This document shows positions 1 to 64,000 of a DNA stretch of 64,000 nt, piece by piece. The stretch's first letter is position 1. Every line of letters starts with the position of its first letter. Made by a program: the position numbers and the translations under genes. Origin of the DNA: Acanthopleura granulata. Taxonomy: Eukaryota; Mollusca; Polyplacophora; Chitonida; Chitonidae. The notes below the pieces were generated by a model. The model made no database searches, was not told where the DNA came from, and worked only from the letters and a program-made list of their open reading frames with translations. The DNA is taken from contig JABBOT010000011.1 in the NCBI GenBank assembly GCA_016165875.1, positions 14,072,408-14,136,407 on the forward strand, written 5' to 3'.

Positions 1-49
1 AAGTTCGAGTGGTCAAGGCAGTCGCCTTTAAATTGTTGGGTGATACTAT

Positions 50-230
50 GTTAAGCATAGAGAGCAAACCCATACCACGGGCGAGAAGGTGATAGTTGGC
101 TAATGGTCTATTATAACCGGTGAAATCTGGCCTCTTCTGTAAACGCTTAGAAAGTAAACTTAATCCCCCCCCCCCTCACCTCGGAGGGACCATGTTTTAA
201 ACAGAATTAGGTGGATTTAAAGCCATTAGT
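50..230 (+). repeat. Dispersed repeat C, partial
   Basis: Repeat C is a roughly 300-400 bp family recognised by words such as AGTAAAACCAGAGCAG, GACGACAGTGTGATAG, CCGGTGAAATCCGGCCTC, TTCTAACTGTTCATG and CAGAATTAGGTAAAAA. This decayed copy keeps GTGATAGTTGGC, ACCGGTGAAATCTGGCCTC and CAGAATTAGGTG. Confidence 0.65.
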
Positions 231-2145
231 CGAGAATGTTCTATTGAAGAAGAAGACCTGTTGTCCACTAAAACGAAGTATTCACATGTTGTGTAGTTCT
301 TCAGTAAATCGGCAGAATTTCCTGGTTTATTTAGGGCATTCCAGTTTCCTTCAGCCAAAAAAGCATATAACCGGTCCTGGTATGGTATGTTATTTTCTAG
401 TTTACCTTCACTAGTGTTGCATTATATTTCATGCTTTGTTGCTGCTCAACTACAAACATTGCAATTGCTTCATATGAATATATGCATTGTATCATGTGAT
501 ACACATATCGGATGTCGCATTGTGCATGCCGCATACTGTATTGTATTGTGTGTTTGGCCACACCCTGAATATATTCTGAGGTATGCTGAATTTGTTTCGG
601 CAAATATAATGCATGCTCTGTATTTGCCCCAGCTGCGTGTATTGCATGTAGCGATTTGCTTTCTTTTTAACCTTAACTGCTAACAAATATCTTCTGAAAA
701 GACTCCAACACTAAATTTAGGCATTGGTATAAACCGTTTTAGGGAGGGTACACGCCGTTGCAGGTCAAACAAGACTGGCTGCAAGACTGTGCGCTGCACG
801 TGAGGCATTCTGAGTCAGCGTCAACAAGTACGAGACTAAACCAGCAAGCACCAAGTATCCCCACCACAGAACCACACCATAATCGTGAATGTAAAATCCA
901 CATGACCGTGCATTCACGGTATCTCGATCAGTGACATCTAATGTATCGGATGTGATATAACTGCCTTTTTTATCAAATTGAGCTTAGGTTATCGTACTGG
1001 GGGTATATAAGTTAGTATTGTTCACGCATTTACGTGAAAGTTATAATATAACTCTAATAGATAAACTGATAAACTGGGTTTCACCGGCCATGTGTGTCCA
1101 TTTCTCAACTGTCACACTCTTGTTGATGCTCAAGTGCTCAAATGCACAGAGGTTTGTTGATGATATGAAAGAAGTCATGCAAAAAATTGCGTTGATCCGT
1201 AAGTGTGCCTTTCATGCAGCACAGAGGTTTGGTGATGATATGAAAGAAGTCATGCAAAAAATTGCGTTGATTCGTGCATAGCGAGGAGGAGAACAATAAC
1301 GAATCAAACCTCAAATTTAATTTCTCTCACATCATTGAATGTATAGCGCATACACTGGACAACAACTTCAGGCGATGAATATTATGTTATGGCCATCGCT
1401 GGTCACTGCTTTGGCGTACATTAAAAATACAACTGTAAGCGTGGTAGGAAATTGAAAGTAGCAATAAAACAAGGCATTGTCTTCACCAGAAATAGAAGAT
1501 GTTCAATAACATTCAGAAATAACGAATGTGCTGATCAATTTTGGGGCAGAAACGTTATGCTATGCTTGAACTGATAATAATGCATGCATACCCAGAGGAC
1601 CTAACAGAGATAAGGTAATCAAGTATGAACTTTTCCAGCTGTATATCCGATAATTCTCTCGGGCGACTATGGCGACGGCAAGATAATAACAAGCGTTAAT
1701 AATTTACCTGCGTGTAATTAATCCAAAAAGGCCGGAGGACAGATGTATCGGAGACACCGAAGTTTATCAGGCGGAAGATTACACGATAGAAGCCCTAATA
1801 CAATTTGTGATGGACGGATGAGCGTTTGGCTCTGAACACAGGCTAACGGTTAATCGATGGTGATAAACAAGATGCGAATTATATAGGCAAGAATAATGTT
1901 ATTTTTGTATGAACCGGAGTTAACCTTCTGAAGAGTTTTCAAGCTCTGTTTTCTTCAACGAGGCTGACCATTTTACCGTCATCAGATTTGTTTTGTTTTC
2001 ATTCGCCTTTATTTGTCTGTCTGTTTGTCGGTGTGTCTGATGAAAATACCAATGCAAAGAATTGGTTAAATATTGCCCGCAGTGGACTAATCATCTGGAG
2101 CGAAGGGCCCAGTCAGAGAGAAAAAAAGAACATTTGATTAGCGAT
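231..2145. other. Intergenic, no gene supported
   Basis: Holds the 75-bp period repeat at 1144-1275. The frames at 387-683 and 397-603 overlap on opposite strands and show no domain. Confidence 0.6.
1144..1275 (+). repeat. 75-bp period direct repeat with matching splice-like borders
   Basis: Two 57-bp segments (1144-1200 and 1219-1275) differ at two bases and lie 75 bp apart, keeping one reading frame (1018-1281). The frame repeats AQRF, Asp-Asp-Met-Lys-Glu-Val-Met and IALIR. Each segment has CACAG at its left; the first ends in GTAAGT, a good donor. I do not recognise the peptide. It may be a duplicated small exon or only a tandem repeat. Confidence 0.6.
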
Positions 2146-2790
2146 ATGAGCGATGAAGTTGTTAAGCTCGCAGTCATTTACTTACGTCCACTTTGAGAGC
2201 AGTAGTTTTACTTGTGTCCACTCTAGTCATATTTGCTCTTGCGTGCTTAGAAGGATTTTTGTCGGATTTTGGAGATATTGGCTTACACGCCTTTCGACAA
2301 TTTTGTCATGTTGTACTCCATTTCCGAGGAGTGAAACATTCATCGCCAGCTCGGCATCACGGACGCTATTCTCAACTCGTCTGTCCAGGAAAGTTGCATC
2401 TTGCCGGGGAGTTGAATATATATACCTTAGTCGGCGTACCGTGCCTTCTGCTGTTCGTCACTGCGTTACTGTCATCTTTCGATTTGTGAATTCCGAAGAA
2501 CTGTGGATTCTATTTATACGTGGAATGACTTGCCTTTTGAAGCCGGACTAGTCCACCGGGGTTTGGGACGCTAACATCCACATATTTTTGTAATTATCTG
2601 TATTATTTTGTATATTATTATAAGTTATGCTATTTGTCTGTTTTGCTTGAATATTAGTATTGAACAGTGCCTTCGTGTTTATTTGTTTGATCTTGTGTAA
2701 GGCCTATCGCTGTCTGAGAGTTGAGCAAAGCATTTTTTTTGTCGTTTTGCCTCTCCGATAGTGGTACCTTTTCAGTGTGTTAAGTGATTG
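2146..2790 (+). repeat. Dispersed repeat D, plus orientation
   Basis: About 640 bp starting ATGAGCGATGAAGTTGTTAA and including TTTCCGAGGAGTGAAACAT, CATCTTTCGATTTG and GGCCTATCGCTGTCTGAGAG. The reverse complement of the same sequence is at 5420-6155. A 132-codon frame (2153-2551) crosses it but is not conserved in the other copies, so I do not call a gene. Confidence 0.8.
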
Positions 2791-2939
2791 TTCACCAGAT
2801 AAAGCGAGAGCAAAAATGCCGAGTGCTGATCCCTCGTCCCTTGTTGCTGGATTTATACATTTACCTTTACACGTGGCTGTAGCAGAGTTTTTGCAGGAAA
2901 ACCTGAGCCCCTTTGCATTGTTTTCATATGTTATTAGTT

Positions 2940-3245
2940 GTTAAATGTGACTACATCAGAGCATTTTGAGTAATTCTAGAACAGTGAAATGTACTTAATT
3001 CCCTAATAAATTTCGTTGCATTTTTTGTTACCTTATTCTTCTCAAGTCATTATGTTAGTTGCTTGTTTTTGTTCATTTGCATGAACAGTTAGAATAAAAC
3101 CCAAAGTGAAGTGAACTGACAAGAGGTCAGATTTCACAGGTGCCGTGTGACCATTTGCAAACTATCACAGTGTCGTCTTTGCTCTGCCATCGTTTTGCTG
3201 TCTATGTTGTAGTCTTTTATACTCTATTCTTCTCCATGTTTTGAC
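2940..3245 (-). repeat. Dispersed repeat C
   Basis: Reverse orientation: GAACAGTTAGAATAAAACCC, GACAAGAGGTCAGATTTCAC, CGTGTGACCATTTGC and TATGTTGTAGTCTTTTATA. Confidence 0.75.
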
Positions 3246-5419
3246 AGCAAATGCCACTGTGACTTCCATACGTCTGTCTGATGCCGACTTCTTTCCCCAT
3301 CTTTGTCTTTCACTATATCTTATTTCAAAGCATATGAATTACATGACTTTGCTATTTGCAAAAATAATTCAATACATCCATTCAAGGGTTACACAGAAGT
3401 CGTTAGTACGAACAAGGCTCTGAAGCGTCGACACGTAACAAATGAAGCTAGTGGCATACGCACATAATGCGGAAATCACATAATGTCACAGATTTGACAG
3501 TTCACACACGCCGATATGTGCCCAAAACTTCCAGATGTAGTCAGGAAAGGGTTGCATTGAAGTAAGTCCGAATGTTGTTTGGTGAAGGCAACAGTAATTA
3601 AGCATCAGCATGCGCACAAGGAAATAGAAGTACGTCCGAATATTGCGGTGACAGTTTGTTGTGTATTTGTCGTCATTGTATTGAAGTGAGTCCAAAAGTT
3701 TTTTGTGAAAGGTAATCTGTGCATATGTAACAGTGCTGGTGTGCAGCTCAGGATCGTTGAAGCTGCGTTGAGTTCACAAAATGATGGAAAGACGCAGGAA
3801 AAAAAAAGCACCCAAGGCACAACAAAATTCAATACAAAGTAGACCGTGACGAACAACAGCATATTATTTAGTTGCAGTAAAAGTTCACAAATCAATTATT
3901 CAATCTATCAGTGACTCTTGTAGACAGTCTGCTAATTAAATGCCTAAACATTCAATGAGCATGAATAATTAAATAAGAACATATATAGAAACCAATCAAG
4001 CAATCAATCACTGTTTCAGACAGCCATTAATGGAATAACTAAACATTTCACAGAATAATAGCCTGTATTAATCTATATAAATATATTATGTGTTTTGGCA
4101 CATGCCATTATACGCTGACCTTCGGCTGACCACAACTTGAAAAACTGGGTCATCAAAGGAACCAGTGATTCCGGTAACAGGCCACATCATATCTTGACTC
4201 GGCGTAATTTCACATAATGCGTTTATGCATTGTAAACACGTGTATTTTTGTAATCGTCATCAAATGTAAAGTGATTTATCTGCATATTAAATTTTAAAAA
4301 AAGAAAACGTACAGGGCATTTGCCGGGACTCAAGATCACGACATCCCTTTGCAAACAGAAGTTACACAGTGCGGATATAAATGCTCACCACTATATTAAT
4401 CCCTCGTAAAAAGTCAACTAACACTTATTTCCTGAGCTTCAGTGTGTCAAATAGTTCTCTTAAAACAAAAGACAAAGTTGTTGCTAAGTTTTGCCCCCCA
4501 AACATCCTTTCCACGAAGGTTAAAAGTATTGGGATAAAAGTCTTATTCACGTTGTTTTCTGGAACCCAACTCCTTTCATCTCTTAAACAGGACTTGGAGG
4601 GTCCAAAAACACATCAAATTGATCGCAATGAACATTGTGTCATTTTCAGTTGACTATACCATCCACAATACTACCAGATTTGCCACTTTGTTGCAAACAT
4701 ATGTATACTCATATATCATATGTATTAAAAACATTATTTAGCACACCACCTGTGGGACCAAATCCTCGCCTTGCCGCGTCACCTCTTTTTCCAGTAAGGA
4801 ATTGTGCTAATACAGTACTTTTATTCGATATCGGTTTAGGAAAAAAAAAACAAAAACAAAAAAGCAAACAAAAAAAGCCAACCCCCCCCCCAAAAAAAAT
4901 ACATACACACATACACCCAAAAAAGCAACAACAACGACACGTATTGCAAATCTGGGTAAATGCATTCTTTTCTGTCGATTGTAAGGGTCAAACACAACCT
5001 GCAGGGTTTGCGGGTTTCTTCTGGTTCGGTCCGGTTTCTTGTAAAGCTGACCAACGTTGTAAAAGGGTAATATTCTTGAGTACATAAGGCGTAACCTGCA
5101 ATCAAATGAATAAAATAAGTAAATCAAATCAACCCCCAGCCAAAACCTGGAAGTGGGGTCCTGTTATTTGGGATTGAAAAGTAACTCTGAAGTCAACGGT
5201 TCGAAACACTGGGTGGTCTCGGCAGTTTTTCAGCGCTAGAATTCCAACCACACGCAGATAGTGTAAATCCAAAGTAACCGTAACCCTGTTACGAAGAGGG
5301 GGTGTTAAATAGACTTGGGACCAGTGTTACTTCATATTACGTGTGGAATCACGTCATTATATAACAAAGCACTAACGGATATGTCTTTCTCGGTATGCAG
5401 TAGTCTTATATGTTGTATT
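3246..5419. other. Intergenic, no gene supported
   Basis: AT-rich sequence with the low-complexity tract at 4839-4906. It forms the loop between the two inverted D repeats. No reverse transcriptase, transposase or other domain is visible in any frame. Confidence 0.6.
4839..4906. repeat. A-rich and C homopolymer tract
   Basis: A10 and A7 runs mixed with CAAAAACAAAAAAGC-like words and a C10 run. Low complexity; overlapping Lys- or Phe-rich frames are not genes. Confidence 0.9.
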
Positions 5420-6310
5420 CCTTCTGTAAGGGCACCACTATAGGAGAGTAAAAATGAGAAACAGTTGGCTTGTTCAGCTCTCAGACAGCGACAGGCCTTA
5501 CACGAGATCAAAAAAAGAAGCACAAAGACGCTTGAATAAGTCCAATACATATATTTGAACAAAAGACGCCAACAGTACTAGTGACAATAACATACAAAAC
5601 GATACAGATAATTACAAAAATATATATTTTCTTACTGGCTACAGCGTCCATATCCGGATGGAATATTCCGGCTTCCAAAGGCAAGTCGGTCCACGTAAAT
5701 ACAGAATCCACAGTCCTTACGAATTCGCAAATCGAAAGATGACAGTGTGCAAGTGACAAGCAGCAGTTTGCACGGTATCCAACTGCCCGGCAAGGTGCAA
5801 GTTTCCTGGGCGGACGGGTTAACGATAGATGCCAAGCTGGCGATGTATGTTTCACTCCTCGGAAATATACATAAATTCACTTTCAAGGTAAAGTGGGATG
5901 AAATGTACGTAATGATTCAACGACACAACGAGCGATACAAGCTCCAAAAGACCGTCTCAAACACAGTAGCAAGTGGCGAAACAAAACCTCAGGTACAGAA
6001 AAATGGGGTACAAATTGACGGCTGTCGAATGGCACGAAAACCGATATCTCCAAATCCCACAAAAATCCTGCTAAGTTAAAGAGATTAAATATGACTGCTC
6101 TCACGTGAACCTGAGGGAAAGACTGTGAGCTTAACAACTTCGTCGCTCATATCTATAAAGAAAATTCTGGATGGTTTATTCGTAAACATGTTTGCAACAT
6201 GTGTACATCTTTCCAGAATGTACGGTTTATGTACAATGACACGAAACTAATACACAGACACTTCGAGAGCACGCGACGGAATTCCAGCGCAGGTTACAAT
6301 GTACAAATAT
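5420..6310 (-). repeat. Dispersed repeat D, minus orientation
   Basis: Inverted partner of 2146-2790, with about 180 bp in the middle that the other lacks. Its right flank to about 6310 also matches 24000-24180. Open frames on either strand are shadowed and differ between copies. Identity as a transposon class is unknown. Confidence 0.8.
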
Positions 6311-6351
6311 GAAAAAATGTAGCTCAGACTCTTACCCCCTTACCGCAACAA

Positions 6352-6405
6352 AAATTAAAAAAAAACAAAAAAAAAGCAAAAAAAAAAAAAACAAAAAAAA
6401 ACAAC
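6352..6405. repeat. A-rich low-complexity tract
   Basis: Nearly all A with single C or G interruptions. Could be an old retroposon tail on the plus strand, but no body is recognisable to its left. Confidence 0.85.
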
Positions 6406-7576
6406 ATGATACAATATTTTATAGCCGGGGCTAACACTTCGCAAAATAGAATTCTGTTGTTGTACAATTAATCCCGGAGACCTGGGGCCTGTTTCACACA
6501 GCGATACTGGGCTTTAGCCTAAAATTGTAGTCCAAAATAAACAGCGAAATGCATGCATCACACCGGCCAACTTTGGACAGCTGATCCTATGCTGCCATAG
6601 GGCGATATCAGCCAAGTTTGCGCACCCAGCATCACATATTTTGTTTGATAAAGAACTTAAGAGTTTTCGCCTTTGACCCAAAATGACTTTGTGAAAAAGG
6701 GGACTCTTGCAAAAAATTTTCAGTGATTCCGCGAAAAGATGCAACAAGATTCCAGGTACGTAGATTTAATATAGATTCAAATTGAGTACCGTGGTGATTT
6801 GTAAGCCGTTGTTAATCAAAAATGTATCTCAGTTGAGGGCCTTTTAGGTAATTATGTAACGATCTGATTTGGTCAAAAACGTCTACAGCCCTTGAAGCCC
6901 AGGACTAGTAGAAAAGACAGCATCGGGAAGAGAAACCGAACAGGGAAGTCGCTGTTATAGTTGACATATTGCCTGAGAAATCGAGCTTCTTGTCGACTTA
7001 CCTCCGTTTGACCTTTGTTTTGTAATTGTGCATGCATGTATATATAAACCTTGAAGTATCAGCAACTTATGTAACCGCGTGGCTAAAGTAGAATTCGGTA
7101 AAAATGCAATGGTGCTAATACAAATGATTAGACATCATTGGTCTAGAATTACTGAAAATGCCATTTTATGAGACCTATCCACGGCCACGCTTCCCAGTTT
7201 ACCCCTAATCAATGAGGGAGCTCCATAAAAATACCTCAGTCAAGGCTGTACGTGGTCAGTCAGATAACACTACACAGTCAGTGTTATGGCGGGGGCAGTA
7301 GTCAATAAAAATACTAATCTCTGATATCTCCAAAACTCATGTGAAAATATTTAAATAAAAAGTGAAATTGGATTGTTGGGCGTTGTCCGAAAATTTACAT
7401 ATCAGTAATTTGCATATCCGATGATAAATAAAAGAGTTATGATTGACACTATAATTATATCCTCAAACCTGAATACAATCTGATTTATTATAGCAGTGTG
7501 TAGCCTTGTACAGGAATGATTTGTCAGCTTTACTGGTGTATATCGCCACTCGATATCCAGGGCGTTTAGTCCGTGC
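6406..7576. other. Intergenic, nothing recognised
   Basis: Unique-looking sequence up to the left edge of the large duplication. That edge (7577) lies in ordinary sequence, without a repeat or palindrome. Confidence 0.6.
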
Positions 7577-7789
7577 GGTAGCATTTGTCCTTGTCCCGAA
7601 ACCGGACACAAGTGTGGAGCGATGCATTTAAAACGAATCCTGTGAGTCAATCCTGCGATTTATAACAGTTCGTGCAAATGTGAATGTGTGAGGATAATTG
7701 AGTTTGGCTGAATGGGGGATAAAATTGAAATTGCAACCTTGCAATTATAACGTGTGTAGAAAGTTTAAATTTACGTACATACGTATAAA

Positions 7790-8110
7790 TGTGTTAAATA
7801 TGCTCACAACACAGCACTATGAGTAATTCTAGGTTGCATTTAACATAATTTGTAGTTACTGTAATTTTTTTGTAAAACTGTCATTTTTTTAACGAATTGT
7901 GCTTAAGCCATGGGGCTAGGGGTCGCGTAGGTCGTTACTTCTTAAACACTTACATAACACTTATAACAATATTAAAGACTACGGCACAGGGAGTAAAAGC
8001 AGAGTAGAGACGACAGTGTGGTAGTTGGCAAATGGTCACACCTAACTGAGGTAACTGACAAGTTGTCGGATTTCACCCGTAACGTGTGACCAGTTTCTAA
8101 GCCGGCATAT
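7790..8110 (+). repeat. Dispersed repeat C, rearranged
   Basis: The left part (GAGTAATTCTAG ... TTCTTAAACACTTACA) is in reverse and the right part (GGCACAGGGAGTAAAAGCAG onward) is forward, so the copy is internally rearranged. Copy 2: 26796-27116. Confidence 0.7.
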
Positions 8111-10139
8111 ATATTCAGGGCTGTCATCTGTTTAACAATGCCCAGATAGGGTTATGAGGAATAATGATCATGGCCTATGTAAATAAACCGAATTAATACC
8201 ACAACTATATAAGAAAAGCAAAATTGATGCGCACGCTCAGCGGTAAAGTGCAACAAGATTATTTAAAACACAATTAAAAAAATAAACTTTCCCTGTTTTG
8301 TATCCACTATAGTTTACATAGAAAGAAAATTTTTGAAACCTGCCGACGAACAGCTTCTGTGAAAAAAATAAATGTGTATTTTTCTTTTTTCTTTTTGAGA
8401 GACCTTAAGATCCGGCGTATTTTAAATAAAATTCCTTGACGGTGGCTGTCGATGGAGAGAGAATTGCTCTCTGGTTTTGTCCTGGTAAACTAAAATAAGT
8501 CATGGGTCTCATGCAAAACAATTCCTCTTTAATTGTGCAGCTGTGATTGACAGACCTGTGGTTGGGGTTAATGTGCTGCTGTTGATAGGTCAGCCTTCAT
8601 GACATCTAGTGAAAACGGCAATGCAAAATGGACAGGCCACAGGAACTTGTATTTTCGAGCAGAATCCTGCTTTATGCAGTCATACCAAATGGAAATCAAA
8701 GAGAAATCATCCGAGATTATATATGTACAGCGTACTGTGTTAAACTACATTATCAAAGGAGAATTCTACTTCCCTCCTTCATTCCTGTGATAAGATTTAT
8801 GGCCAGGGAACAAAATAAAACCTCGCTAGGAGCATATACTCTCACACGCTATGCACCTTACAAATTGACCCAGGTTTGTCATTCAAGACAGACACAGACA
8901 AGCTTGTCATTACACGGAAATACTTCAATCGTTGGATAGCTACAACATGCCCGAAGTACTGCTGATGTAACGTTAAAACCCTCATCATTCATTCAACCTT
9001 TACTTACATTTATTACGAGAAGTACAGTAATCATGCTTTAATAGCTTAGTCTGTGCAACTATGAAGTTTATTTTCTTTTAGTGCCATTTACTGGCAATGC
9101 TATATATATACTATAAGTGGGATAATCCTCGTCCAGCTGCACGCGCAGTGCTGATTGCACCAGTGCTCGGAAGTTGTCTCCCTGTACATAGTATTTCCTC
9201 ATATATTATGCTGTTGCCCATATTTCAAAGATTACTCTAAAGAGTCTGGTACTGGGCATCTTTTACACAGCCATTTTGGGCTGATCTCCAAAACGTTAAT
9301 CTTCTTTACAAAGCAAAATATTTGAAACTGGGAGCTCAGATTTGGGTGCGCTCGCCGCATTTACATCACCACAGCATAAAATCAGCGGGCCAACAGTTTA
9401 TCGACTTGATGTATACCTGTATATTCCAGATTTCATGTACACCTGTATATTCCAGATTTGATGTATACAGGTATATTCCAGACTTTAACGTGTGTTGAAA
9501 CATTTAGACTAAAGCCAGAATTAAGTGAAACAGGCCCGAGGCTTTGTGAAATACGTCGGCTTAAAATACTCCATGAAGCGCTCAAAGGATGTACTAAATA
9601 ATCAATCGGATAATTAAAAACGTTAACTGTAATTGTTGCCAATTTTTGGCAGGGAATCCAGTACACTGTCTCATTTATTCTTTTTTTTGTAGCGCTGAAT
9701 CAAGTAAAGTTCATTTGTATTTGTATGGTTATTGCGTTATTTAGGGTACACCACATCGATCGACAATCTCTCACTGTGTCCAGCCGAATACAGTTATCTG
9801 TATCTGTGAATACAGTATTTACGGTACAGCGCATCCACGTGCACCTGTCGCGTCGGAAATAATACACGGTTTTATTAGCTCGGGAATTTCAAAATTTCCA
9901 CAACTATACCATGTATTGATCTAATAAAGGATTGAACTGTGCGGAAATAATCTAGCATAGTTTGTAAATAGCTTTCATATACAGTTGGCAAAGCCAGCAG
10001 TGCCATTTGCCTCCAGGCCACAGTCCAAAAACTGCGTGCATAGCCTATACAACACTCTAAGCTCGCAGCTCGGGTAATCTGACACAGGCAAGAGTCAAGT
10101 TCGACAGGTCAGCACAAGAGTTTCGACGTCGTCCTCTAC
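8111..10139. other. Upstream region of the EF-hand gene
   Basis: Contains the 25-bp units at 9404-9482 and two overlapping plus-strand frames of 63 and 103 codons (8599-8790 and 8628-8939). Both are unchanged in copy 2, but no domain is recognised, and high identity of the whole block explains the conservation. The EF-hand promoter must lie at the right end. Confidence 0.5.
9404..9482. repeat. Short tandem repeat, three 25-bp units
   Basis: Three imperfect units built on GATGTATACCTGTATATTCC followed by A; the third has CAGG for CTGT. The same array is at 28410-28488 in copy 2. Confidence 0.75.
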
Positions 10140-10187
10140 TAACACTTGTTGAGTGCAGGGCGAACAACTTGCTATAAGGTGTGCACG

Positions 10188-10352
10188 ATGTTTAAGTCCA
10201 AGCCCAAAACAAAGACGTTGTCTAAAGAGGAAACAAACGATTACGTGGCCGCTTTCGATGCATTCAAAGGCGATGACAACTGTCTGGATAGTCGAGAGTT
10301 CATATGTGTCCTCGTCGCCCTGGGGGTGGAGGGAGGCGAGGAAAGGGCTGAG
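10188..10352 (+). CDS. EF-hand gene exon 1, copy 1
   Basis: Codes residues 1-55: a Lys/Thr-rich N terminus and the degenerate first EF-hand. It ends in GAG followed by the donor GTAGGA, phase 0. A at -3 of the ATG gives a reasonable initiation context. The 5' untranslated start is not defined; I see no convincing TATA box just upstream. Confidence 0.87.
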
Positions 10353-13300
10353 GTAGGACCTATACAGACTCTCGTTTGTTTGTTTGTCTGGCAGATTTGC
10401 TGGGCCTATAGTTGTATACATATACCTCTGGTTGCCTGTTAGCCTACTGATGGCACGTCGTTGTCGTTGTTGTCCTGGTTTGTGAATAGCATAAATTATG
10501 TTGACGAGTAATTTATTAGCTTAATTTATTCATCATGCCCGTTTTACATATTGTGGCATAGATTAGTCGTTGAATGAATGGATCAATCCATCAATCTAGC
10601 GAATCAGATCATCAGGTCACCAGAGTCGGTCAAGACTATGGTAAGGCAGATTTGTCTTTTGTACCAAAATAATTGCACTATAACAGGGGAGTTTCGAGAT
10701 CGAACTCTGTTATCGCTAAACTCTGTTATCGGAAAATTCAGGAGCTGGACGTTTTTCCTAAAGTTAAGAAGCTTCTGACTGAAGGAGAGGTCGTTTTTAC
10801 CTACCAAACACGGTAAGACAGGTGATCGGTAAATTAAAATCAATAAAATTGCCTGACATTTTTGACAACTCACTTGACACAGTTGAACCCTTTTTACCTT
10901 CTACGACAAAAGAGTTCGAACTCGAAACGCCCTATTGTTTATAAAACAAAACGCAGTGCAGTGCAGGTTAAGTCGAGCGTATACAGATGAAAAGAATATG
11001 CCAATGTGCGGTGTGCATTTTATTTACGCTTGACTGCATAATGGGTTATGTTGTAAGAAAAGTCTTGACAGCTGGCCCTGTCTTCTTGACGCAGTAGGCC
11101 TGCGTAATGTGATGAACGTATGTCGCATGTGACGCGAGTTTTAGATTTCATACTATTTCTTATATATTAGCCAAATATTCCAGTGTCTCCGCACGTATGT
11201 CCCTGTGTTTACATTGATACTACAGGAGAACACACGCTGTCCGCCGCTGTTGTCGGTTGTTTGTATTGCTCGCGAGACAATATTTGTGTGATCTTACTTC
11301 ATGTCAGCTGGTATGCAGGCTTGGGTCGTGCAGAGCGCTCTGTCTAACTGGGCATAATGACATTTAACGACATGTGCTCGCCCATGTTATATCGTATACC
11401 TAAATGTTATATACATTGCACATGCATTTGAGCAATGCATGCCCCACTGCGCAGAAAAAAAATCCATTCCGTCGGCAGAAAGCCATGTAGACATCTGGAC
11501 AGATTGATGTCAATTTGCTAATTAACAGTGTGGCGTGGGGAGAATTGGATGCGGCAACATATACTGATGTCGCTATAAACAATACGATATGAGCTGCACA
11601 GCTACAAACAACAGGCTGCGGTGTAATTTGTGCACCTAACCATCAGGCCTTATATCAAATTCGTACATATCTATGCTCTTACCATAACTTTACCTATCCT
11701 CCCATTTTAAAGAGTAATGTTTGAAAATCCTGGCACAGTAATCGTTCTGATTTACAACACAAGTGGTCTAATCCCCATGTAGTGTCGAAATGTGTCTTTT
11801 ATGGTCAAAATAACTGTGGACGGGGCGTACTAACGACCGAAAATGTTAGATGGTATCCAGCTGGGAAGGTTTGTGTCAGAACTGGCTGAAGAAAGCTTTG
11901 TTTCAAGCACCAATCACCAATCACCAATCACCGTAGTCCAGGTGGGGGTCAGCGAGTCGGCCTTTCCAAGGTACTTGTACCTCAATAATGTTGTTAACAC
12001 CAGTGTGTGTGTTTTGAAATCCTAGTCTCGCTAAAGAAACGTGATTAAGGTTTATTTTTTTAACCATTTATTTATTTGTTTGATTGGTGTATTACGCGGT
12101 ACTCAAGACTGTTTCATTTATACGACGGCGGCCAGCATTATGGTGGGAGAAAACCGGGTAGAGCGCGGAGGGGGGGGGGGGGCTACGACCATCCACAGGT
12201 TGCTGGCTGACCTTCCCACGTGCGACCGGAGAGAACATGATTAAGAATACCTCATGCTCTATATGTTAATAATTGTGTCACGTGCCGATACATAAAAAAG
12301 ACCAAACGTTTTCAATGAAGTACCATCAAGCCGCTTCTCGCTCACTTGTAGCTAGGTCCTGGTGTTCTACAAATATGAACTCAACGTGTATAAGTACTGG
12401 TGTGGGTAGAGGACAAAAAAGGACTAAGGGGATTATTTCACCTTTCCCCAGTTATTAAACATGCCAACCCGTTGAAAAAATGTGGACACGCTACTAGATC
12501 AACTGACTTCCCTGTAGTAAACGTTTCAGACTGGCTTGCACTGTAGCTACATTGTACAACACCATATATCATGTATAGATTTCTTATGCGATATGGTTTC
12601 CAAACACAGTGTAGTGAATCTGGGGCTTCTGTGGCCGAGTGTTATCCTGCTATCGTGCTATTGCAGTACAGTGTCTCAAGTGCCTCTTCCAATGCGGTCG
12701 CTGAGAGTTCAAGTCCAGCTTAGGCTGGTTTCCTTTCCGGTCAAGAACGGAAAATCTTCCAGGTACATGTGGCTGACATGGCTTTCCCCACCATAATATT
12801 GGTGGCCGTCGTACACGGTTAGTGTTTTTGATTACGGCGTAATATATAAAAACTACAGCACAGAGAGTAAAACCAGAGCAGTGACGACAGTGTGATAGAT
12901 CGTAAATGGTCACACCTAACCGGTGAAATCCGGCCTCTTGTCAGTTTACTTCAGGTGAGTTTTTATTCTAACTGTTCATGTAAGTGTTTAAGAAGTAACA
13001 AATCACATCCACTCCCCTCCTCCAGCACTATGGCTTAAGCAGAATTAGGTAAAAACAATTGCAGTGATGCAATTTATTAGACGTCACTGGTCTGGAATTA
13101 CTCCTGTATTGTCACCACATTTACCACGTGTACACAACAACATGAAAACAATGCAAACTGGCGAGACCTCGGTGATACTTAGTCTACCAGTGGAATATCA
13201 GAGAGGAAGACCAATAAACAGATCAATGAATTAAGGATTTAATAAATAAATATAGAGAATTTAACGGTGATCAAGGACTTGGATATTTATATGTTTATTT

Positions 13301-16300
13301 ATTGGATTGGTGTTTTACGCCGTACTCTAGAATATTTCACTTGTACGATGGCAGCCAGCATTATGGTGGGAGGAAACCGGGCAGAGCCCGTAGGAAACCC
13401 ACGACCATCCAGAGGTTGCTGGCGGACCTTCCCACGTACGGCCGGAGAGGAAGCCAGCATGAGCTAGACTTGAACTCACAGCGACCGCATTGGTTTAGAG
13501 ACTTCTGGGTCATTACGCTGCGGTAGCGCGCTAACCAACAGAGCCACGGAGGCCCCGAGGCTTAGATACTGTGACAACTGTGAGTATGTGAAGAAACAGA
13601 CACAAACCGTGACAACACACAGAAATACAAGAAAACAACAATGACGGAATTCATCTGGCCATATTACCATACATGGTGGCATTTATTGAACTTAATCTTC
13701 CGTCTTTGGACGGGTCAGGAGCGGGGAACATAATCACGTGAAATGGGTAACAGTATGCCGCCATCTTAGGTCTGAATAATAGGAAATGACAAGTTATTCG
13801 ACATTCTTGCATACATTAGGTTTTGACTGCCAAGCTGTTACACTCTGGCTTTTCACATTTCGTACAATGGAAGTCAACTCCTCTCAAATTGTCACGTACC
13901 TTTTGTGTTGATCGTCGAATTTATATCTTGCACTGGCCTGTAGGGTGGTTGAGTGTGTACTATTATTAAACAGGAGAGGATAATTGCACCAAGTGAAAAT
14001 TCAAAATGCGATTTTAGGAGTTTATCTTGGGGTCCCACAAGAAAATAGAATTACCACTTGGTACTTGTTATGTTTACACATTTGTGTCAAAATGGCATTC
14101 TCCCGTACCAAAAACTAAGCATTGTGATTTGCTTTTAGAATTCGATCTTGGACTTTGATATAAGTGGGTTTGTGGAATTATCCCTTTACATGGTATAATC
14201 TGTATAACCCCAAGATTCTAACTGCGTAGTATTATTTGGTCGACCTAATTGCGGGATTTAACAAAACCGTATAACCTTGAAACAGTAATTTCATATTTTT
14301 CGAATGTTACAAATCATATAAAATGAAAATGTAGTTGTAGAAAAAATGGATGAAACAAATTCCATTCTGTCAATGCGCCTTGAAGTTGGCCGCTACTCTG
14401 TGTCATCCTCTAGAACATGGTGTATAATCAGTGTTAAATGAATAAGTGTATGACTAAGTAAATCTTGAACCAACCTAACTGACTGAATAGATAACTGAGT
14501 TACTAAATAAATACTTAATTTCCTAAATAACATACTAAGTAAACAAATAAATGAAATAATAAATAAATAAATTTAATAATAACCGTGTTTATCTCACATG
14601 TAAGCCTTTATCTGTGTGAGCATTGGCCAACTGTCAACATAGCTGTTATACATTTACACTTTCTGTGGGATAGTCCTTTATACTTGTTACTCTGTAAGAA
14701 CTTGTTTGGTAGTTGTCCTTTTCGGTAAAGGCGATACTGGCTTCTTTGAGAAAAAATGTTATCCTCGTCACTTTAAACGTCCCACACTGACAAAATCCAA
14801 TACCTGTCAATTTACAGTCCCGTGTCATACACCGTGTTGGAAATATTAACCGAGAATGTCTCTTTCTCTGCGAGCATTCTCGCTGGCCATCCAGTGCATT
14901 TGAATTACACGGTTTTAAATATTGAGAAGGTGGGATGGTGCCGGAGTCTGCAAAAGTGCAGTCTGGAGTTTTAATGCACAGGAAATAAAATTTGCATGGG
15001 TGGCATATTTGTCTGTGTTCACTCGATCATCACCTGATCAGTGAGGTCATACGTTCGAACTTGTGACGGTCCAACTTGTGGCGGTTCAGATGTGGTTTTT
15101 TAAGTTAGGAGGCCCTGCAGTTTCCAGGCGAAGTCAGGAGGTACTGCTGTTTTCTGGCGAAGTCAAGAGGTACTGCAATTTCCTGGGTTTGTTTTCCGGA
15201 CACCTCATTCGGTTTCCTCCACCTAAAGTCACGATTGTCTTTATTAAGGCGTTAAGCAAAAGTAACTAAGTAAATAAATAAAAAAAATGGATACCATACT
15301 GTTATGATTTATTTTCAGAGTATTTTGAGGAAAATCAATAAAAACCAAGATGCGAAGATTACAAAAATGGAATATTTGGACGCCATAAGACAACCGGGGG
15401 TAAACAACTCACAGTACGTATAAAAACTTATCTGCCACCAATATATGGTTTGCATAACTACACATCACACATGTCGTCTCTAGCGGTTTTCTCCAAGTCA
15501 TACAGCTAATCACCATATATGTAAACATGTTTTGAACATGGTATTAAATAACAATGATATAAGTAAATATATAAACACTTATAGTTTGTTGTGTAAACAG
15601 TGGCTTGTTATTCTCGTGTCAAAAACTGTTAACGGACCTGGTCACGAGATTCTGACTCAAGTCAGACGCAATTTTAACTTATGGTGTTATTCCTAAACTT
15701 AGATTTGGACATAAATGTTAGTTTGTATTTTTGTCATAGATTTTCCAAAACAAAATCTGAGCATGACAATACTAAGTCAGGAGATCCGGATCAGTACCAA
15801 TCTTATCGGGTCCGGTGATCCCAAAGACTTTAAAAATGGTACTTGTTGCTGCCTCGCGTGATGCTCAGTGCTGACAGGGTAGAGCAAGGAAACAAGATTG
15901 ATCGGCATGGTGTCAGTATAATGTGGCTGGATGGGGTGTCATATCTGGTGTCTTCGACATGGTGTTCCCTGGAGGCCGCAGTTTGGCGCTATGGACTCAT
16001 GGACCCCTGCCACAAGGAGATACAGTATATGTTCATACTAAAGACCCTTCGTCGCCATATAACTGAAAAAAAATGTTCAGCACGACGTAAAACCCTAAGC
16101 ATACATACATAGTATTGCAATAAAATTTCTCAAGGTAAGTCACAGTTTGAGTGCAGTAAACTGTTTGAACTTGACACTAAGTCAGACTTCAATCCAAGAT
16201 ACTTCTGTGAGTCTGAGGCCTAATCTCTCCTGTTTATTTTTGTTAACAAAATACAGAATCCGGAGGCTAAGAGAAGTATTCGACCAATTCGATCACGACA

Positions 16301-16455
16301 AGACCGGATATGCTTCCAACAGTGACGTCATCAACAAACTCCCAGATCTCGGGCTGACAGAAGCGGAAGTGAAAAAACAAATATTGGAACTGGACGAGAA
16401 CCGAGACGGCAAAATTGTATTCGAAGACTTCTTGAGAGTTCAGCTAAGAATCTGA
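10188..16455 (+). CDS. Four-EF-hand calmodulin-like protein gene, copy 1 (3 exons)
   Basis: Exons are 10188-10352, 15319-15413 and 16257-16455. Both introns are GT-AG and the phases (0, then 2) join cleanly into 152 codons plus TGA. The ATG is preceded by an in-frame TAA at 10140, which fixes the start. The protein has calmodulin/troponin C-like length and four helix-loop-helix units. Loop 1 (K27-E37) is one residue short and begins with Lys. Loop 2 (N62-E73) has Asn at position 1 and Ala at position 6. Loops 3 (D99-D110) and 4 (D133-D144) are canonical except for Asp instead of Glu at position 12. No signal peptide or membrane segment is visible, so it is probably cytosolic. It is likely a calcium-binding sensor or buffer with metal binding mainly in the C-terminal lobe; its partner is unknown. 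I cannot assign it to calmodulin, centrin or troponin C by name. An AATAAA lies 28 bases after the stop. Confidence 0.88.
12042..12245 (-). mobile_element. SINE family 1, 5'-truncated, with target-site duplication
   Basis: The (AAAT)n tail and the GCGTAA/ATAAGTGAAA body of the SINE are present in reverse; the tRNA-like head is missing. TGATTAAG flanks it at 12042-12049 and 12238-12245, an 8-bp target-site duplication. A G12 homopolymer interrupts the body. The second allele is at 31329-31533. Confidence 0.85.
12622..12845 (+). mobile_element. SINE family 1, diverged copy
   Basis: Head GGGGCTTCTGTGGCCGAGTG and B box GAGTTCAAGTCC are recognisable, followed by a poorly conserved body. It runs straight into a dispersed repeat (12846 onward) and lacks its own A-rich tail. 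Copy 2 equivalent: 31910-32133. Confidence 0.75.
12846..13120 (+). repeat. Dispersed repeat C
   Basis: One of the best copies, fused to the SINE on its left: AGAGTAAAACCAGAGCAGTG, ACCGGTGAAATCCGGCCTC, GTTCATGTAAGTGTTTAAG, CACTGGTCTGGAATTACTC. Lies in EF-hand intron 1. Copy 2: 32134-32410. Confidence 0.8.
13292..13560 (-). mobile_element. SINE family 1, full length
   Basis: On the minus strand it opens GGGGCCTCCGTGGCTCTG, reads through a tRNA-like A box (TGGCTCTGTTGGTTAGCG) and B box (GAGTTCAAGTC), then a conserved body and a TAAATA-rich tail. It lies in intron 1 of the EF-hand gene. The family is a tRNA-derived SINE widespread in molluscs; I believe it belongs with the MetaSINE/RUDI group but cannot verify this. 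Confidence 0.88.
13561..14999. other. EF-hand intron 1, middle part
   Basis: No exon or repeat family recognised except an AAAT-rich stretch at 14495-14575. Copy 2 lacks 28 bases (about 14813-14840). Confidence 0.6.
15000..15292 (+). mobile_element. Possible third SINE-like repeat, EF-hand intron 1
   Basis: Has a B-box-like GTTCGAAC (15053-15060), the phrase CGGTTTCCTCCACC, AAGGCGTTAAGC near the end and an (AAAT)n tail. Within it a 29-bp unit around CGAAGTCAGGAGGTACTG is doubled. Ends 27 bases before exon 2. Only one locus, so family status is inferred. Copy 2: 34261-34553. Confidence 0.4.
15319..15413 (+). CDS. EF-hand gene exon 2, copy 1
   Basis: Codes residues 56-86 plus two bases of codon 87, covering EF-hand 2. 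The acceptor is TTTTCAG and the donor GTACGT. It is too short to stand out as an open reading frame; it was found by joining phases between exons 1 and 3. Residue 79 is Arg here and Lys in copy 2. Confidence 0.87.
15787..16112 (+). mobile_element. SINE family 2, EF-hand intron 2
   Basis: Shares AAAATGGTACTTGTTGCTGC, GGTGTCAGTATAATGTG and GTCATATCTGGTGTCTTCG with the elements at 21462 and 54316. The tRNA-like head is mostly missing here. Ends in AACTGAAAAAAAA and ACGACGTAAAACC. I recall this motif set as a common mollusc repeat. Copy 2: 35040-35351. Confidence 0.75.
16257..16455 (+). CDS. EF-hand gene exon 3, copy 1
   Basis: Completes codon 87 as Gln and codes EF-hands 3 and 4 to the TGA stop. 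The acceptor is AATACAG. The open frame runs upstream of the acceptor without a stop, so a naive ATG (near 16147) would add about 36 intronic residues. Identical protein sequence in copy 2. Confidence 0.88.
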
Positions 16456-16482
16456 CCAGACAACAAAAAAGCTTGAAGCGAA

Positions 16483-16488
16483 AATAAA
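16483..16488 (+). promoter_or_regulatory. Candidate polyadenylation signal AATAAA of the EF-hand gene
   Basis: AATAAA 28 bases beyond the stop codon. Very close to the stop, so a longer 3' UTR using a later AATAAA (for example near 17698) is also possible. Confidence 0.4.
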
Positions 16489-18070
16489 TTGACTGAGTAT
16501 GAAATATATTGCTCAGTGAAGTTGGAACCAAACACCTCAGCTAGAATCAGTTTGGGTGAATGACGCTGAAGATTGCGAGTCAAAGAACTTGCTTTCTGCG
16601 TGGAGTTTTTCTCCTATAAGATACGTGGTATTATTGACGAATAACAATATACATTTGTCTTGAAACCACATCGGAAATTAAACTCGTACCAGTATAAATG
16701 TATTGTCTTTCTGAACGTGAATCAGGACTTGTCTCGCGACACTTACGTTTGACCATGTTCTCGTGTTACAGATTATAAACTTGGCTGTCTGTGATGACAC
16801 CACCACCAGTCTGAATTTCTGTGACACTATGCAGAGATATTTTTGCACTGTTGTTGTATTTTGAGCCTTTTTCACGACTTTGCTAGGGGAGAAATGCGAG
16901 AGGCGGTGATCTGTATGGAGAGATTTCATTATTTCTGTGACACGTTAGCATAAATGAGTGCAAGAACGACCATGGTTGAAAACATATGCCTTTGACAATG
17001 TAAATACAGTTCAATGCTTTTGCAAACGGGCTGGGCACCCATAAGAAAATGATTTACAGGACATTTGGATAATAGAGCTCGGTATTTGGTACTCTTCTAT
17101 GTGTACATGTATATGAGTTGAGATGGTCTTGGGACTACAATGACAATCTGGAGTAAAGCCTTAATGAGCAATTCCTTTTAATGTGCTCGTTTAGTTCATT
17201 GCCTACATATGTTTGTATGTTTTTCGATTTCGTGTATATTGGTATTATGGATATTTTATTCTGTGTGGGGATTTTAATATTGGGTTATTAATCTTTGAAA
17301 GTGTTCTCTAAAACCTTTTTTTTATGAGATCAGCAGTCGTTTAGCTTTCGGAATGTATACACATAAGGTCAAATTTGTTAACTATTATGGGCTACAGAAG
17401 GCAAAATGTTAAATTCTGCTCACGAGGGGTTCTAGTATTCTTAAGCAAATTGTATACACTGCATCATGCGCCGTCTTCAATGCATGAAACCTAAATATGC
17501 ATCTTCAGCTGTTTAGCGTTCATCAAATCCAGACGAGAGGAAAACAAATTACTGGATAAAATCATATCTCCTTAAGTACTCTGTCATGAGATCACGTCAA
17601 GTGCTTTGTTTATTTATTTCAATCAAATTTTCTTCAGGTTTTATTATGTTTTTAATATTTATATACAACTGGTATGGGTTCTTTTATATTTTGATCAAAT
17701 AAATTACTCTTACGGTTATTTGTCATGCTTGAGTTTCTTGAATACAGAACGTATCAAAACATAAAGCTGAGGAAGGCACACTGCTCATTTTTTGTCTTTG
17801 CGGTTCCGATGGAAATTTTTTCTCAAACATGTACTGGCTAATAAAGAATTGGTGGTTTACTCGGGTTACGGTAGGTTCCCCCGCTTATTAATCAGCCTGC
17901 CCTGACAATGTTCATGACACTGTTCACTGTTCACACTGCCTGCCCTGTTCATGAGTATTTCACTTACACGATGGGGACGGACATTAACCACTTCGGCCAC
18001 GGAGAACCCCTGAGTCCCACCCCTCCTCTCCTTGAATATTTAACATATACGACCGTGGCCAGCACTTGGA
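16489..18070. other. Downstream of the EF-hand gene
   Basis: AT-rich; may include a long 3' UTR. A 45-bp stretch near 17038-17083 is missing from copy 2. Weak SINE scraps appear after 17940. Confidence 0.5.
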
Positions 18071-18353
18071 TATTTATTTATTTTCTTATTTATTAAATTG
18101 GGGTTTTACGCCGTACTCAAGAACATTTCACTTGTACGATGACGGCCAGCATTGTGGTGGGTGAAAACTGGGGAGAGCCCTGGGAATACGACCACCATCC
18201 GCAGGTTGCTGGCAGACCTTCTCACGTAAGGCCGGAGAGGAAGCCAGCATGAGCTGGACTTGAACTCATAGCGACCGCATTAGTTTAGAGACTTCTGGGT
18301 GATTACGCTGCGGTGACGAGCTATCCAACAGAGGCACGGAGGCCCCCCCCCCC
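18071..18353 (-). mobile_element. SINE family 1, near full length
   Basis: Reverse-oriented tail, body and tRNA-like head, the head ending in a C-rich homopolymer (18343-18353). The A box is damaged (AGCTATCCAACAGAGGCACG in the plus sense). Degenerate SINE scraps also occur just left of it at about 17940-18065. Copy 2: 37261-37543. Confidence 0.83.
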
Positions 18354-19062
18354 GATGTTATATACTGTAGCGGAAAAACTTTTCAGTCATTTTCAAGTAA
18401 ATAAATAAACTGATTGATTGATCGACTGATTGATTGATTTACGTGAAGATTATATCACTTCTTTGAAGTCGGGCAGGTTTATCAAATTAGGCCGCTTTAA
18501 AGTCCCTGGGAAGCTGTCACAGTAGCATGCGTCACAAGCCTGAACAGCATACTTCTGAAGACGATCACCCATCGGGCGTTCAAAGGTACGCGCTGGCATG
18601 TGCAAAAACTCAATGGTCCTTGTTTCTTCCTTGTTTCAGGCATTGTGTACTTCCAAAGATCTAAGTTGTAGTGACAGTTTGATAGTTGTTGTCAGGCTGT
18701 CTATTTAGAGTCTGTGTTTCATACCTGGTACACCTGCTGTCAACAAAGGGAAGTATATAGACCTGCATTTCACAATGCGTGAAAGACGATGTTTTATTCG
18801 CATGTGTCGGGAAAGAGTTTATGAGGTCATTGGCTCGAATCCAGCCTTGGTTGCGAAATTCTGAGCTCAGTATTATACTCTTGGCGTTATAATGGACGAA
18901 ATGCTGATGGCGATCAGACGTTTTTAACAAACGTTCTCAAGTATATATTCCTGGTGTCTATGCTTAAGCAAAGAAGTAATTGCCGACAGTGCTAGGGCCC
19001 TTTTAACATAACGCACATAGTGACTGTACGTCATATATAAATACCACTTGTACAGGTAATGA
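18354..19062. other. Intergenic
   Basis: A short TGAT-rich run (18408-18440) and otherwise nothing recognised. The minus-strand frame here is 89 codons (18661-18930) in copy 1 and 141 codons (37687-38112) in copy 2 because of a small indel, which argues against coding function. Confidence 0.6.
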
Positions 19063-19812
19063 CATAATGCCGACAGGGCTGAAGCAATTTAGCAAAACAC
19101 ACTCAGCATGTTATATAGAGCCAATGCAGAGCGACAGTGCTAGTACTGTTAAGCGTGACAGTGTCACTCTATACTCAACCAGAAAAGAGAAACACCAAAA
19201 GAGAATAAAAAAACTATTCAGCTAACGCCGGGGGAAAATAGCTGGCTCCTCATAATGCCGACAGGGCTGAAGCAATTTAGCAAAACACACTCAGCATGTT
19301 ACATAGAGCCAATGCAGAGCGACAGTGCTAGTACTGTTAAGCGTGACAGTGTCACTCTATACTCAGCCAGAAAAGAGAAACACCAAAAGAGAATAAAAAA
19401 CTATTCAGCTAACGCCGGGGGAAAATAGCTGGCTCCTCATAATGTCGACAGGGCTGAAGCAATTTAGCAAAACACACTCAGCATGTTACATAGAGCCAAT
19501 GCAGAGCGACAGTGCTAGTACTGTTAAGCGTGACAGTGTCACTCTATACTCAGCCAGAAAAGAGAAACACCAAAAGAGAATAAAAAAACTATTCAGCTAA
19601 CGCCGGGGGAAAATAGCTGGCTCCTCATAATGCCGACAGGGCTGAAGCAATTTAGCAAAACACACTCAGCATGTTATATAGAGCCAATGCAGAGCGACAG
19701 TGCTAGTACTGTTAAGCGTGACAGTGTCACTCTATACTCAGCCAGAAAAGAGAAACACCAAAAGAGAATAAAAAACTATTCAGCTAACGCCGGGGGAAAA
19801 TAGCTGGCTCCT
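19063..19812. repeat. Tandem array, four units of 187-188 bp
   Basis: Units start at 19063, 19251, 19438 and 19626 with CATAATGCCGACAGGG (one unit has a T for C) and end in GCTGGCTCCT. They differ by only a few bases. Each contains the near-palindrome GTGACAGTGTCAC. No open frame spans a unit. Copy 2 carries a single unit. Confidence 0.95.
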
Positions 19813-20813
19813 TCTTAACAGACCAGTCGAAATGTATTTAGCAGCACTTTCCCCCCAAAATGTTCTTTCAAGTCTCGTTTGCCGCCAGAAGTCGTTCCTG
19901 AATATTTAATTAATTACACACTTACACCTCACACTTTATTCAATTCCAGTCTGGCTTCCTGCTATATACATGACATGTCAGTTTGCTTGATATAACAATA
20001 AGGTCATATCGGTTACTAGAATTTATATAACAAAGACGTAATCCAGAGTGATGCGTTATAAGTTCAGGATCACTAAACCACTAAGCCCCTAAATTCAGCG
20101 TTGTTGCCATTGGCTGACTAACACGTGGATAATTCAGCTATCTCGGGGTAAATTAAATTCCACCGACTTTTTGAAACAATGAGCAAGGTGTATCCCATAG
20201 AGAGGAATTCCTGATTGGATCATACACTTTCTCCCTGGAAAAAACGCTGTTTGTTAACGAATTTTCTGTTTTGTCGTAGACAAAGGAAAATAAAGAAACT
20301 AAATCCACTGATTCAGGGCAAATTGATTAGAAGCCAGTGGGGAATTATTATTTCAAATATGAGCATGCTGAATGGTTGGAAAATTCGGGAAACATTAATT
20401 CAAGCAGCGTTATAGCAGAATGTTTTTTTTTTTTATTTTCTTTATTTTCGATGGCGAAAAATAAGAATTAAAAAATCTATGTCCCTTTCGCGATTCCAGT
20501 ATCCGGAGCCGTAAAAGTGACATGGTGCAAAAGAAAAATATTGGCAATAAAAAAGTTCACCGTGTGTGTTTGTGTGTCGTGCACACGGCATTTTCAACAA
20601 GTCGCGCTCTTGAGATAACTGACCAATGAAAACGCTACAAGTCTACGTTGCCGTCCCAGGCATTTTAGTCCGTGTTCAGCCGTCGACAAGCGTGCACGTG
20701 TATTAGTGTGATAGAGCAACATCAGCTAATTTATGATAAGAGAGTATCAGTTTATATCCGCCATTATAATACAACATCTGATTTTTTTTATTGGTCAATT
20801 ATTTCGACAGCAT
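19813..20813. other. Intergenic, nothing recognised
   Basis: AT-rich sequence with a T-rich run at about 20423-20450. The 66-codon frame at 20215-20415 is broken in copy 2. Confidence 0.55.
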
Positions 20814-20956
20814 GACTTAGTGAAGATGTCGTGCGCACGGCTTAGTAAAGATTTCGTGCGCACGACGTAATAAAGATGTCCAGAACAAGAGAAACATTTT
20901 TATGTTACTCGAGCGACTTAGCAAAGATGTCGTGCACACGACTTAACAAAGATCTG
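20814..20956. repeat. Short tandem repeat, 25-bp degenerate units
   Basis: Four to five imperfect copies of a unit like CGACTTAGTAAAGATGTCGT plus GCGCA, interrupted by about 30 unrelated bases. Almost the entire stretch is missing from the corresponding place in copy 2 (near 39438). Confidence 0.8.
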
Positions 20957-21461
20957 AAAAAAACATGCATAGAATTTATTTTCTGTTTATACTTTTTTCG
21001 TCGTGTTACTTTTACAACTCCATACGTAAGTGCTAGAGTTTGGAGTTTTCATGTCTTTATCTGGTGGCGGTCACAAAAACACCGTGATAAGTCAAATAGT
21101 AGTACGTAAAGAATTCATTAAAATTTCCGCTTTTTCTGGCTTTCGCGTAGAAAAGGGAAGATACTCTTCCGCAGATTTGTGCTTCTCGAGATTCTTCATG
21201 AAGCGTATTGAGTTACGTCCCCTCAACCACTTCAACGCGATGCAGTACCCATGCATACATTTGTGTATTTGAATGCAATTGGCCACGTGTACTGCGTATA
21301 TTTATTTGGTTGAGGTCTGATACAATACTTTTAAATATTTCACTTGTAACACAGTGCCAAGTTTGGGAATGGAGCAATGCAATAACAGTCGAAACCCAAA
21401 CTGCGAGAGGTAGATGCTGGAGTATAAGATATTGTTGGAATAGGGTTGATGGAGTGTAATG

Positions 21462-21770
21462 TTGGTATGTGTGCTTGGGTTTTACGTCGTATTTTTCAGC
21501 AAATTTTCAGTTACATGGCGGCGAGAAGTACTGAGAATGCCGCCAAATTGTTGCCGCCACTGCAACATGCTGCCGAAGACACCAGACATGACACCCCAGC
21601 CAGTCACATTATACTGACACCGGGCCGACTAGTCATGTTTCCTTGCTCTAGCCTGTTAATACTGAGCGCCAAGCGGGACAACAACAAGTACCAGTTTTAA
21701 AGTCTCTGGTTTGACCCGACCCGGGATTAATCCATGATCTCGGAGTGCAATGACAGTGACCCGTTAGACA
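21462..21770 (-). mobile_element. SINE family 2
   Basis: Reverse-oriented member: GGGTTTTACGTCG at the left, CAGTCACATTATACTGACAC in the middle and a B-box-like GACCCGACCCGGGATTAATC at the right. A chance 84-codon frame (21446-21700) lies inside it. Copy 2: 39960-40260. Confidence 0.75.
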
Positions 21771-22274
21771 AATGAACCAGTCAGATGCCTTATGCAATGC
21801 CAGTATCTATGGACGATCTGACAAATAATTCTCGAGTGAAACTTAAAACTTAATACGCAGTGTGAATGCATGTGGCCTCAGGGCGTCAAATTTATGTATA
21901 CATATGCCTTTACGTAGCACTTGTTCAGTGTCTTCAATTTCATCTCTTATAATCGGAAAAATGCGCTTAAAGAAGATTTTAAATTCTGACATAAACCATT
22001 ATGGCGTTGTGGAGTCGCGCATAATTATGTTTGTATGTTCATGCAGCCAGCTTGGTATGTAGAGTTACAAGAAAAAATTGAACACTTGTTCAATGACCTA
22101 ATATGATAAAAATGAGAAATGAGAAGTTGTGTTTTAGATCAGTGATATTTGTTGTACACTTGAGAATTTGCTACACTAAACGATCTTTTCTTGGCCGCGG
22201 GATTTATCACTGCATAATTATTGCGGTATTAAAAGTGACGTCGGTGTGGACAACGGTCTTTGTGATATGCTGAA

Positions 22275-22525
22275 ATCGCCCTAATTATCAATCATCTCCA
22301 CGAAACCGCCACATCATTTTTCTTCCCATTTTCTCCAGCCGTTAACCTGACTGCCATATACTCTAAGCGGAAGGTCGCTAAAGTATACGACTTAAGAACA
22401 TCCAGAAAACAAATCAGAATCTATACTGTCCATGTTATTTATTTTTCTGCGTAAAACGGCTATGAATTGTAAATACGTTGTTATAAAACTTCGGGTAAAA
22501 TTGTGGGCAAAGAGACTGGCAACAA
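22275..22525. other. 251-bp segment present only in copy 1
   Basis: Copy 2 joins ATATGCTGAA directly to GCTATGAGG at 40760-40761. The extra segment ends in AA on both sides (microhomology), which suggests a deletion in copy 2. No repeat family recognised in it. Confidence 0.85.
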
Positions 22526-22916
22526 GCTATGAGGTGTTTTCACTGTAAAATAAAGGTCATAATTGCCTTGTAATGAACCATGACAAGGCACCTCCCATGC
22601 TCCACGATATGGCTGAGATACTGTCGACATGGCGTTCAGCCGTAAACTCGCTAACCAATCCCGTCCCTCTTCTGACTTGGTGAGCTGGTCGGTTTGAAAG
22701 AGTCCGATCACACCACCGAAAACACAATCTGCCGGAGTCAGCTCCTTACCCAGGTATACCTGACTAGGCTATGCACCGAACTGTGCCATTTGGTCAGGCT
22801 CTTCTCGCACAAGAAACACAAGCACCGTCATCGTTCTTGCAGTGTTCAAATGGTTTCACTCTTTCAGTGCAGACATTTATTTTCTTGAATGAAACTTCCA
22901 CTACATATATGACAAT

Positions 22917-23007
22917 GTCCTCCCACCATAATGCTGGTCGCCGTCGTATAAGTGAAATATTCATGAGTACGACATGAAGCATAAATGAAGAAAATAAATA
23001 AATCAAA
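22917..23007 (+). mobile_element. SINE family 1, 3' fragment
   Basis: Only the last part of the body (CCACCATAATGCTGG ... GTATAAGTGAAATATTC) and an A-rich tail. Copy 2: 41152-41242. Confidence 0.78.
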
Positions 23008-23087
23008 TATGACAAATCTTCAATGACACACTTATTTGCTATCACCTTTTAATGGAGACCTTAACTCAATAAATTATACATGCACAT

Positions 23088-23279
23088 AATTATGCGGTTT
23101 CCTCTCCGGTCGTCCGTGGGAAGGTTGCCAGCAACCTGCGGATGGTAGTGGGTATCCCCCGGGCTCTGCCTGATTTCCTACCACCATAATGCTGGCCGCC
23201 GTCGTATAAGTGAAATGTCCTTGAGTGCGACGTAAGACACCAATGCAAAAATAAATAAATAAATAAACAAATTATGCGG
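23088..23279 (+). mobile_element. SINE family 1, 5'-truncated, with 10-bp target-site duplication
   Basis: AATTATGCGG flanks the element at 23088-23097 and 23270-23279. The insert starts inside the body (TTTCCTCTCCGG) and ends in (AAAT)n. The perfect duplication indicates a fairly young, LINE-mediated insertion. Copy 2: 41323-41514. Confidence 0.88.
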
Positions 23280-23559
23280 AACAGCGTTAACAAAAACCGA
23301 TTCTACCTGCAATACTTAAGTACTTTTACAGTTTTTAAAATGAGTATTTGATTGACTTGCTGTTTTAGTTGAGGGAAAATTACTAGATAAATAGGGTGGA
23401 AATGAGTAACGTACACTTTTTCGAATCGTCTCCCCTGGGTCATCACAGCCGTAATATCATCGTATGAAATATATGTAAACTCCACATACATCACGTGTTT
23501 CTCATATAACGAGTGCTTAACCACTAAATAAAGCGACTGTGGAGGTAAAACCTTTGTCG

Positions 23560-24180
23560 AAATACTACACTTATTGTTGTAAAAGCACCGACAAATGAAA
23601 AACAGCAGTGGGCACGGTACGCCGACAATGGTTTTAATATCCAACTCCCTGACCAGGTGCAGCTTTCCAGGGTGGACAGGTTGACAATAACGTGCGTTAT
23701 GCCGACCTGGCGATGTATGTTTCACTCCTCGGAAATATACTGAAAGTCACATTTAGGGTAAACTGGAATGAAATGTACGTCATCGCACAAAGACACAACG
23801 AGTGATGCAAGCTCCAAAAGAACAAAATAACACGTGGTCACAAAGTGCTGCTAACTGGAAAATGGAGGACAAAATGACGTATGTCAAATGTCATGAAGGC
23901 CGATATCTCCAAATCCCACAAAATCCTTCTTAGTGGAGAGAGTAAATACGACTGCTCTCAAGTGGAGTAAAAGACTGAGAGCTTAACAACCTCATCGCTC
24001 ATATTTATAGACTAAGTTCTGGATAGTTTGATCGTGAACATGTTTACAATATGCGTACATCTTTCCAGAATGTACGCTTTATGTACAATGACACCAAACT
24101 GTTACCCACAGAAGCCTCGAGAACAGGTGATCTGAATTCCAGTACTGGCAGAGACCTACACAGAGGGATAATGTAGGTCA
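23560..24180 (-). repeat. Dispersed repeat D, partial copy
   Basis: Matches 5730-6310 (GATGTATGTTTCACTCCTCG, GATATCTCCAAATCCCACAA, CATCTTTCCAGAATGTACG). A 140-codon minus-strand frame (23303-23725) overlaps it and has no recognisable domain. Copy 2: 41795-42415. Confidence 0.8.
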
Positions 24181-24284
24181 GACACTGACCCGGTTAGCGC
24201 AAAAACAAATGAAAAAAAATGTAATGAAATATTTAACAGACAGGGTTGGTAACGGTTGATTAAATATCCCCGATATTGTACGTA

Positions 24285-24560
24285 CATATACACTTTGTGT
24301 AATTCTAGACCAGTGATGCCTAATAAATTACATTTAACATCACTGTAGCTTTTTAACCCACTTCTGCTTAAACCATGGTGTTAGGGGAGTGTAAGTTGTT
24401 ACTTATTAAACACTTGCAGGAACTGGTAGAATAAAACCCAAACTGAGGTAAACTGACAACAGGGCGGGTTTCACCAGTAACGTGTGGCCATTTGCCAACT
24501 ATCACACTGTCGTCGCTGCTCTGTTACTTTCTGTGCTGTAGTCTTTTATATTGCATTCAC
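24285..24560 (-). repeat. Dispersed repeat C
   Basis: Reverse orientation: GTAATTCTAGACCAGTGATG, AACTGGTAGAATAAAACCC, AACGTGTGGCCATTTGCC. Copy 2: 42520-42795. Confidence 0.78.
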
Positions 24561-26569
24561 ATTGTCCGTAAATAATCAGACAATCCCTGCTGACCATGAT
24601 CCTTAATTTAAGCTGACAAGCCTTGGGCTGGTTTAATAGCTGCCACTTGAAAGCCAGTTTATGCTGATTTGGCACTAGATTTAAGGATTCATCGTATCCT
24701 GGCACTACTCTGTTGTCTGCTTCCGCTAAAATAACTAGTGTCTGTCGCATACGTGGAATATTCTTGAGTATTTGATAAAACACTTATGTAAAAAAAAAAT
24801 AGGAGGAGATTTAAAAATGATTTAAAAAACAACCTAAGCAAACATCCGTTAACTCAGAGTGCACAGTAAAGCGAGGGCAAGCAAGTAATCACTGTTACGC
24901 AGTTGCGTTGGTGAAATCCGTGATCTAATGCGAACGCGGAGATATTAGGCTGTCATTGGTCAATAATACTGATATCGAGTACATGTAATGCATACAGGTT
25001 CTTCACACTCTCCAAGAAAACGAAGGACGCAGAAAGGTTCGTTGACTGCTTACATACATACATAAATTAGTTTACCTGGCAATTGAAATACAAAATACAA
25101 TACAATACAAATATGATTTTCTATAAGCGCATATTTCACAAAGAAAACCCTTGAAGGTTAAACAACAAATCCTTAGCTGAAAATAGGAATTTAATAAAAT
25201 CTTTTTACATTTTACACTGGCTGAGTCTTATTCAGGTGTACTTAAATGATTTGGTGGGATGATTGGCAGGAACTACAGTTATTTAGTTAGTTACTTTTTT
25301 ACTTCTTTAGTATCGAGGCAGTCTAAACCGCTCACTAACCCTGGCTTGTCTTTTGTATGATTTTAATAAAATAGTACAAACAATGCCAATGCCTTCATTC
25401 CCGTTTCAGTTTTGTTTACGCCTTTACAGTCTTTAATCATCTGACTTGCAACGCTTATTTGCAAGGTCAAAAAGTGTGACCCACATCCATGTAACAAAAA
25501 AATTCTACAAGTGAATCTGTTTTACAATTGCCCTATATATGCTCTGTTATTCACATACTATTATCCACGTATTTCACTCATTCAGATCATTTCTTCTCGA
25601 TCACGTGCTCAGCTATTTCTAGGTCAAGCAACACCGTATTTTGATTAAGTCGTTGTTCAGAAACATCCATATCAATATCCAAGCACGTGATATCAGTATG
25701 ACCTGGTATGACCTGGAAGACTTGATTCATCGTTTAATCCTGGTACACGATGACGTCACACATCCGTCCTGCAGTCAGTGAATGTGTAATAACAGGTCTC
25801 ATCCTCTCCAGCCGCTGGACTTTGCACCCGGTTTAGCCGTGCTTTGACTGACAGGTGTCACTAACCCTGAATCGCTCCGCTATAGATCAACTTGTTTTCA
25901 CCGACAATTTGTAACAGTTGTTAACTTCGCATTTTGTCAAGTTCTGGAAAATAACCGGACGGAAAATTCCCGTTTTGGGCTGGGGCTTCTGGTTGACGTG
26001 ATGTAAAATTACAAATGCGTAACCAGTGCCGTGTTCTCGAAAAGTCTTACACAGTGTTAGGTTTTTCTTTTACGCTCATCAGATTTTGGTGCCGTACACA
26101 TATAAAAATGCCAGACAACAGTACATATCTCAGAGTTTGTACACCTTCTTTAGGAAATGTTTTCACTTCGGGTAAAATGCAAATAGGCCGTCCGAAATTT
26201 GCGATATTATAAGTTGACACCAAGTTAGCCAGCGTCAGTCTTCCCATTTTAAAGACATGCATGTAATAGTTAATAGTTATTATGGAATGAAAGTTAATTG
26301 ATATTGTGTAATAACAATTCAACAATGCCATGTTAATTGTCAACATCACAAGCCAGGTCAGAACTTGGGATACTCCAAGGATTTCTTCACCAACAACATT
26401 TCTGCGCACAGGGGGGATACCCGTTTTGATATGTTGAGAAAATTGCCAAGAAATATAAATGAGACGGAAATAAATCTAATAGAAACTAATAGAAGAACAT
26501 AATTAATAACCCACTGAAATAAGTTAATGAGAAATGGTCTTATTAATACCTTTTAACCTGATTGTTTAA
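24561..26569. other. Intergenic to the contig end
   Basis: No gene or repeat family recognised. A CAATA-type short repeat is at 25088-25110 and a doubled TATGACCTGG at 25698-25718. Copy 2 equivalent ends at 44808 and continues. Confidence 0.6.
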
Positions 26570-26582
26570 NNNNNNNNNNNNN
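26570..26582. other. Assembly gap (13 N)
   Basis: A run of 13 N joins two contigs. The base before it is the last base of duplicated copy 1 and the base after it is the first base of copy 2, so the junction sequence expected of a real tandem duplication is not present. Confidence 0.99.
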
Positions 26583-29193
26583 GGTAGCATTTGTCCTTGT
26601 CCCGAAACCGGACACAAGTGTGGAGCGATGCATTTAAAACGAATCCTGTGAGTCAATCCTGCGATTTATAACAGTTCGTGCAAATGTGAATGTGTGAGGA
26701 TAATTGAGTTTGGCTGAATGGGGGATAAAATTGAAATTGCAACCTTGCAATTATAACGTGTGTAGAAAGTTTAAATTTACGTACATACGTATAAATGTGT
26801 TAAATATGCTCACAACACAGCACTATGAGTAATTCTAGGTTGCATTTAACATAATTTGTAGTTACTGTAATTTTTTTGTAAAACTGTCATTTTTTTAACG
26901 AATTGTGCTTAAGCCATGGGGCTAGGGGTCGCGTAGGTCGTTACTTCTTAAACACTTACATAACACTTATAACAATATTAAAGACTACGGCACAGGGAGT
27001 AAAAGCAGAGTAGAGACGACAGTGTGGTAGTTGGCAAATGGTCACACCTAACTGAGGTAACTGACAAGTTGTCGGATTTCACCCGTAACGTGTGACCAGT
27101 TTCTAAGCCGGCATATATATTCAGGGCTGTCATCTGTTTAACAATGCCCAGATAGGGTTATGAGGAATAATGATCATGGCCTATGTAAATAAACCGAATT
27201 AATACCACAACTATATAAGAAAAGCAAAATTGATGCGCACGCTCAGCGGTAAAGTGCAACAAGATTATTTAAAACACAATTAAAAAAATAAACTTTCCCT
27301 GTTTTGTATCCACTATAGTTTACATAGAAAGAAAATTTTTGAAACCTGCCGACGAACAGCTTCTGTGAAAAAAATAAATGTGTATTTTTCTTTTTTCTTT
27401 TTGAGAGACCTTAAGATCCGGCGTATTTTAAATAAAATTCCTTGACGGTGGCTGTCGATGGAGAGAGAATTGCTCTCTGGTTTTGTCCTGGTAAACTAAA
27501 ATAAGTCATGGGTCTCATGCAAAACAATTCCTCTTTAATTGTGCAGCTGTGATTGACAGACCTGTGGTTGGGGTTAATGTGCTGCTGTTGATAGGTCAGC
27601 CTTCATGACATCTAGTGAAAACGGCAATGCAAAATGGACAGGCCACAGGAACTTGTATTTTCGAGCAGAATCCTGCTTTATGCAGTCATACCAAATGGAA
27701 ATCAAAGAGAAATCATCCGAGATTATATATGTACAGCGTACTGTGTTAAACTACATTATCAAAGGAGAATTCTACTTCCCTCCTTCATTCCTGTGATAAG
27801 ATTTATGGCCAGGGAACAAAATAAAACCTCGCTAGGAGCATATACTCTCACACGCTATGCACCTTACAAATTGACCCAGGTTTGTCATTCAAGACAGACA
27901 CAGACAAGCTTGTCATTACACGGAAATACTTCAATCGTTGGATAGCTACAACATGCCCGAAGTACTGCTGATGTAACGTTAAAACCCTCATCATTCATTC
28001 AACCTTTACTTACATTTATTACGAGAAGTACAGTAATCATGCTTTAATAGCTTAGTCTGTGCAACTATGAAGTTTATTTTCTTTTAGTGCCATTTACTGG
28101 CAATGCTATATATATACTATAAGTGGGATAATCCTCGTCCAGCTGCACGCGCAGTGCTGATTGCACCAGTGCTCGGAAGTTGTCTCCCTGTACATAGTAT
28201 TTCCTCATATATTATGCTGTTGCCCATATTTCAAAGATTACTCTAAAGAGTCTGGTACTGGGCATCTTTTACACAGCCATTTTGGGCTGATCTCCAAAAC
28301 GTTAATCTTCTTTACAAAGCAAAATATTTGAAACTGGGAGCTCAGATTTGGGTGCGCTCGCCGCATTTACATCACCACAGCATAAAATCAGCGGGCCAAC
28401 AGTTTATCGACTTGATGTATACCTGTATATTCCAGATTTCATGTACACCTGTATATTCCAGATTTGATGTATACAGGTATATTCCAGACTTTAACGTGTG
28501 TTGAAACATTTAGACTAAAGCCAGAATTAAGTGAAACAGGCCCGAGGCTTTGTGAAATACGTCGGCTTAAAATACTCCATGAAGCGCTCAAAGGATGTAC
28601 TAAATAATCAATCGGATAATTAAAAACGTTAACTGTAATTGTTGCCAATTTTTGGCAGGGAATCCAGTACACTGTCTCATTTATTCTTTTTTTTGTAGCG
28701 CTGAATCAAGTAAAGTTCATTTGTATTTGTATGATTATTGCGTTATTTAGGGTACACCACATCGATCGACAATCTCTCACTGTGTCCAGCCGAATACAGT
28801 TATCTGTATCTGTGAATACAGTATTTACGGTACAGCGCATCCACGTGCACCTGTCGCGTCGGAAATAATACACGGTTTTATTAGCTCGGGAATTTCAAAA
28901 TTTCCACAACTATACCATGTATTGATCTAATAAAGGATTGAACTGTGCGGAAATAATCTAGCATAGTTTGTAAATAGCTTTCATATACAGTTGGCAAAGC
29001 CAGCAGTGCCATTTGCCTCCAGGCCACAGTCCAAAAACTGCGTGCATAGCCTATACAACACTCTAAGCTCGCAGCTCGGGTAATCTGACACAGGCAAGAG
29101 TCAAGTTCGACAGGTCAGCACAAGAGTTTCGACGTCGTCCTCTACTAACACTTGTTGAGTGCAGGGCGAACAACTTGCTATAAGGTGTGCACG

Positions 29194-32100
29194 ATGTTTA
29201 AGTCCAAGCCCAAAACAAAGACGTTGTCTAAAGAGGAAACAAACGATTACGTGGCCGCTTTCGATGCATTCAAAGGCGATGACAACTGTCTGGATAGTCG
29301 AGAGTTCATATGTGTCCTCGTCGCCCTGGGGGTGGAGGGAGGCGAGGAAAGGGCTGAGGTAGGACCTATACAGACTCTCGTTTGTTTGTTTGTCTGGCAG
29401 ATTTGCTGGGCCTATAGTTGTATACATATACCTCTGGTTGCCTGTTAGCCTACTGATGGCACGTCGTTGTCGTTGTTGTCCTGGTTTGTGAATAGCATAA
29501 ATTATGTTGACGAGTAATTTATTAGCTTAATTTATTCATCATGCCCGTTTTACATATTGTGGCATAGATTAGTCGTTGAATGAATGGATCAATCCATCAA
29601 TCTAGCGAATCAGATCATCAGGTCACCATAGTCGGTCAAGACTATGGTAAGGCAGATTTGTCTTTTGTACCAAAATAACTGCACTATAACAGGGGAGTTT
29701 CGAGATCGAACTCTGTTATCGCTAAACTCTGTTATCGGAAAATTCAGGAGCTGGACGTTTTTCCTAAAGTTAAGAAGCTTCTGACTGAAGGAGAGGTCGT
29801 TTTTACCTACCAAACACGGTAAGACAGGTGATCGGTAAATTAAAATCAATAAAATTGCCTGACATTTTTGACAACTCACTTGACACAGTTGAACCCTTTT
29901 TACCTTCTACGACAAAAGAGTTCGAACTCGAAACGCCCTATTGTTTATAAAACAAAACGCAGTGCAGTGCAGGTTAAGTCGAGCGTATACAGATGAAAAG
30001 AATATGCCAATGTGCGGTGTGCATTTTATTTACGCTTGACTGCATAATGGGTTATGTTGTAAGAAAAGTCTTGACAGCTGGCCCTGTCTTCTTGACGCAG
30101 TAGGCCTGCGTAATGTGATGAACGTATGTCGCATGTGACGCGAGTTTTAGATTTCATACTATTTCTTATATATTAGCCAAATATTCCAGTGTCTCTGCAC
30201 GTATGTCCCTGTGTTTACATTGATACTACAGGAGAACACACGCTGTCCGCCGCTGTTGTCGGTTGTTTGTATTGCTCGCGAGACAATATTTGTGTGATCT
30301 TACTTCATGTCAGCTGGTATGCAGGCTTGGGTCGTGCAGAGCGCTCTGTCTAACTGGGCATAATGACATTTAACGACATGTGCTCGCCCATGTTATATCG
30401 TATACCTAAATGTTATATACATTGCACATGCATTTAAGCAATGCATGCCCCACTGCGCAGAAAAAAAATCCATTCCGTCGGCAGAAAGCCATGTAGACAT
30501 CTGGACAGATTGATGTCAATTTGCTAATTAACAGTGTGGCGAGGGGAGAATTGGATGCGGCAACATATACTGATGTCGCTGTAAACAATACGATATGAGC
30601 TGCACAGATACAAACAACAGGCTGCGGTGTAATTTGTGCACCTAACCATCAGGTCTTATATCAAATTCGTAGATATCTATGCTCTTACCATAACTTTACC
30701 TATCCTCCCATTTTAAAGAGTAATGTTTGAAAATCCTGGCACAGTAATCGTTCTGATTTACAACACAAGTGGTCTAATCCCCATGTAGTGTCGAAATGTG
30801 TCTTTTATGGTCCAAATAACTGTGGACGGGGCGTACTAACGACCGAAAATGTTAGATGATATCCAGCTGGGAAGGTTTGTGTCAGAACTGGCTGAAGAAA
30901 GCTTTGTTTCAAGCACCAATCACCAATCACCGTAGTCAAGGTGGGGGTCGGCGGGTCGGCCTTTCCAAGGACCTGCGTACATGACCTGTGCACTTGCTAT
31001 GACAGCTATGTAAGAAGACAAAGTCACTATAGTATTACTGCTATAGCATATGGTGTACAATTGTCCCAGTCACAAGTAAGTCTACGGTATTTGAGATATG
31101 CTGTCTTTTTTCACCGTACAAAGAATGTATGATTGTAAAGGGAGGTTATCACACATGCATGTCACATTCACAATCAGGCCTGTTTACAATATGACAGCTG
31201 TGAACAGGAGAGACTTAAGGCTTCACAACTTAGAGAGGTTCGCATGATTAAGAAAGCATGTACTTGTACCTCAATAATGTTGTTAACACCAGTTTGTGTG
31301 TTCAAATCCTAGTCTCGCTAAAGAAACGTGATTAAGATTTATTTATTTAATCATTTATTTATTTGTTTGATTGGTGTATTACGCGGTACTCAAGACTGTT
31401 TCATTTATACGACGGCGGCCAGCATTATGGTGGGAGAAAACCGGGTAGAGCGCGGGGGGGGGGGGGGAACCTACGACCATCCGCAGGTTGCTGGCTGACC
31501 TTCCCACGTGCGACCGGAGAAAACATGATTAAGAATACCTCATGCTCTGTATGTTAATAATTGTGTCACGTGCCGATACCTAAAAGAGACCAAACGTTTT
31601 CAATGAAGTACCATCAAGCCGCTTCTCGCTCACTTGTAGCTTGGTCCTGGTGTTCTACAAATATGAACTCAACGTGTATAAGTACTGGTGTGGGTAGAGG
31701 ACAAAAAAGGACTAAGGGGATTATTTCACCTTTCCCCAGTTATTAAACATGCCAACCCGTTGAAAAAATGTGGACACGCTACTAGATCAACTGACTTCCC
31801 TGTAGTAAACGTTTCAGACTGGCTTGCACTGTAGCTACATTGTACAACACCATATATCATGTATAGATTTCTTATGCGATATGGTTTCCAAACACAGTGT
31901 AGTGAATCTGGGGCTTCTGTGGCCGAGTGCTATCCTGCTATCGTGCCATTGCAGTACAGTGTCTCAAGTGCCTCTCCCAAAGCGGTCGCTGAGAGTTCAA
32001 GTCCAGCTTAGGCTGGTTTCCTTTCCGGTCAAGAACGGAAAATCTTCCAGGTACATGTGGATTACATGGCTTTCCCCACCATAATATTGGTGGCCGTCGT

Positions 32101-35100
32101 ACACGGTTAGTGTTTTTGATTACGGCGTAATATATAAAAACTACAGCACAGAGAGTAAAACCAGAGCAGTGACGACAGTGTGATAGATCGTAAATGGTCA
32201 CACCTAACCGGTGAAATCCGGCCTCTTGTCAGTTTACTTCAGGTGAGTTTTTATTCTAACTGTTCATGTAAGTGTTTAAGAAGTAACAAATCACATCCAC
32301 TCCCCCCCCCTCCAGCACTATGGCTTAAGCAGAATTAGGTAAAAACAATTGCAGTGATGCAATTTATTAGACGTCACTGGTCTGGAATTACTCCTGTATT
32401 GTCACCACATTTACCACGTGTACACAACAACATGAAAACAATGCAAACTGGCGAGACCTCGGTGATACTTAGTCTACCAGTGGAATATCAGAGAGAAGAC
32501 CAATAAACAGATCAATGAATTAAGGATTTAATAAATAAATATAGAGAATTTAACGGTGATCAAGGACTTGGATATTTATATGTTTATTTATTGGATTGGT
32601 GTTTTACGCCGTACTCTAGAATATTTCACTTGTACGATGGCAGCCAGCATTATGGTGGGAGGAAACCGGGCAGAGCCCGTAGGAAACCCACGACCATCCA
32701 GAGGTTGCTGGCGGACCTTCCCACGTACGGCCGGAGAGGAAGCCAGCATGAGCTAGACTTGAACTCACAGCGACCGCATTGGTTTAGAGACTTCTGGGTC
32801 ATTACGCTGCGGTAGCGCGCTAACCAACAGAGCCACGGAGGCCCCGAGGCTTAGATACTGTGACAACTGTGAGTATGTGAAGAAACAGACGCAAACCGTG
32901 ACAACACACAGAAATACAAGAAAACAACAATGACGGAATTCATCTGGCCATATTACCATACATGGTGGCATTTATTGAACTTAATCTTCCGTCTTTGGAC
33001 GGGTCAGGAGCGGGGCACATAATCACGTGAAATGGGTAACAGTATGCCGCCATCTTAGGTCTGAATAATAGGAAATGACAAGTTATTCGACATTCTTGCA
33101 TACATTAGGTTTTGACTGCCAAGCTGTTACACTCTGGCTTTTCACATTTCGTACAATGGAAGTCAACTCCTCTCAAATTGTCACGTACCTTTTGTGTTGA
33201 TCGTCGAATTTATATCTTGCACTGGCCTGTAGGGTGGTTGAGTGTGTACTATTATTAAACAGGAGAGGATAATTGCACCAACTGAAAATTCAAAATGCGA
33301 TTTTAGGAGTTTATCTTGGGGTCCCACAAGAAAATAGAATTACCACTTGGTACCTGTTATGTTTACACATTTGTGTCAAAATGGCATTCTCCCGTACCAA
33401 AAACTAAGCATTGTGATTTGCTTTTAGAATTCGATCTTGGACTTTGATATAAGTGGGTTTGTGGAATTATCCCTTTACATGGTATTATCTGTATAACCCC
33501 AAGATTCTAACTGCGTAGTATTATTTGGTCGACCTAATTGCGGGATTTAACAAAACCGTATAACCTTGAAACAGTAATTTCACATTTTTCGAATGTTACA
33601 AATCATATAAAATGAAAATGTAGTTGTAGAAAAAATGGAAGAAACAAATTCCATTCTGTCAATGCGCCTTGAAGTTGGCCGCTACTCTGTGTCATCCTCT
33701 AGAACATGGTGTATAATCAGTGTTAAATGAATAAATGTATGACTGAGTAAATCTTGAACCAACCTAACTGACTGAATAGATAACTGAGTTACTAAATAAA
33801 TACTTAATTTACTAAATAACATACTAAGTAAACAAATAAATGAAATAATAAATAAATAAATTTAATAATAACCGTGTTTATCTCACATGTAAGCCTTTAT
33901 CTGTGTGAGCATTGGCCAACTGTCAACATAGCTGTTATACATTTACACTTTCTGTGGGATAGTCCTTTATACTTGTTACTCTGTAAGAACTTGTTTGGTA
34001 GTTGTCCTTTTCGGTAAAGGCGATACTGGCTTCTTTGAGAAAAAATGTTATCCTCGTCACTTTAAACGTCCCACACTGACAAAATCCAATACCTGTGTTG
34101 GAAATATTAACCGAGAATGTCTCTTTCTCTGCGAGCATTCTCGCTGGCCATCCAGTGCATTTGAATTACACGGTTTTAAATATTGAGAAGGTGGGATGGT
34201 GCCGGAGTCTGCAAAAGTGCAGTCTGGAGTTTTAATGCACAGGAAATAAAATTTGCATGGGTGGCATATTTGTCTGTGTTCACTCGATCATCACCTGATC
34301 AGTGAGGTCATACGTTCGAACTTGTGACGGTCCAACTTGTGGCGGTCCAGATGTGGTTTTTTAAGTTAGGAGGCCCTGCAGTTTCCAGGCGAAGTCAGGA
34401 GGTACTGCTGTTTTCTGGCGAAGTCAAGAGGTACTGCAATTTCCTGGGTTTGTTTTCCGGACACCTCATTCGGTTTCCTCCACTTAAAGTCACGATTGTC
34501 TTTATTAAGGCGTTAAGCAAAAGTAACTAAGTAAATAAATAAAAAAAATGGATACCACACTGTTATGATTTGTTTTCAGAGTATTTTGAGGAAAATCAAT
34601 AAAAACCAAGATGCGAAGATTACAAAAATGGAATATTTGGACGCCATAAAACAACCGGGGGTAAACAACTCACAGTACGTATAAAAACTTATAAACACCA
34701 ATATATGGTTTGCATAACTACACATCACACATGTCGTCTCTAGCGGTTTTCTCCAAGTCATACAGCTAATCACCATATATGTAAACATGTTTTGAACATG
34801 GTATTAAATAACAATGATATAAGTAAATATATAAACACTTATAGTTTGTTGTGTAAACAGTGGCTTGTTATTCTCATGTCAAAAACTTTTAACGGACCAG
34901 GTCACGAGATTCTGACTCAAGTCAGACGCAATTTTAACTTATGGTGTTATTCCTAAACTTAGATTTGGACATAAATGTTACTTTGTATTTTTGTCATAGA
35001 TTTTCCAAAACAAAATCTAAGCATGACAATACTAAGTCAAGTTATCGGGTCCGGTGATCCCAAAGACTTTAAAAATGGTACTTGTTGCTGCCTCGCGTGA

Positions 35101-35694
35101 TGCTCAGTGCTGACAGGGTAGAGCAAGGAGACAAGATGGATCGGCCTGGTGTCAGTATAATGTGGCTGGATGGGGTGTCATATCTGGTGTCTTCGACATG
35201 GTGTTCCCTGGAGGCCGCAGTTTGGCGCCATGGACTCAGGGACCCCTGCCACAAGGAGATACAGTATATGTTCATACTAAAGACCCTTCGTCGCCATATA
35301 ACTGAAAAAAAATGTTCAGCACGACGTAAAACCCTAAGCATATATACATAGTATTGCAATAAAATTTCTCAAGGTAAGTCACAGTTTGAGTGCAGTAAAC
35401 TGATTGAACTTGACACTAAGTCAGACTTCAATCCAAGATACTTCTGTGAGTCTGAGGCCTAATCTCTCCTGTTTATTTTTGTTAACAAAATACAGAATCC
35501 GGAGGCTAAGAGAAGTATTCGACCAATTCGATCACGACAAGACCGGATATGCTTCCAACAGTGACGTCATCAACAAACTCCCAGATCTCGGGCTGACAGA
35601 AGCGGAAGTGAAAAAACAAATATTGGAACTGGACGAGAACCGAGACGGCAAAATTGTATTCGAAGACTTCTTGAGAGTTCAGCTAAGAATCTGA
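29194..35694 (+). CDS. Four-EF-hand calmodulin-like protein gene, copy 2 (probable second allele)
   Basis: Exons are 29194-29358, 34580-34674 and 35496-35694, with the same splice sites, phases and 152-residue product as the gene at 10188-16455. The only coding change I see that alters the protein is AGA to AAA in exon 2 (Arg79 to Lys). Intron 1 differs by a 290-bp insertion (30971-31260) and several small indels. Because this whole block abuts the N run and repeats the first block, I take it as the other haplotype of the same gene, not a paralogue. Confidence 0.87.
30971..31260. other. 290-bp insertion present only in copy 2
   Basis: Copy 1 passes directly from CCAAG to GTACTTGTACCTC at 11970; copy 2 carries about 290 extra bases here. 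No terminal inverted repeats, A-rich tail or tRNA-like boxes are evident. It is in intron 1 of the EF-hand gene. Whether it is a gain here or a loss in copy 1 cannot be told. Confidence 0.85.
31329..31533 (-). mobile_element. SINE family 1, 5'-truncated, copy 2
   Basis: Same insertion and TGATTAAG duplication as 12042-12245; the internal G homopolymer differs in length and neighbouring bases. Confidence 0.85.
31910..32133 (+). mobile_element. SINE family 1, diverged copy, copy 2
   Basis: Equivalent of 12622-12845 in the second haplotype block, with a few substitutions. Confidence 0.75.
32581..32849 (-). mobile_element. SINE family 1, full length, copy 2
   Basis: Same insertion as 13292-13560, with the same flanks, in the second haplotype block. 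Confidence 0.88.
35040..35351 (+). mobile_element. SINE family 2, copy 2
   Basis: Equivalent of 15787-16112, with about 24 bases missing at its left edge and several substitutions. Confidence 0.75.
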
Positions 35695-37260
35695 CCAGAC
35701 AACAAGAAAGCTTGAAGCGAAAATAAATTGACTGAGTATGAAATATATTGCTCAGTGAAGTTGGGACCAAACAGCTCAGCTAGAATCAGTTTGGGTGAAT
35801 GACGCTGAAGATTGCGAGTCAAAGAACTTGCTGCGTGGAGTTTTTCTCCTATAAGATACGTGGTATTATTGACGAATAACAATATACATTTGTCTTGAAA
35901 CCACATCGGAAATTAAACTCGTACCAGTATAAATGTATTGTCTTTCTGAATGTGAATCAGGACTTGTCTCGCGACACTTACGTTTGACCATGTTCTCGTG
36001 TTACAGAGTATAAACTTGGCTGTCTGTGATGACACCACCACCAGTCTGAATTTCTGTGACGCTATGCAGAGATATTTTTGCATTGTTGTTGTATTTTGAG
36101 CCTTTTTCACGACTTTGCTAGAGGAGAAATGCGAGAGGCGGTGATCTGTATGGAGATATTTCATTATTTCTGTGACACGTCAGCAGAAATGAGTGCAAGA
36201 ACGACCTTGGTTGAAAACATATGCCTTTGGCGATGTAAATACAGTCCAATGCTTTTGCAAACAGGCTGGGCAGTATTTGGTACTCTTCTATGTGTACATG
36301 TATATGAGCTAAGATGGTCTTGGGACTACAATGACAATCTAGAGTAAAGCCTTAATGAGCAATTCCTTTTAATGTGCTCGTTTAGTTCATTGCCTACATA
36401 TGTTTGTATGTTTTTCGATTTCGTTTATATTGGTATTATGGATATTTTATTCTGTGTGGGGATTTTAATATTGGGTTATTAATCTTTGAAAGTGTTCTCT
36501 AAAACCTTTTTTTATGAGATCAGCAGTCGTTTAGCTTTCGGAATATATACACATATGGTCAAATTTGTTAACTATTATGGGCTACAGAAGGCAAAATGTT
36601 AAATTCTGCTCACGAGAGGTTCTAGTATTCTTAAGCAAATTGTATACACTGCATCATGCGCCGTCTTCAATGCATGAAACCTAAATATGTATCTTCAGCT
36701 GTTTAGCGTTCATCAAATCCAGACGAGAGGAAAACAAATTACTGGATAAAATCATCTCTCCTTAAGTACTCTGTCATGAGATCACATCAAGTGCTTTGTT
36801 TATTTATTTCAATCCAATTTTCTTCAGGTTTTATTATGTTTTTAATATTTATATACAACTGGTATGGGTTCTTTTATATTTTGATCAAATAAATTACTCT
36901 TACGGTTATTTGTCATGCTTGAGTTTCTTGAATACAGAACGTATCAAAACATAAAGCTGAGGAAGGCACACTGCTCATTTTTTGTCTTTGCGGTTCCGAT
37001 GGAAATTTTTTCTCAAACATGTACTGGCTAATAAAGAATTGGTGGTTTACTCGGGTTACGGTAGGTTCCCCCGCTTATTAATCAGCCTGCCCTGACAATG
37101 TTCATGACACTGTTCACTGTTCACACTGCCTGCCCTGTTCATGAGTATTTCACTTACACGATGGGGGGGGACATTAACCACTTCGGCCACGGAGAACCCC
37201 TGAGCCCCACCCCTCCTCTCCTTGAATATTTAACATATACGACCGTGGCCAGCACTTGGA

Positions 37261-37543
37261 TATTTATTTATTTTTTTATTTATTAAATTGGGGTTTTACG
37301 CCGTACTCAAGAACATTTCACTTGTACGATGACGGCCAGCATTGTGGTGGGTGAAAACTGGGGAGAGCCCTGGGAATACGACCACCATCCGCAGGTTGCT
37401 GGCAGACCTTCTCACGTAAGGCCGGAGAGGAAGCCAGCATGAGCTGGACTTGAACTCATAGCGACCGCATTAGTTTAGAGACTTCTGGGTGATTACGCTG
37501 CGGTGACGAGCTATCCAACAGAGGCACGGAGGCCCCCCCCCCC
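37261..37543 (-). mobile_element. SINE family 1, near full length, copy 2
   Basis: Equivalent of 18071-18353. Confidence 0.83.
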
Positions 37544-38244
37544 GATGTTATATACTGTAGCGGAAAAACTTTTCAGTCATTTTCAAGTAAATAAATAAAC
37601 TGATTGATTGATCGACTGATTGATTGATTTACGTGAAGATTATATCACTTCTTTGAAGTCGGGCAGGTTTATCAAATTAGGCCGCTTTAAAGTCCCTGGG
37701 AAGCTGTCACAGTAGCATGCGTCACAAGCCTGAACAGCATACTTCTGAAGACGATCACCCATCGGGCGTTCAAAGGTACGCGGTGACATGTGCAAAAACT
37801 CAATGGTCCTTGTTTCTTCCTTGTTTCAGGCATTGTGTACTTCCAAAGATCTAAGTTGTAGTGACAGTTTGATAGTTGTTGTCTATTTAGAGTCTGTGTT
37901 TCATACCTGGTACACCTGCTGTCAACAAAGGGAAGTATATAGACCTGCATTTCACAATGCGTGAAAGACGATGTTTTATTCGCATGTGTCGGGAAAGAGT
38001 TTATGAGGTCATTGGCTCGAATCCAGCCTTGGTTGCGAAATTCTGAGCTCAGTATTATACTCTTGGCGTTATAATGGACGAAATGCTGATAGCGATCAGA
38101 CGTTTTTAACAAACGTTCTCAAGTATGTATTCCTGGTGTCTATGCTTAAGCAAAGAAGTAATTGCCGACAGTGCTAGGGCCCTTTTAACATAACGCACAT
38201 AGTGACTGTACGTCATATATAAATACCACTTGTACAGGTAATGA

Positions 38245-38431
38245 CATAATGCCGACAGGGCTGAAGCAATTTAGCAAAACACACTCAGCATGTTACATAG
38301 AGCCAATGCAGAGCGACAGTGCTAGTACTGTTAAGCGTGACAGTGTCACTCTATACTCAGCCAGAAAAGAGAAACACCAAAAGAGAATAAAAAACTATTC
38401 AGCTAACGCCGGGGGAAAATAGCTGGCTCCT
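38245..38431. repeat. Single unit of the 188-bp repeat
   Basis: The counterpart of the four-unit array at 19063-19812. Flanking sequence on both sides matches, so the difference is purely in unit number. Confidence 0.93.
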
Positions 38432-39959
38432 TCTTAACAGACCAGTCGAAATGTATTTAGCAGCACTTTCCCCCCAAAATGTTCTTTCAAGTCTCGTTTG
38501 CCGCCAGAAGTCGTTCCTGAATATTTAATTAATTACACACTTACACCTCACACTTTATTCAATTCCAGTCTGGCTTCCTGCTATATACATGACATGTCAG
38601 TTTGCTTGATATAAGAATAAGGTCATATCGGTTACTAGAATTTATATAACAAAGACGTAATCCAGAGTGATGCGTTATAAGTTCAGGATCACTAAACCAC
38701 TAAGCCCCTAAATTCAGCGTTGTTGCCATTGGCTGACTAACACGTGGATAATTCTGCTATCTCGGGGTAAATTAAATTCCACCGAATTTTTGAAACAATG
38801 AGCAAGGTGTATCCCAAAGAGAGGAATTCCTGATTGGATCATACACTTTCTCCCTGGAAAAAAAGCTGTTTGTTAACGAATTTTCTGTTTTGTCGTAGAC
38901 AAAGGTAAATAAAGAAACTAAATCCACTTATTCAGGGCAAACTGATTATAAGCCAGTGGGGAATTATTATTTCAAATATGAGCATGCTGAATGGCTGGAA
39001 AATTCGGGAAACATTAATTCAAGCAGCGTTATAGCAGAATGTTTTTTTTTTATTTTCTTTATTTTCGATGGCGAAAAATAAGAATTAAAAAATCTATGTC
39101 CCTTTCGCGATTCCAGTATCCGGAGCCGTAAAAGTGACATGGTGCAAAAGAAAAATATTGGCAATAAAAAAGTTCACCGTGTGTGTTTGTGTGTCGTGCA
39201 CACGGCATTTTCAACAAGTCGCGCTCTTGAGATAACTGACCAATGAAAACGCTACAAGTCTACGTTGCCGTCCCAGGCATTTTAGTCCGTGTTCAGCTGT
39301 GGACAAGGGTGCACGTGTATTAGTGTGATAGAGCAACATCAGCTAATTTATGATAAGAGAGTATCAATTTATATCCGCCATTATAATACAATATCTGTCC
39401 TGATTTTTTTTATTGGTCAATTATTTCGACAGCATGACGAAAAAAACAACATGCATAGAATTTATTTTCTGTTTATACTTTTTTCGTCGTGTTACTTTTA
39501 CAACTCCATACGTAAGTGCTAGAGTTTGGAGTTTTCATGTCTTTATCTGGTGGCGGTCACAAAAACACCGTGATAAGTCAAATAGTAGTACGTAAAGAAT
39601 TCATTAAAATTTCCGCTTTTTCTGGCTTTCGCGTAGAAAAGGGAAGATACTCTTCCGCAGATTTGTGCTTCTCGAGATTCTTCATGAAGTGTATTGAGTT
39701 ACGTCCCCTCAACCACTTCAACGCGATGCAGTACCCATGCATACATTTGTGTATTTGAATGAAATTGGCCACGTGTGCTGCGTATATTTATTTGGTTGTG
39801 GTCTGATACACTACTTTCAAATATTTCACTTGTAACACAGTGCCAGGTTTGGGAATGGAGCAATGCAATAACAGTCGAAACGCAAACTGCGAGAGGTAGA
39901 TGCTGGAGTATATGATATTGTTGGAATAGGCTTGATGGAGTGTAATGTTGGTATGTGTG

Positions 39960-40260
39960 CTTGGGTTTTACGTCGTTTTTTCAGCAAATTTTCAGTTACA
40001 TGGCGGCGAGAAGTACTGAGAATGCCGCCAAATTGTTGCCGCCAGTGCAACATGCTGCCGAAGACACCAGACATGACACCCCAGCCAGTCACATTATACT
40101 GACACCGGGCCGACTAGTCATGTTTCCTTGCTCTAGCCTGTTAATACTGAGCGCCAAGCGGGACAACAACAAGTACCAGTTTCAAAGTCTCTGGTTTGAC
40201 CCGACCCGGGATTAATCCCTGATCTCGGAGTGCATTGACAGTGACCCTTTAGACAAATGA
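39960..40260 (-). mobile_element. SINE family 2, copy 2
   Basis: Equivalent of 21462-21770. Confidence 0.75.
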
Positions 40261-41151
40261 ACCAGTCAGATGCCTTATGCAATGCCAGTATCTATGGACG
40301 ATCTGACAAAGTAATTCTCGAGTGAAACTTAAAACTTAATACGCAGTGTGAATGCATGTGGCCTCAGGGCGTCAAATTTATGTATACATATGCCTTTACG
40401 TAGCACTTGTTCAGTGTCTTCAATTTCATCTCTTATAATCGGAAAAAAGCGCTTAAAGAAGATTTTAAATTCTGACATAAACCATTATGGCGTTGTGGAA
40501 TCGCGCATAATTATGATTGTATGTTCATGCAGCCAGCTGGGTATGTAGAGTTACAAGAAAAAATTGAACACTTGTTCAATGACCTAATATGATAAAAATG
40601 AGAAATGAGAAGTTGTGTTTTAGATCAGTGATATTTGTTGTACACTTGAGAATTTGCTACACTAAACGATCTTTTCTTGGCCGCGGGATTTATCACTGCA
40701 TAATCACTGCGGTATTAAAAGTGACGTCGGTGTGGACAACGGTCTTTGTGATATGCTGAAGCTATGAGGTGTTTTCACTGTAAAATAAAGGTCATAATTG
40801 CCTTGTAATGAACCATGCCAAGGCACCTCCCATACTCCACGATATGGCTGTGATACTGTCGACATGGCGTTCAGCCGTAAACTCGCTAACCAATCCCGTC
40901 CCTCTTCTGACTTCGTGAGCTGGTCGGTTTGAAAGAGTCCGATCACACCACCGAAAACACAATCTGCCGGAGTCAGCTCCTTACCCAGGTATACCTGACT
41001 AGGCTATGCACCGAACTGTGCCATTTGGTCAGGCTCTTCTCGCACAAGAAACACAAGCACCGTCATCGTTCTTGCAGTGTTCAAATGGTTTCACTCTTTC
41101 AGTGCAGACATTTATTTTCTTGAATGAAACTTCCACTACATATATGACAAT

Positions 41152-41242
41152 GTCCTCCCACCATAATGCTGGTCGCCGTCGTATAAGTGAAATATTCATG
41201 AGTACGACATGAAGCATAAATGAAGAAAATAAATAAATCAAA
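41152..41242 (+). mobile_element. SINE family 1, 3' fragment, copy 2
   Basis: Equivalent of 22917-23007. Confidence 0.78.
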
Positions 41243-41322
41243 TATGACAAGTCTTCAATGACACACTTATTTGCTATCACCTTTTAATGGAGACCTTAAC
41301 TCAATAAATTATACATGCACAT

Positions 41323-41514
41323 AATTATGCGGTTTCCTCTCCGGTCGTCCGTGGGAAGGTTGCCAGCAACCTGCGGATGGTAGTGGGTATCCCCCGGGCT
41401 CTGCCTGATTTCCTACCACCATAATGCTGGCCGCCGTCGTATAAGTGAAATGTCCTTGAGTGCGACGTAAGACACCAATGCAAAAATAAATAAATAAATA
41501 AACAAATTATGCGG
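41323..41514 (+). mobile_element. SINE family 1, 5'-truncated, copy 2
   Basis: Equivalent of 23088-23279 with the same flanking duplication. Confidence 0.87.
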
Positions 41515-41794
41515 AACAGCGTTAACAAAAACCGATTCTACCTGCAATACTTAAGTACTTTTACAGTTTTTAAAATGAGTATTTGATTGACTTGCTGTTT
41601 TAGTTGAGGGAAAATTACTAGATAAATAGGGTGGAAATGAGTAACGTACACTTTTTCGAATCGTCTCCCCTGGGTCATCACAGCCGTAATATCATCGTAT
41701 GAAATATATGTAAACTCCACATACATCACGTGTTTCTCATATAACGAGTGCTTAACCACCAAATAAAGCGACTGTGGAGGTAAAACCTTTGTCG

Positions 41795-42415
41795 AAATAC
41801 TACACTTATTGTTGTAAAAGCACCGACAAATGAAAAACAGCAGTGGGCACGGTACGCCGACAATGGTTTTAATATCCAACTCCCTGACCAGGTGCAGCTT
41901 TCCAGGGCGGACAGGTTGACAATAACGTGCGTTATGCCGACCTGGCGATGTATGTTTCACTCCTCGGAAATATACTGAAAGTCACATTTAGGGTAAACTG
42001 GAATGAAATGTACGTCATCGCACAAAGACACAACGAGTGATGCAAGTTCCAAAAGAACAAAATAACACGTGGTCACAAAGTGCTGCTAACTGGAAAATGG
42101 AGGACAAAATGACGTATGTCAAATGTCATGAAGGCCGATATCTCCAAATCCCACAAAATCCTTCTTAGTGGAGAGAGTAAATACGACTGCTCTCAAGTGG
42201 AGTAAAAGACTGAGAGCTTAACAACCTCATCGCTCATATTTATAGACTAAGTTCTGGATAGTTTGATCGTGAACATGTTTACAATATGCGTACATCTTTC
42301 CAGAATGTACGCTTTATGTACAATGACACCAAACTGTTACCCACAGAAGCCTCGAGAACAGGCGATCTGAATTCCAGTACTGGCAGAGACCTACACAGAG
42401 GGATAATGTAGGTCA
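41795..42415 (-). repeat. Dispersed repeat D, partial copy, copy 2
   Basis: Equivalent of 23560-24180. Confidence 0.8.
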
Positions 42416-44808
42416 GACACTGACCCGGTTAGCGCAAAAACAAATGAAAAAAAATGTAATGAAATATTTAACAGACAGGGTTGGTAACGGTTGATTAAAT
42501 ATCCCCGATATTGTACGTACATATACACTTTGTGTAATTCTAGACCAGTGATGCCTAATAAATTACATTTAACATCACTGTAGCTTTTTAACCCACTTCT
42601 GCTTAAACCATGGTGTTAGGGGAGTGTAAGTTGTTACTTATTAAACACTTGCATGAACTGGTAGAATAAAACCCAAACTGAGGTAAACTGACAACAGGGC
42701 GGGTTTCACCAGTAACGTGTGGCCATTTGCCAACTATCACACTGTCGTCGCTGCTCTGTTACTTTCTGTGCTGTAGTCTTTTATATTGCATTCACATTTT
42801 CCGTAAATAATCAGACAATCCCTGCTGACCATGATCCTTAATTTAAGCTGACAAGCCTTGGGCTGTTTTAATAGCTGCCACTTGAAAGCCAGTTTATGCT
42901 GATTTGGCACTAGATTTAAGGATTCATCGTATCCTGGCACTACTCTGTTGTCTGCTTCCGCTAAAATAACTAGTGTCTGTCGCATACGTGGAATATTCTT
43001 GAGTATTTGATAAAACACTTATGTAAAAAAAAATAGGAGGAGATTTAAAAATGATTTCAAAAACAACCTAAGCAAACATCCGTTAACTCAGAGTGCACAG
43101 TAAAGTGAGGGCAAGCAAGTAATCACTGTTACGCAGTTGCGTTGGTGAAATCCGTGATCTAATGCGGACGCGGAGATATTAAGCTGTCATTGGTCAATAA
43201 TACTGATATCGAGTAGATGTAATGCATACAGGTTCTTCACACTCTCCAAGGAAACGAAGGACGCAGAAAGGTTCGTTGACAGCTTCCATACATACAGAAA
43301 TTAGTTTACCTGGCAATTGAAATACAAAATACAATACAATACAAATATGATTTTCTATAAGCGCATATTTCACAAAGAAAACCCTTGAAGGTTAAACAAC
43401 AAATCCTTAGCTGAAAATAGGAATTTAATAAAATCTTTTTACATTTTACACTGGCTGAGTCTTATTCAGGTGTACTTAAATGATTTGGTGGGATGATTGG
43501 CAGGAACTACAGTTATTTAGTTAGTTACTTTTTTACTTCTTTAGTATCGAGGCAGTCTAAACCGCTCACTAACCCTGGCTTGTCTTTTGTATGATTTTAA
43601 TAAAATAGTACAAACAATGCCAATGCCTTCATTCCCGTTTCAGTTTTGTTTACGCCTTTACAGTCTTTAATCATCTGACTTGCAACGCTTGTTTGCAAGG
43701 TCAAAAAGTGTGACCCACATCCATGTAACAAAAAAATTCCACAAGTGAATCTGTTTTACAATTGCCCTATATATGCTCTGTTATTCACATACTATTATCC
43801 ACGTATTTCACTCATTCAGATCATTTCTTCTCGATCACGTGCTCAGCTATTTCTAGGTCAAGCAACACCGTATTTTGATTAAGTCTTTGTACAGAAACAT
43901 CCATATCAATATCCAAGCACGTGATATCAGTATGACCTGGTATGACCTGGAAGACTTAATTCATCGTTTGATCCTGGTACACGATGACGTCACACATCCG
44001 TCCTGCAGTCAGTGAATGTGTAATAACAGGTCTCATCCTCTCCAGCCGCTGGACTTTGCACCCGGTTTAGCCGTGCTTTGACTGACAGGTGTCACTAACC
44101 CTAAATCGCTCCGCTATAGATCAACTTGTTTTCACCGACAATTTGTAACAGTTGTTAACTTCGCATTTTGTCAAGTTCTGGAAAATAACCGGACGGAAAA
44201 TTCCCGTTTTGGGCTGGGGCTTCGTGTTCACGTGATGTAAAATTACAAATGCGTAACCAGTGCCGTGTTCTCGAAAAGTCTTACACAGTGTTAGGTTTTT
44301 CTTTTACGCTCATCAGATTTTGGTGCCGTACACATATAAAAATGCCAGACAACAGTACATATCTCAGAGTTTGTACACCTTCTTTAGGAAATGTTTTCAC
44401 TTCGGGAAAAATGCAAATAGGCCGTCCGAAATTTGCGATATTATAAGTTGACACCAAGTTAGCCAGCGTCAGTCTTTCCATTTTAAAGACATGCATGTAA
44501 TAGTTAATAGTTATTATGGAATGAAAGTTAATTGATATTGTGTAATAACAATTCAACAATGCCATGTTAATTGTCAACATCATGTTTCCAGTACAAGCCA
44601 GGTCAGAACTTGGGATACTCCAATGATTTCTTCACCAACAACATTTCTGCGCACAGGGGGGATACCCGTTTTGATATGTTGAGAAAATTGCCAAGAAATA
44701 TAAATGAGACGGAAATAAATCTAACTAATAGAAGAACATAATTAATAACCCACTGAAATAAGTCAATGAGAAATGGTCTTATTACTACCTTTTAACCTGA
44801 TTGTTTAA

Positions 44809-45345
44809 TGAACAAAGATAAATACTTTGAAGTCCCAAAAGTTTTAATAACAGAACAGCTGCAATAACATTATGTTTTTGCAAATTCAGACCCGAAATAA
44901 AATAACATTTGTTTTACCCTATTACCCTTTCACCGCCACCCCGGGAGTACAGGGCATAAAACAGCTTTCATAACATTGCCTTAAGCCATAGTTATCTAAT
45001 GACCGTGTTTTGTGTGACATGTTTGTGTTGGATCACTTAGAGATAAGAAAATAAAAAATTCTGCGCATAGCAATGTACAAACCTTCGTGTAAAATCGGTA
45101 GACGTACGTGAACACGTGCTCGCAGGCACTGTTCGCTTGTATGTTCAGATGCCAAGTTGTGATCTAGATATTTTTTGTTTACATCACATGATGTACCTAC
45201 GTCACGAGGCTAAGTTCCATGTATGAGTAGGACCTATTATTTCGACCTGTATACTTGCACAACCATTGGCTAGCTGCGCAGACGGACATATGTGACGTGC
45301 AGCACGAGGTAACGAACCGTAATGAATGAAAGCAGAGTACACATG
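44809..45345. other. SSAT upstream region
   Basis: Unique sequence beyond the duplication. E-box-like CACGTG and CATATG words occur, but no regulatory site can be assigned with confidence. Confidence 0.45.
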
Positions 45346-45374
45346 TATAAATACCACTCGTCTGTTGTATAAAG
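45346..45374 (+). promoter_or_regulatory. Candidate SSAT core promoter TATA boxes
   Basis: TATAAATA at 45346-45353 and a second TATAAAG at 45368-45374, 184 and 163 bases before the ATG. With transcription starting about 30 bases downstream they would give a 5' UTR of roughly 135-160 bases, with no intervening splice site needed. Inferred from motif and position only. Confidence 0.45.
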
Positions 45375-45536
45375 CATACTCAAGCCCTTCAAAGGTCAAT
45401 ACTCTACTTCAGGAGCAGCGTAAGACTTGGACGTTTGCTCGTTTTTTGACTGGAGATTTAGAACAGCCCAGATTTGACGATCGGCACTTACAGCATTTCG
45501 TTTAAACGTTTTTATTTTGTGAGTTATAAAATATAA

Positions 45537-45602
45537 ATGGCATCCTTCAAAATCCGGCCAGCAGAGCCCAGTGATGTGGACGACATTCATGCGATGATAC
45601 AG
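45537..45602 (+). CDS. SSAT: SSAT exon 1
   Basis: Codes residues 1-22, opening MASFKIRPAEPSD, the typical first strand of the SSAT fold. Ends in CAG before donor GTTGGC, phase 0. Confidence 0.92.
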
Positions 45603-48600
45603 GTTGGCAGTTTGTACATACTAATCAAAGATCTACAATTGTTTGTTATGTATGCTGTTTTCTTAATCTTTTCTCACATATAAACACAATGCGCTTTAAT
45701 ACTGGCACAAACATACATTCTGTGAGTTCCGAAGTTTATAATATTGAGGTCGTGTGTTCCGATCGTCCTTTTGCTTATTTTGTTGTTTATATGCTTTAAA
45801 GTTGGGAGGTTTGTCAGATAAAGCCTACCAGACGAAGGATTTTTTTCCGATGCTACCTAGTTTGCTATATACACACACATAGATGTGCGAGTTGCCATGT
45901 AATTTATTACATCTAGGGGAGGTAACTGTTATAATTCTACTTAACCATGACTGTAACCTCAGCAACCATGGCACACATTCTTGAAGAAAAGATGAACCAC
46001 ATCTATTTATATTCACTACCTATATTTAAGTGAACAGTTTATCAAAAACTCTGAGACATCTGACGAAGAAATCGATATGTGGATACGTGTTGTTAGCCAT
46101 AAACGAGGATGCAGGTTAACCATAGCTGAGGATACATGCTGTTGATTAAACCATAGTTGAGGATACATGCTGTTAATCATAGCTGAGGATGCTGTTAGCC
46201 ATGACTGAAGATACATGTTAACCACACATGCGGCTGAGGATATATGCTATTAGCCATACCTGAGGATACATACTGTTAACCATAGCTGGGGATACATGCT
46301 GTTAGCCATAGCTGAGGATACATGTTAACCATACAAAAGGATACATGCTGTTAACCATAGCTGGGGATACATGTTATTAATCATAGTTGATTTATCTATT
46401 TATTTGATTGGTGTTTTACGCCGCACTCAAGAATTTCACTTATACGAAATGGGAGGAAACCGGGCAGAGCCCCGTAGAAACCCAAGACCCCGATAGGTTG
46501 CTGGGAGACCTTCCCACGTACGACCGGAGAGGAAGCCAGCATGAACTGCACTTGAACTCATAGCGACCGCATTGATGGGAGGCTTCGGGTTATTGCGCTG
46601 CCATAGCGCGCTAAGTCACTAAGCCACTAACCATAGTTCAGGTTGCATGTTGTTAACCATAGCTCGGGGTACATGTTGTTAACCATAGCTCGGGGTACAT
46701 GTTGTTAACCATAGCTCGGGGTACATGTTGTTAACCATAGCTCGGGGTACATGTTGTTAACCATAGCTCGGGGTACATGTTGTTAACCATAGCTCGGGGT
46801 ACATGTTGTTAACCATAGCTCGGGGTACATGTTGTTAACCATAGCTCGGGGTACATGTTGTTAACCATAGCTCGGGGTACATGTTGTTAACCATAGCTCG
46901 GGGTACATATTGTTAACCATAGCTTGGGATGCATGCTGTCAATCGAAGCTGGTGATACATGTTATTAACGAAAGCTGAGGATACATGCTGTTAACTTATC
47001 ATACATTATCAGTTTAAGAACTTTTTTTAAGAACACTTTTTTAATCTACAGGAACTGGCTTGTTACCTGAAATGTGAAAACCAGATGCAGCTTACAAGGG
47101 AATGTAAGTAATTTTACTGTCTTGTTATAATTTGTTATCAAATTAATCCATTCATCCATCAATCTTCTAATCAGTCAATCCCCCAATCAAAATTTCATGG
47201 TGAGTTGATGTGTTAACCTTCAAACAGCTTATTTGCACTTGAAACACTTGAAACGCTCATTGTTCATTGAGGCGACAGTTGTCTCCCTTTAAACACAGTT
47301 AGCAATGTTATTTTCAATGTAACAGGCTATCCTAACACGAACCAGCAAAAGTAAACAACACCTGTTATTAATTTAAGAAAAACATCATGTATATGTTTTA
47401 TATAGCTGCTTGGTTCACTAAGGTCAGTAATTCGCGACGGAGATTAGGTGAAAAACTTTTTTTTTTAAATTTGTTTGAAACCCTATCTGACTCAAACTGA
47501 CAAGAGGCCACATTTCACTGCTAACGTGTGACCAGCCAATTACCACGCTGTCGTCGCTGCTCTGGTTTTCCTCTCTGCTCTGTAGCCTTCTATGTTTATA
47601 GTCTAACGTTCCCGACCTTTGGCAGTCGGATAGACATTACAAAAGCCTATCAAACACTATCGGAAGTGAACTTTTTTATGTCCCCGACCATCGGATTTTT
47701 TGAGACTATTCCTTCAGGCGCAGGGGTTTGTAAGAAGGTGACTAACGCCTTTCCAGGTTATTATCACATGCCGCACCGTGACAATCACACGCCGCACCGT
47801 GACAATCACACGCCGCACCGTGACAATCTCTCGCTTTCGTAAATACCTGACGATAAATTCACACGAGTACAGAATTCCTTAGGAAGAATCCACATCGGCA
47901 CAGAGTTTGTAGGTCGGCAATTCAACCATGCAATTGTTCGACAAAAGTTTGGGAAGACTGTTACATGTAATTGGTGAATAGGTGTGCCCCAGATGCCCTG
48001 GGAGATCACGCGTTCCACTTTTAGAACACACAAGAGTTTCTCCTGTCATTCCGTTACACATTTGGAAATTCATGAGAAATTCATGGAAACTGCTTCTGTT
48101 ATTGCATGAACCTAGGCGTCAAAACCGACATTCGTATACCATCCGTCAACCAAAATGGGGGCTCCGAGTCAATAAGGCGTCCCAAAACAGAATTTTTGTT
48201 GAATGGAAATATTGGATGTGTACTTTGCTCCATTTTAGACGAGTGGGATGTAATAATGTGCTAATAACATCGTTACATTTTTTAAAAATAATTCTGCCGT
48301 AGCCTTAGCGGACGGAGTGGTAAAATTTGCCTGCTAAGAGTAAAAACAAAGCTTGCGGGAGACCATGCAGGCTTCAACGGTTACGTGTGACCATCGGTCA
48401 GCCTTCACGCTGTAGCCACTGTTGTGGTTTTATACCTTACTGTAAACCGCCACAATGTAGCTGGTCGTTGTCGTTGCTATAGTGCATGTATTAAGTGAAC
48501 AGAGGTCACGTGACGAGGTCATGTGCGGCTTGTTCGACTCGCGCGGCCTCCCGGACGGAAACGGGGATTATGTAGAACCAAAGGATCTGATATCGGGAGC

Positions 48601-51600
48601 ATGCGTGTAGGAGCGCCCTTTTGCTGTAGGGCTGACGTGGAGAGGTAGCCGGATCAATCTCGCCTGACCTGACTTGCCCCCGCCGTAAAAACTTGGATAT
48701 TGGCAGTAGGACTTAAGGTCATGCGATGTAGGTCAGACATGGACTGATTGACTCCGCTTTTTGTACGTTTGCCGCCATCTTGTGCCATAATCTATTAATA
48801 CGGAGAAGTACCCGAATGATTTATAATGCACGGTAATATTTGTACGGTAACTACAAACAGAATGCAAATTAAAAGGTTTAATGTGTCATGATATGACAAG
48901 GTGTTATTTGACGCCATACGCAACACTGTTTAATTAATTTATATATAAGATGACGGCCAGTTTTATGGCTTTATGATATGGGATTATTCGGCATTTGACA
49001 AGTCCCCAAAGGTATAGATAATGGTGAACGACTAGTGGTCTACAGCGATCGTTAGACTGAACATTCTACCTGGAATTATCACCCCCACCTCACCCCACCC
49101 CTCAAGCGCTAAACAGTGACAGAAGAAATTCCACAAATTCCGCATCAAAGGTCGAGTTTGAATCGACACCTCGTATGTCGTAGCGATTAACACACAACAA
49201 CAAGGCTATGGCCCGCTCCCCGATTAAAAAAGAACATGGTAATACACAACTGATAGTTTCAACTAGTGTATTAGTCTGCAAAAGATTTTAAGGCTTTTTT
49301 TTTTTGGTTTTTGAGGGATTGGTCTCTTGATTCATGGGTATGACTGCAACCCATCACGAATATTGTTCATCCTTGAGGAACGTCCGGTCTTGAATATATG
49401 CATTCGTGAAAAAGTTTATTTATTTATTTCAATGGCATCTTTGGCCGTACTCAAGAATATTTCACTTATACGACGGCGGCAAGCATCATGGTGGGAGGAA
49501 ACCGGGCAGAGCCGAGCGGAAACCCACGACCATCCGCACGTTACTGACAGACCTCTCACGTACGGCCTTATTGTGAAAAAAGAAAGCCATCCACTTCACG
49601 TTTTACCCAGTCAACCTAAATGATCGGATGGATAATGTTCAACGCATCTAGGAACAGATCTACTAATCTTTAGATCTGGTATGGGAATGATCAATTTATT
49701 TTCTAAACGAACACATCAATCTGCTAGTGAAGTAGATATATACCAGCTTGTTAGTTTCCTAAGAGTTTATCGGAGTACTCTAACGTCTAATGCACCCAAT
49801 GCACCATACATGAGAATAACCAATGGTTTCAGTCTTAAAATACTCTAGGATAATCAGCACCTCCCCCCACACACACAGACTACTCCCGCCCTCCTATATG
49901 TCTCCGGTCCCCACCCCAATCGCCCCATGCCACCCATCAACCATCGACACGATAAATAAACAAACACAGCACTTCGGGGTCACCATAGAATTCAGTCTCA
50001 AAAAGTCTATTTGCTATCTTATTGGGTTCATATTGATGATATGACCCACGATAACTCTGAGCAAAACAACTTTCTCTGACGGTCGTGTCTGATGGCCTAC
50101 TGGTGGATTAAAGCGGACCTAAAGCGGTGTACTTTAAAACAAGGTTCTGTACAAATATATAAGTAAAGTGGAACGAGTCGGCAGACACAACAAAAGAAAA
50201 GTTCCAGATGTAATTGTTTATGCATGCTGTGTTCCTGGGAATTAAAAGCTTTAGCGGTAGGATATAGGTCCACAATCCTACCATAGATATGTGCCAGACT
50301 AATTTTCATTAGGTACCAACCCTGAACTTAATACAATATAGTAAAGACAAAGATTTGGATATGATTTGATATTCCGTGGCAAAGGATCACCCATGGCAAC
50401 ATAGGTGACATGACAACATATATACAAACACTTGTTATTTAGGGCAATAGTTCTACTAAATTGTCGGCTTGTTTTGTTGAGAATCTGGCAACGTGACAAG
50501 TGACCTTTGGACATGTTATGAGAGGAATGCATGGGTTGAGGAGTATTCTGCCAACTGGCTTGGACACGTCCTAAATAGAGCCAACAAGGGATTGGCTAAA
50601 AATATGCAATTCCAATGCTCAAGGATCATGCCTGTTTCATGAGGGTAGTGCTAAGAATAGCTGTAGTGGCGAAAATTAATGTTACAAAATTGTAACTATA
50701 GTTGAAGCTATAATAATGATAGTGCCTGTAACATCAGGAACAGCATGAGTGTGTGTTTTAGCAGAGAAGTATGTATGCCATTAAAATAGTAGTGGAAGCA
50801 GATCTTCATGTAATTACAGTGTGTAGAAGTCTTATTATTTGAGGTAGTGTGGTACCCGTACTAGTAACATTAGTAATATTAGGAGTAGCTTTACAAGTAA
50901 TTTTGGTAGAATTAGTAGTAATTCGAGTAGTAGTAGAAATTTTAGTAGCAATAATTTTAGTAGGAGAAGTGGTAATAATTTATTACGAGCAGTAGTAAAT
51001 GTAATAATATACCAACAATATAAAATACTACACCATAGACACTGAATGCAGAGTAATGGCGACTGTGTGCTAGTCATACGTCACACGTAATCGGTGGAAT
51101 TTGGCCTCTCGTCAACTTATCTCTGGATATTACTCTAACTGTTCATGAATGTAACTAGGAGCAACTTTCACCCCCACTATTACGGCGGCTGAAGCAGAAC
51201 ACGGTAGAGGCATGCAGTGATATTGATGGGAATTTTAATTGGCCGTCGTTGCATGGCATAGAATTACACTAAATTTTGTGTTGTCATCACGTTTAACAAA
51301 TAGTCACACTAAAACAATGCAAAGGGACCAGGTCTCGGTGACTTTTGGTCTACGAGCAGAATCCGCACTCGTGTAGTAGTCATTGTTCCCTCCAGTGAAG
51401 GTCAAAGTCTAAGCAAACAGCCAAACCCATTTCCCGTCGGTGAAACCCGCTACACAAGGTATTCTTCTATAGAAGGCGTCTAAAGCTTATACTTGTGACA
51501 AGAATTCCGCGGAAATACTTCCTCAAGTAAGATAAGACTTAAGTTTTAAGCACTTAGATCTAAGTCAACATCTTTTTACCGTACGACACAAACCATAGTT

Positions 51601-53971
51601 CATGATGTCTTCACCTGCCGGGATTTTTCACAATAGTCTTTATTTTTCTTTCCCCTCCAGTTTTTTAAAAAAAAAAAAAAGAACAAACCGCTTTAGTGTA
51701 ACTCTCTTTGCGGCACACTTCTTCTAGGTAAGGTTAAGATCTGTGAGCCAGGAACTTACGTGCACCCTGTCCCCAAATTATCATAACCACCAAACTCCGG
51801 GGTCATCCATACTTCCTGACCTCTTCCCTTCTCGAGATATTTCGCAATGGGTTTTTTTTTCCGTTCTTCTCTTCCATGGCTTGCAGAGCCAAGCGCTTTT
51901 TATAGGACAGCCTTTGTGCGCAATGACACAGGTAATTATACCTCTAGAGGTATGCCAAGAGCTTCTCAACCGTGGCGTCAAACATACACTGTCTCATCTT
52001 TCAGTCGAATCAAGTCAAAGCCCAGGTTAAATAAATACACTCAGCCGTAACCTACGGCTTCCACGACCTCGCCATTATACATATAGCTGATGGCTCAGCG
52101 TTACACCGTTGATCAATAAGCAGCAAATGTAATGTACGAACGATGATGCATACGAAGATAAACTTTGCTGATGACTCACCCACGTGAGGTCACCTGAAAA
52201 TCAGGAATATATTGGCCTGGCTGCCGGGCTGGATGTTTTTGTTAAATATTTATATCATATTTTTTTTCTTACTTTTTCTGTTCCCGGCGAATTAAATGTG
52301 GTTTTCTAAGGACTCTGGATATTTCCAATATGAAATAACCTTGCACACATAAACCATGTGTGAATGTGTGTGAATACCAATCAAGTAAATAAACGAAACT
52401 CATGTTCACCTATTTACATTCCATATCTACAGTATGTATATTTATTTTAATGTTGTTTAAGCCTACACTCAGAAATTTTCATTCAAACGATAACAGTCAG
52501 TTTTTTTGGGCGGAGGAAACTGCAGTTCCTGGGATAGATGTGACATACAGATATGCAAGTTTTTTGTGGAGTACAAGTAATGTTTTACGACCATTAGACT
52601 GCGTAATGTCCCATGCATACATAATATTTTATGATCTATATTTTCAGCTTTGTTGGAAGATGGATTCGGGAAGGACAGGTATTTCCACTGCATTGTAGCC
52701 GAAAAGGACGATAGTGATATCGGTAAGTTGGAAGCCTAAAATAAGTGTTTGACAAACCTTCACAGGAAGAAAGTTTTGCAGATTATGAAAATACTCTCTA
52801 ATAAGTCCTGTGTACGAGTGGTACGCATTATTGTGGCAAACATCCACATAATTTTTCTGTCTCAGCAGTACAAATGTGTGCAAATTTGTACACAATCGTG
52901 TTTACAGAGTATGTTCATAAAAATACCCGATCATTTACACAAGAAACATTTTCCACCTTGTCACAATGTGTTCATTTATCGTCTCTGAATTAAGCTTCCT
53001 TCACCTCTTTTGAGATGTTTTTAACTTTTGAGACATTTGGTAACTGAAAAAGAAATACACTGCTTCTTTATTTATAACATGCTTAGTCTTTCTTATTGAA
53101 CTGCATATCCATACCTTCCCTTAAAATCTGGTAGAAAATTATATTTTTGTTTGCCCATCAGCAGTACTACTATCTGTCGCCAAAATTAGAAAAAAATAAG
53201 ATAGATCACATCACCGTACATTACCGTGTACCTGACTGCAAAATGGATGTAGCGTGGAGAGAATTAAACTCTTCAAGACTATATATCTACTCTTTGTTAC
53301 ATCATTAAATTATCAACCAGGTGTTAGAAAGGTAGACCGTAATATGAAATACACATTTGTGTGGTTAGTTTTTTTTTCTTTGCGTGTAAATTTCAAGGAT
53401 ATTGTATATGCCATCCCTTGTGCAATAATATTAACTTTTTTATTGTGTTTCGTCCGTTTGAGAATGAACGTTGATGTAAAACAATCTGTTTATATTTTAT
53501 GCCCTCACATTTTGTGTAATAATATTATCTTTTTAGTGTCTTTCGTCTGTTTGCGAATAAACGTTGATAGAAATAATCTGTTCATATTTTACTGCATTTA
53601 TACTTCGTGTTTGATGTAGTATTCAATTCTTAATTTGTTTCGTGTATTCGCGAATGAAAATTCTCAGAAGAAATCGACATACATTCTGACTGCTACCTTC
53701 AGACGTCTTATTGCACTATTCATGTTTTATTTGGTTCGTCTGTATATGTCGAGGGCCTCCGTGGCCAGAGAGGCGTAATGTCCAAGGTGTCTCTGACCAA
53801 TACAGTGCCTTAGACTCAAGCCGGCTTCCTCTCCGGCCATACGTGGGAGGGTCCGCCAGCAACTTGCAGATGGTTGTGGGTTTAAACCGGGGCTCTGTCA
53901 GGTTTCCTGTCATCATAATGCTGGCCTCCGTCGTATAAGTGAAAATCTAATAATAAATAAATAAATAAACA

Positions 53972-54012
<41 letters not shown>

Positions 54013-55617
54013 AAGGTAGATCTGGGTTTATCTCTCTATCTGTACACATACTTTTATTTCAGAAGGCAGTTTTCCAGAACTTATAGGCTACGCCTTGTAT
54101 TTCTACACGTACTCCACCTGGGAGGGTAGAATGTTATACATGGAGGATCTGTACGTGTGCCCCGAATACCGTGGGGAAGGCGTGGGCAGCTCTTTGTGGA
54201 AAACTGTAGCTAAGGTATGTCATTTCATTCTATGACAGACTGACACAGCAAGGTTATAAATTGTTTTGCATCTGGTATACGAGTACTTTTTAAGATGTAT
54301 TTCAAAAGATTATGGTTTAGTAGTTAGAAGGTCCGCCTCGAGATCTGGAGATCCGGGAACAATCCAGTGCTGGTCCATACCAACATGACCAGTGACTTCC
54401 AAAATGGTACTTGCTGCTGCCTTGCATGGCGCTTAGCACTGAGGGGTTAGAGTTAGGAAAAGGGACTGATCGGCCCGGTGTCAGTAAAATGTGACTGCTC
54501 TCTAAAAACGACTGTGCGCCACAGGTACACACACTGTAACAAAATTAAACATCTACAGCCTTTGAGTACTAGTGATACAGCCATGTGTACCACCAATACA
54601 CATATTTTTTCACAAGTACACAATTTGTACACGTCTGGTGCACAAAGTTTGTGGATGTTTAATTTTGTTACAGTGTGTGTACCTGTGGTACACAGTCGTT
54701 TTTATGGAGTGGTTGGGATGTCATGTCTGGTGTCATCGGCATGATGTCCCATTTGACATGAAAAAATAAGCGTACGCACACACACACACGCATACACACA
54801 TACATACATAAATACATACATAAATACATACATAATACACACATTCACGTCATTCACGTCATTCCGTCGTGCATGTCTTATGCCGCACCATAAACTTTTT
54901 TATTGTGTTTCGTCCGTTTGAGAATGAACGATGATATAAAACAATCTGTTTATATTTTATGCCCTCACACTTTGTGTAATAATATTATCTTTTTAGTGTC
55001 TTTCGTCTGTTTGCGAATAAACGTTGATAGAAATAATCTGTTCATATTTTACTGCATTTATACTTCGTGTTTGATGTAGTATTCAATTCTTAATTTGTTT
55101 CGTGTATTCGCGAGTAAAAATTCTCAGAAGAAAACTGTTTCTTTTGAAAATCTATATATACCAGTACTACAAACTACTCTGGTAATTTTGTAAACTTTCA
55201 CACTTTTTTCCATTTTGAATGTAAAGTTTCATTGGGGTCATTGTGTATGTAACATACACAATGTCTGCTGCGGATACAAAAAGAGAAAACTTTATCCACA
55301 AAGTGTTGAAAAACTCGGTCCTGTAAGACCGCGGCTCCGTACTCAAACCGTCCCATTTTCCCTGACCTACCATTGAATATCAGCCGATATGTCTTAATTC
55401 TTATTCGGTTATCGATTTCCAGGAAGCTGTAGAAAGGAAATGCACGCGGATGCAATGGGTTGTCGCCAACTGGAGTAAGTCTTCCATAGAGTACTACAAA
55501 AGAAATGGCGCCGAGGATATGACGAAACAGGAAGGATGGCACGTGTTTCGAATGGACCATTCAGCGCTCAACGAATTTGCATCGTCATCGCGAAGAAGAA
55601 ACACGGCCACGGAGTGA
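45537..55617 (+). CDS. SSAT: Spermidine/spermine (diamine) N1-acetyltransferase, 5 exons
   Basis: Exons are 45537-45602, 47052-47103, 52648-52722, 54063-54214 and 55423-55617. All introns are GT-AG and phases 0, 1, 1, 0 join into 179 codons plus TGA. An in-frame TAA directly precedes the ATG. The protein is a single GNAT domain collinear with human SSAT1 (171 residues). The family uses acetyl-CoA to acetylate polyamines in the cytosol, the rate-limiting step of polyamine back-conversion and export. Key residues fall at the positions I recall for human SSAT1: Glu92, Arg101 with the acetyl-CoA loop RGEGVGS (101-107), Tyr140 as the catalytic acid, Glu152 and Trp154. The stretch Tyr81-Ser-Thr-Trp and the Pro98-Glu-Tyr segment look more like SSAT2 (thialysine acetyltransferase), so substrate preference is uncertain. 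The C-terminal tail is Ser/Arg-rich and about eight residues longer than human. Confidence 0.93.
46078..46390. repeat. Degenerate minisatellite, SSAT intron 1 (left part)
   Basis: About 10-12 diverged units of CATAGCTGAGGATACATGCT plus GTTAAC, with variable length. Same unit as the array at 46630-46990. Confidence 0.85.
46391..46629 (-). mobile_element. SINE family 1 inserted in a minisatellite, SSAT intron 1
   Basis: Reverse-oriented SINE with tail TTTATCTATTTATTTGATTG, a body with a small deletion, and a head ending at about 46629. Both flanks are minisatellite sequence (CATAGTTGA and CATAGTTCA), so a target duplication is likely but cannot be separated from the repeat itself. Confidence 0.85.
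46630..46990. repeat. Homogeneous 26-bp minisatellite, SSAT intron 1 (right part)
   Basis: Ten near-perfect units of GCTCGGGGTACATGTTGTTA plus ACCATA (about 46660-46920), bordered by one or two diverged units on each side. No unique spacers, so it is not CRISPR-like. Confidence 0.93.
47052..47103 (+). CDS. SSAT: SSAT exon 2
   Basis: A 52-base exon coding residues 23-39 and the first base of codon 40, equivalent to the human ELAKYE helix. Acceptor CTACAG, donor GTAAGTA, phase 1. Confidence 0.9.
47470..47620 (-). repeat. Dispersed repeat C, partial, SSAT intron 2
   Basis: Keeps AACTGACAAGAGGCCACATT, ACGTGTGACCAGCCAATTAC and TCTGTAGCCTTCTATG. Confidence 0.7.
47766..47832. repeat. Three 21-bp tandem units, SSAT intron 2
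   Basis: Three copies of CACACGCCGCACCGTGACAA plus T, nearly perfect. Inside a chance 104-codon frame. Confidence 0.85.
49406..49582 (-). mobile_element. SINE family 1, 5'-truncated, SSAT intron 2
   Basis: Tail and body only, in reverse. GTGAAAAA occurs on both sides (49406-49413 and 49573-49580) as a probable target-site duplication. Confidence 0.83.
50838..51005. repeat. Degenerate AGT/TAG-rich low-complexity tract, SSAT intron 2
   Basis: Repeated GTAGTA, TTAGTA and AGTAGT words. The Leu-rich frame on the opposite strand is a by-product. Confidence 0.75.
51010..51360 (+). repeat. Dispersed repeat C, SSAT intron 2
   Basis: Keeps GTGGAATTTGGCCTCTCGTC, TACTCTAACTGTTCATGAA and GACCAGGTCTCGGTGACTTT, showing that the family extends past the word shared by shorter copies (compare 13160-13200). 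Confidence 0.72.
51361..52647. other. SSAT intron 2, right part
   Basis: No repeat family recognised apart from short A and T runs. Two overlapping frames (51743-52030 and 51781-51981, opposite strands) have no domain. Confidence 0.5.
52648..52722 (+). CDS. SSAT: SSAT exon 3
   Basis: Codes residues 40-64, including LLEDGFG and the FHCIVAE strand, both strong family signatures. Acceptor TTTTCAG, donor GTAAGTT, phase 1. Confidence 0.92.
53433..53673 (+). repeat. 241-bp direct repeat, left copy, SSAT intron 3
   Basis: Matches 54893-55133 base for base with about five substitutions and no indel. Internally it holds two diverged sub-units of roughly 90 bp (each with TTTCGTC/TGTTTG and AATAATATTATC-like words). 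Confidence 0.93.
53753..53975 (+). mobile_element. SINE family 1, SSAT intron 3
   Basis: Starts GGGCCTCCGTGGCCAGAG, has the body (CTTCCTCTCCGGCC ... GTCGTATAAGTGAAA) and a TAAATAAATAAA tail that leads into a (TA)n run. Sits about 90 bases upstream of exon 4. Confidence 0.85.
53976..54010. repeat. (TA)n microsatellite
   Basis: About 16 TA units directly after a SINE tail, about 50 bases before exon 4. Confidence 0.9.
54063..54214 (+). CDS. SSAT: SSAT exon 4 (acetyl-CoA-binding exon)
   Basis: Codes residues 65-115 with the catalytic Glu92 strand and the Arg-X-X-Gly-X-Gly loop that binds the acetyl-CoA pyrophosphate. Acceptor TTTCAG, donor GTATGT. Its 152-base length is not a multiple of three, so skipping or deleting it breaks the frame. 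It is flanked by 241-bp direct repeats. Confidence 0.93.
54316..54775 (+). mobile_element. SINE family 2 interrupted by a MITE, SSAT intron 4
   Basis: Left part has a tRNA-like head (TTAGTAGTTAGAAGGTCCGC, GATCCGGGAACAATCC) and the family body up to GTGACTGC. The right part resumes after 54704 with GGGATGTCATGTCTGGTGTC. Followed by a CA/CATA-rich microsatellite (54776-54870). Confidence 0.78.
54503..54704. mobile_element. MITE-like element with about 50-bp terminal inverted repeats
   Basis: The left end (54503-54553, starting TAAAAACGACTGTG) is the reverse complement of the right end (54654-54704) over about 51 bases with two mismatches. Both outer ends carry TA, fitting a TA target duplication as in Tc1/mariner-type elements. 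The 100-bp centre is non-coding. It splits a SINE, so it inserted later. Confidence 0.82.
54776..54870. repeat. CA/CATA/CATAAATA-rich microsatellite
   Basis: Runs of CA, then ACAT and AAATACAT words, then two CATTCACGT units. Follows the family 2 SINE. Confidence 0.85.
54893..55133 (+). repeat. 241-bp direct repeat, right copy, SSAT intron 4
   Basis: Right partner of 53433-53673 in the same orientation; exon 4 lies between them, 1460 bp from repeat start to repeat start. Confidence 0.93.
55423..55617 (+). CDS. SSAT: SSAT exon 5
   Basis: Codes residues 116-179 with Tyr140 in EYYKRNGA and the EGWHVFRMD strand, ending in a Ser/Arg-rich tail. Acceptor GATTTCCAG. The stop is TGA at 55615. Confidence 0.93.
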   Translation, partial: EAVERKCTRMQWVVANWSKSSIEYYKRNGAEDMTKQEGWHVFRMDHSALNEFASSSRRRNTATE

Positions 55618-55733
55618 ACGAAACGAGTTTGGGGGTGCAAATGACTTCAGACGACATAAGGAATTCTGTGCAGTATGTTACATGTGTCACATGCAGATGA
55701 CGTTAGAAAGACGAGCAAATGTGTTTTTACTCT

Positions 55734-55739
55734 ATTAAA
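55734..55739 (+). promoter_or_regulatory. Candidate SSAT polyadenylation signal ATTAAA
   Basis: Common variant signal 117 bases after the stop codon. Canonical AATAAA words also occur further downstream (about 56412 and 56615), so a longer 3' UTR is possible. Confidence 0.4.
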
Positions 55740-56694
55740 GGGTGCATCGCTTTCAGGGCACAATTGTAAATAACAAGTGTACGCGAACTGCTCTTGAAGT
55801 GTACCATGCAGATCTAAGCCACATGTTCACTTTCTCTGGAGACATATAGATTTTATGACAAGACCATTGCCTTTGCAGTATTGAGCAAAGAGGTCTTTTA
55901 TGCGCAAACTCTTCCAGAATGTGTTGCCAAGAAACAGTCATTGTCACCTGTTTCCAATCAGAGAACATGAATCTCTTGTCGGCCTTGACAAATTTTTATT
56001 CGAAAGAATGCTCGCTATATGTACATATGGAAAGAGTAAGACATACACAAACGCGTCCATTTTATTTGTATGCTGTCAATCATTTGAACTCTTGCTCAAC
56101 TTCGTCAGCTTGTGCCATACCCTAAGTGGACGCATGCAGGAGTCACTTTGCTGATTGGAACGAAACATTCCACGTTCTGAGTAATGCTGGGCCACAGCTT
56201 CACGTCTGGTTCAGAGTATGGCGTGTGTTGGTCCACAAAAGTAAACGTTGGGTTCAAAATTGGGAAGAGAAATGTACCTACATTTACTGTTCTTCTTAGA
56301 GTTTGTCACTGTTTAAAAGAAAAGTTTTAAATTCATTACTGTTCAAATGTTAATGCGTAAAATGTAAAAATATGCAACGTAACAAACTTATATAACCTCT
56401 ACTCAGCCGATCAATAAATAGACATACATCTACTGTCTCTGTCTCATGAAGATTCGGTTTTGAGGTAAAATGATCTGTTGTTTTCCAGCGTGCATATTCT
56501 GGCTTTGTTAAAACGTTCACAAAATTGTCGACCAACCTCGAAAGGAATTGTATAATGGATCATCTGATAATTTATTTGTTATATATAAGCCTTTTGTTAT
56601 GAGAACGAACTGTACAATAAATGTTTTCTTTTCATGTGATTGCACGGATTTTGTCACTACTGAGTGGATAATGTCCATTGTGATTCATTCATTA

Positions 56695-56760
56695 TTTCTT
56701 TCTTTATTTGTTTTATTGGTGTTGTACGCCATGCTCAGAATATCTCACTCGTTATTGAGT
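56695..56760 (-). mobile_element. SINE family 1, short tail fragment
   Basis: Reverse-oriented tail and terminal body only (TTTATTGGTGTTGTACGCC and an ATCTCACTC remnant). Heavily decayed. Confidence 0.55.
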
Positions 56761-57249
56761 ACATACACGAGCGCTCGGAGTTGAGCTGAGTTGTCTTAAA
56801 AGAAAAGACAACACAAATAACTAAACTAGGTTAAGTGTAAAGATAAAACTACAACCAAAGATAAACGGGCATTTGTGAACGTCTTTGCCACAGGGTCTAG
56901 CAATCTTGCGGTGCGCTTTGGTTGTTTATTGTTTGAATTCAAATTTTGCAGACCTTATTTCTATGTTTAGAGTTACGTTGATGGTGACTCGTGGCCAAGC
57001 TGTTGTAATACATGAGTACTACATCGACAGTTTACCCACAAAACCTCACTAAAAGCAAGGAATAAAGAACAGAACATAAAGCTTAGGCCTGAGTTCCCCA
57101 CTTGTTCATTCCCACGCGCCCTTGGACGGAGTGGGCATTTTTCCACTTCCATCATCTAGTTGTGGTAGAAAGAATACATTCGCCCTCGCCGCCTACCAGA
57201 CAGTTTATGCCGTCTTACATGAATGTTCATGCTTACCCGTGCTTTCTTC

Positions 57250-57330
57250 ACTACATAATCATGTGAGCCGTCGTGTAAGTGAAATATTCTCGAGTTCGCC
57301 GTAAAACATCGATTAAATAAAATAAATTAA
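57250..57330 (+). mobile_element. SINE family 1, 3' fragment
   Basis: GCCGTCGTGTAAGTGAAATA followed by the terminal GCCGTAAAACA and an A/T-rich tail. Confidence 0.65.
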
Positions 57331-58529
57331 ACCTGATAAAATTACAGCGAAAGTCTTTCGAGCCGTTGGGAACCATTTAGTCAAGATGAAAATATTTTAA
57401 CTTTCCAATGCGAGTCGCTTTGCAGTAAATTTACCACTCTGCTCAAATATTTACAATTACACACTGGCTGTAGCATCCACTGATATCTGTTTTTGCTTTA
57501 CAATAGCGAAAACCATTTCTAGGAATAATAAAGGATAAGCGGGAGAAGTCTCAGTGCAAGCGACTGCAAACTTGCGTTGCCTATTTAATTTGGTTATATA
57601 AACTTTAAGCTGCATGCGATAGTCAACTTTGTAAGTCGGCCAGTCAGTGTAGCGGTCCATCAGTTGCTGAGTTGGTCGGCCATATTTTGGGTGTACCGGT
57701 GCTACCTTTTAAGATAGGCCAGTCGGTCAAACTGTTTATATTGTACATCCTGTCTTTACAACATGGTTGTTGGACGTAACTATGTGTCCGGATAGAACGA
57801 GACATCGATTTTGTTCGAGATGTCACAGCTACAGGGAAGTCCAGCTTGTTGTCATGCACCTGAGTCTTGCACCCGGGTGAGATGGCCAGGCAAAAACTTC
57901 ACCATATTTGTACAGTCGCTTATCCATTAGCTTAAGTTTAAACAAAGTCAGTGGCATTCGCATCTGTACTGCATATGGTAGCTTAACCTAAATTTGTCAG
58001 GGGCTATCTTCTGCCCCGATTTGCCGTGTACATTATCACACCTATAGTAAACCCCATACAAGCCTCTGCCTGACCTAACAAAGAACGGGTTAGGAGTTAA
58101 ATATTGACAGGTATGACCCTGGTGAATTTGTCAATGTTGGAGGGACCTTGGTGATAAAAACCCCTTGACGTTCGCTGGAGACCAGTTGTTTTCCAATAAT
58201 ATGGCGCGCATGTCTGTCCTCATAAGTGGGAATGGTTGTTAATAACTTACCAAAAGTTCTCCTGCTTCTTTGATGTATAAACCTGATGGCCATCATATTA
58301 TGGGTGATACATGCATATTCTTCAGTATGCGACATTAAATAGCACAGAAATAAAACCGAATAAACGAACTTAAGTGGAAGCCGACTCCACTTTAGACAAC
58401 TAGGTCCCGCATATATGGGATGTAATACAGGTACACTTGTGTATTGAGTGTGCTGTCATCGATAAACAAGTATAAAGAATATATGACTAGAATGAAGGTT
58501 CCGCGGTACATGACAGCACGCCCAAGCAG

Positions 58530-59690
58530 CAACATGGGACAGAATGTCTATAAAGCAGCACAATATTTTCCGCTTTTCAGAAACAGAGCAAAATGTGCGT
58601 ACAGCACATTAGTACAGAATGTATGTACAGCTCATTAGGACAGAATATATATACAGTACCTTAGGACAGAATGTGTACACAGCACCCTAGAACAGAATAT
58701 GTATACAACACCTTAGGACAGAGTGTGTATACAACACCATAGGACAGAATGTGTATACAACACCTTAGGACAGAGTGTGTATATAATACCCTAGGACAGA
58801 ATGTGTATACAACAACATAGGACATAACGTGTATGCCACAACATAGGACAGAATGTGTATAGAGCGCCTTAGGCTATAATGTGTATACAACAACTTAGGG
58901 CAGAATGTGTACACAAGACCTTAGGACAGAATTTGTATGCCACAATATAGTACGGAATGTTCGTAGAGATGCAATGCATATACAGGAACATAGGACAGAA
59001 TATCGATAAAATTAATATTTGGACAGAATGTCGGCGAGATCGGACAGAACTTTCATACAACAACATTGGACAGAATGCCCATAGAGTAGAACAGGGAGGA
59101 GTGTCTATATGGCAACATAGGACGGAAAGCTTGTGTAGCAGAGTGTCTATACAGCAACATGGGAGAGCATGCAACAGCAACATTTTTAGAATGTAGGATA
59201 TCATACGGGGAGCAGTGAAGTTGCTCATGTGATGGAAAATTCACTGAAAACAAATACAGAGTTTATTTCTATACAGAATGCCTATATCCCCAACGCATGG
59301 TTCCCTTTACATTGTCTTCATGTCGTTTATTTTCCACACAGAATGTCTATATCCCCAACGCATGGTCCCCTTTGCATTGTCGTCATGTCGTTTATTTCTA
59401 CACAGAATGTCTATATCCCCAACGCTGTCGTCGCCGTTCCGGTGTTCCTATGCTGCAGTCTTTTATAACACAGGACAAAATGTCTATGTTGCAACATAGG
59501 TGATCGGGAGGCATCATAGGAAAAATCTTTTTTGAAAGTGAGACAGAGATAATTTCTACAGAGGACGTCTGTGCAGAAACATAGTGCAGAATATATACAC
59601 AGCAACACATGACAGAATGTCTGTACAGGGAGAATGAATGCATATGTACAGCAACACATGAGAGAATGTCTGTGTAGTGAGAATAATGTA
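58530..59690. repeat. Long degenerate tandem array, unit about 25-28 bp
   Basis: More than 25 diverged units of the type TTAGGACAGAATGTGTATAC plus AACACC. The most regular part is 58600-58960. At 59272-59430 a longer unit of about 63 bp (ACAGAATGTCTATATCCCCA ... CATGTCGTTTAT) occurs about two and a half times. Several frames of 60-120 codons on both strands are artefacts of the repeat. Confidence 0.85.
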
Positions 59691-60479
59691 GACTCATCGG
59701 CCATTAATGAATCAGTAAGATAATAAGAGGAGTCTTCAGTGACTTCAGTTACTCTGCTGATCTGGTCCGAAGACTAAATTTTATGAGTTGAATGAGCTCA
59801 GGCTTTTTTCAGTGTACGGAAAAACAGAGACGTTGCCTATGTGTCGTGAATTTATATAATAAAAAGTAATGTTTTTTCCGATCGTTCTGTTTCCAACAAT
59901 GTCGATTTTTATTTTACCTCACAAATCAGTAAAGAGATTTGCCGTTTTATGTCTCGATTAGAGAACAGATGATGTCTGTGTCTTTCTTCTCTTTGCATGA
60001 ATCCGTCCTATTTTTTTATTTATACATTTTCTCAGCTCTTTGGTGGTGTGTGCTATTTCTTGTTTTTGGATACTGGTCTTGCGATTAATGACCGGGAACG
60101 CTTAGTGAGACTGGCGGGCGTTAGGCCAATGTAGTTTGCGAGGCCAAGATTGAGAAGATTCTATTTCCTTATGTATTCAAGTACACCTGCTTGGTGATTC
60201 AACAAATTACCTGAGCTGAAATTCACACGGTGATTTAAATGAAATATGGGTGGAGTTTTATTAAATGGTAAAGTAGACTGGATTTAGAAATTTTACATTT
60301 GTAACGGCAACGGTAGTAGGGCGATTTGCAACATGGCTTGCCCTAATTCAAGTATATAACTTGCACAATTTTGACCATCCTTGCACCGATAACGTTATGA
60401 ATGGATATATTGAGCAATATTTTAGAGCGTCTGCCAAACTAGGGTCTTTCTTAATGTTATTGTGTACAGGTATTAAATG
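59691..60479. other. Intergenic, nothing recognised
   Basis: AT-rich sequence between the tandem array and a dispersed repeat C copy. Confidence 0.55.
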
Positions 60480-60850
60480 TTATAACAACACAACATTTTT
60501 AATATTTCTACACCAGTGACACCCAGTATATTGCAATCGGAAAATTACCTGAATTGAAATTCCCCTGGGTCTCTAAATGAAATATAGCCAACACCATTCT
60601 CACGGGTTGAGTTTTATTACATGATAATTTTGAAATTAATTCTGCCAAAGCCATTCTATCGGAGGGTGGGGGTGGGGGGTGAGGTGTTGTAAGTTATTAC
60701 CTCTTAATCACGAACATGACAAGAACCCCAATTGAAGTAAAATCTCAATTAGGTCGGATTTCACAGAAACTTATGGAAATTTGCAAACTGTAAAACTGGT
60801 ACTCTGGTTTTACTCTCTATGCTGCAATCCTCTGTATGGCATTTATGCGT
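60480..60850 (-). repeat. Dispersed repeat C, diverged
   Basis: Reverse orientation with GGTCGGATTTCACAG, GTAAAACTGGTACTCTGGTT and TATGCTGCAATCCTC. Confidence 0.6.
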
Positions 60851-61059
60851 GAATGCAATTCTCGAAGATTTCCATAGAAGACCTGAGTCATCTTTCATAT
60901 GGCTTAGTATATATAGATAATTTTTTCGTAAGTTTTTCCTTCCGTTCATTCCATGCATCGATATCCACGATATAAAATATACAATTATAATACAACAAAT
61001 CTATGGGTTTGTTCACATTGAATTAATTATGCCAAGATTGTATTTTTATCATATAAAAG

Positions 61060-61310
61060 ACTGCAACACTGAGACTAAAACCAAAGCAGTGGCAATACTG
61101 TGACAGTTGTAACCTGTGAAATTCGGTCTCAGTTACGGTTTTATTCAAACTGATCATGTGAATTTTTAAAAAATAAAAACTTACACCGCCCCTAGCACCC
61201 AGGCGTAATCGAAGTTAAAACAAAATATATACAATCATGTTTACTACACTTTTATTACATGTCACTGGTGTACAGAATTACTCAAAATCATAATTAACAC
61301 CCAATCAAAC
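61060..61310 (+). repeat. Dispersed repeat C
   Basis: Keeps GAGACTAAAACCAAAGCAGT, TGTGACAGTTGTAACC, TGTGAAATTCGGTCTC and CACTGGTGTACAGAATTACT. Confidence 0.7.
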
Positions 61311-61512
61311 ATAACACACAAAACTTTCCGAGGACTATATTTGGAAGAATTATTGATGTTTTACTGGGATATATTTTGACTGATTATTGTGAGATTACTG
61401 AGACATTGAATTTCTATTGAGTTTTGCGTTGTATTGAAACATAGGCTACTTTATATTCTGCTGAATATTTCACGACAACAACATATCTTGTGGCACCTTA
61501 AAACTACATACT

Positions 61513-61822
61513 AAAATCAACGGATGGCGGAGGGGGGGGGGGGTGCCCGTGCCTCAAGTCGGTTAGCGCGCTATGGCAGCACAATGACCCGAAGCCTCCC
61601 ACCAATGCGGTCGCTGTGAGTTCAAGTACAGCTCATGCTGACTTCCTCTCCGGCCGTAAGCGGGAAGGTCTGCCAGCAACTTTTGGATGGTCGTGGGTTC
61701 CCCCCGGGCTCTGCCCGGTTTGCTCTCACAATAATGCTGGCGGCCATCATATAAGTGAAATACTCTTGAGTACAGCGTAGAACACCAATCAAATAAATAA
61801 ATAAATAAATAAATAAAATCAA
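61513..61822 (+). mobile_element. SINE family 1, full length, with target-site duplication
   Basis: AAAATCAA flanks the element at 61513-61520 and 61815-61822. It has a G-rich start, tRNA-like head (CTCAAGTCGGTTAGCGCGC, B box GAGTTCAAGTA), full body and (AAAT)n tail. The best-preserved copy in the window. Confidence 0.9.
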
Positions 61823-62401
61823 GGGTCTGAACGTTCCCAGGCGGATTTGTCAAGGTGAATAATCTAAAGGTGTGTTCACTTCCTTCAAATCTTAAATTTG
61901 ATGAACTGTTGAATGTTTTATGTTTGAATATCAATACAATTCAAACTTAGCCATGACAGACAGTTTACATGAACGTCCGCAGACGTCCATTCTTCCATTC
62001 ATTCAAAATACACTGTAAATGACGTATACAAATCTGCCGCTGTATGGTATTGGCTCAGAAAGGAATGTATTGGTGCAGAGAAAGTTTCTTCACTTCCTTC
62101 TCTGTTATGTTTATTTACTTATTTGTTTTATTGGGTTTTTGAATTTGGTATGAATACTCCAGTTATCGGAGATTAAAATAACCGCGACAAATTTACTTCT
62201 AATTGTTTAACAAAGATGCAAATAACAAAATACAGCAATTCCACATGTATATATGTAATCTCGGCCTTGTTGGTAATCGGTCGAGTCACCTATCAGCCAA
62301 ATCACCCAATATAGCTCACCCAAATTCTGGATCCAAAGCCACGTTGACTTTTATGTAAAGATTATCAGGCTTACCAAATTAAGAGAACTTTTGATATGAA
62401 A

Positions 62402-62685
62402 AATATGTATGTATTTATTTATTTGTTGGTTTGTTCAATGTTTACTTCTTTGGAGTTTTACGCCGTATTGAACACCATTTCACTTAAACGACAGTGCCCC
62501 GGCAGAAAATTTATTTATACATTTAGAAAATATTCATTCATTATTTGTTCAGTATTTATTTTATTGGCGTTTTATGCCGTACCCAAGCGCCGAGGTTTAA
62601 GGTGGCAGGAAACCGGGCAGGTAAAACCAGCAGCCATCCGAATGTTGCTAATAGACCTTCCCACGAACTGTCGGGGAGAATATAG
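62402..62685 (-). mobile_element. SINE family 1, two decayed fragments
   Basis: Two reverse-oriented pieces, 62402-62505 and 62546-62685, each with a TTTATTTATT-type tail followed by GTTTTACGCCGTA-like sequence. Only the second keeps more of the body (AGGAAACCGGGCAG). Confidence 0.6.
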
Positions 62686-64000
62686 AAAAATATGATTTCC
62701 ACGCAGCGCTCGCCACGTCTTCCGGACATGCACGATCAACTTCTAGCTTATACAGCACAAACTTGCCCAGTACACATGTTATCCGAACCATTCCGGGTCG
62801 TACCGGGTCATTTACTCTGTATAAAATGTTAACCGTCAGAGTTAATGGTGTCCTAGAGCCGGCATCAGATTTCTGGGGGTCCTGGTGAGTTGCTCCCTGT
62901 TTACCTGTCGTGATAATTCATACTGAAGACACGTCACTTCAGTTATCGGGATTGACGTAGCGTAACGAAAGCTTCGCAGAAAACGGCATCGCTGGGTACA
63001 GGTAAAGGATATGTCTGTATGGATCTTAAATATATATATGAATATATAGAACAATTATGGTCACCAATTAGCACAAAAGCTTCGTATAATTGACGAGAGC
63101 AGGTCGAAGAAGGTCGTGAACAATTCGTGTCAGGAATTATGAACAAGTATGTTCATTTCGTGTCTTTAAATTTTCTGACGAAACTCGAATTATCCACTGA
63201 AGCATACTGTAGTTGCCTTAGTTGTGAGTGTGTGTCCTCTACCTATTGGGCGCATAATCTCCAGCTGGTTGTCCGATCCAGGCCAGCTTTGTTGATTGAC
63301 AGTACCTGCGTGCACGGCAACGTCAGAATAACCATCTTAAATTGACAACTCCGACGTTTAACAACAGTAAATACAGTCAATGAACACAAATATTATTTAA
63401 AAACATGACCTTTTGCAACCTTCTGTCAACGTTGGAAGACACTGACCATACCGACAGGGACAGTGAAGAGGCAGAGTTTTACTAAGGGAGATAATTCTGC
63501 GACTGCGGTTAATTGGTCCGGCCTGAAAAGCGCCTGTAGTTTTCCGAGTTTTACGTCTGAAAAATGCTCTTCGTGGTGATAAATTCCGAGGAATTTAATT
63601 TTTTTCCGAGGAAAACTAATAATGTATGTAAAAGACACTGCTGAAGGAAGAAAGTATAGAGAAAGAGGGCTTCCTACGAATGGCCCCTGATGTCACACCT
63701 CTAACTCTGCGTATTTTTGCATGTTAGTTTTGAGTTAAGAACGCGACCTTGCATGGTACAAAAGTTTCAGATATTGGATAAAAATAAATACAAACTAGCA
63801 CAGAATATCACTAAGCAGTCCCCAGCACATAATTTAGAGTATTTATGTCAGCTGACAGGACCATAAGTATATTCGTAAACAATTGGGCTTTTTCACCATG
63901 GTAGGATCGATAAGTTTGAGCCTAAGTTAAACTTGGTCTATTCGGCATAAGAGTCTTAATGGAGTAAGCGAACAAGAAGCATTTGGCAGCTCACGTTTGT
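62686..64000. other. Intergenic to the window end
   Basis: No exon with good splice borders or known domain seen. Frames of 60-72 codons on both strands look random. Confidence 0.5.

Follow-up and report, generated by a model that had tools for sequence, protein, structure and literature searches.

In the chiton Acanthopleura granulata, a block of 18–19 kb carrying a calmodulin-like EF-hand gene appears twice in succession within the window (the whole stretch of 64,000 nucleotides that was analysed), and the question is whether the animal has two copies of this locus or whether the assembly has printed one locus twice. We conclude, with a probability of about 0.92, that the apparent second copy is not real but a false (heterotype) duplication created where a scaffold was joined.

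Structure of the duplicated block

Self-BLAST aligned the two copies collinearly in a chain of six main pieces with 97.5–99.5% identity. The block comprises the following parts:

7577–26569, + strand: copy 1 (18,993 bp), collinear with copy 2 and ending 0 bp from the N run; probably the right-hand end of the left contig, from one haplotype
26570–26582, no strand: gap of 13 N, by which Bionano Solve marks overlapping contigs (PMC7649008, PMC7238635, PMC7902669, PMC10234399)
26583–44808, + strand: copy 2 (18,226 bp), delimited by alignment to copy 1; probably the left-hand end of the right contig, from the other haplotype

Position 26583 aligns with 7577 and position 26569 with 44808, and homology reaches the N run from either side at a distance of 0 bp. 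These 13 N are the sole non-ACGT run in the window; they occupy the position of the junction between the copies, and a sequenced junction is absent. Outside the block, homology stops within ordinary sequence, without a gap. A previous sequence-only reading had described both copies as meeting at the 13-N run and the outer edges, 7577 and 44808, as passing into unique sequence at ordinary bases, and self-BLAST reproduced both observations with exact coordinates. Its further argument, that a genuine tandem duplication would show a sequenced junction, was too strong. Assembly graphs branch at repeat edges, and the contigs of a true tandem duplication may likewise end where its copies meet. The gap position alone is therefore no proof of an artefact, and the absence of a sequenced junction is compatible with a true duplication.

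We also considered unequal exchange between flanking repeats, as a repeat at 5776–6364 is 76–77% like the segments at 23638–24219 and 41873–42454. This was rejected because edge 7577 lies 1.2 kb past the first of these repeats and edge 44808 lies 2.4 kb past the last, so that the repeats are not the crossover points. Among the matches listed there is also one in the opposite orientation, from about 7072–7160 (71% over 93 columns).

Only one other N run, of 20,583 N, is found in 264 kb, and its flanks (30 kb each) have no mutual match of at least 95% over 500 bp. As gap-free controls, 22 of 40 random positions were kept, while 18 were dropped for an N run of at least 13 within 19 kb. Seven of the 22 were crossed by a match of at least 95% over 500 bp, owing to local duplications downstream: gap-free local duplications with 90–98% identity are present in the next 200 kb, which shows that this genome does undergo local duplication. 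Finding a short duplication that spans a given point is therefore not unusual here; an 18-kb collinear overlap that reaches a gap from both sides stands out.

Differences between the copies and the gene they carry

Global alignment paired 17,916 bases, of which 17,737 are identical and 179 differ (1.0%; 96 transitions and 83 transversions), together with 23 indels totalling 1,387 bp. Seven indels are at least 20 bp long and ten are of 1–2 bp, with five of these ten adjoining homopolymers of at least 5. The opening 2,151 aligned bases contain no difference, a run that was matched in 0 of 20,000 uniform redistributions of the differences, and a single substitution falls before base 10623. Copy 2 thus opens with 2.15 kb of identical sequence before divergence sets in, and beyond this start the copies are about 1.2% divergent. 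At the right-hand ends, differences lie 23 and 44 bp from the edge. The main features of the comparison are:

7577–9727 = 26583–28733, + strand: identical start tract of 2,151 bp (global alignment)
19063–19812 in copy 1 and 38245–38431 in copy 2, + strand: 188-bp tandem repeat, with four units in copy 1 versus one unit in copy 2 (self-BLAST and alignment)
20820–20955, + strand: 136 bp absent from copy 2; this piece overlaps a 25-bp repeat (alignment)
22273–22523, + strand: 251 bp absent from copy 2, with a private DLE-1 site; no target-site duplication seen
30970–31259, + strand: 290 bp absent from copy 1, with a private DLE-1 site; no target-site duplication seen

Mobile-element insertion was considered as a source of the large indels, and no target-site duplications were seen. 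The 290-, 251-, 136- and 44-bp pieces have no second copies in the window, except for the short repeat at the 136-bp piece.

The gene was modelled in both copies as follows:

10188–10352 (copy 2, 29194–29358), + strand: exon 1 of the calmodulin-like EF-hand gene (gene model with splice signals and frame checked; match in its own genome)
15319–15413 (copy 2, 34580–34674), + strand: exon 2, which carries R79K (gene model)
16257–16455 (copy 2, 35496–35694), + strand: exon 3 with the stop codon, encoding an EF-hand pair (gene model and Pfam)
29194–35694, + strand: the three-exon EF-hand gene of copy 2 (gene model), very probably to be counted as a second allele

Between the copies, one of 459 coding bases differs, and this gives R79K in exon 2. 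The scattered substitutions and clean indels that had been reported for introns and intergenic DNA are indeed present, but their distribution is uneven, given the identical start, and coding sequence is affected too.

In the encoded protein, PF13499 (53.3 bits, cut-off 30), PF13405 (45 bits, cut-off 25) and PF00036 (32 bits, cut-off 25.4) scored above their cut-offs, while PF13833 scored 25.7 bits, under its cut-off of 28. A search of the assembly (606,523,666 bases in 87 sequences) with the protein matched the exons of these two copies and, beyond them, a single paralogue exon at 56%; neither this query nor a 270-bp piece of the block's end found a third close copy in the whole assembly. The best protein match, 84% identical, comes from Liolophura sinensis, a member of the chiton subfamily Acanthopleurinae, and a second match (90 aa, 76% over 36% of the query) covers exon 1 only. 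Rfam at gathering scores gave no matches and ARAGORN no genes; Pfam matched none of 10 stop-to-stop frames, taken from the 22 of at least 110 aa, and the exon 3 frame had no match in a phage collection.

The 13-N gap and the alternatives

According to published descriptions, where two contigs overlap on the optical map, Bionano Solve writes them one after the other with a spacer of 13 N, "thus duplicating the region", and such overlaps are usually allelic duplications (PMC7649008, PMC10234399). The same meaning of 13 N is given in PMC7238635 and PMC7902669. For example, 4,734 overlaps were reported in sweet corn after BioNano scaffolding, and 4,316 scaffolds were reported as merged when the flanks of 13-N gaps were joined (PMC7902669). 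The A. granulata genome paper describes an assembly of 606.9 Mb in 87 scaffolds from a single male, scaffolded by Bionano Solve v3.4 with BssSI and DLE1 maps, with a heterozygosity of 0.653% from k-mers. One published table lists 5,849 gaps for this assembly (PMC11068029), and passages of PMC12005716 are silent on the matter.

The locus has the features of such a join in an assembly scaffolded with Bionano Solve: a gap of exactly 13 N, homology up to the gap, and label sites in register in both copies. Of the label sites, 7 DLE-1 and 3 BssSI are in register. Each copy shares 7 of its 8 DLE-1 sites and has one private site, while for BssSI 3 of the 4 sites in copy 1 and all 3 in copy 2 are shared, leaving one private site in copy 1. 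The map alignment presumably showed an overlap at this gap. Against this reading, 13 N might also be inserted between contigs that abut and whose gap is estimated at slightly below zero.

The divergence is allele-like, 1.0% over 17,916 bases versus the published 0.653%, although a value about 1.5 times the genome mean counts against an artefact. Large indels and differences in repeat number are usual between alleles. From the kind and amount of difference, the two sequences are probably two alleles of one animal. We propose that the left contig would end within this locus and the right contig would begin within it, each representing a different haplotype, with their ends overlapping by about 18–19 kb and left unmerged. 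Bionano Solve would have set both contigs on the same stretch of the optical map, detected the overlap and, by its rule, written contig 1, 13 N and contig 2, so that the shared region would be printed twice. A filter for the redundancy of whole contigs would presumably not catch long contigs that overlap in this way only at their ends. The sequence-only reading had likewise proposed overlapping contig ends with different alleles, and this idea is now backed by the published 13-N rule, the use of Solve, the single specimen and the heterozygosity of the genome. The calmodulin-like gene should, in all likelihood, be counted once, the region being present once per haplotype in the real chromosome.

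The strongest alternative, itself improbable, is a real, young tandem duplication of two copies, peculiar to this chiton and about 1% divergent, whose freshly converted, identical start of about 2 kb broke the contigs at the junction before their ends were joined with a minimal gap. Since graphs branch where a shared tract ends, the identical 2,151 bp could have caused a break at the junction, but 2.15 kb is short for nanopore reads and the branch should therefore have been resolved; the right-hand ends, with their differences so close to the edge, have no long shared tract at all. An identical start inside a pair that is otherwise about 1.2% divergent would moreover require gene conversion. 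While the gap-free local duplications nearby (90–98% identical) fit a tandem origin, no repeat was seen at the edges to mediate unequal exchange (on the right flank, among the matches listed), and the 13-N mark denotes an overlap in the published descriptions (PMC7649008, PMC7238635, PMC7902669, PMC10234399).

It is very unlikely that the copies are two genuine paralogous loci from different places, both real and not in tandem, with the right contig set here by the fit of its label pattern. Paralogous regions and repeats are named among the causes of 13-N gaps (PMC10234399), yet the copies are collinear throughout the overlap, with 99% identity and allele-like indels, the two assembly-wide queries found no third close copy, and the Liolophura protein represents a single sequence from one contig. 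Least credible of all is a homotype false duplication, in which the same haplotype was assembled twice with read errors: the identical start and the 5 of 10 short indels beside homopolymers would suit it, but 179 substitutions and seven indels of at least 20 bp, including 290 bp and three 188-bp units, are not read errors.

Significance and comparison with known systems

As biology, a false duplication of this kind is an ordinary artefact. The copy pair probably shows about 18 kb of two alleles in phase. Judging from this one case and the published rule, a 13-N run in the A. granulata assembly is likely to mark an unmerged overlap, and genes beside 13-N runs can be inspected from the sequence alone before studies of gene families, copy number or paralogues. 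BUSCO duplication of the assembly at the genome level is 0.7% (PMC11068029), which counts against the artefact reading in so far as errors of this type are not widespread among conserved genes.

Among known proteins, the closest counterpart is LOC135479600, an uncharacterized EF-hand protein of L. sinensis with EF-hand Pfam domains listed. The window's protein is 84% identical to it along its whole length; it differs from LOC135479600 at the N-terminus and ends 3 residues earlier.

The locus resembles the joins that Bionano Solve makes with 13 N at overlaps in hybrid scaffolds, as described with BiSCoT (PMC7649008), in its order of contig 1, 13 N and contig 2, in a shared end of several kb, usually allelic, that is printed twice, and in enzyme label sites common to both ends; no difference was seen in the sequence comparison. 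It also resembles the heterotype false duplications in assemblies of the Vertebrate Genomes Project (PMC8081667, PMC9516828; Ko et al.), in which an assembly gap separates the pair within a single scaffold, the divergence is allele-like, a gene is printed twice and the duplication starts at a boundary between identical and divergent sequence.

The duplicated block and its differences

The window contains a single run of N, 13 bases long (26570-26582), and two collinear copies of one block lie directly against it.

Features of the duplicated block
7577-26569: copy 1, 18,993 bp, directly before the N run
26583-44808: copy 2, 18,226 bp, directly after the N run
7577-9727 and 26583-28733: identical tract, 2,151 bp at the start of the copies

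These block coordinates had been put forward by the sequence-only reading, and self-comparison and alignment confirmed them to the base. The inner limits of homology are the gap itself, to the base, and the outer limits fall at ordinary bases. In a global alignment, 17,737 bases match and 179 differ (1.0%; 96 transitions and 83 transversions), and 23 indels sum to 1,387 bp. We interpret the duplication as an artefact, an unmerged allelic overlap, at a probability of roughly 0.92.

The largest indel (563 bp) amounts to three 188-bp units of a tandem repeat, which has four units in copy 1 versus one in copy 2; a 290-bp stretch is found in copy 2 only, and stretches of 251 bp and 136 bp are found in copy 1 only. 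Seven of the 23 indels measure at least 20 bp, while 10 are short (1-2 bp), half of these (5/10) adjoining homopolymers. The differences are clustered: the initial 2,151 aligned bases carry none, a run that was never reached when the differences were redistributed uniformly 20,000 times. By arithmetic from the alignment, the initial 3.0 kb of the pair holds one substitution and the rest is about 1.2% different. Candidate explanations of the identical tract are a homozygous tract, gene conversion, or reads shared at the contig end.

The window also carries a dispersed, unclassified repeat family of SINE-like size (13274-13556, 18061-18346, 23092-23265 on the minus strand, 46390-46614, and 61547-61811 on the minus strand; up to ~290 bp, ~80-87% alike). 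Minisatellites at 46628-46995 and 58592-58938 both have a 26-bp unit, with differing consensus sequences.

Heterozygosity and the calmodulin-like gene

The assembly totals 606,523,666 bases in 87 sequences; the genome paper puts it at 606.9 Mb (87 scaffolds; PMC7850002), and a table published later at 606,536,932 bp (87 sequences, 5,849 gaps, 10.2% N; PMC11068029). The sequenced animal was a single male with an estimated heterozygosity of 0.653% (PMC7850002). The local difference of 1.0% is above this mean, as expected where an assembler left alleles unmerged. Copy 2 starts within the identical tract and then enters a divergent one. According to the VGP paper, Purge_Haplotigs left partial false duplications at contig boundaries in place (PMC8081667); a whole-contig filter would also be expected to leave the overlap described here.

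Both copies carry a calmodulin-like EF-hand gene, for which a whole-assembly protein search (E up to 0.001; 47/47 candidates scored) returned seven matches; six are exons of the gene itself, three per copy, and the seventh belongs to a paralogue.

Exons found in the assembly
10188-10352, 15319-15413, 16257-16455: copy 1, predicted gene model
29194-29358, 34580-34674, 35496-35694: copy 2, predicted gene model
G000:C20:2991258-2991458 (locus L027, on another scaffold): paralogue exon, 56% identity to residues 87-152 of the calmodulin-like protein

With the overlap counted a single time, the gene would therefore be single copy, in agreement with the sequence-only reading. A 270-bp piece of the block end had no place in the assembly beyond its two in the window. 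The predicted product has 152 residues with EF-hand domains, and the reading frames are open in both copies, differing at 1 of 459 coding bases (R79K). When the C-terminal 66 residues were compared with solved structures, the top-scoring chains (best 60 of 386) were calmodulins or chains carrying calmodulin. A search of ~5.8 billion proteins yielded two matches among 45 candidates, the better being an uncharacterized protein of Liolophura sinensis, a chiton of the subfamily Acanthopleurinae (84% identity, full length; one sequence, one contig), which has K at the position of the R79K difference, as does copy 2. Duplication of BUSCO genes in the proteome is high (17.2% in the first gene set, PMC7850002; 22.0% in the later table, PMC11068029), which the authors ascribed to redundant gene models; in the genome it is 0.7% (PMC11068029).

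Local duplications and rival explanations

The window and the next 200 kb contain two N runs, the 13 N and a run of 20,583 N that is probably a sized optical-map gap. Across the latter, 30 kb on either side gave no match of at least 95% over 500 bp. Such matches were found across 7 of 22 gap-free control positions, reflecting gap-free local duplications downstream.

Features of scaffold G000:C11, which carries the window
14257225-14277807: long gap, 20,583 N
~14178714-14187603 (window start + 106306 to 115195; loci L007-L008): gap-free tandem array, period ~2,355 bp
window start + 69406..74686 and + 98796..104065: inverted pair, no N run between, 5.3 kb, 97.1%

The best pair in the array (6.5 kb, 98.0%) is the longest of the other duplicated pairs near the window; the inverted duplication is prolonged by another 0.95 kb, and further gap-free duplications lie downstream. 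Local duplication is thus not foreign to this genome, which keeps alive the explanation of a true tandem duplication with contigs broken at the junction. The earlier claim that such a duplication would show a sequenced junction was too strict, since an assembly graph branches at the edges of shared tracts, and the 2.15 kb of identity at the start could form one. However, 2 kb is little compared with the length of nanopore reads, the copies already differ at 23 and 44 bp from their right-hand edge, and the gap bears the 13-N overlap mark; we regard a tandem duplication as improbable. The pattern of differences is beyond what read errors can produce, but can arise from two alleles or two young paralogues. 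A misplaced paralogue is very improbable, and a same-haplotype duplication, which would leave to read errors more than they can make, is scarcely credible. A limited literature search, in terms that did not name the locus, gave no published report of this duplication.

The 13-N join

The interpretation as an unmerged allelic overlap was not only supported but sharpened: a 13-N gap is the overlap mark of Bionano Solve. According to its genome paper, the assembly was scaffolded with Bionano Solve v3.4 on BssSI and DLE1 maps (PMC7850002). Seven DLE-1 and three BssSI sites lie in register in the overlap, counted with what we take to be the recognition sequences of these enzymes; private sites are one DLE-1 per copy, each within a private indel, and one BssSI in copy 1.

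For contigs with common labels, the BiSCoT paper describes the Bionano tool as writing contig one, a 13-Ns gap, and contig two, "thus duplicating the region", and regards the regions doubled in this way as usually allelic duplications (PMC7649008). Three plant genome papers link 13-N gaps to overlapping contigs (PMC7238635, PMC7902669, PMC10234399), one of them naming high heterozygosity, repeats, paralogous regions or assembly errors as possible causes (PMC10234399). We identify the join as a typical 13-N overlap join written by Bionano Solve, an artefact of a known kind: the gap has the same length, and the sequences on its two sides overlap with their common label sites in register.
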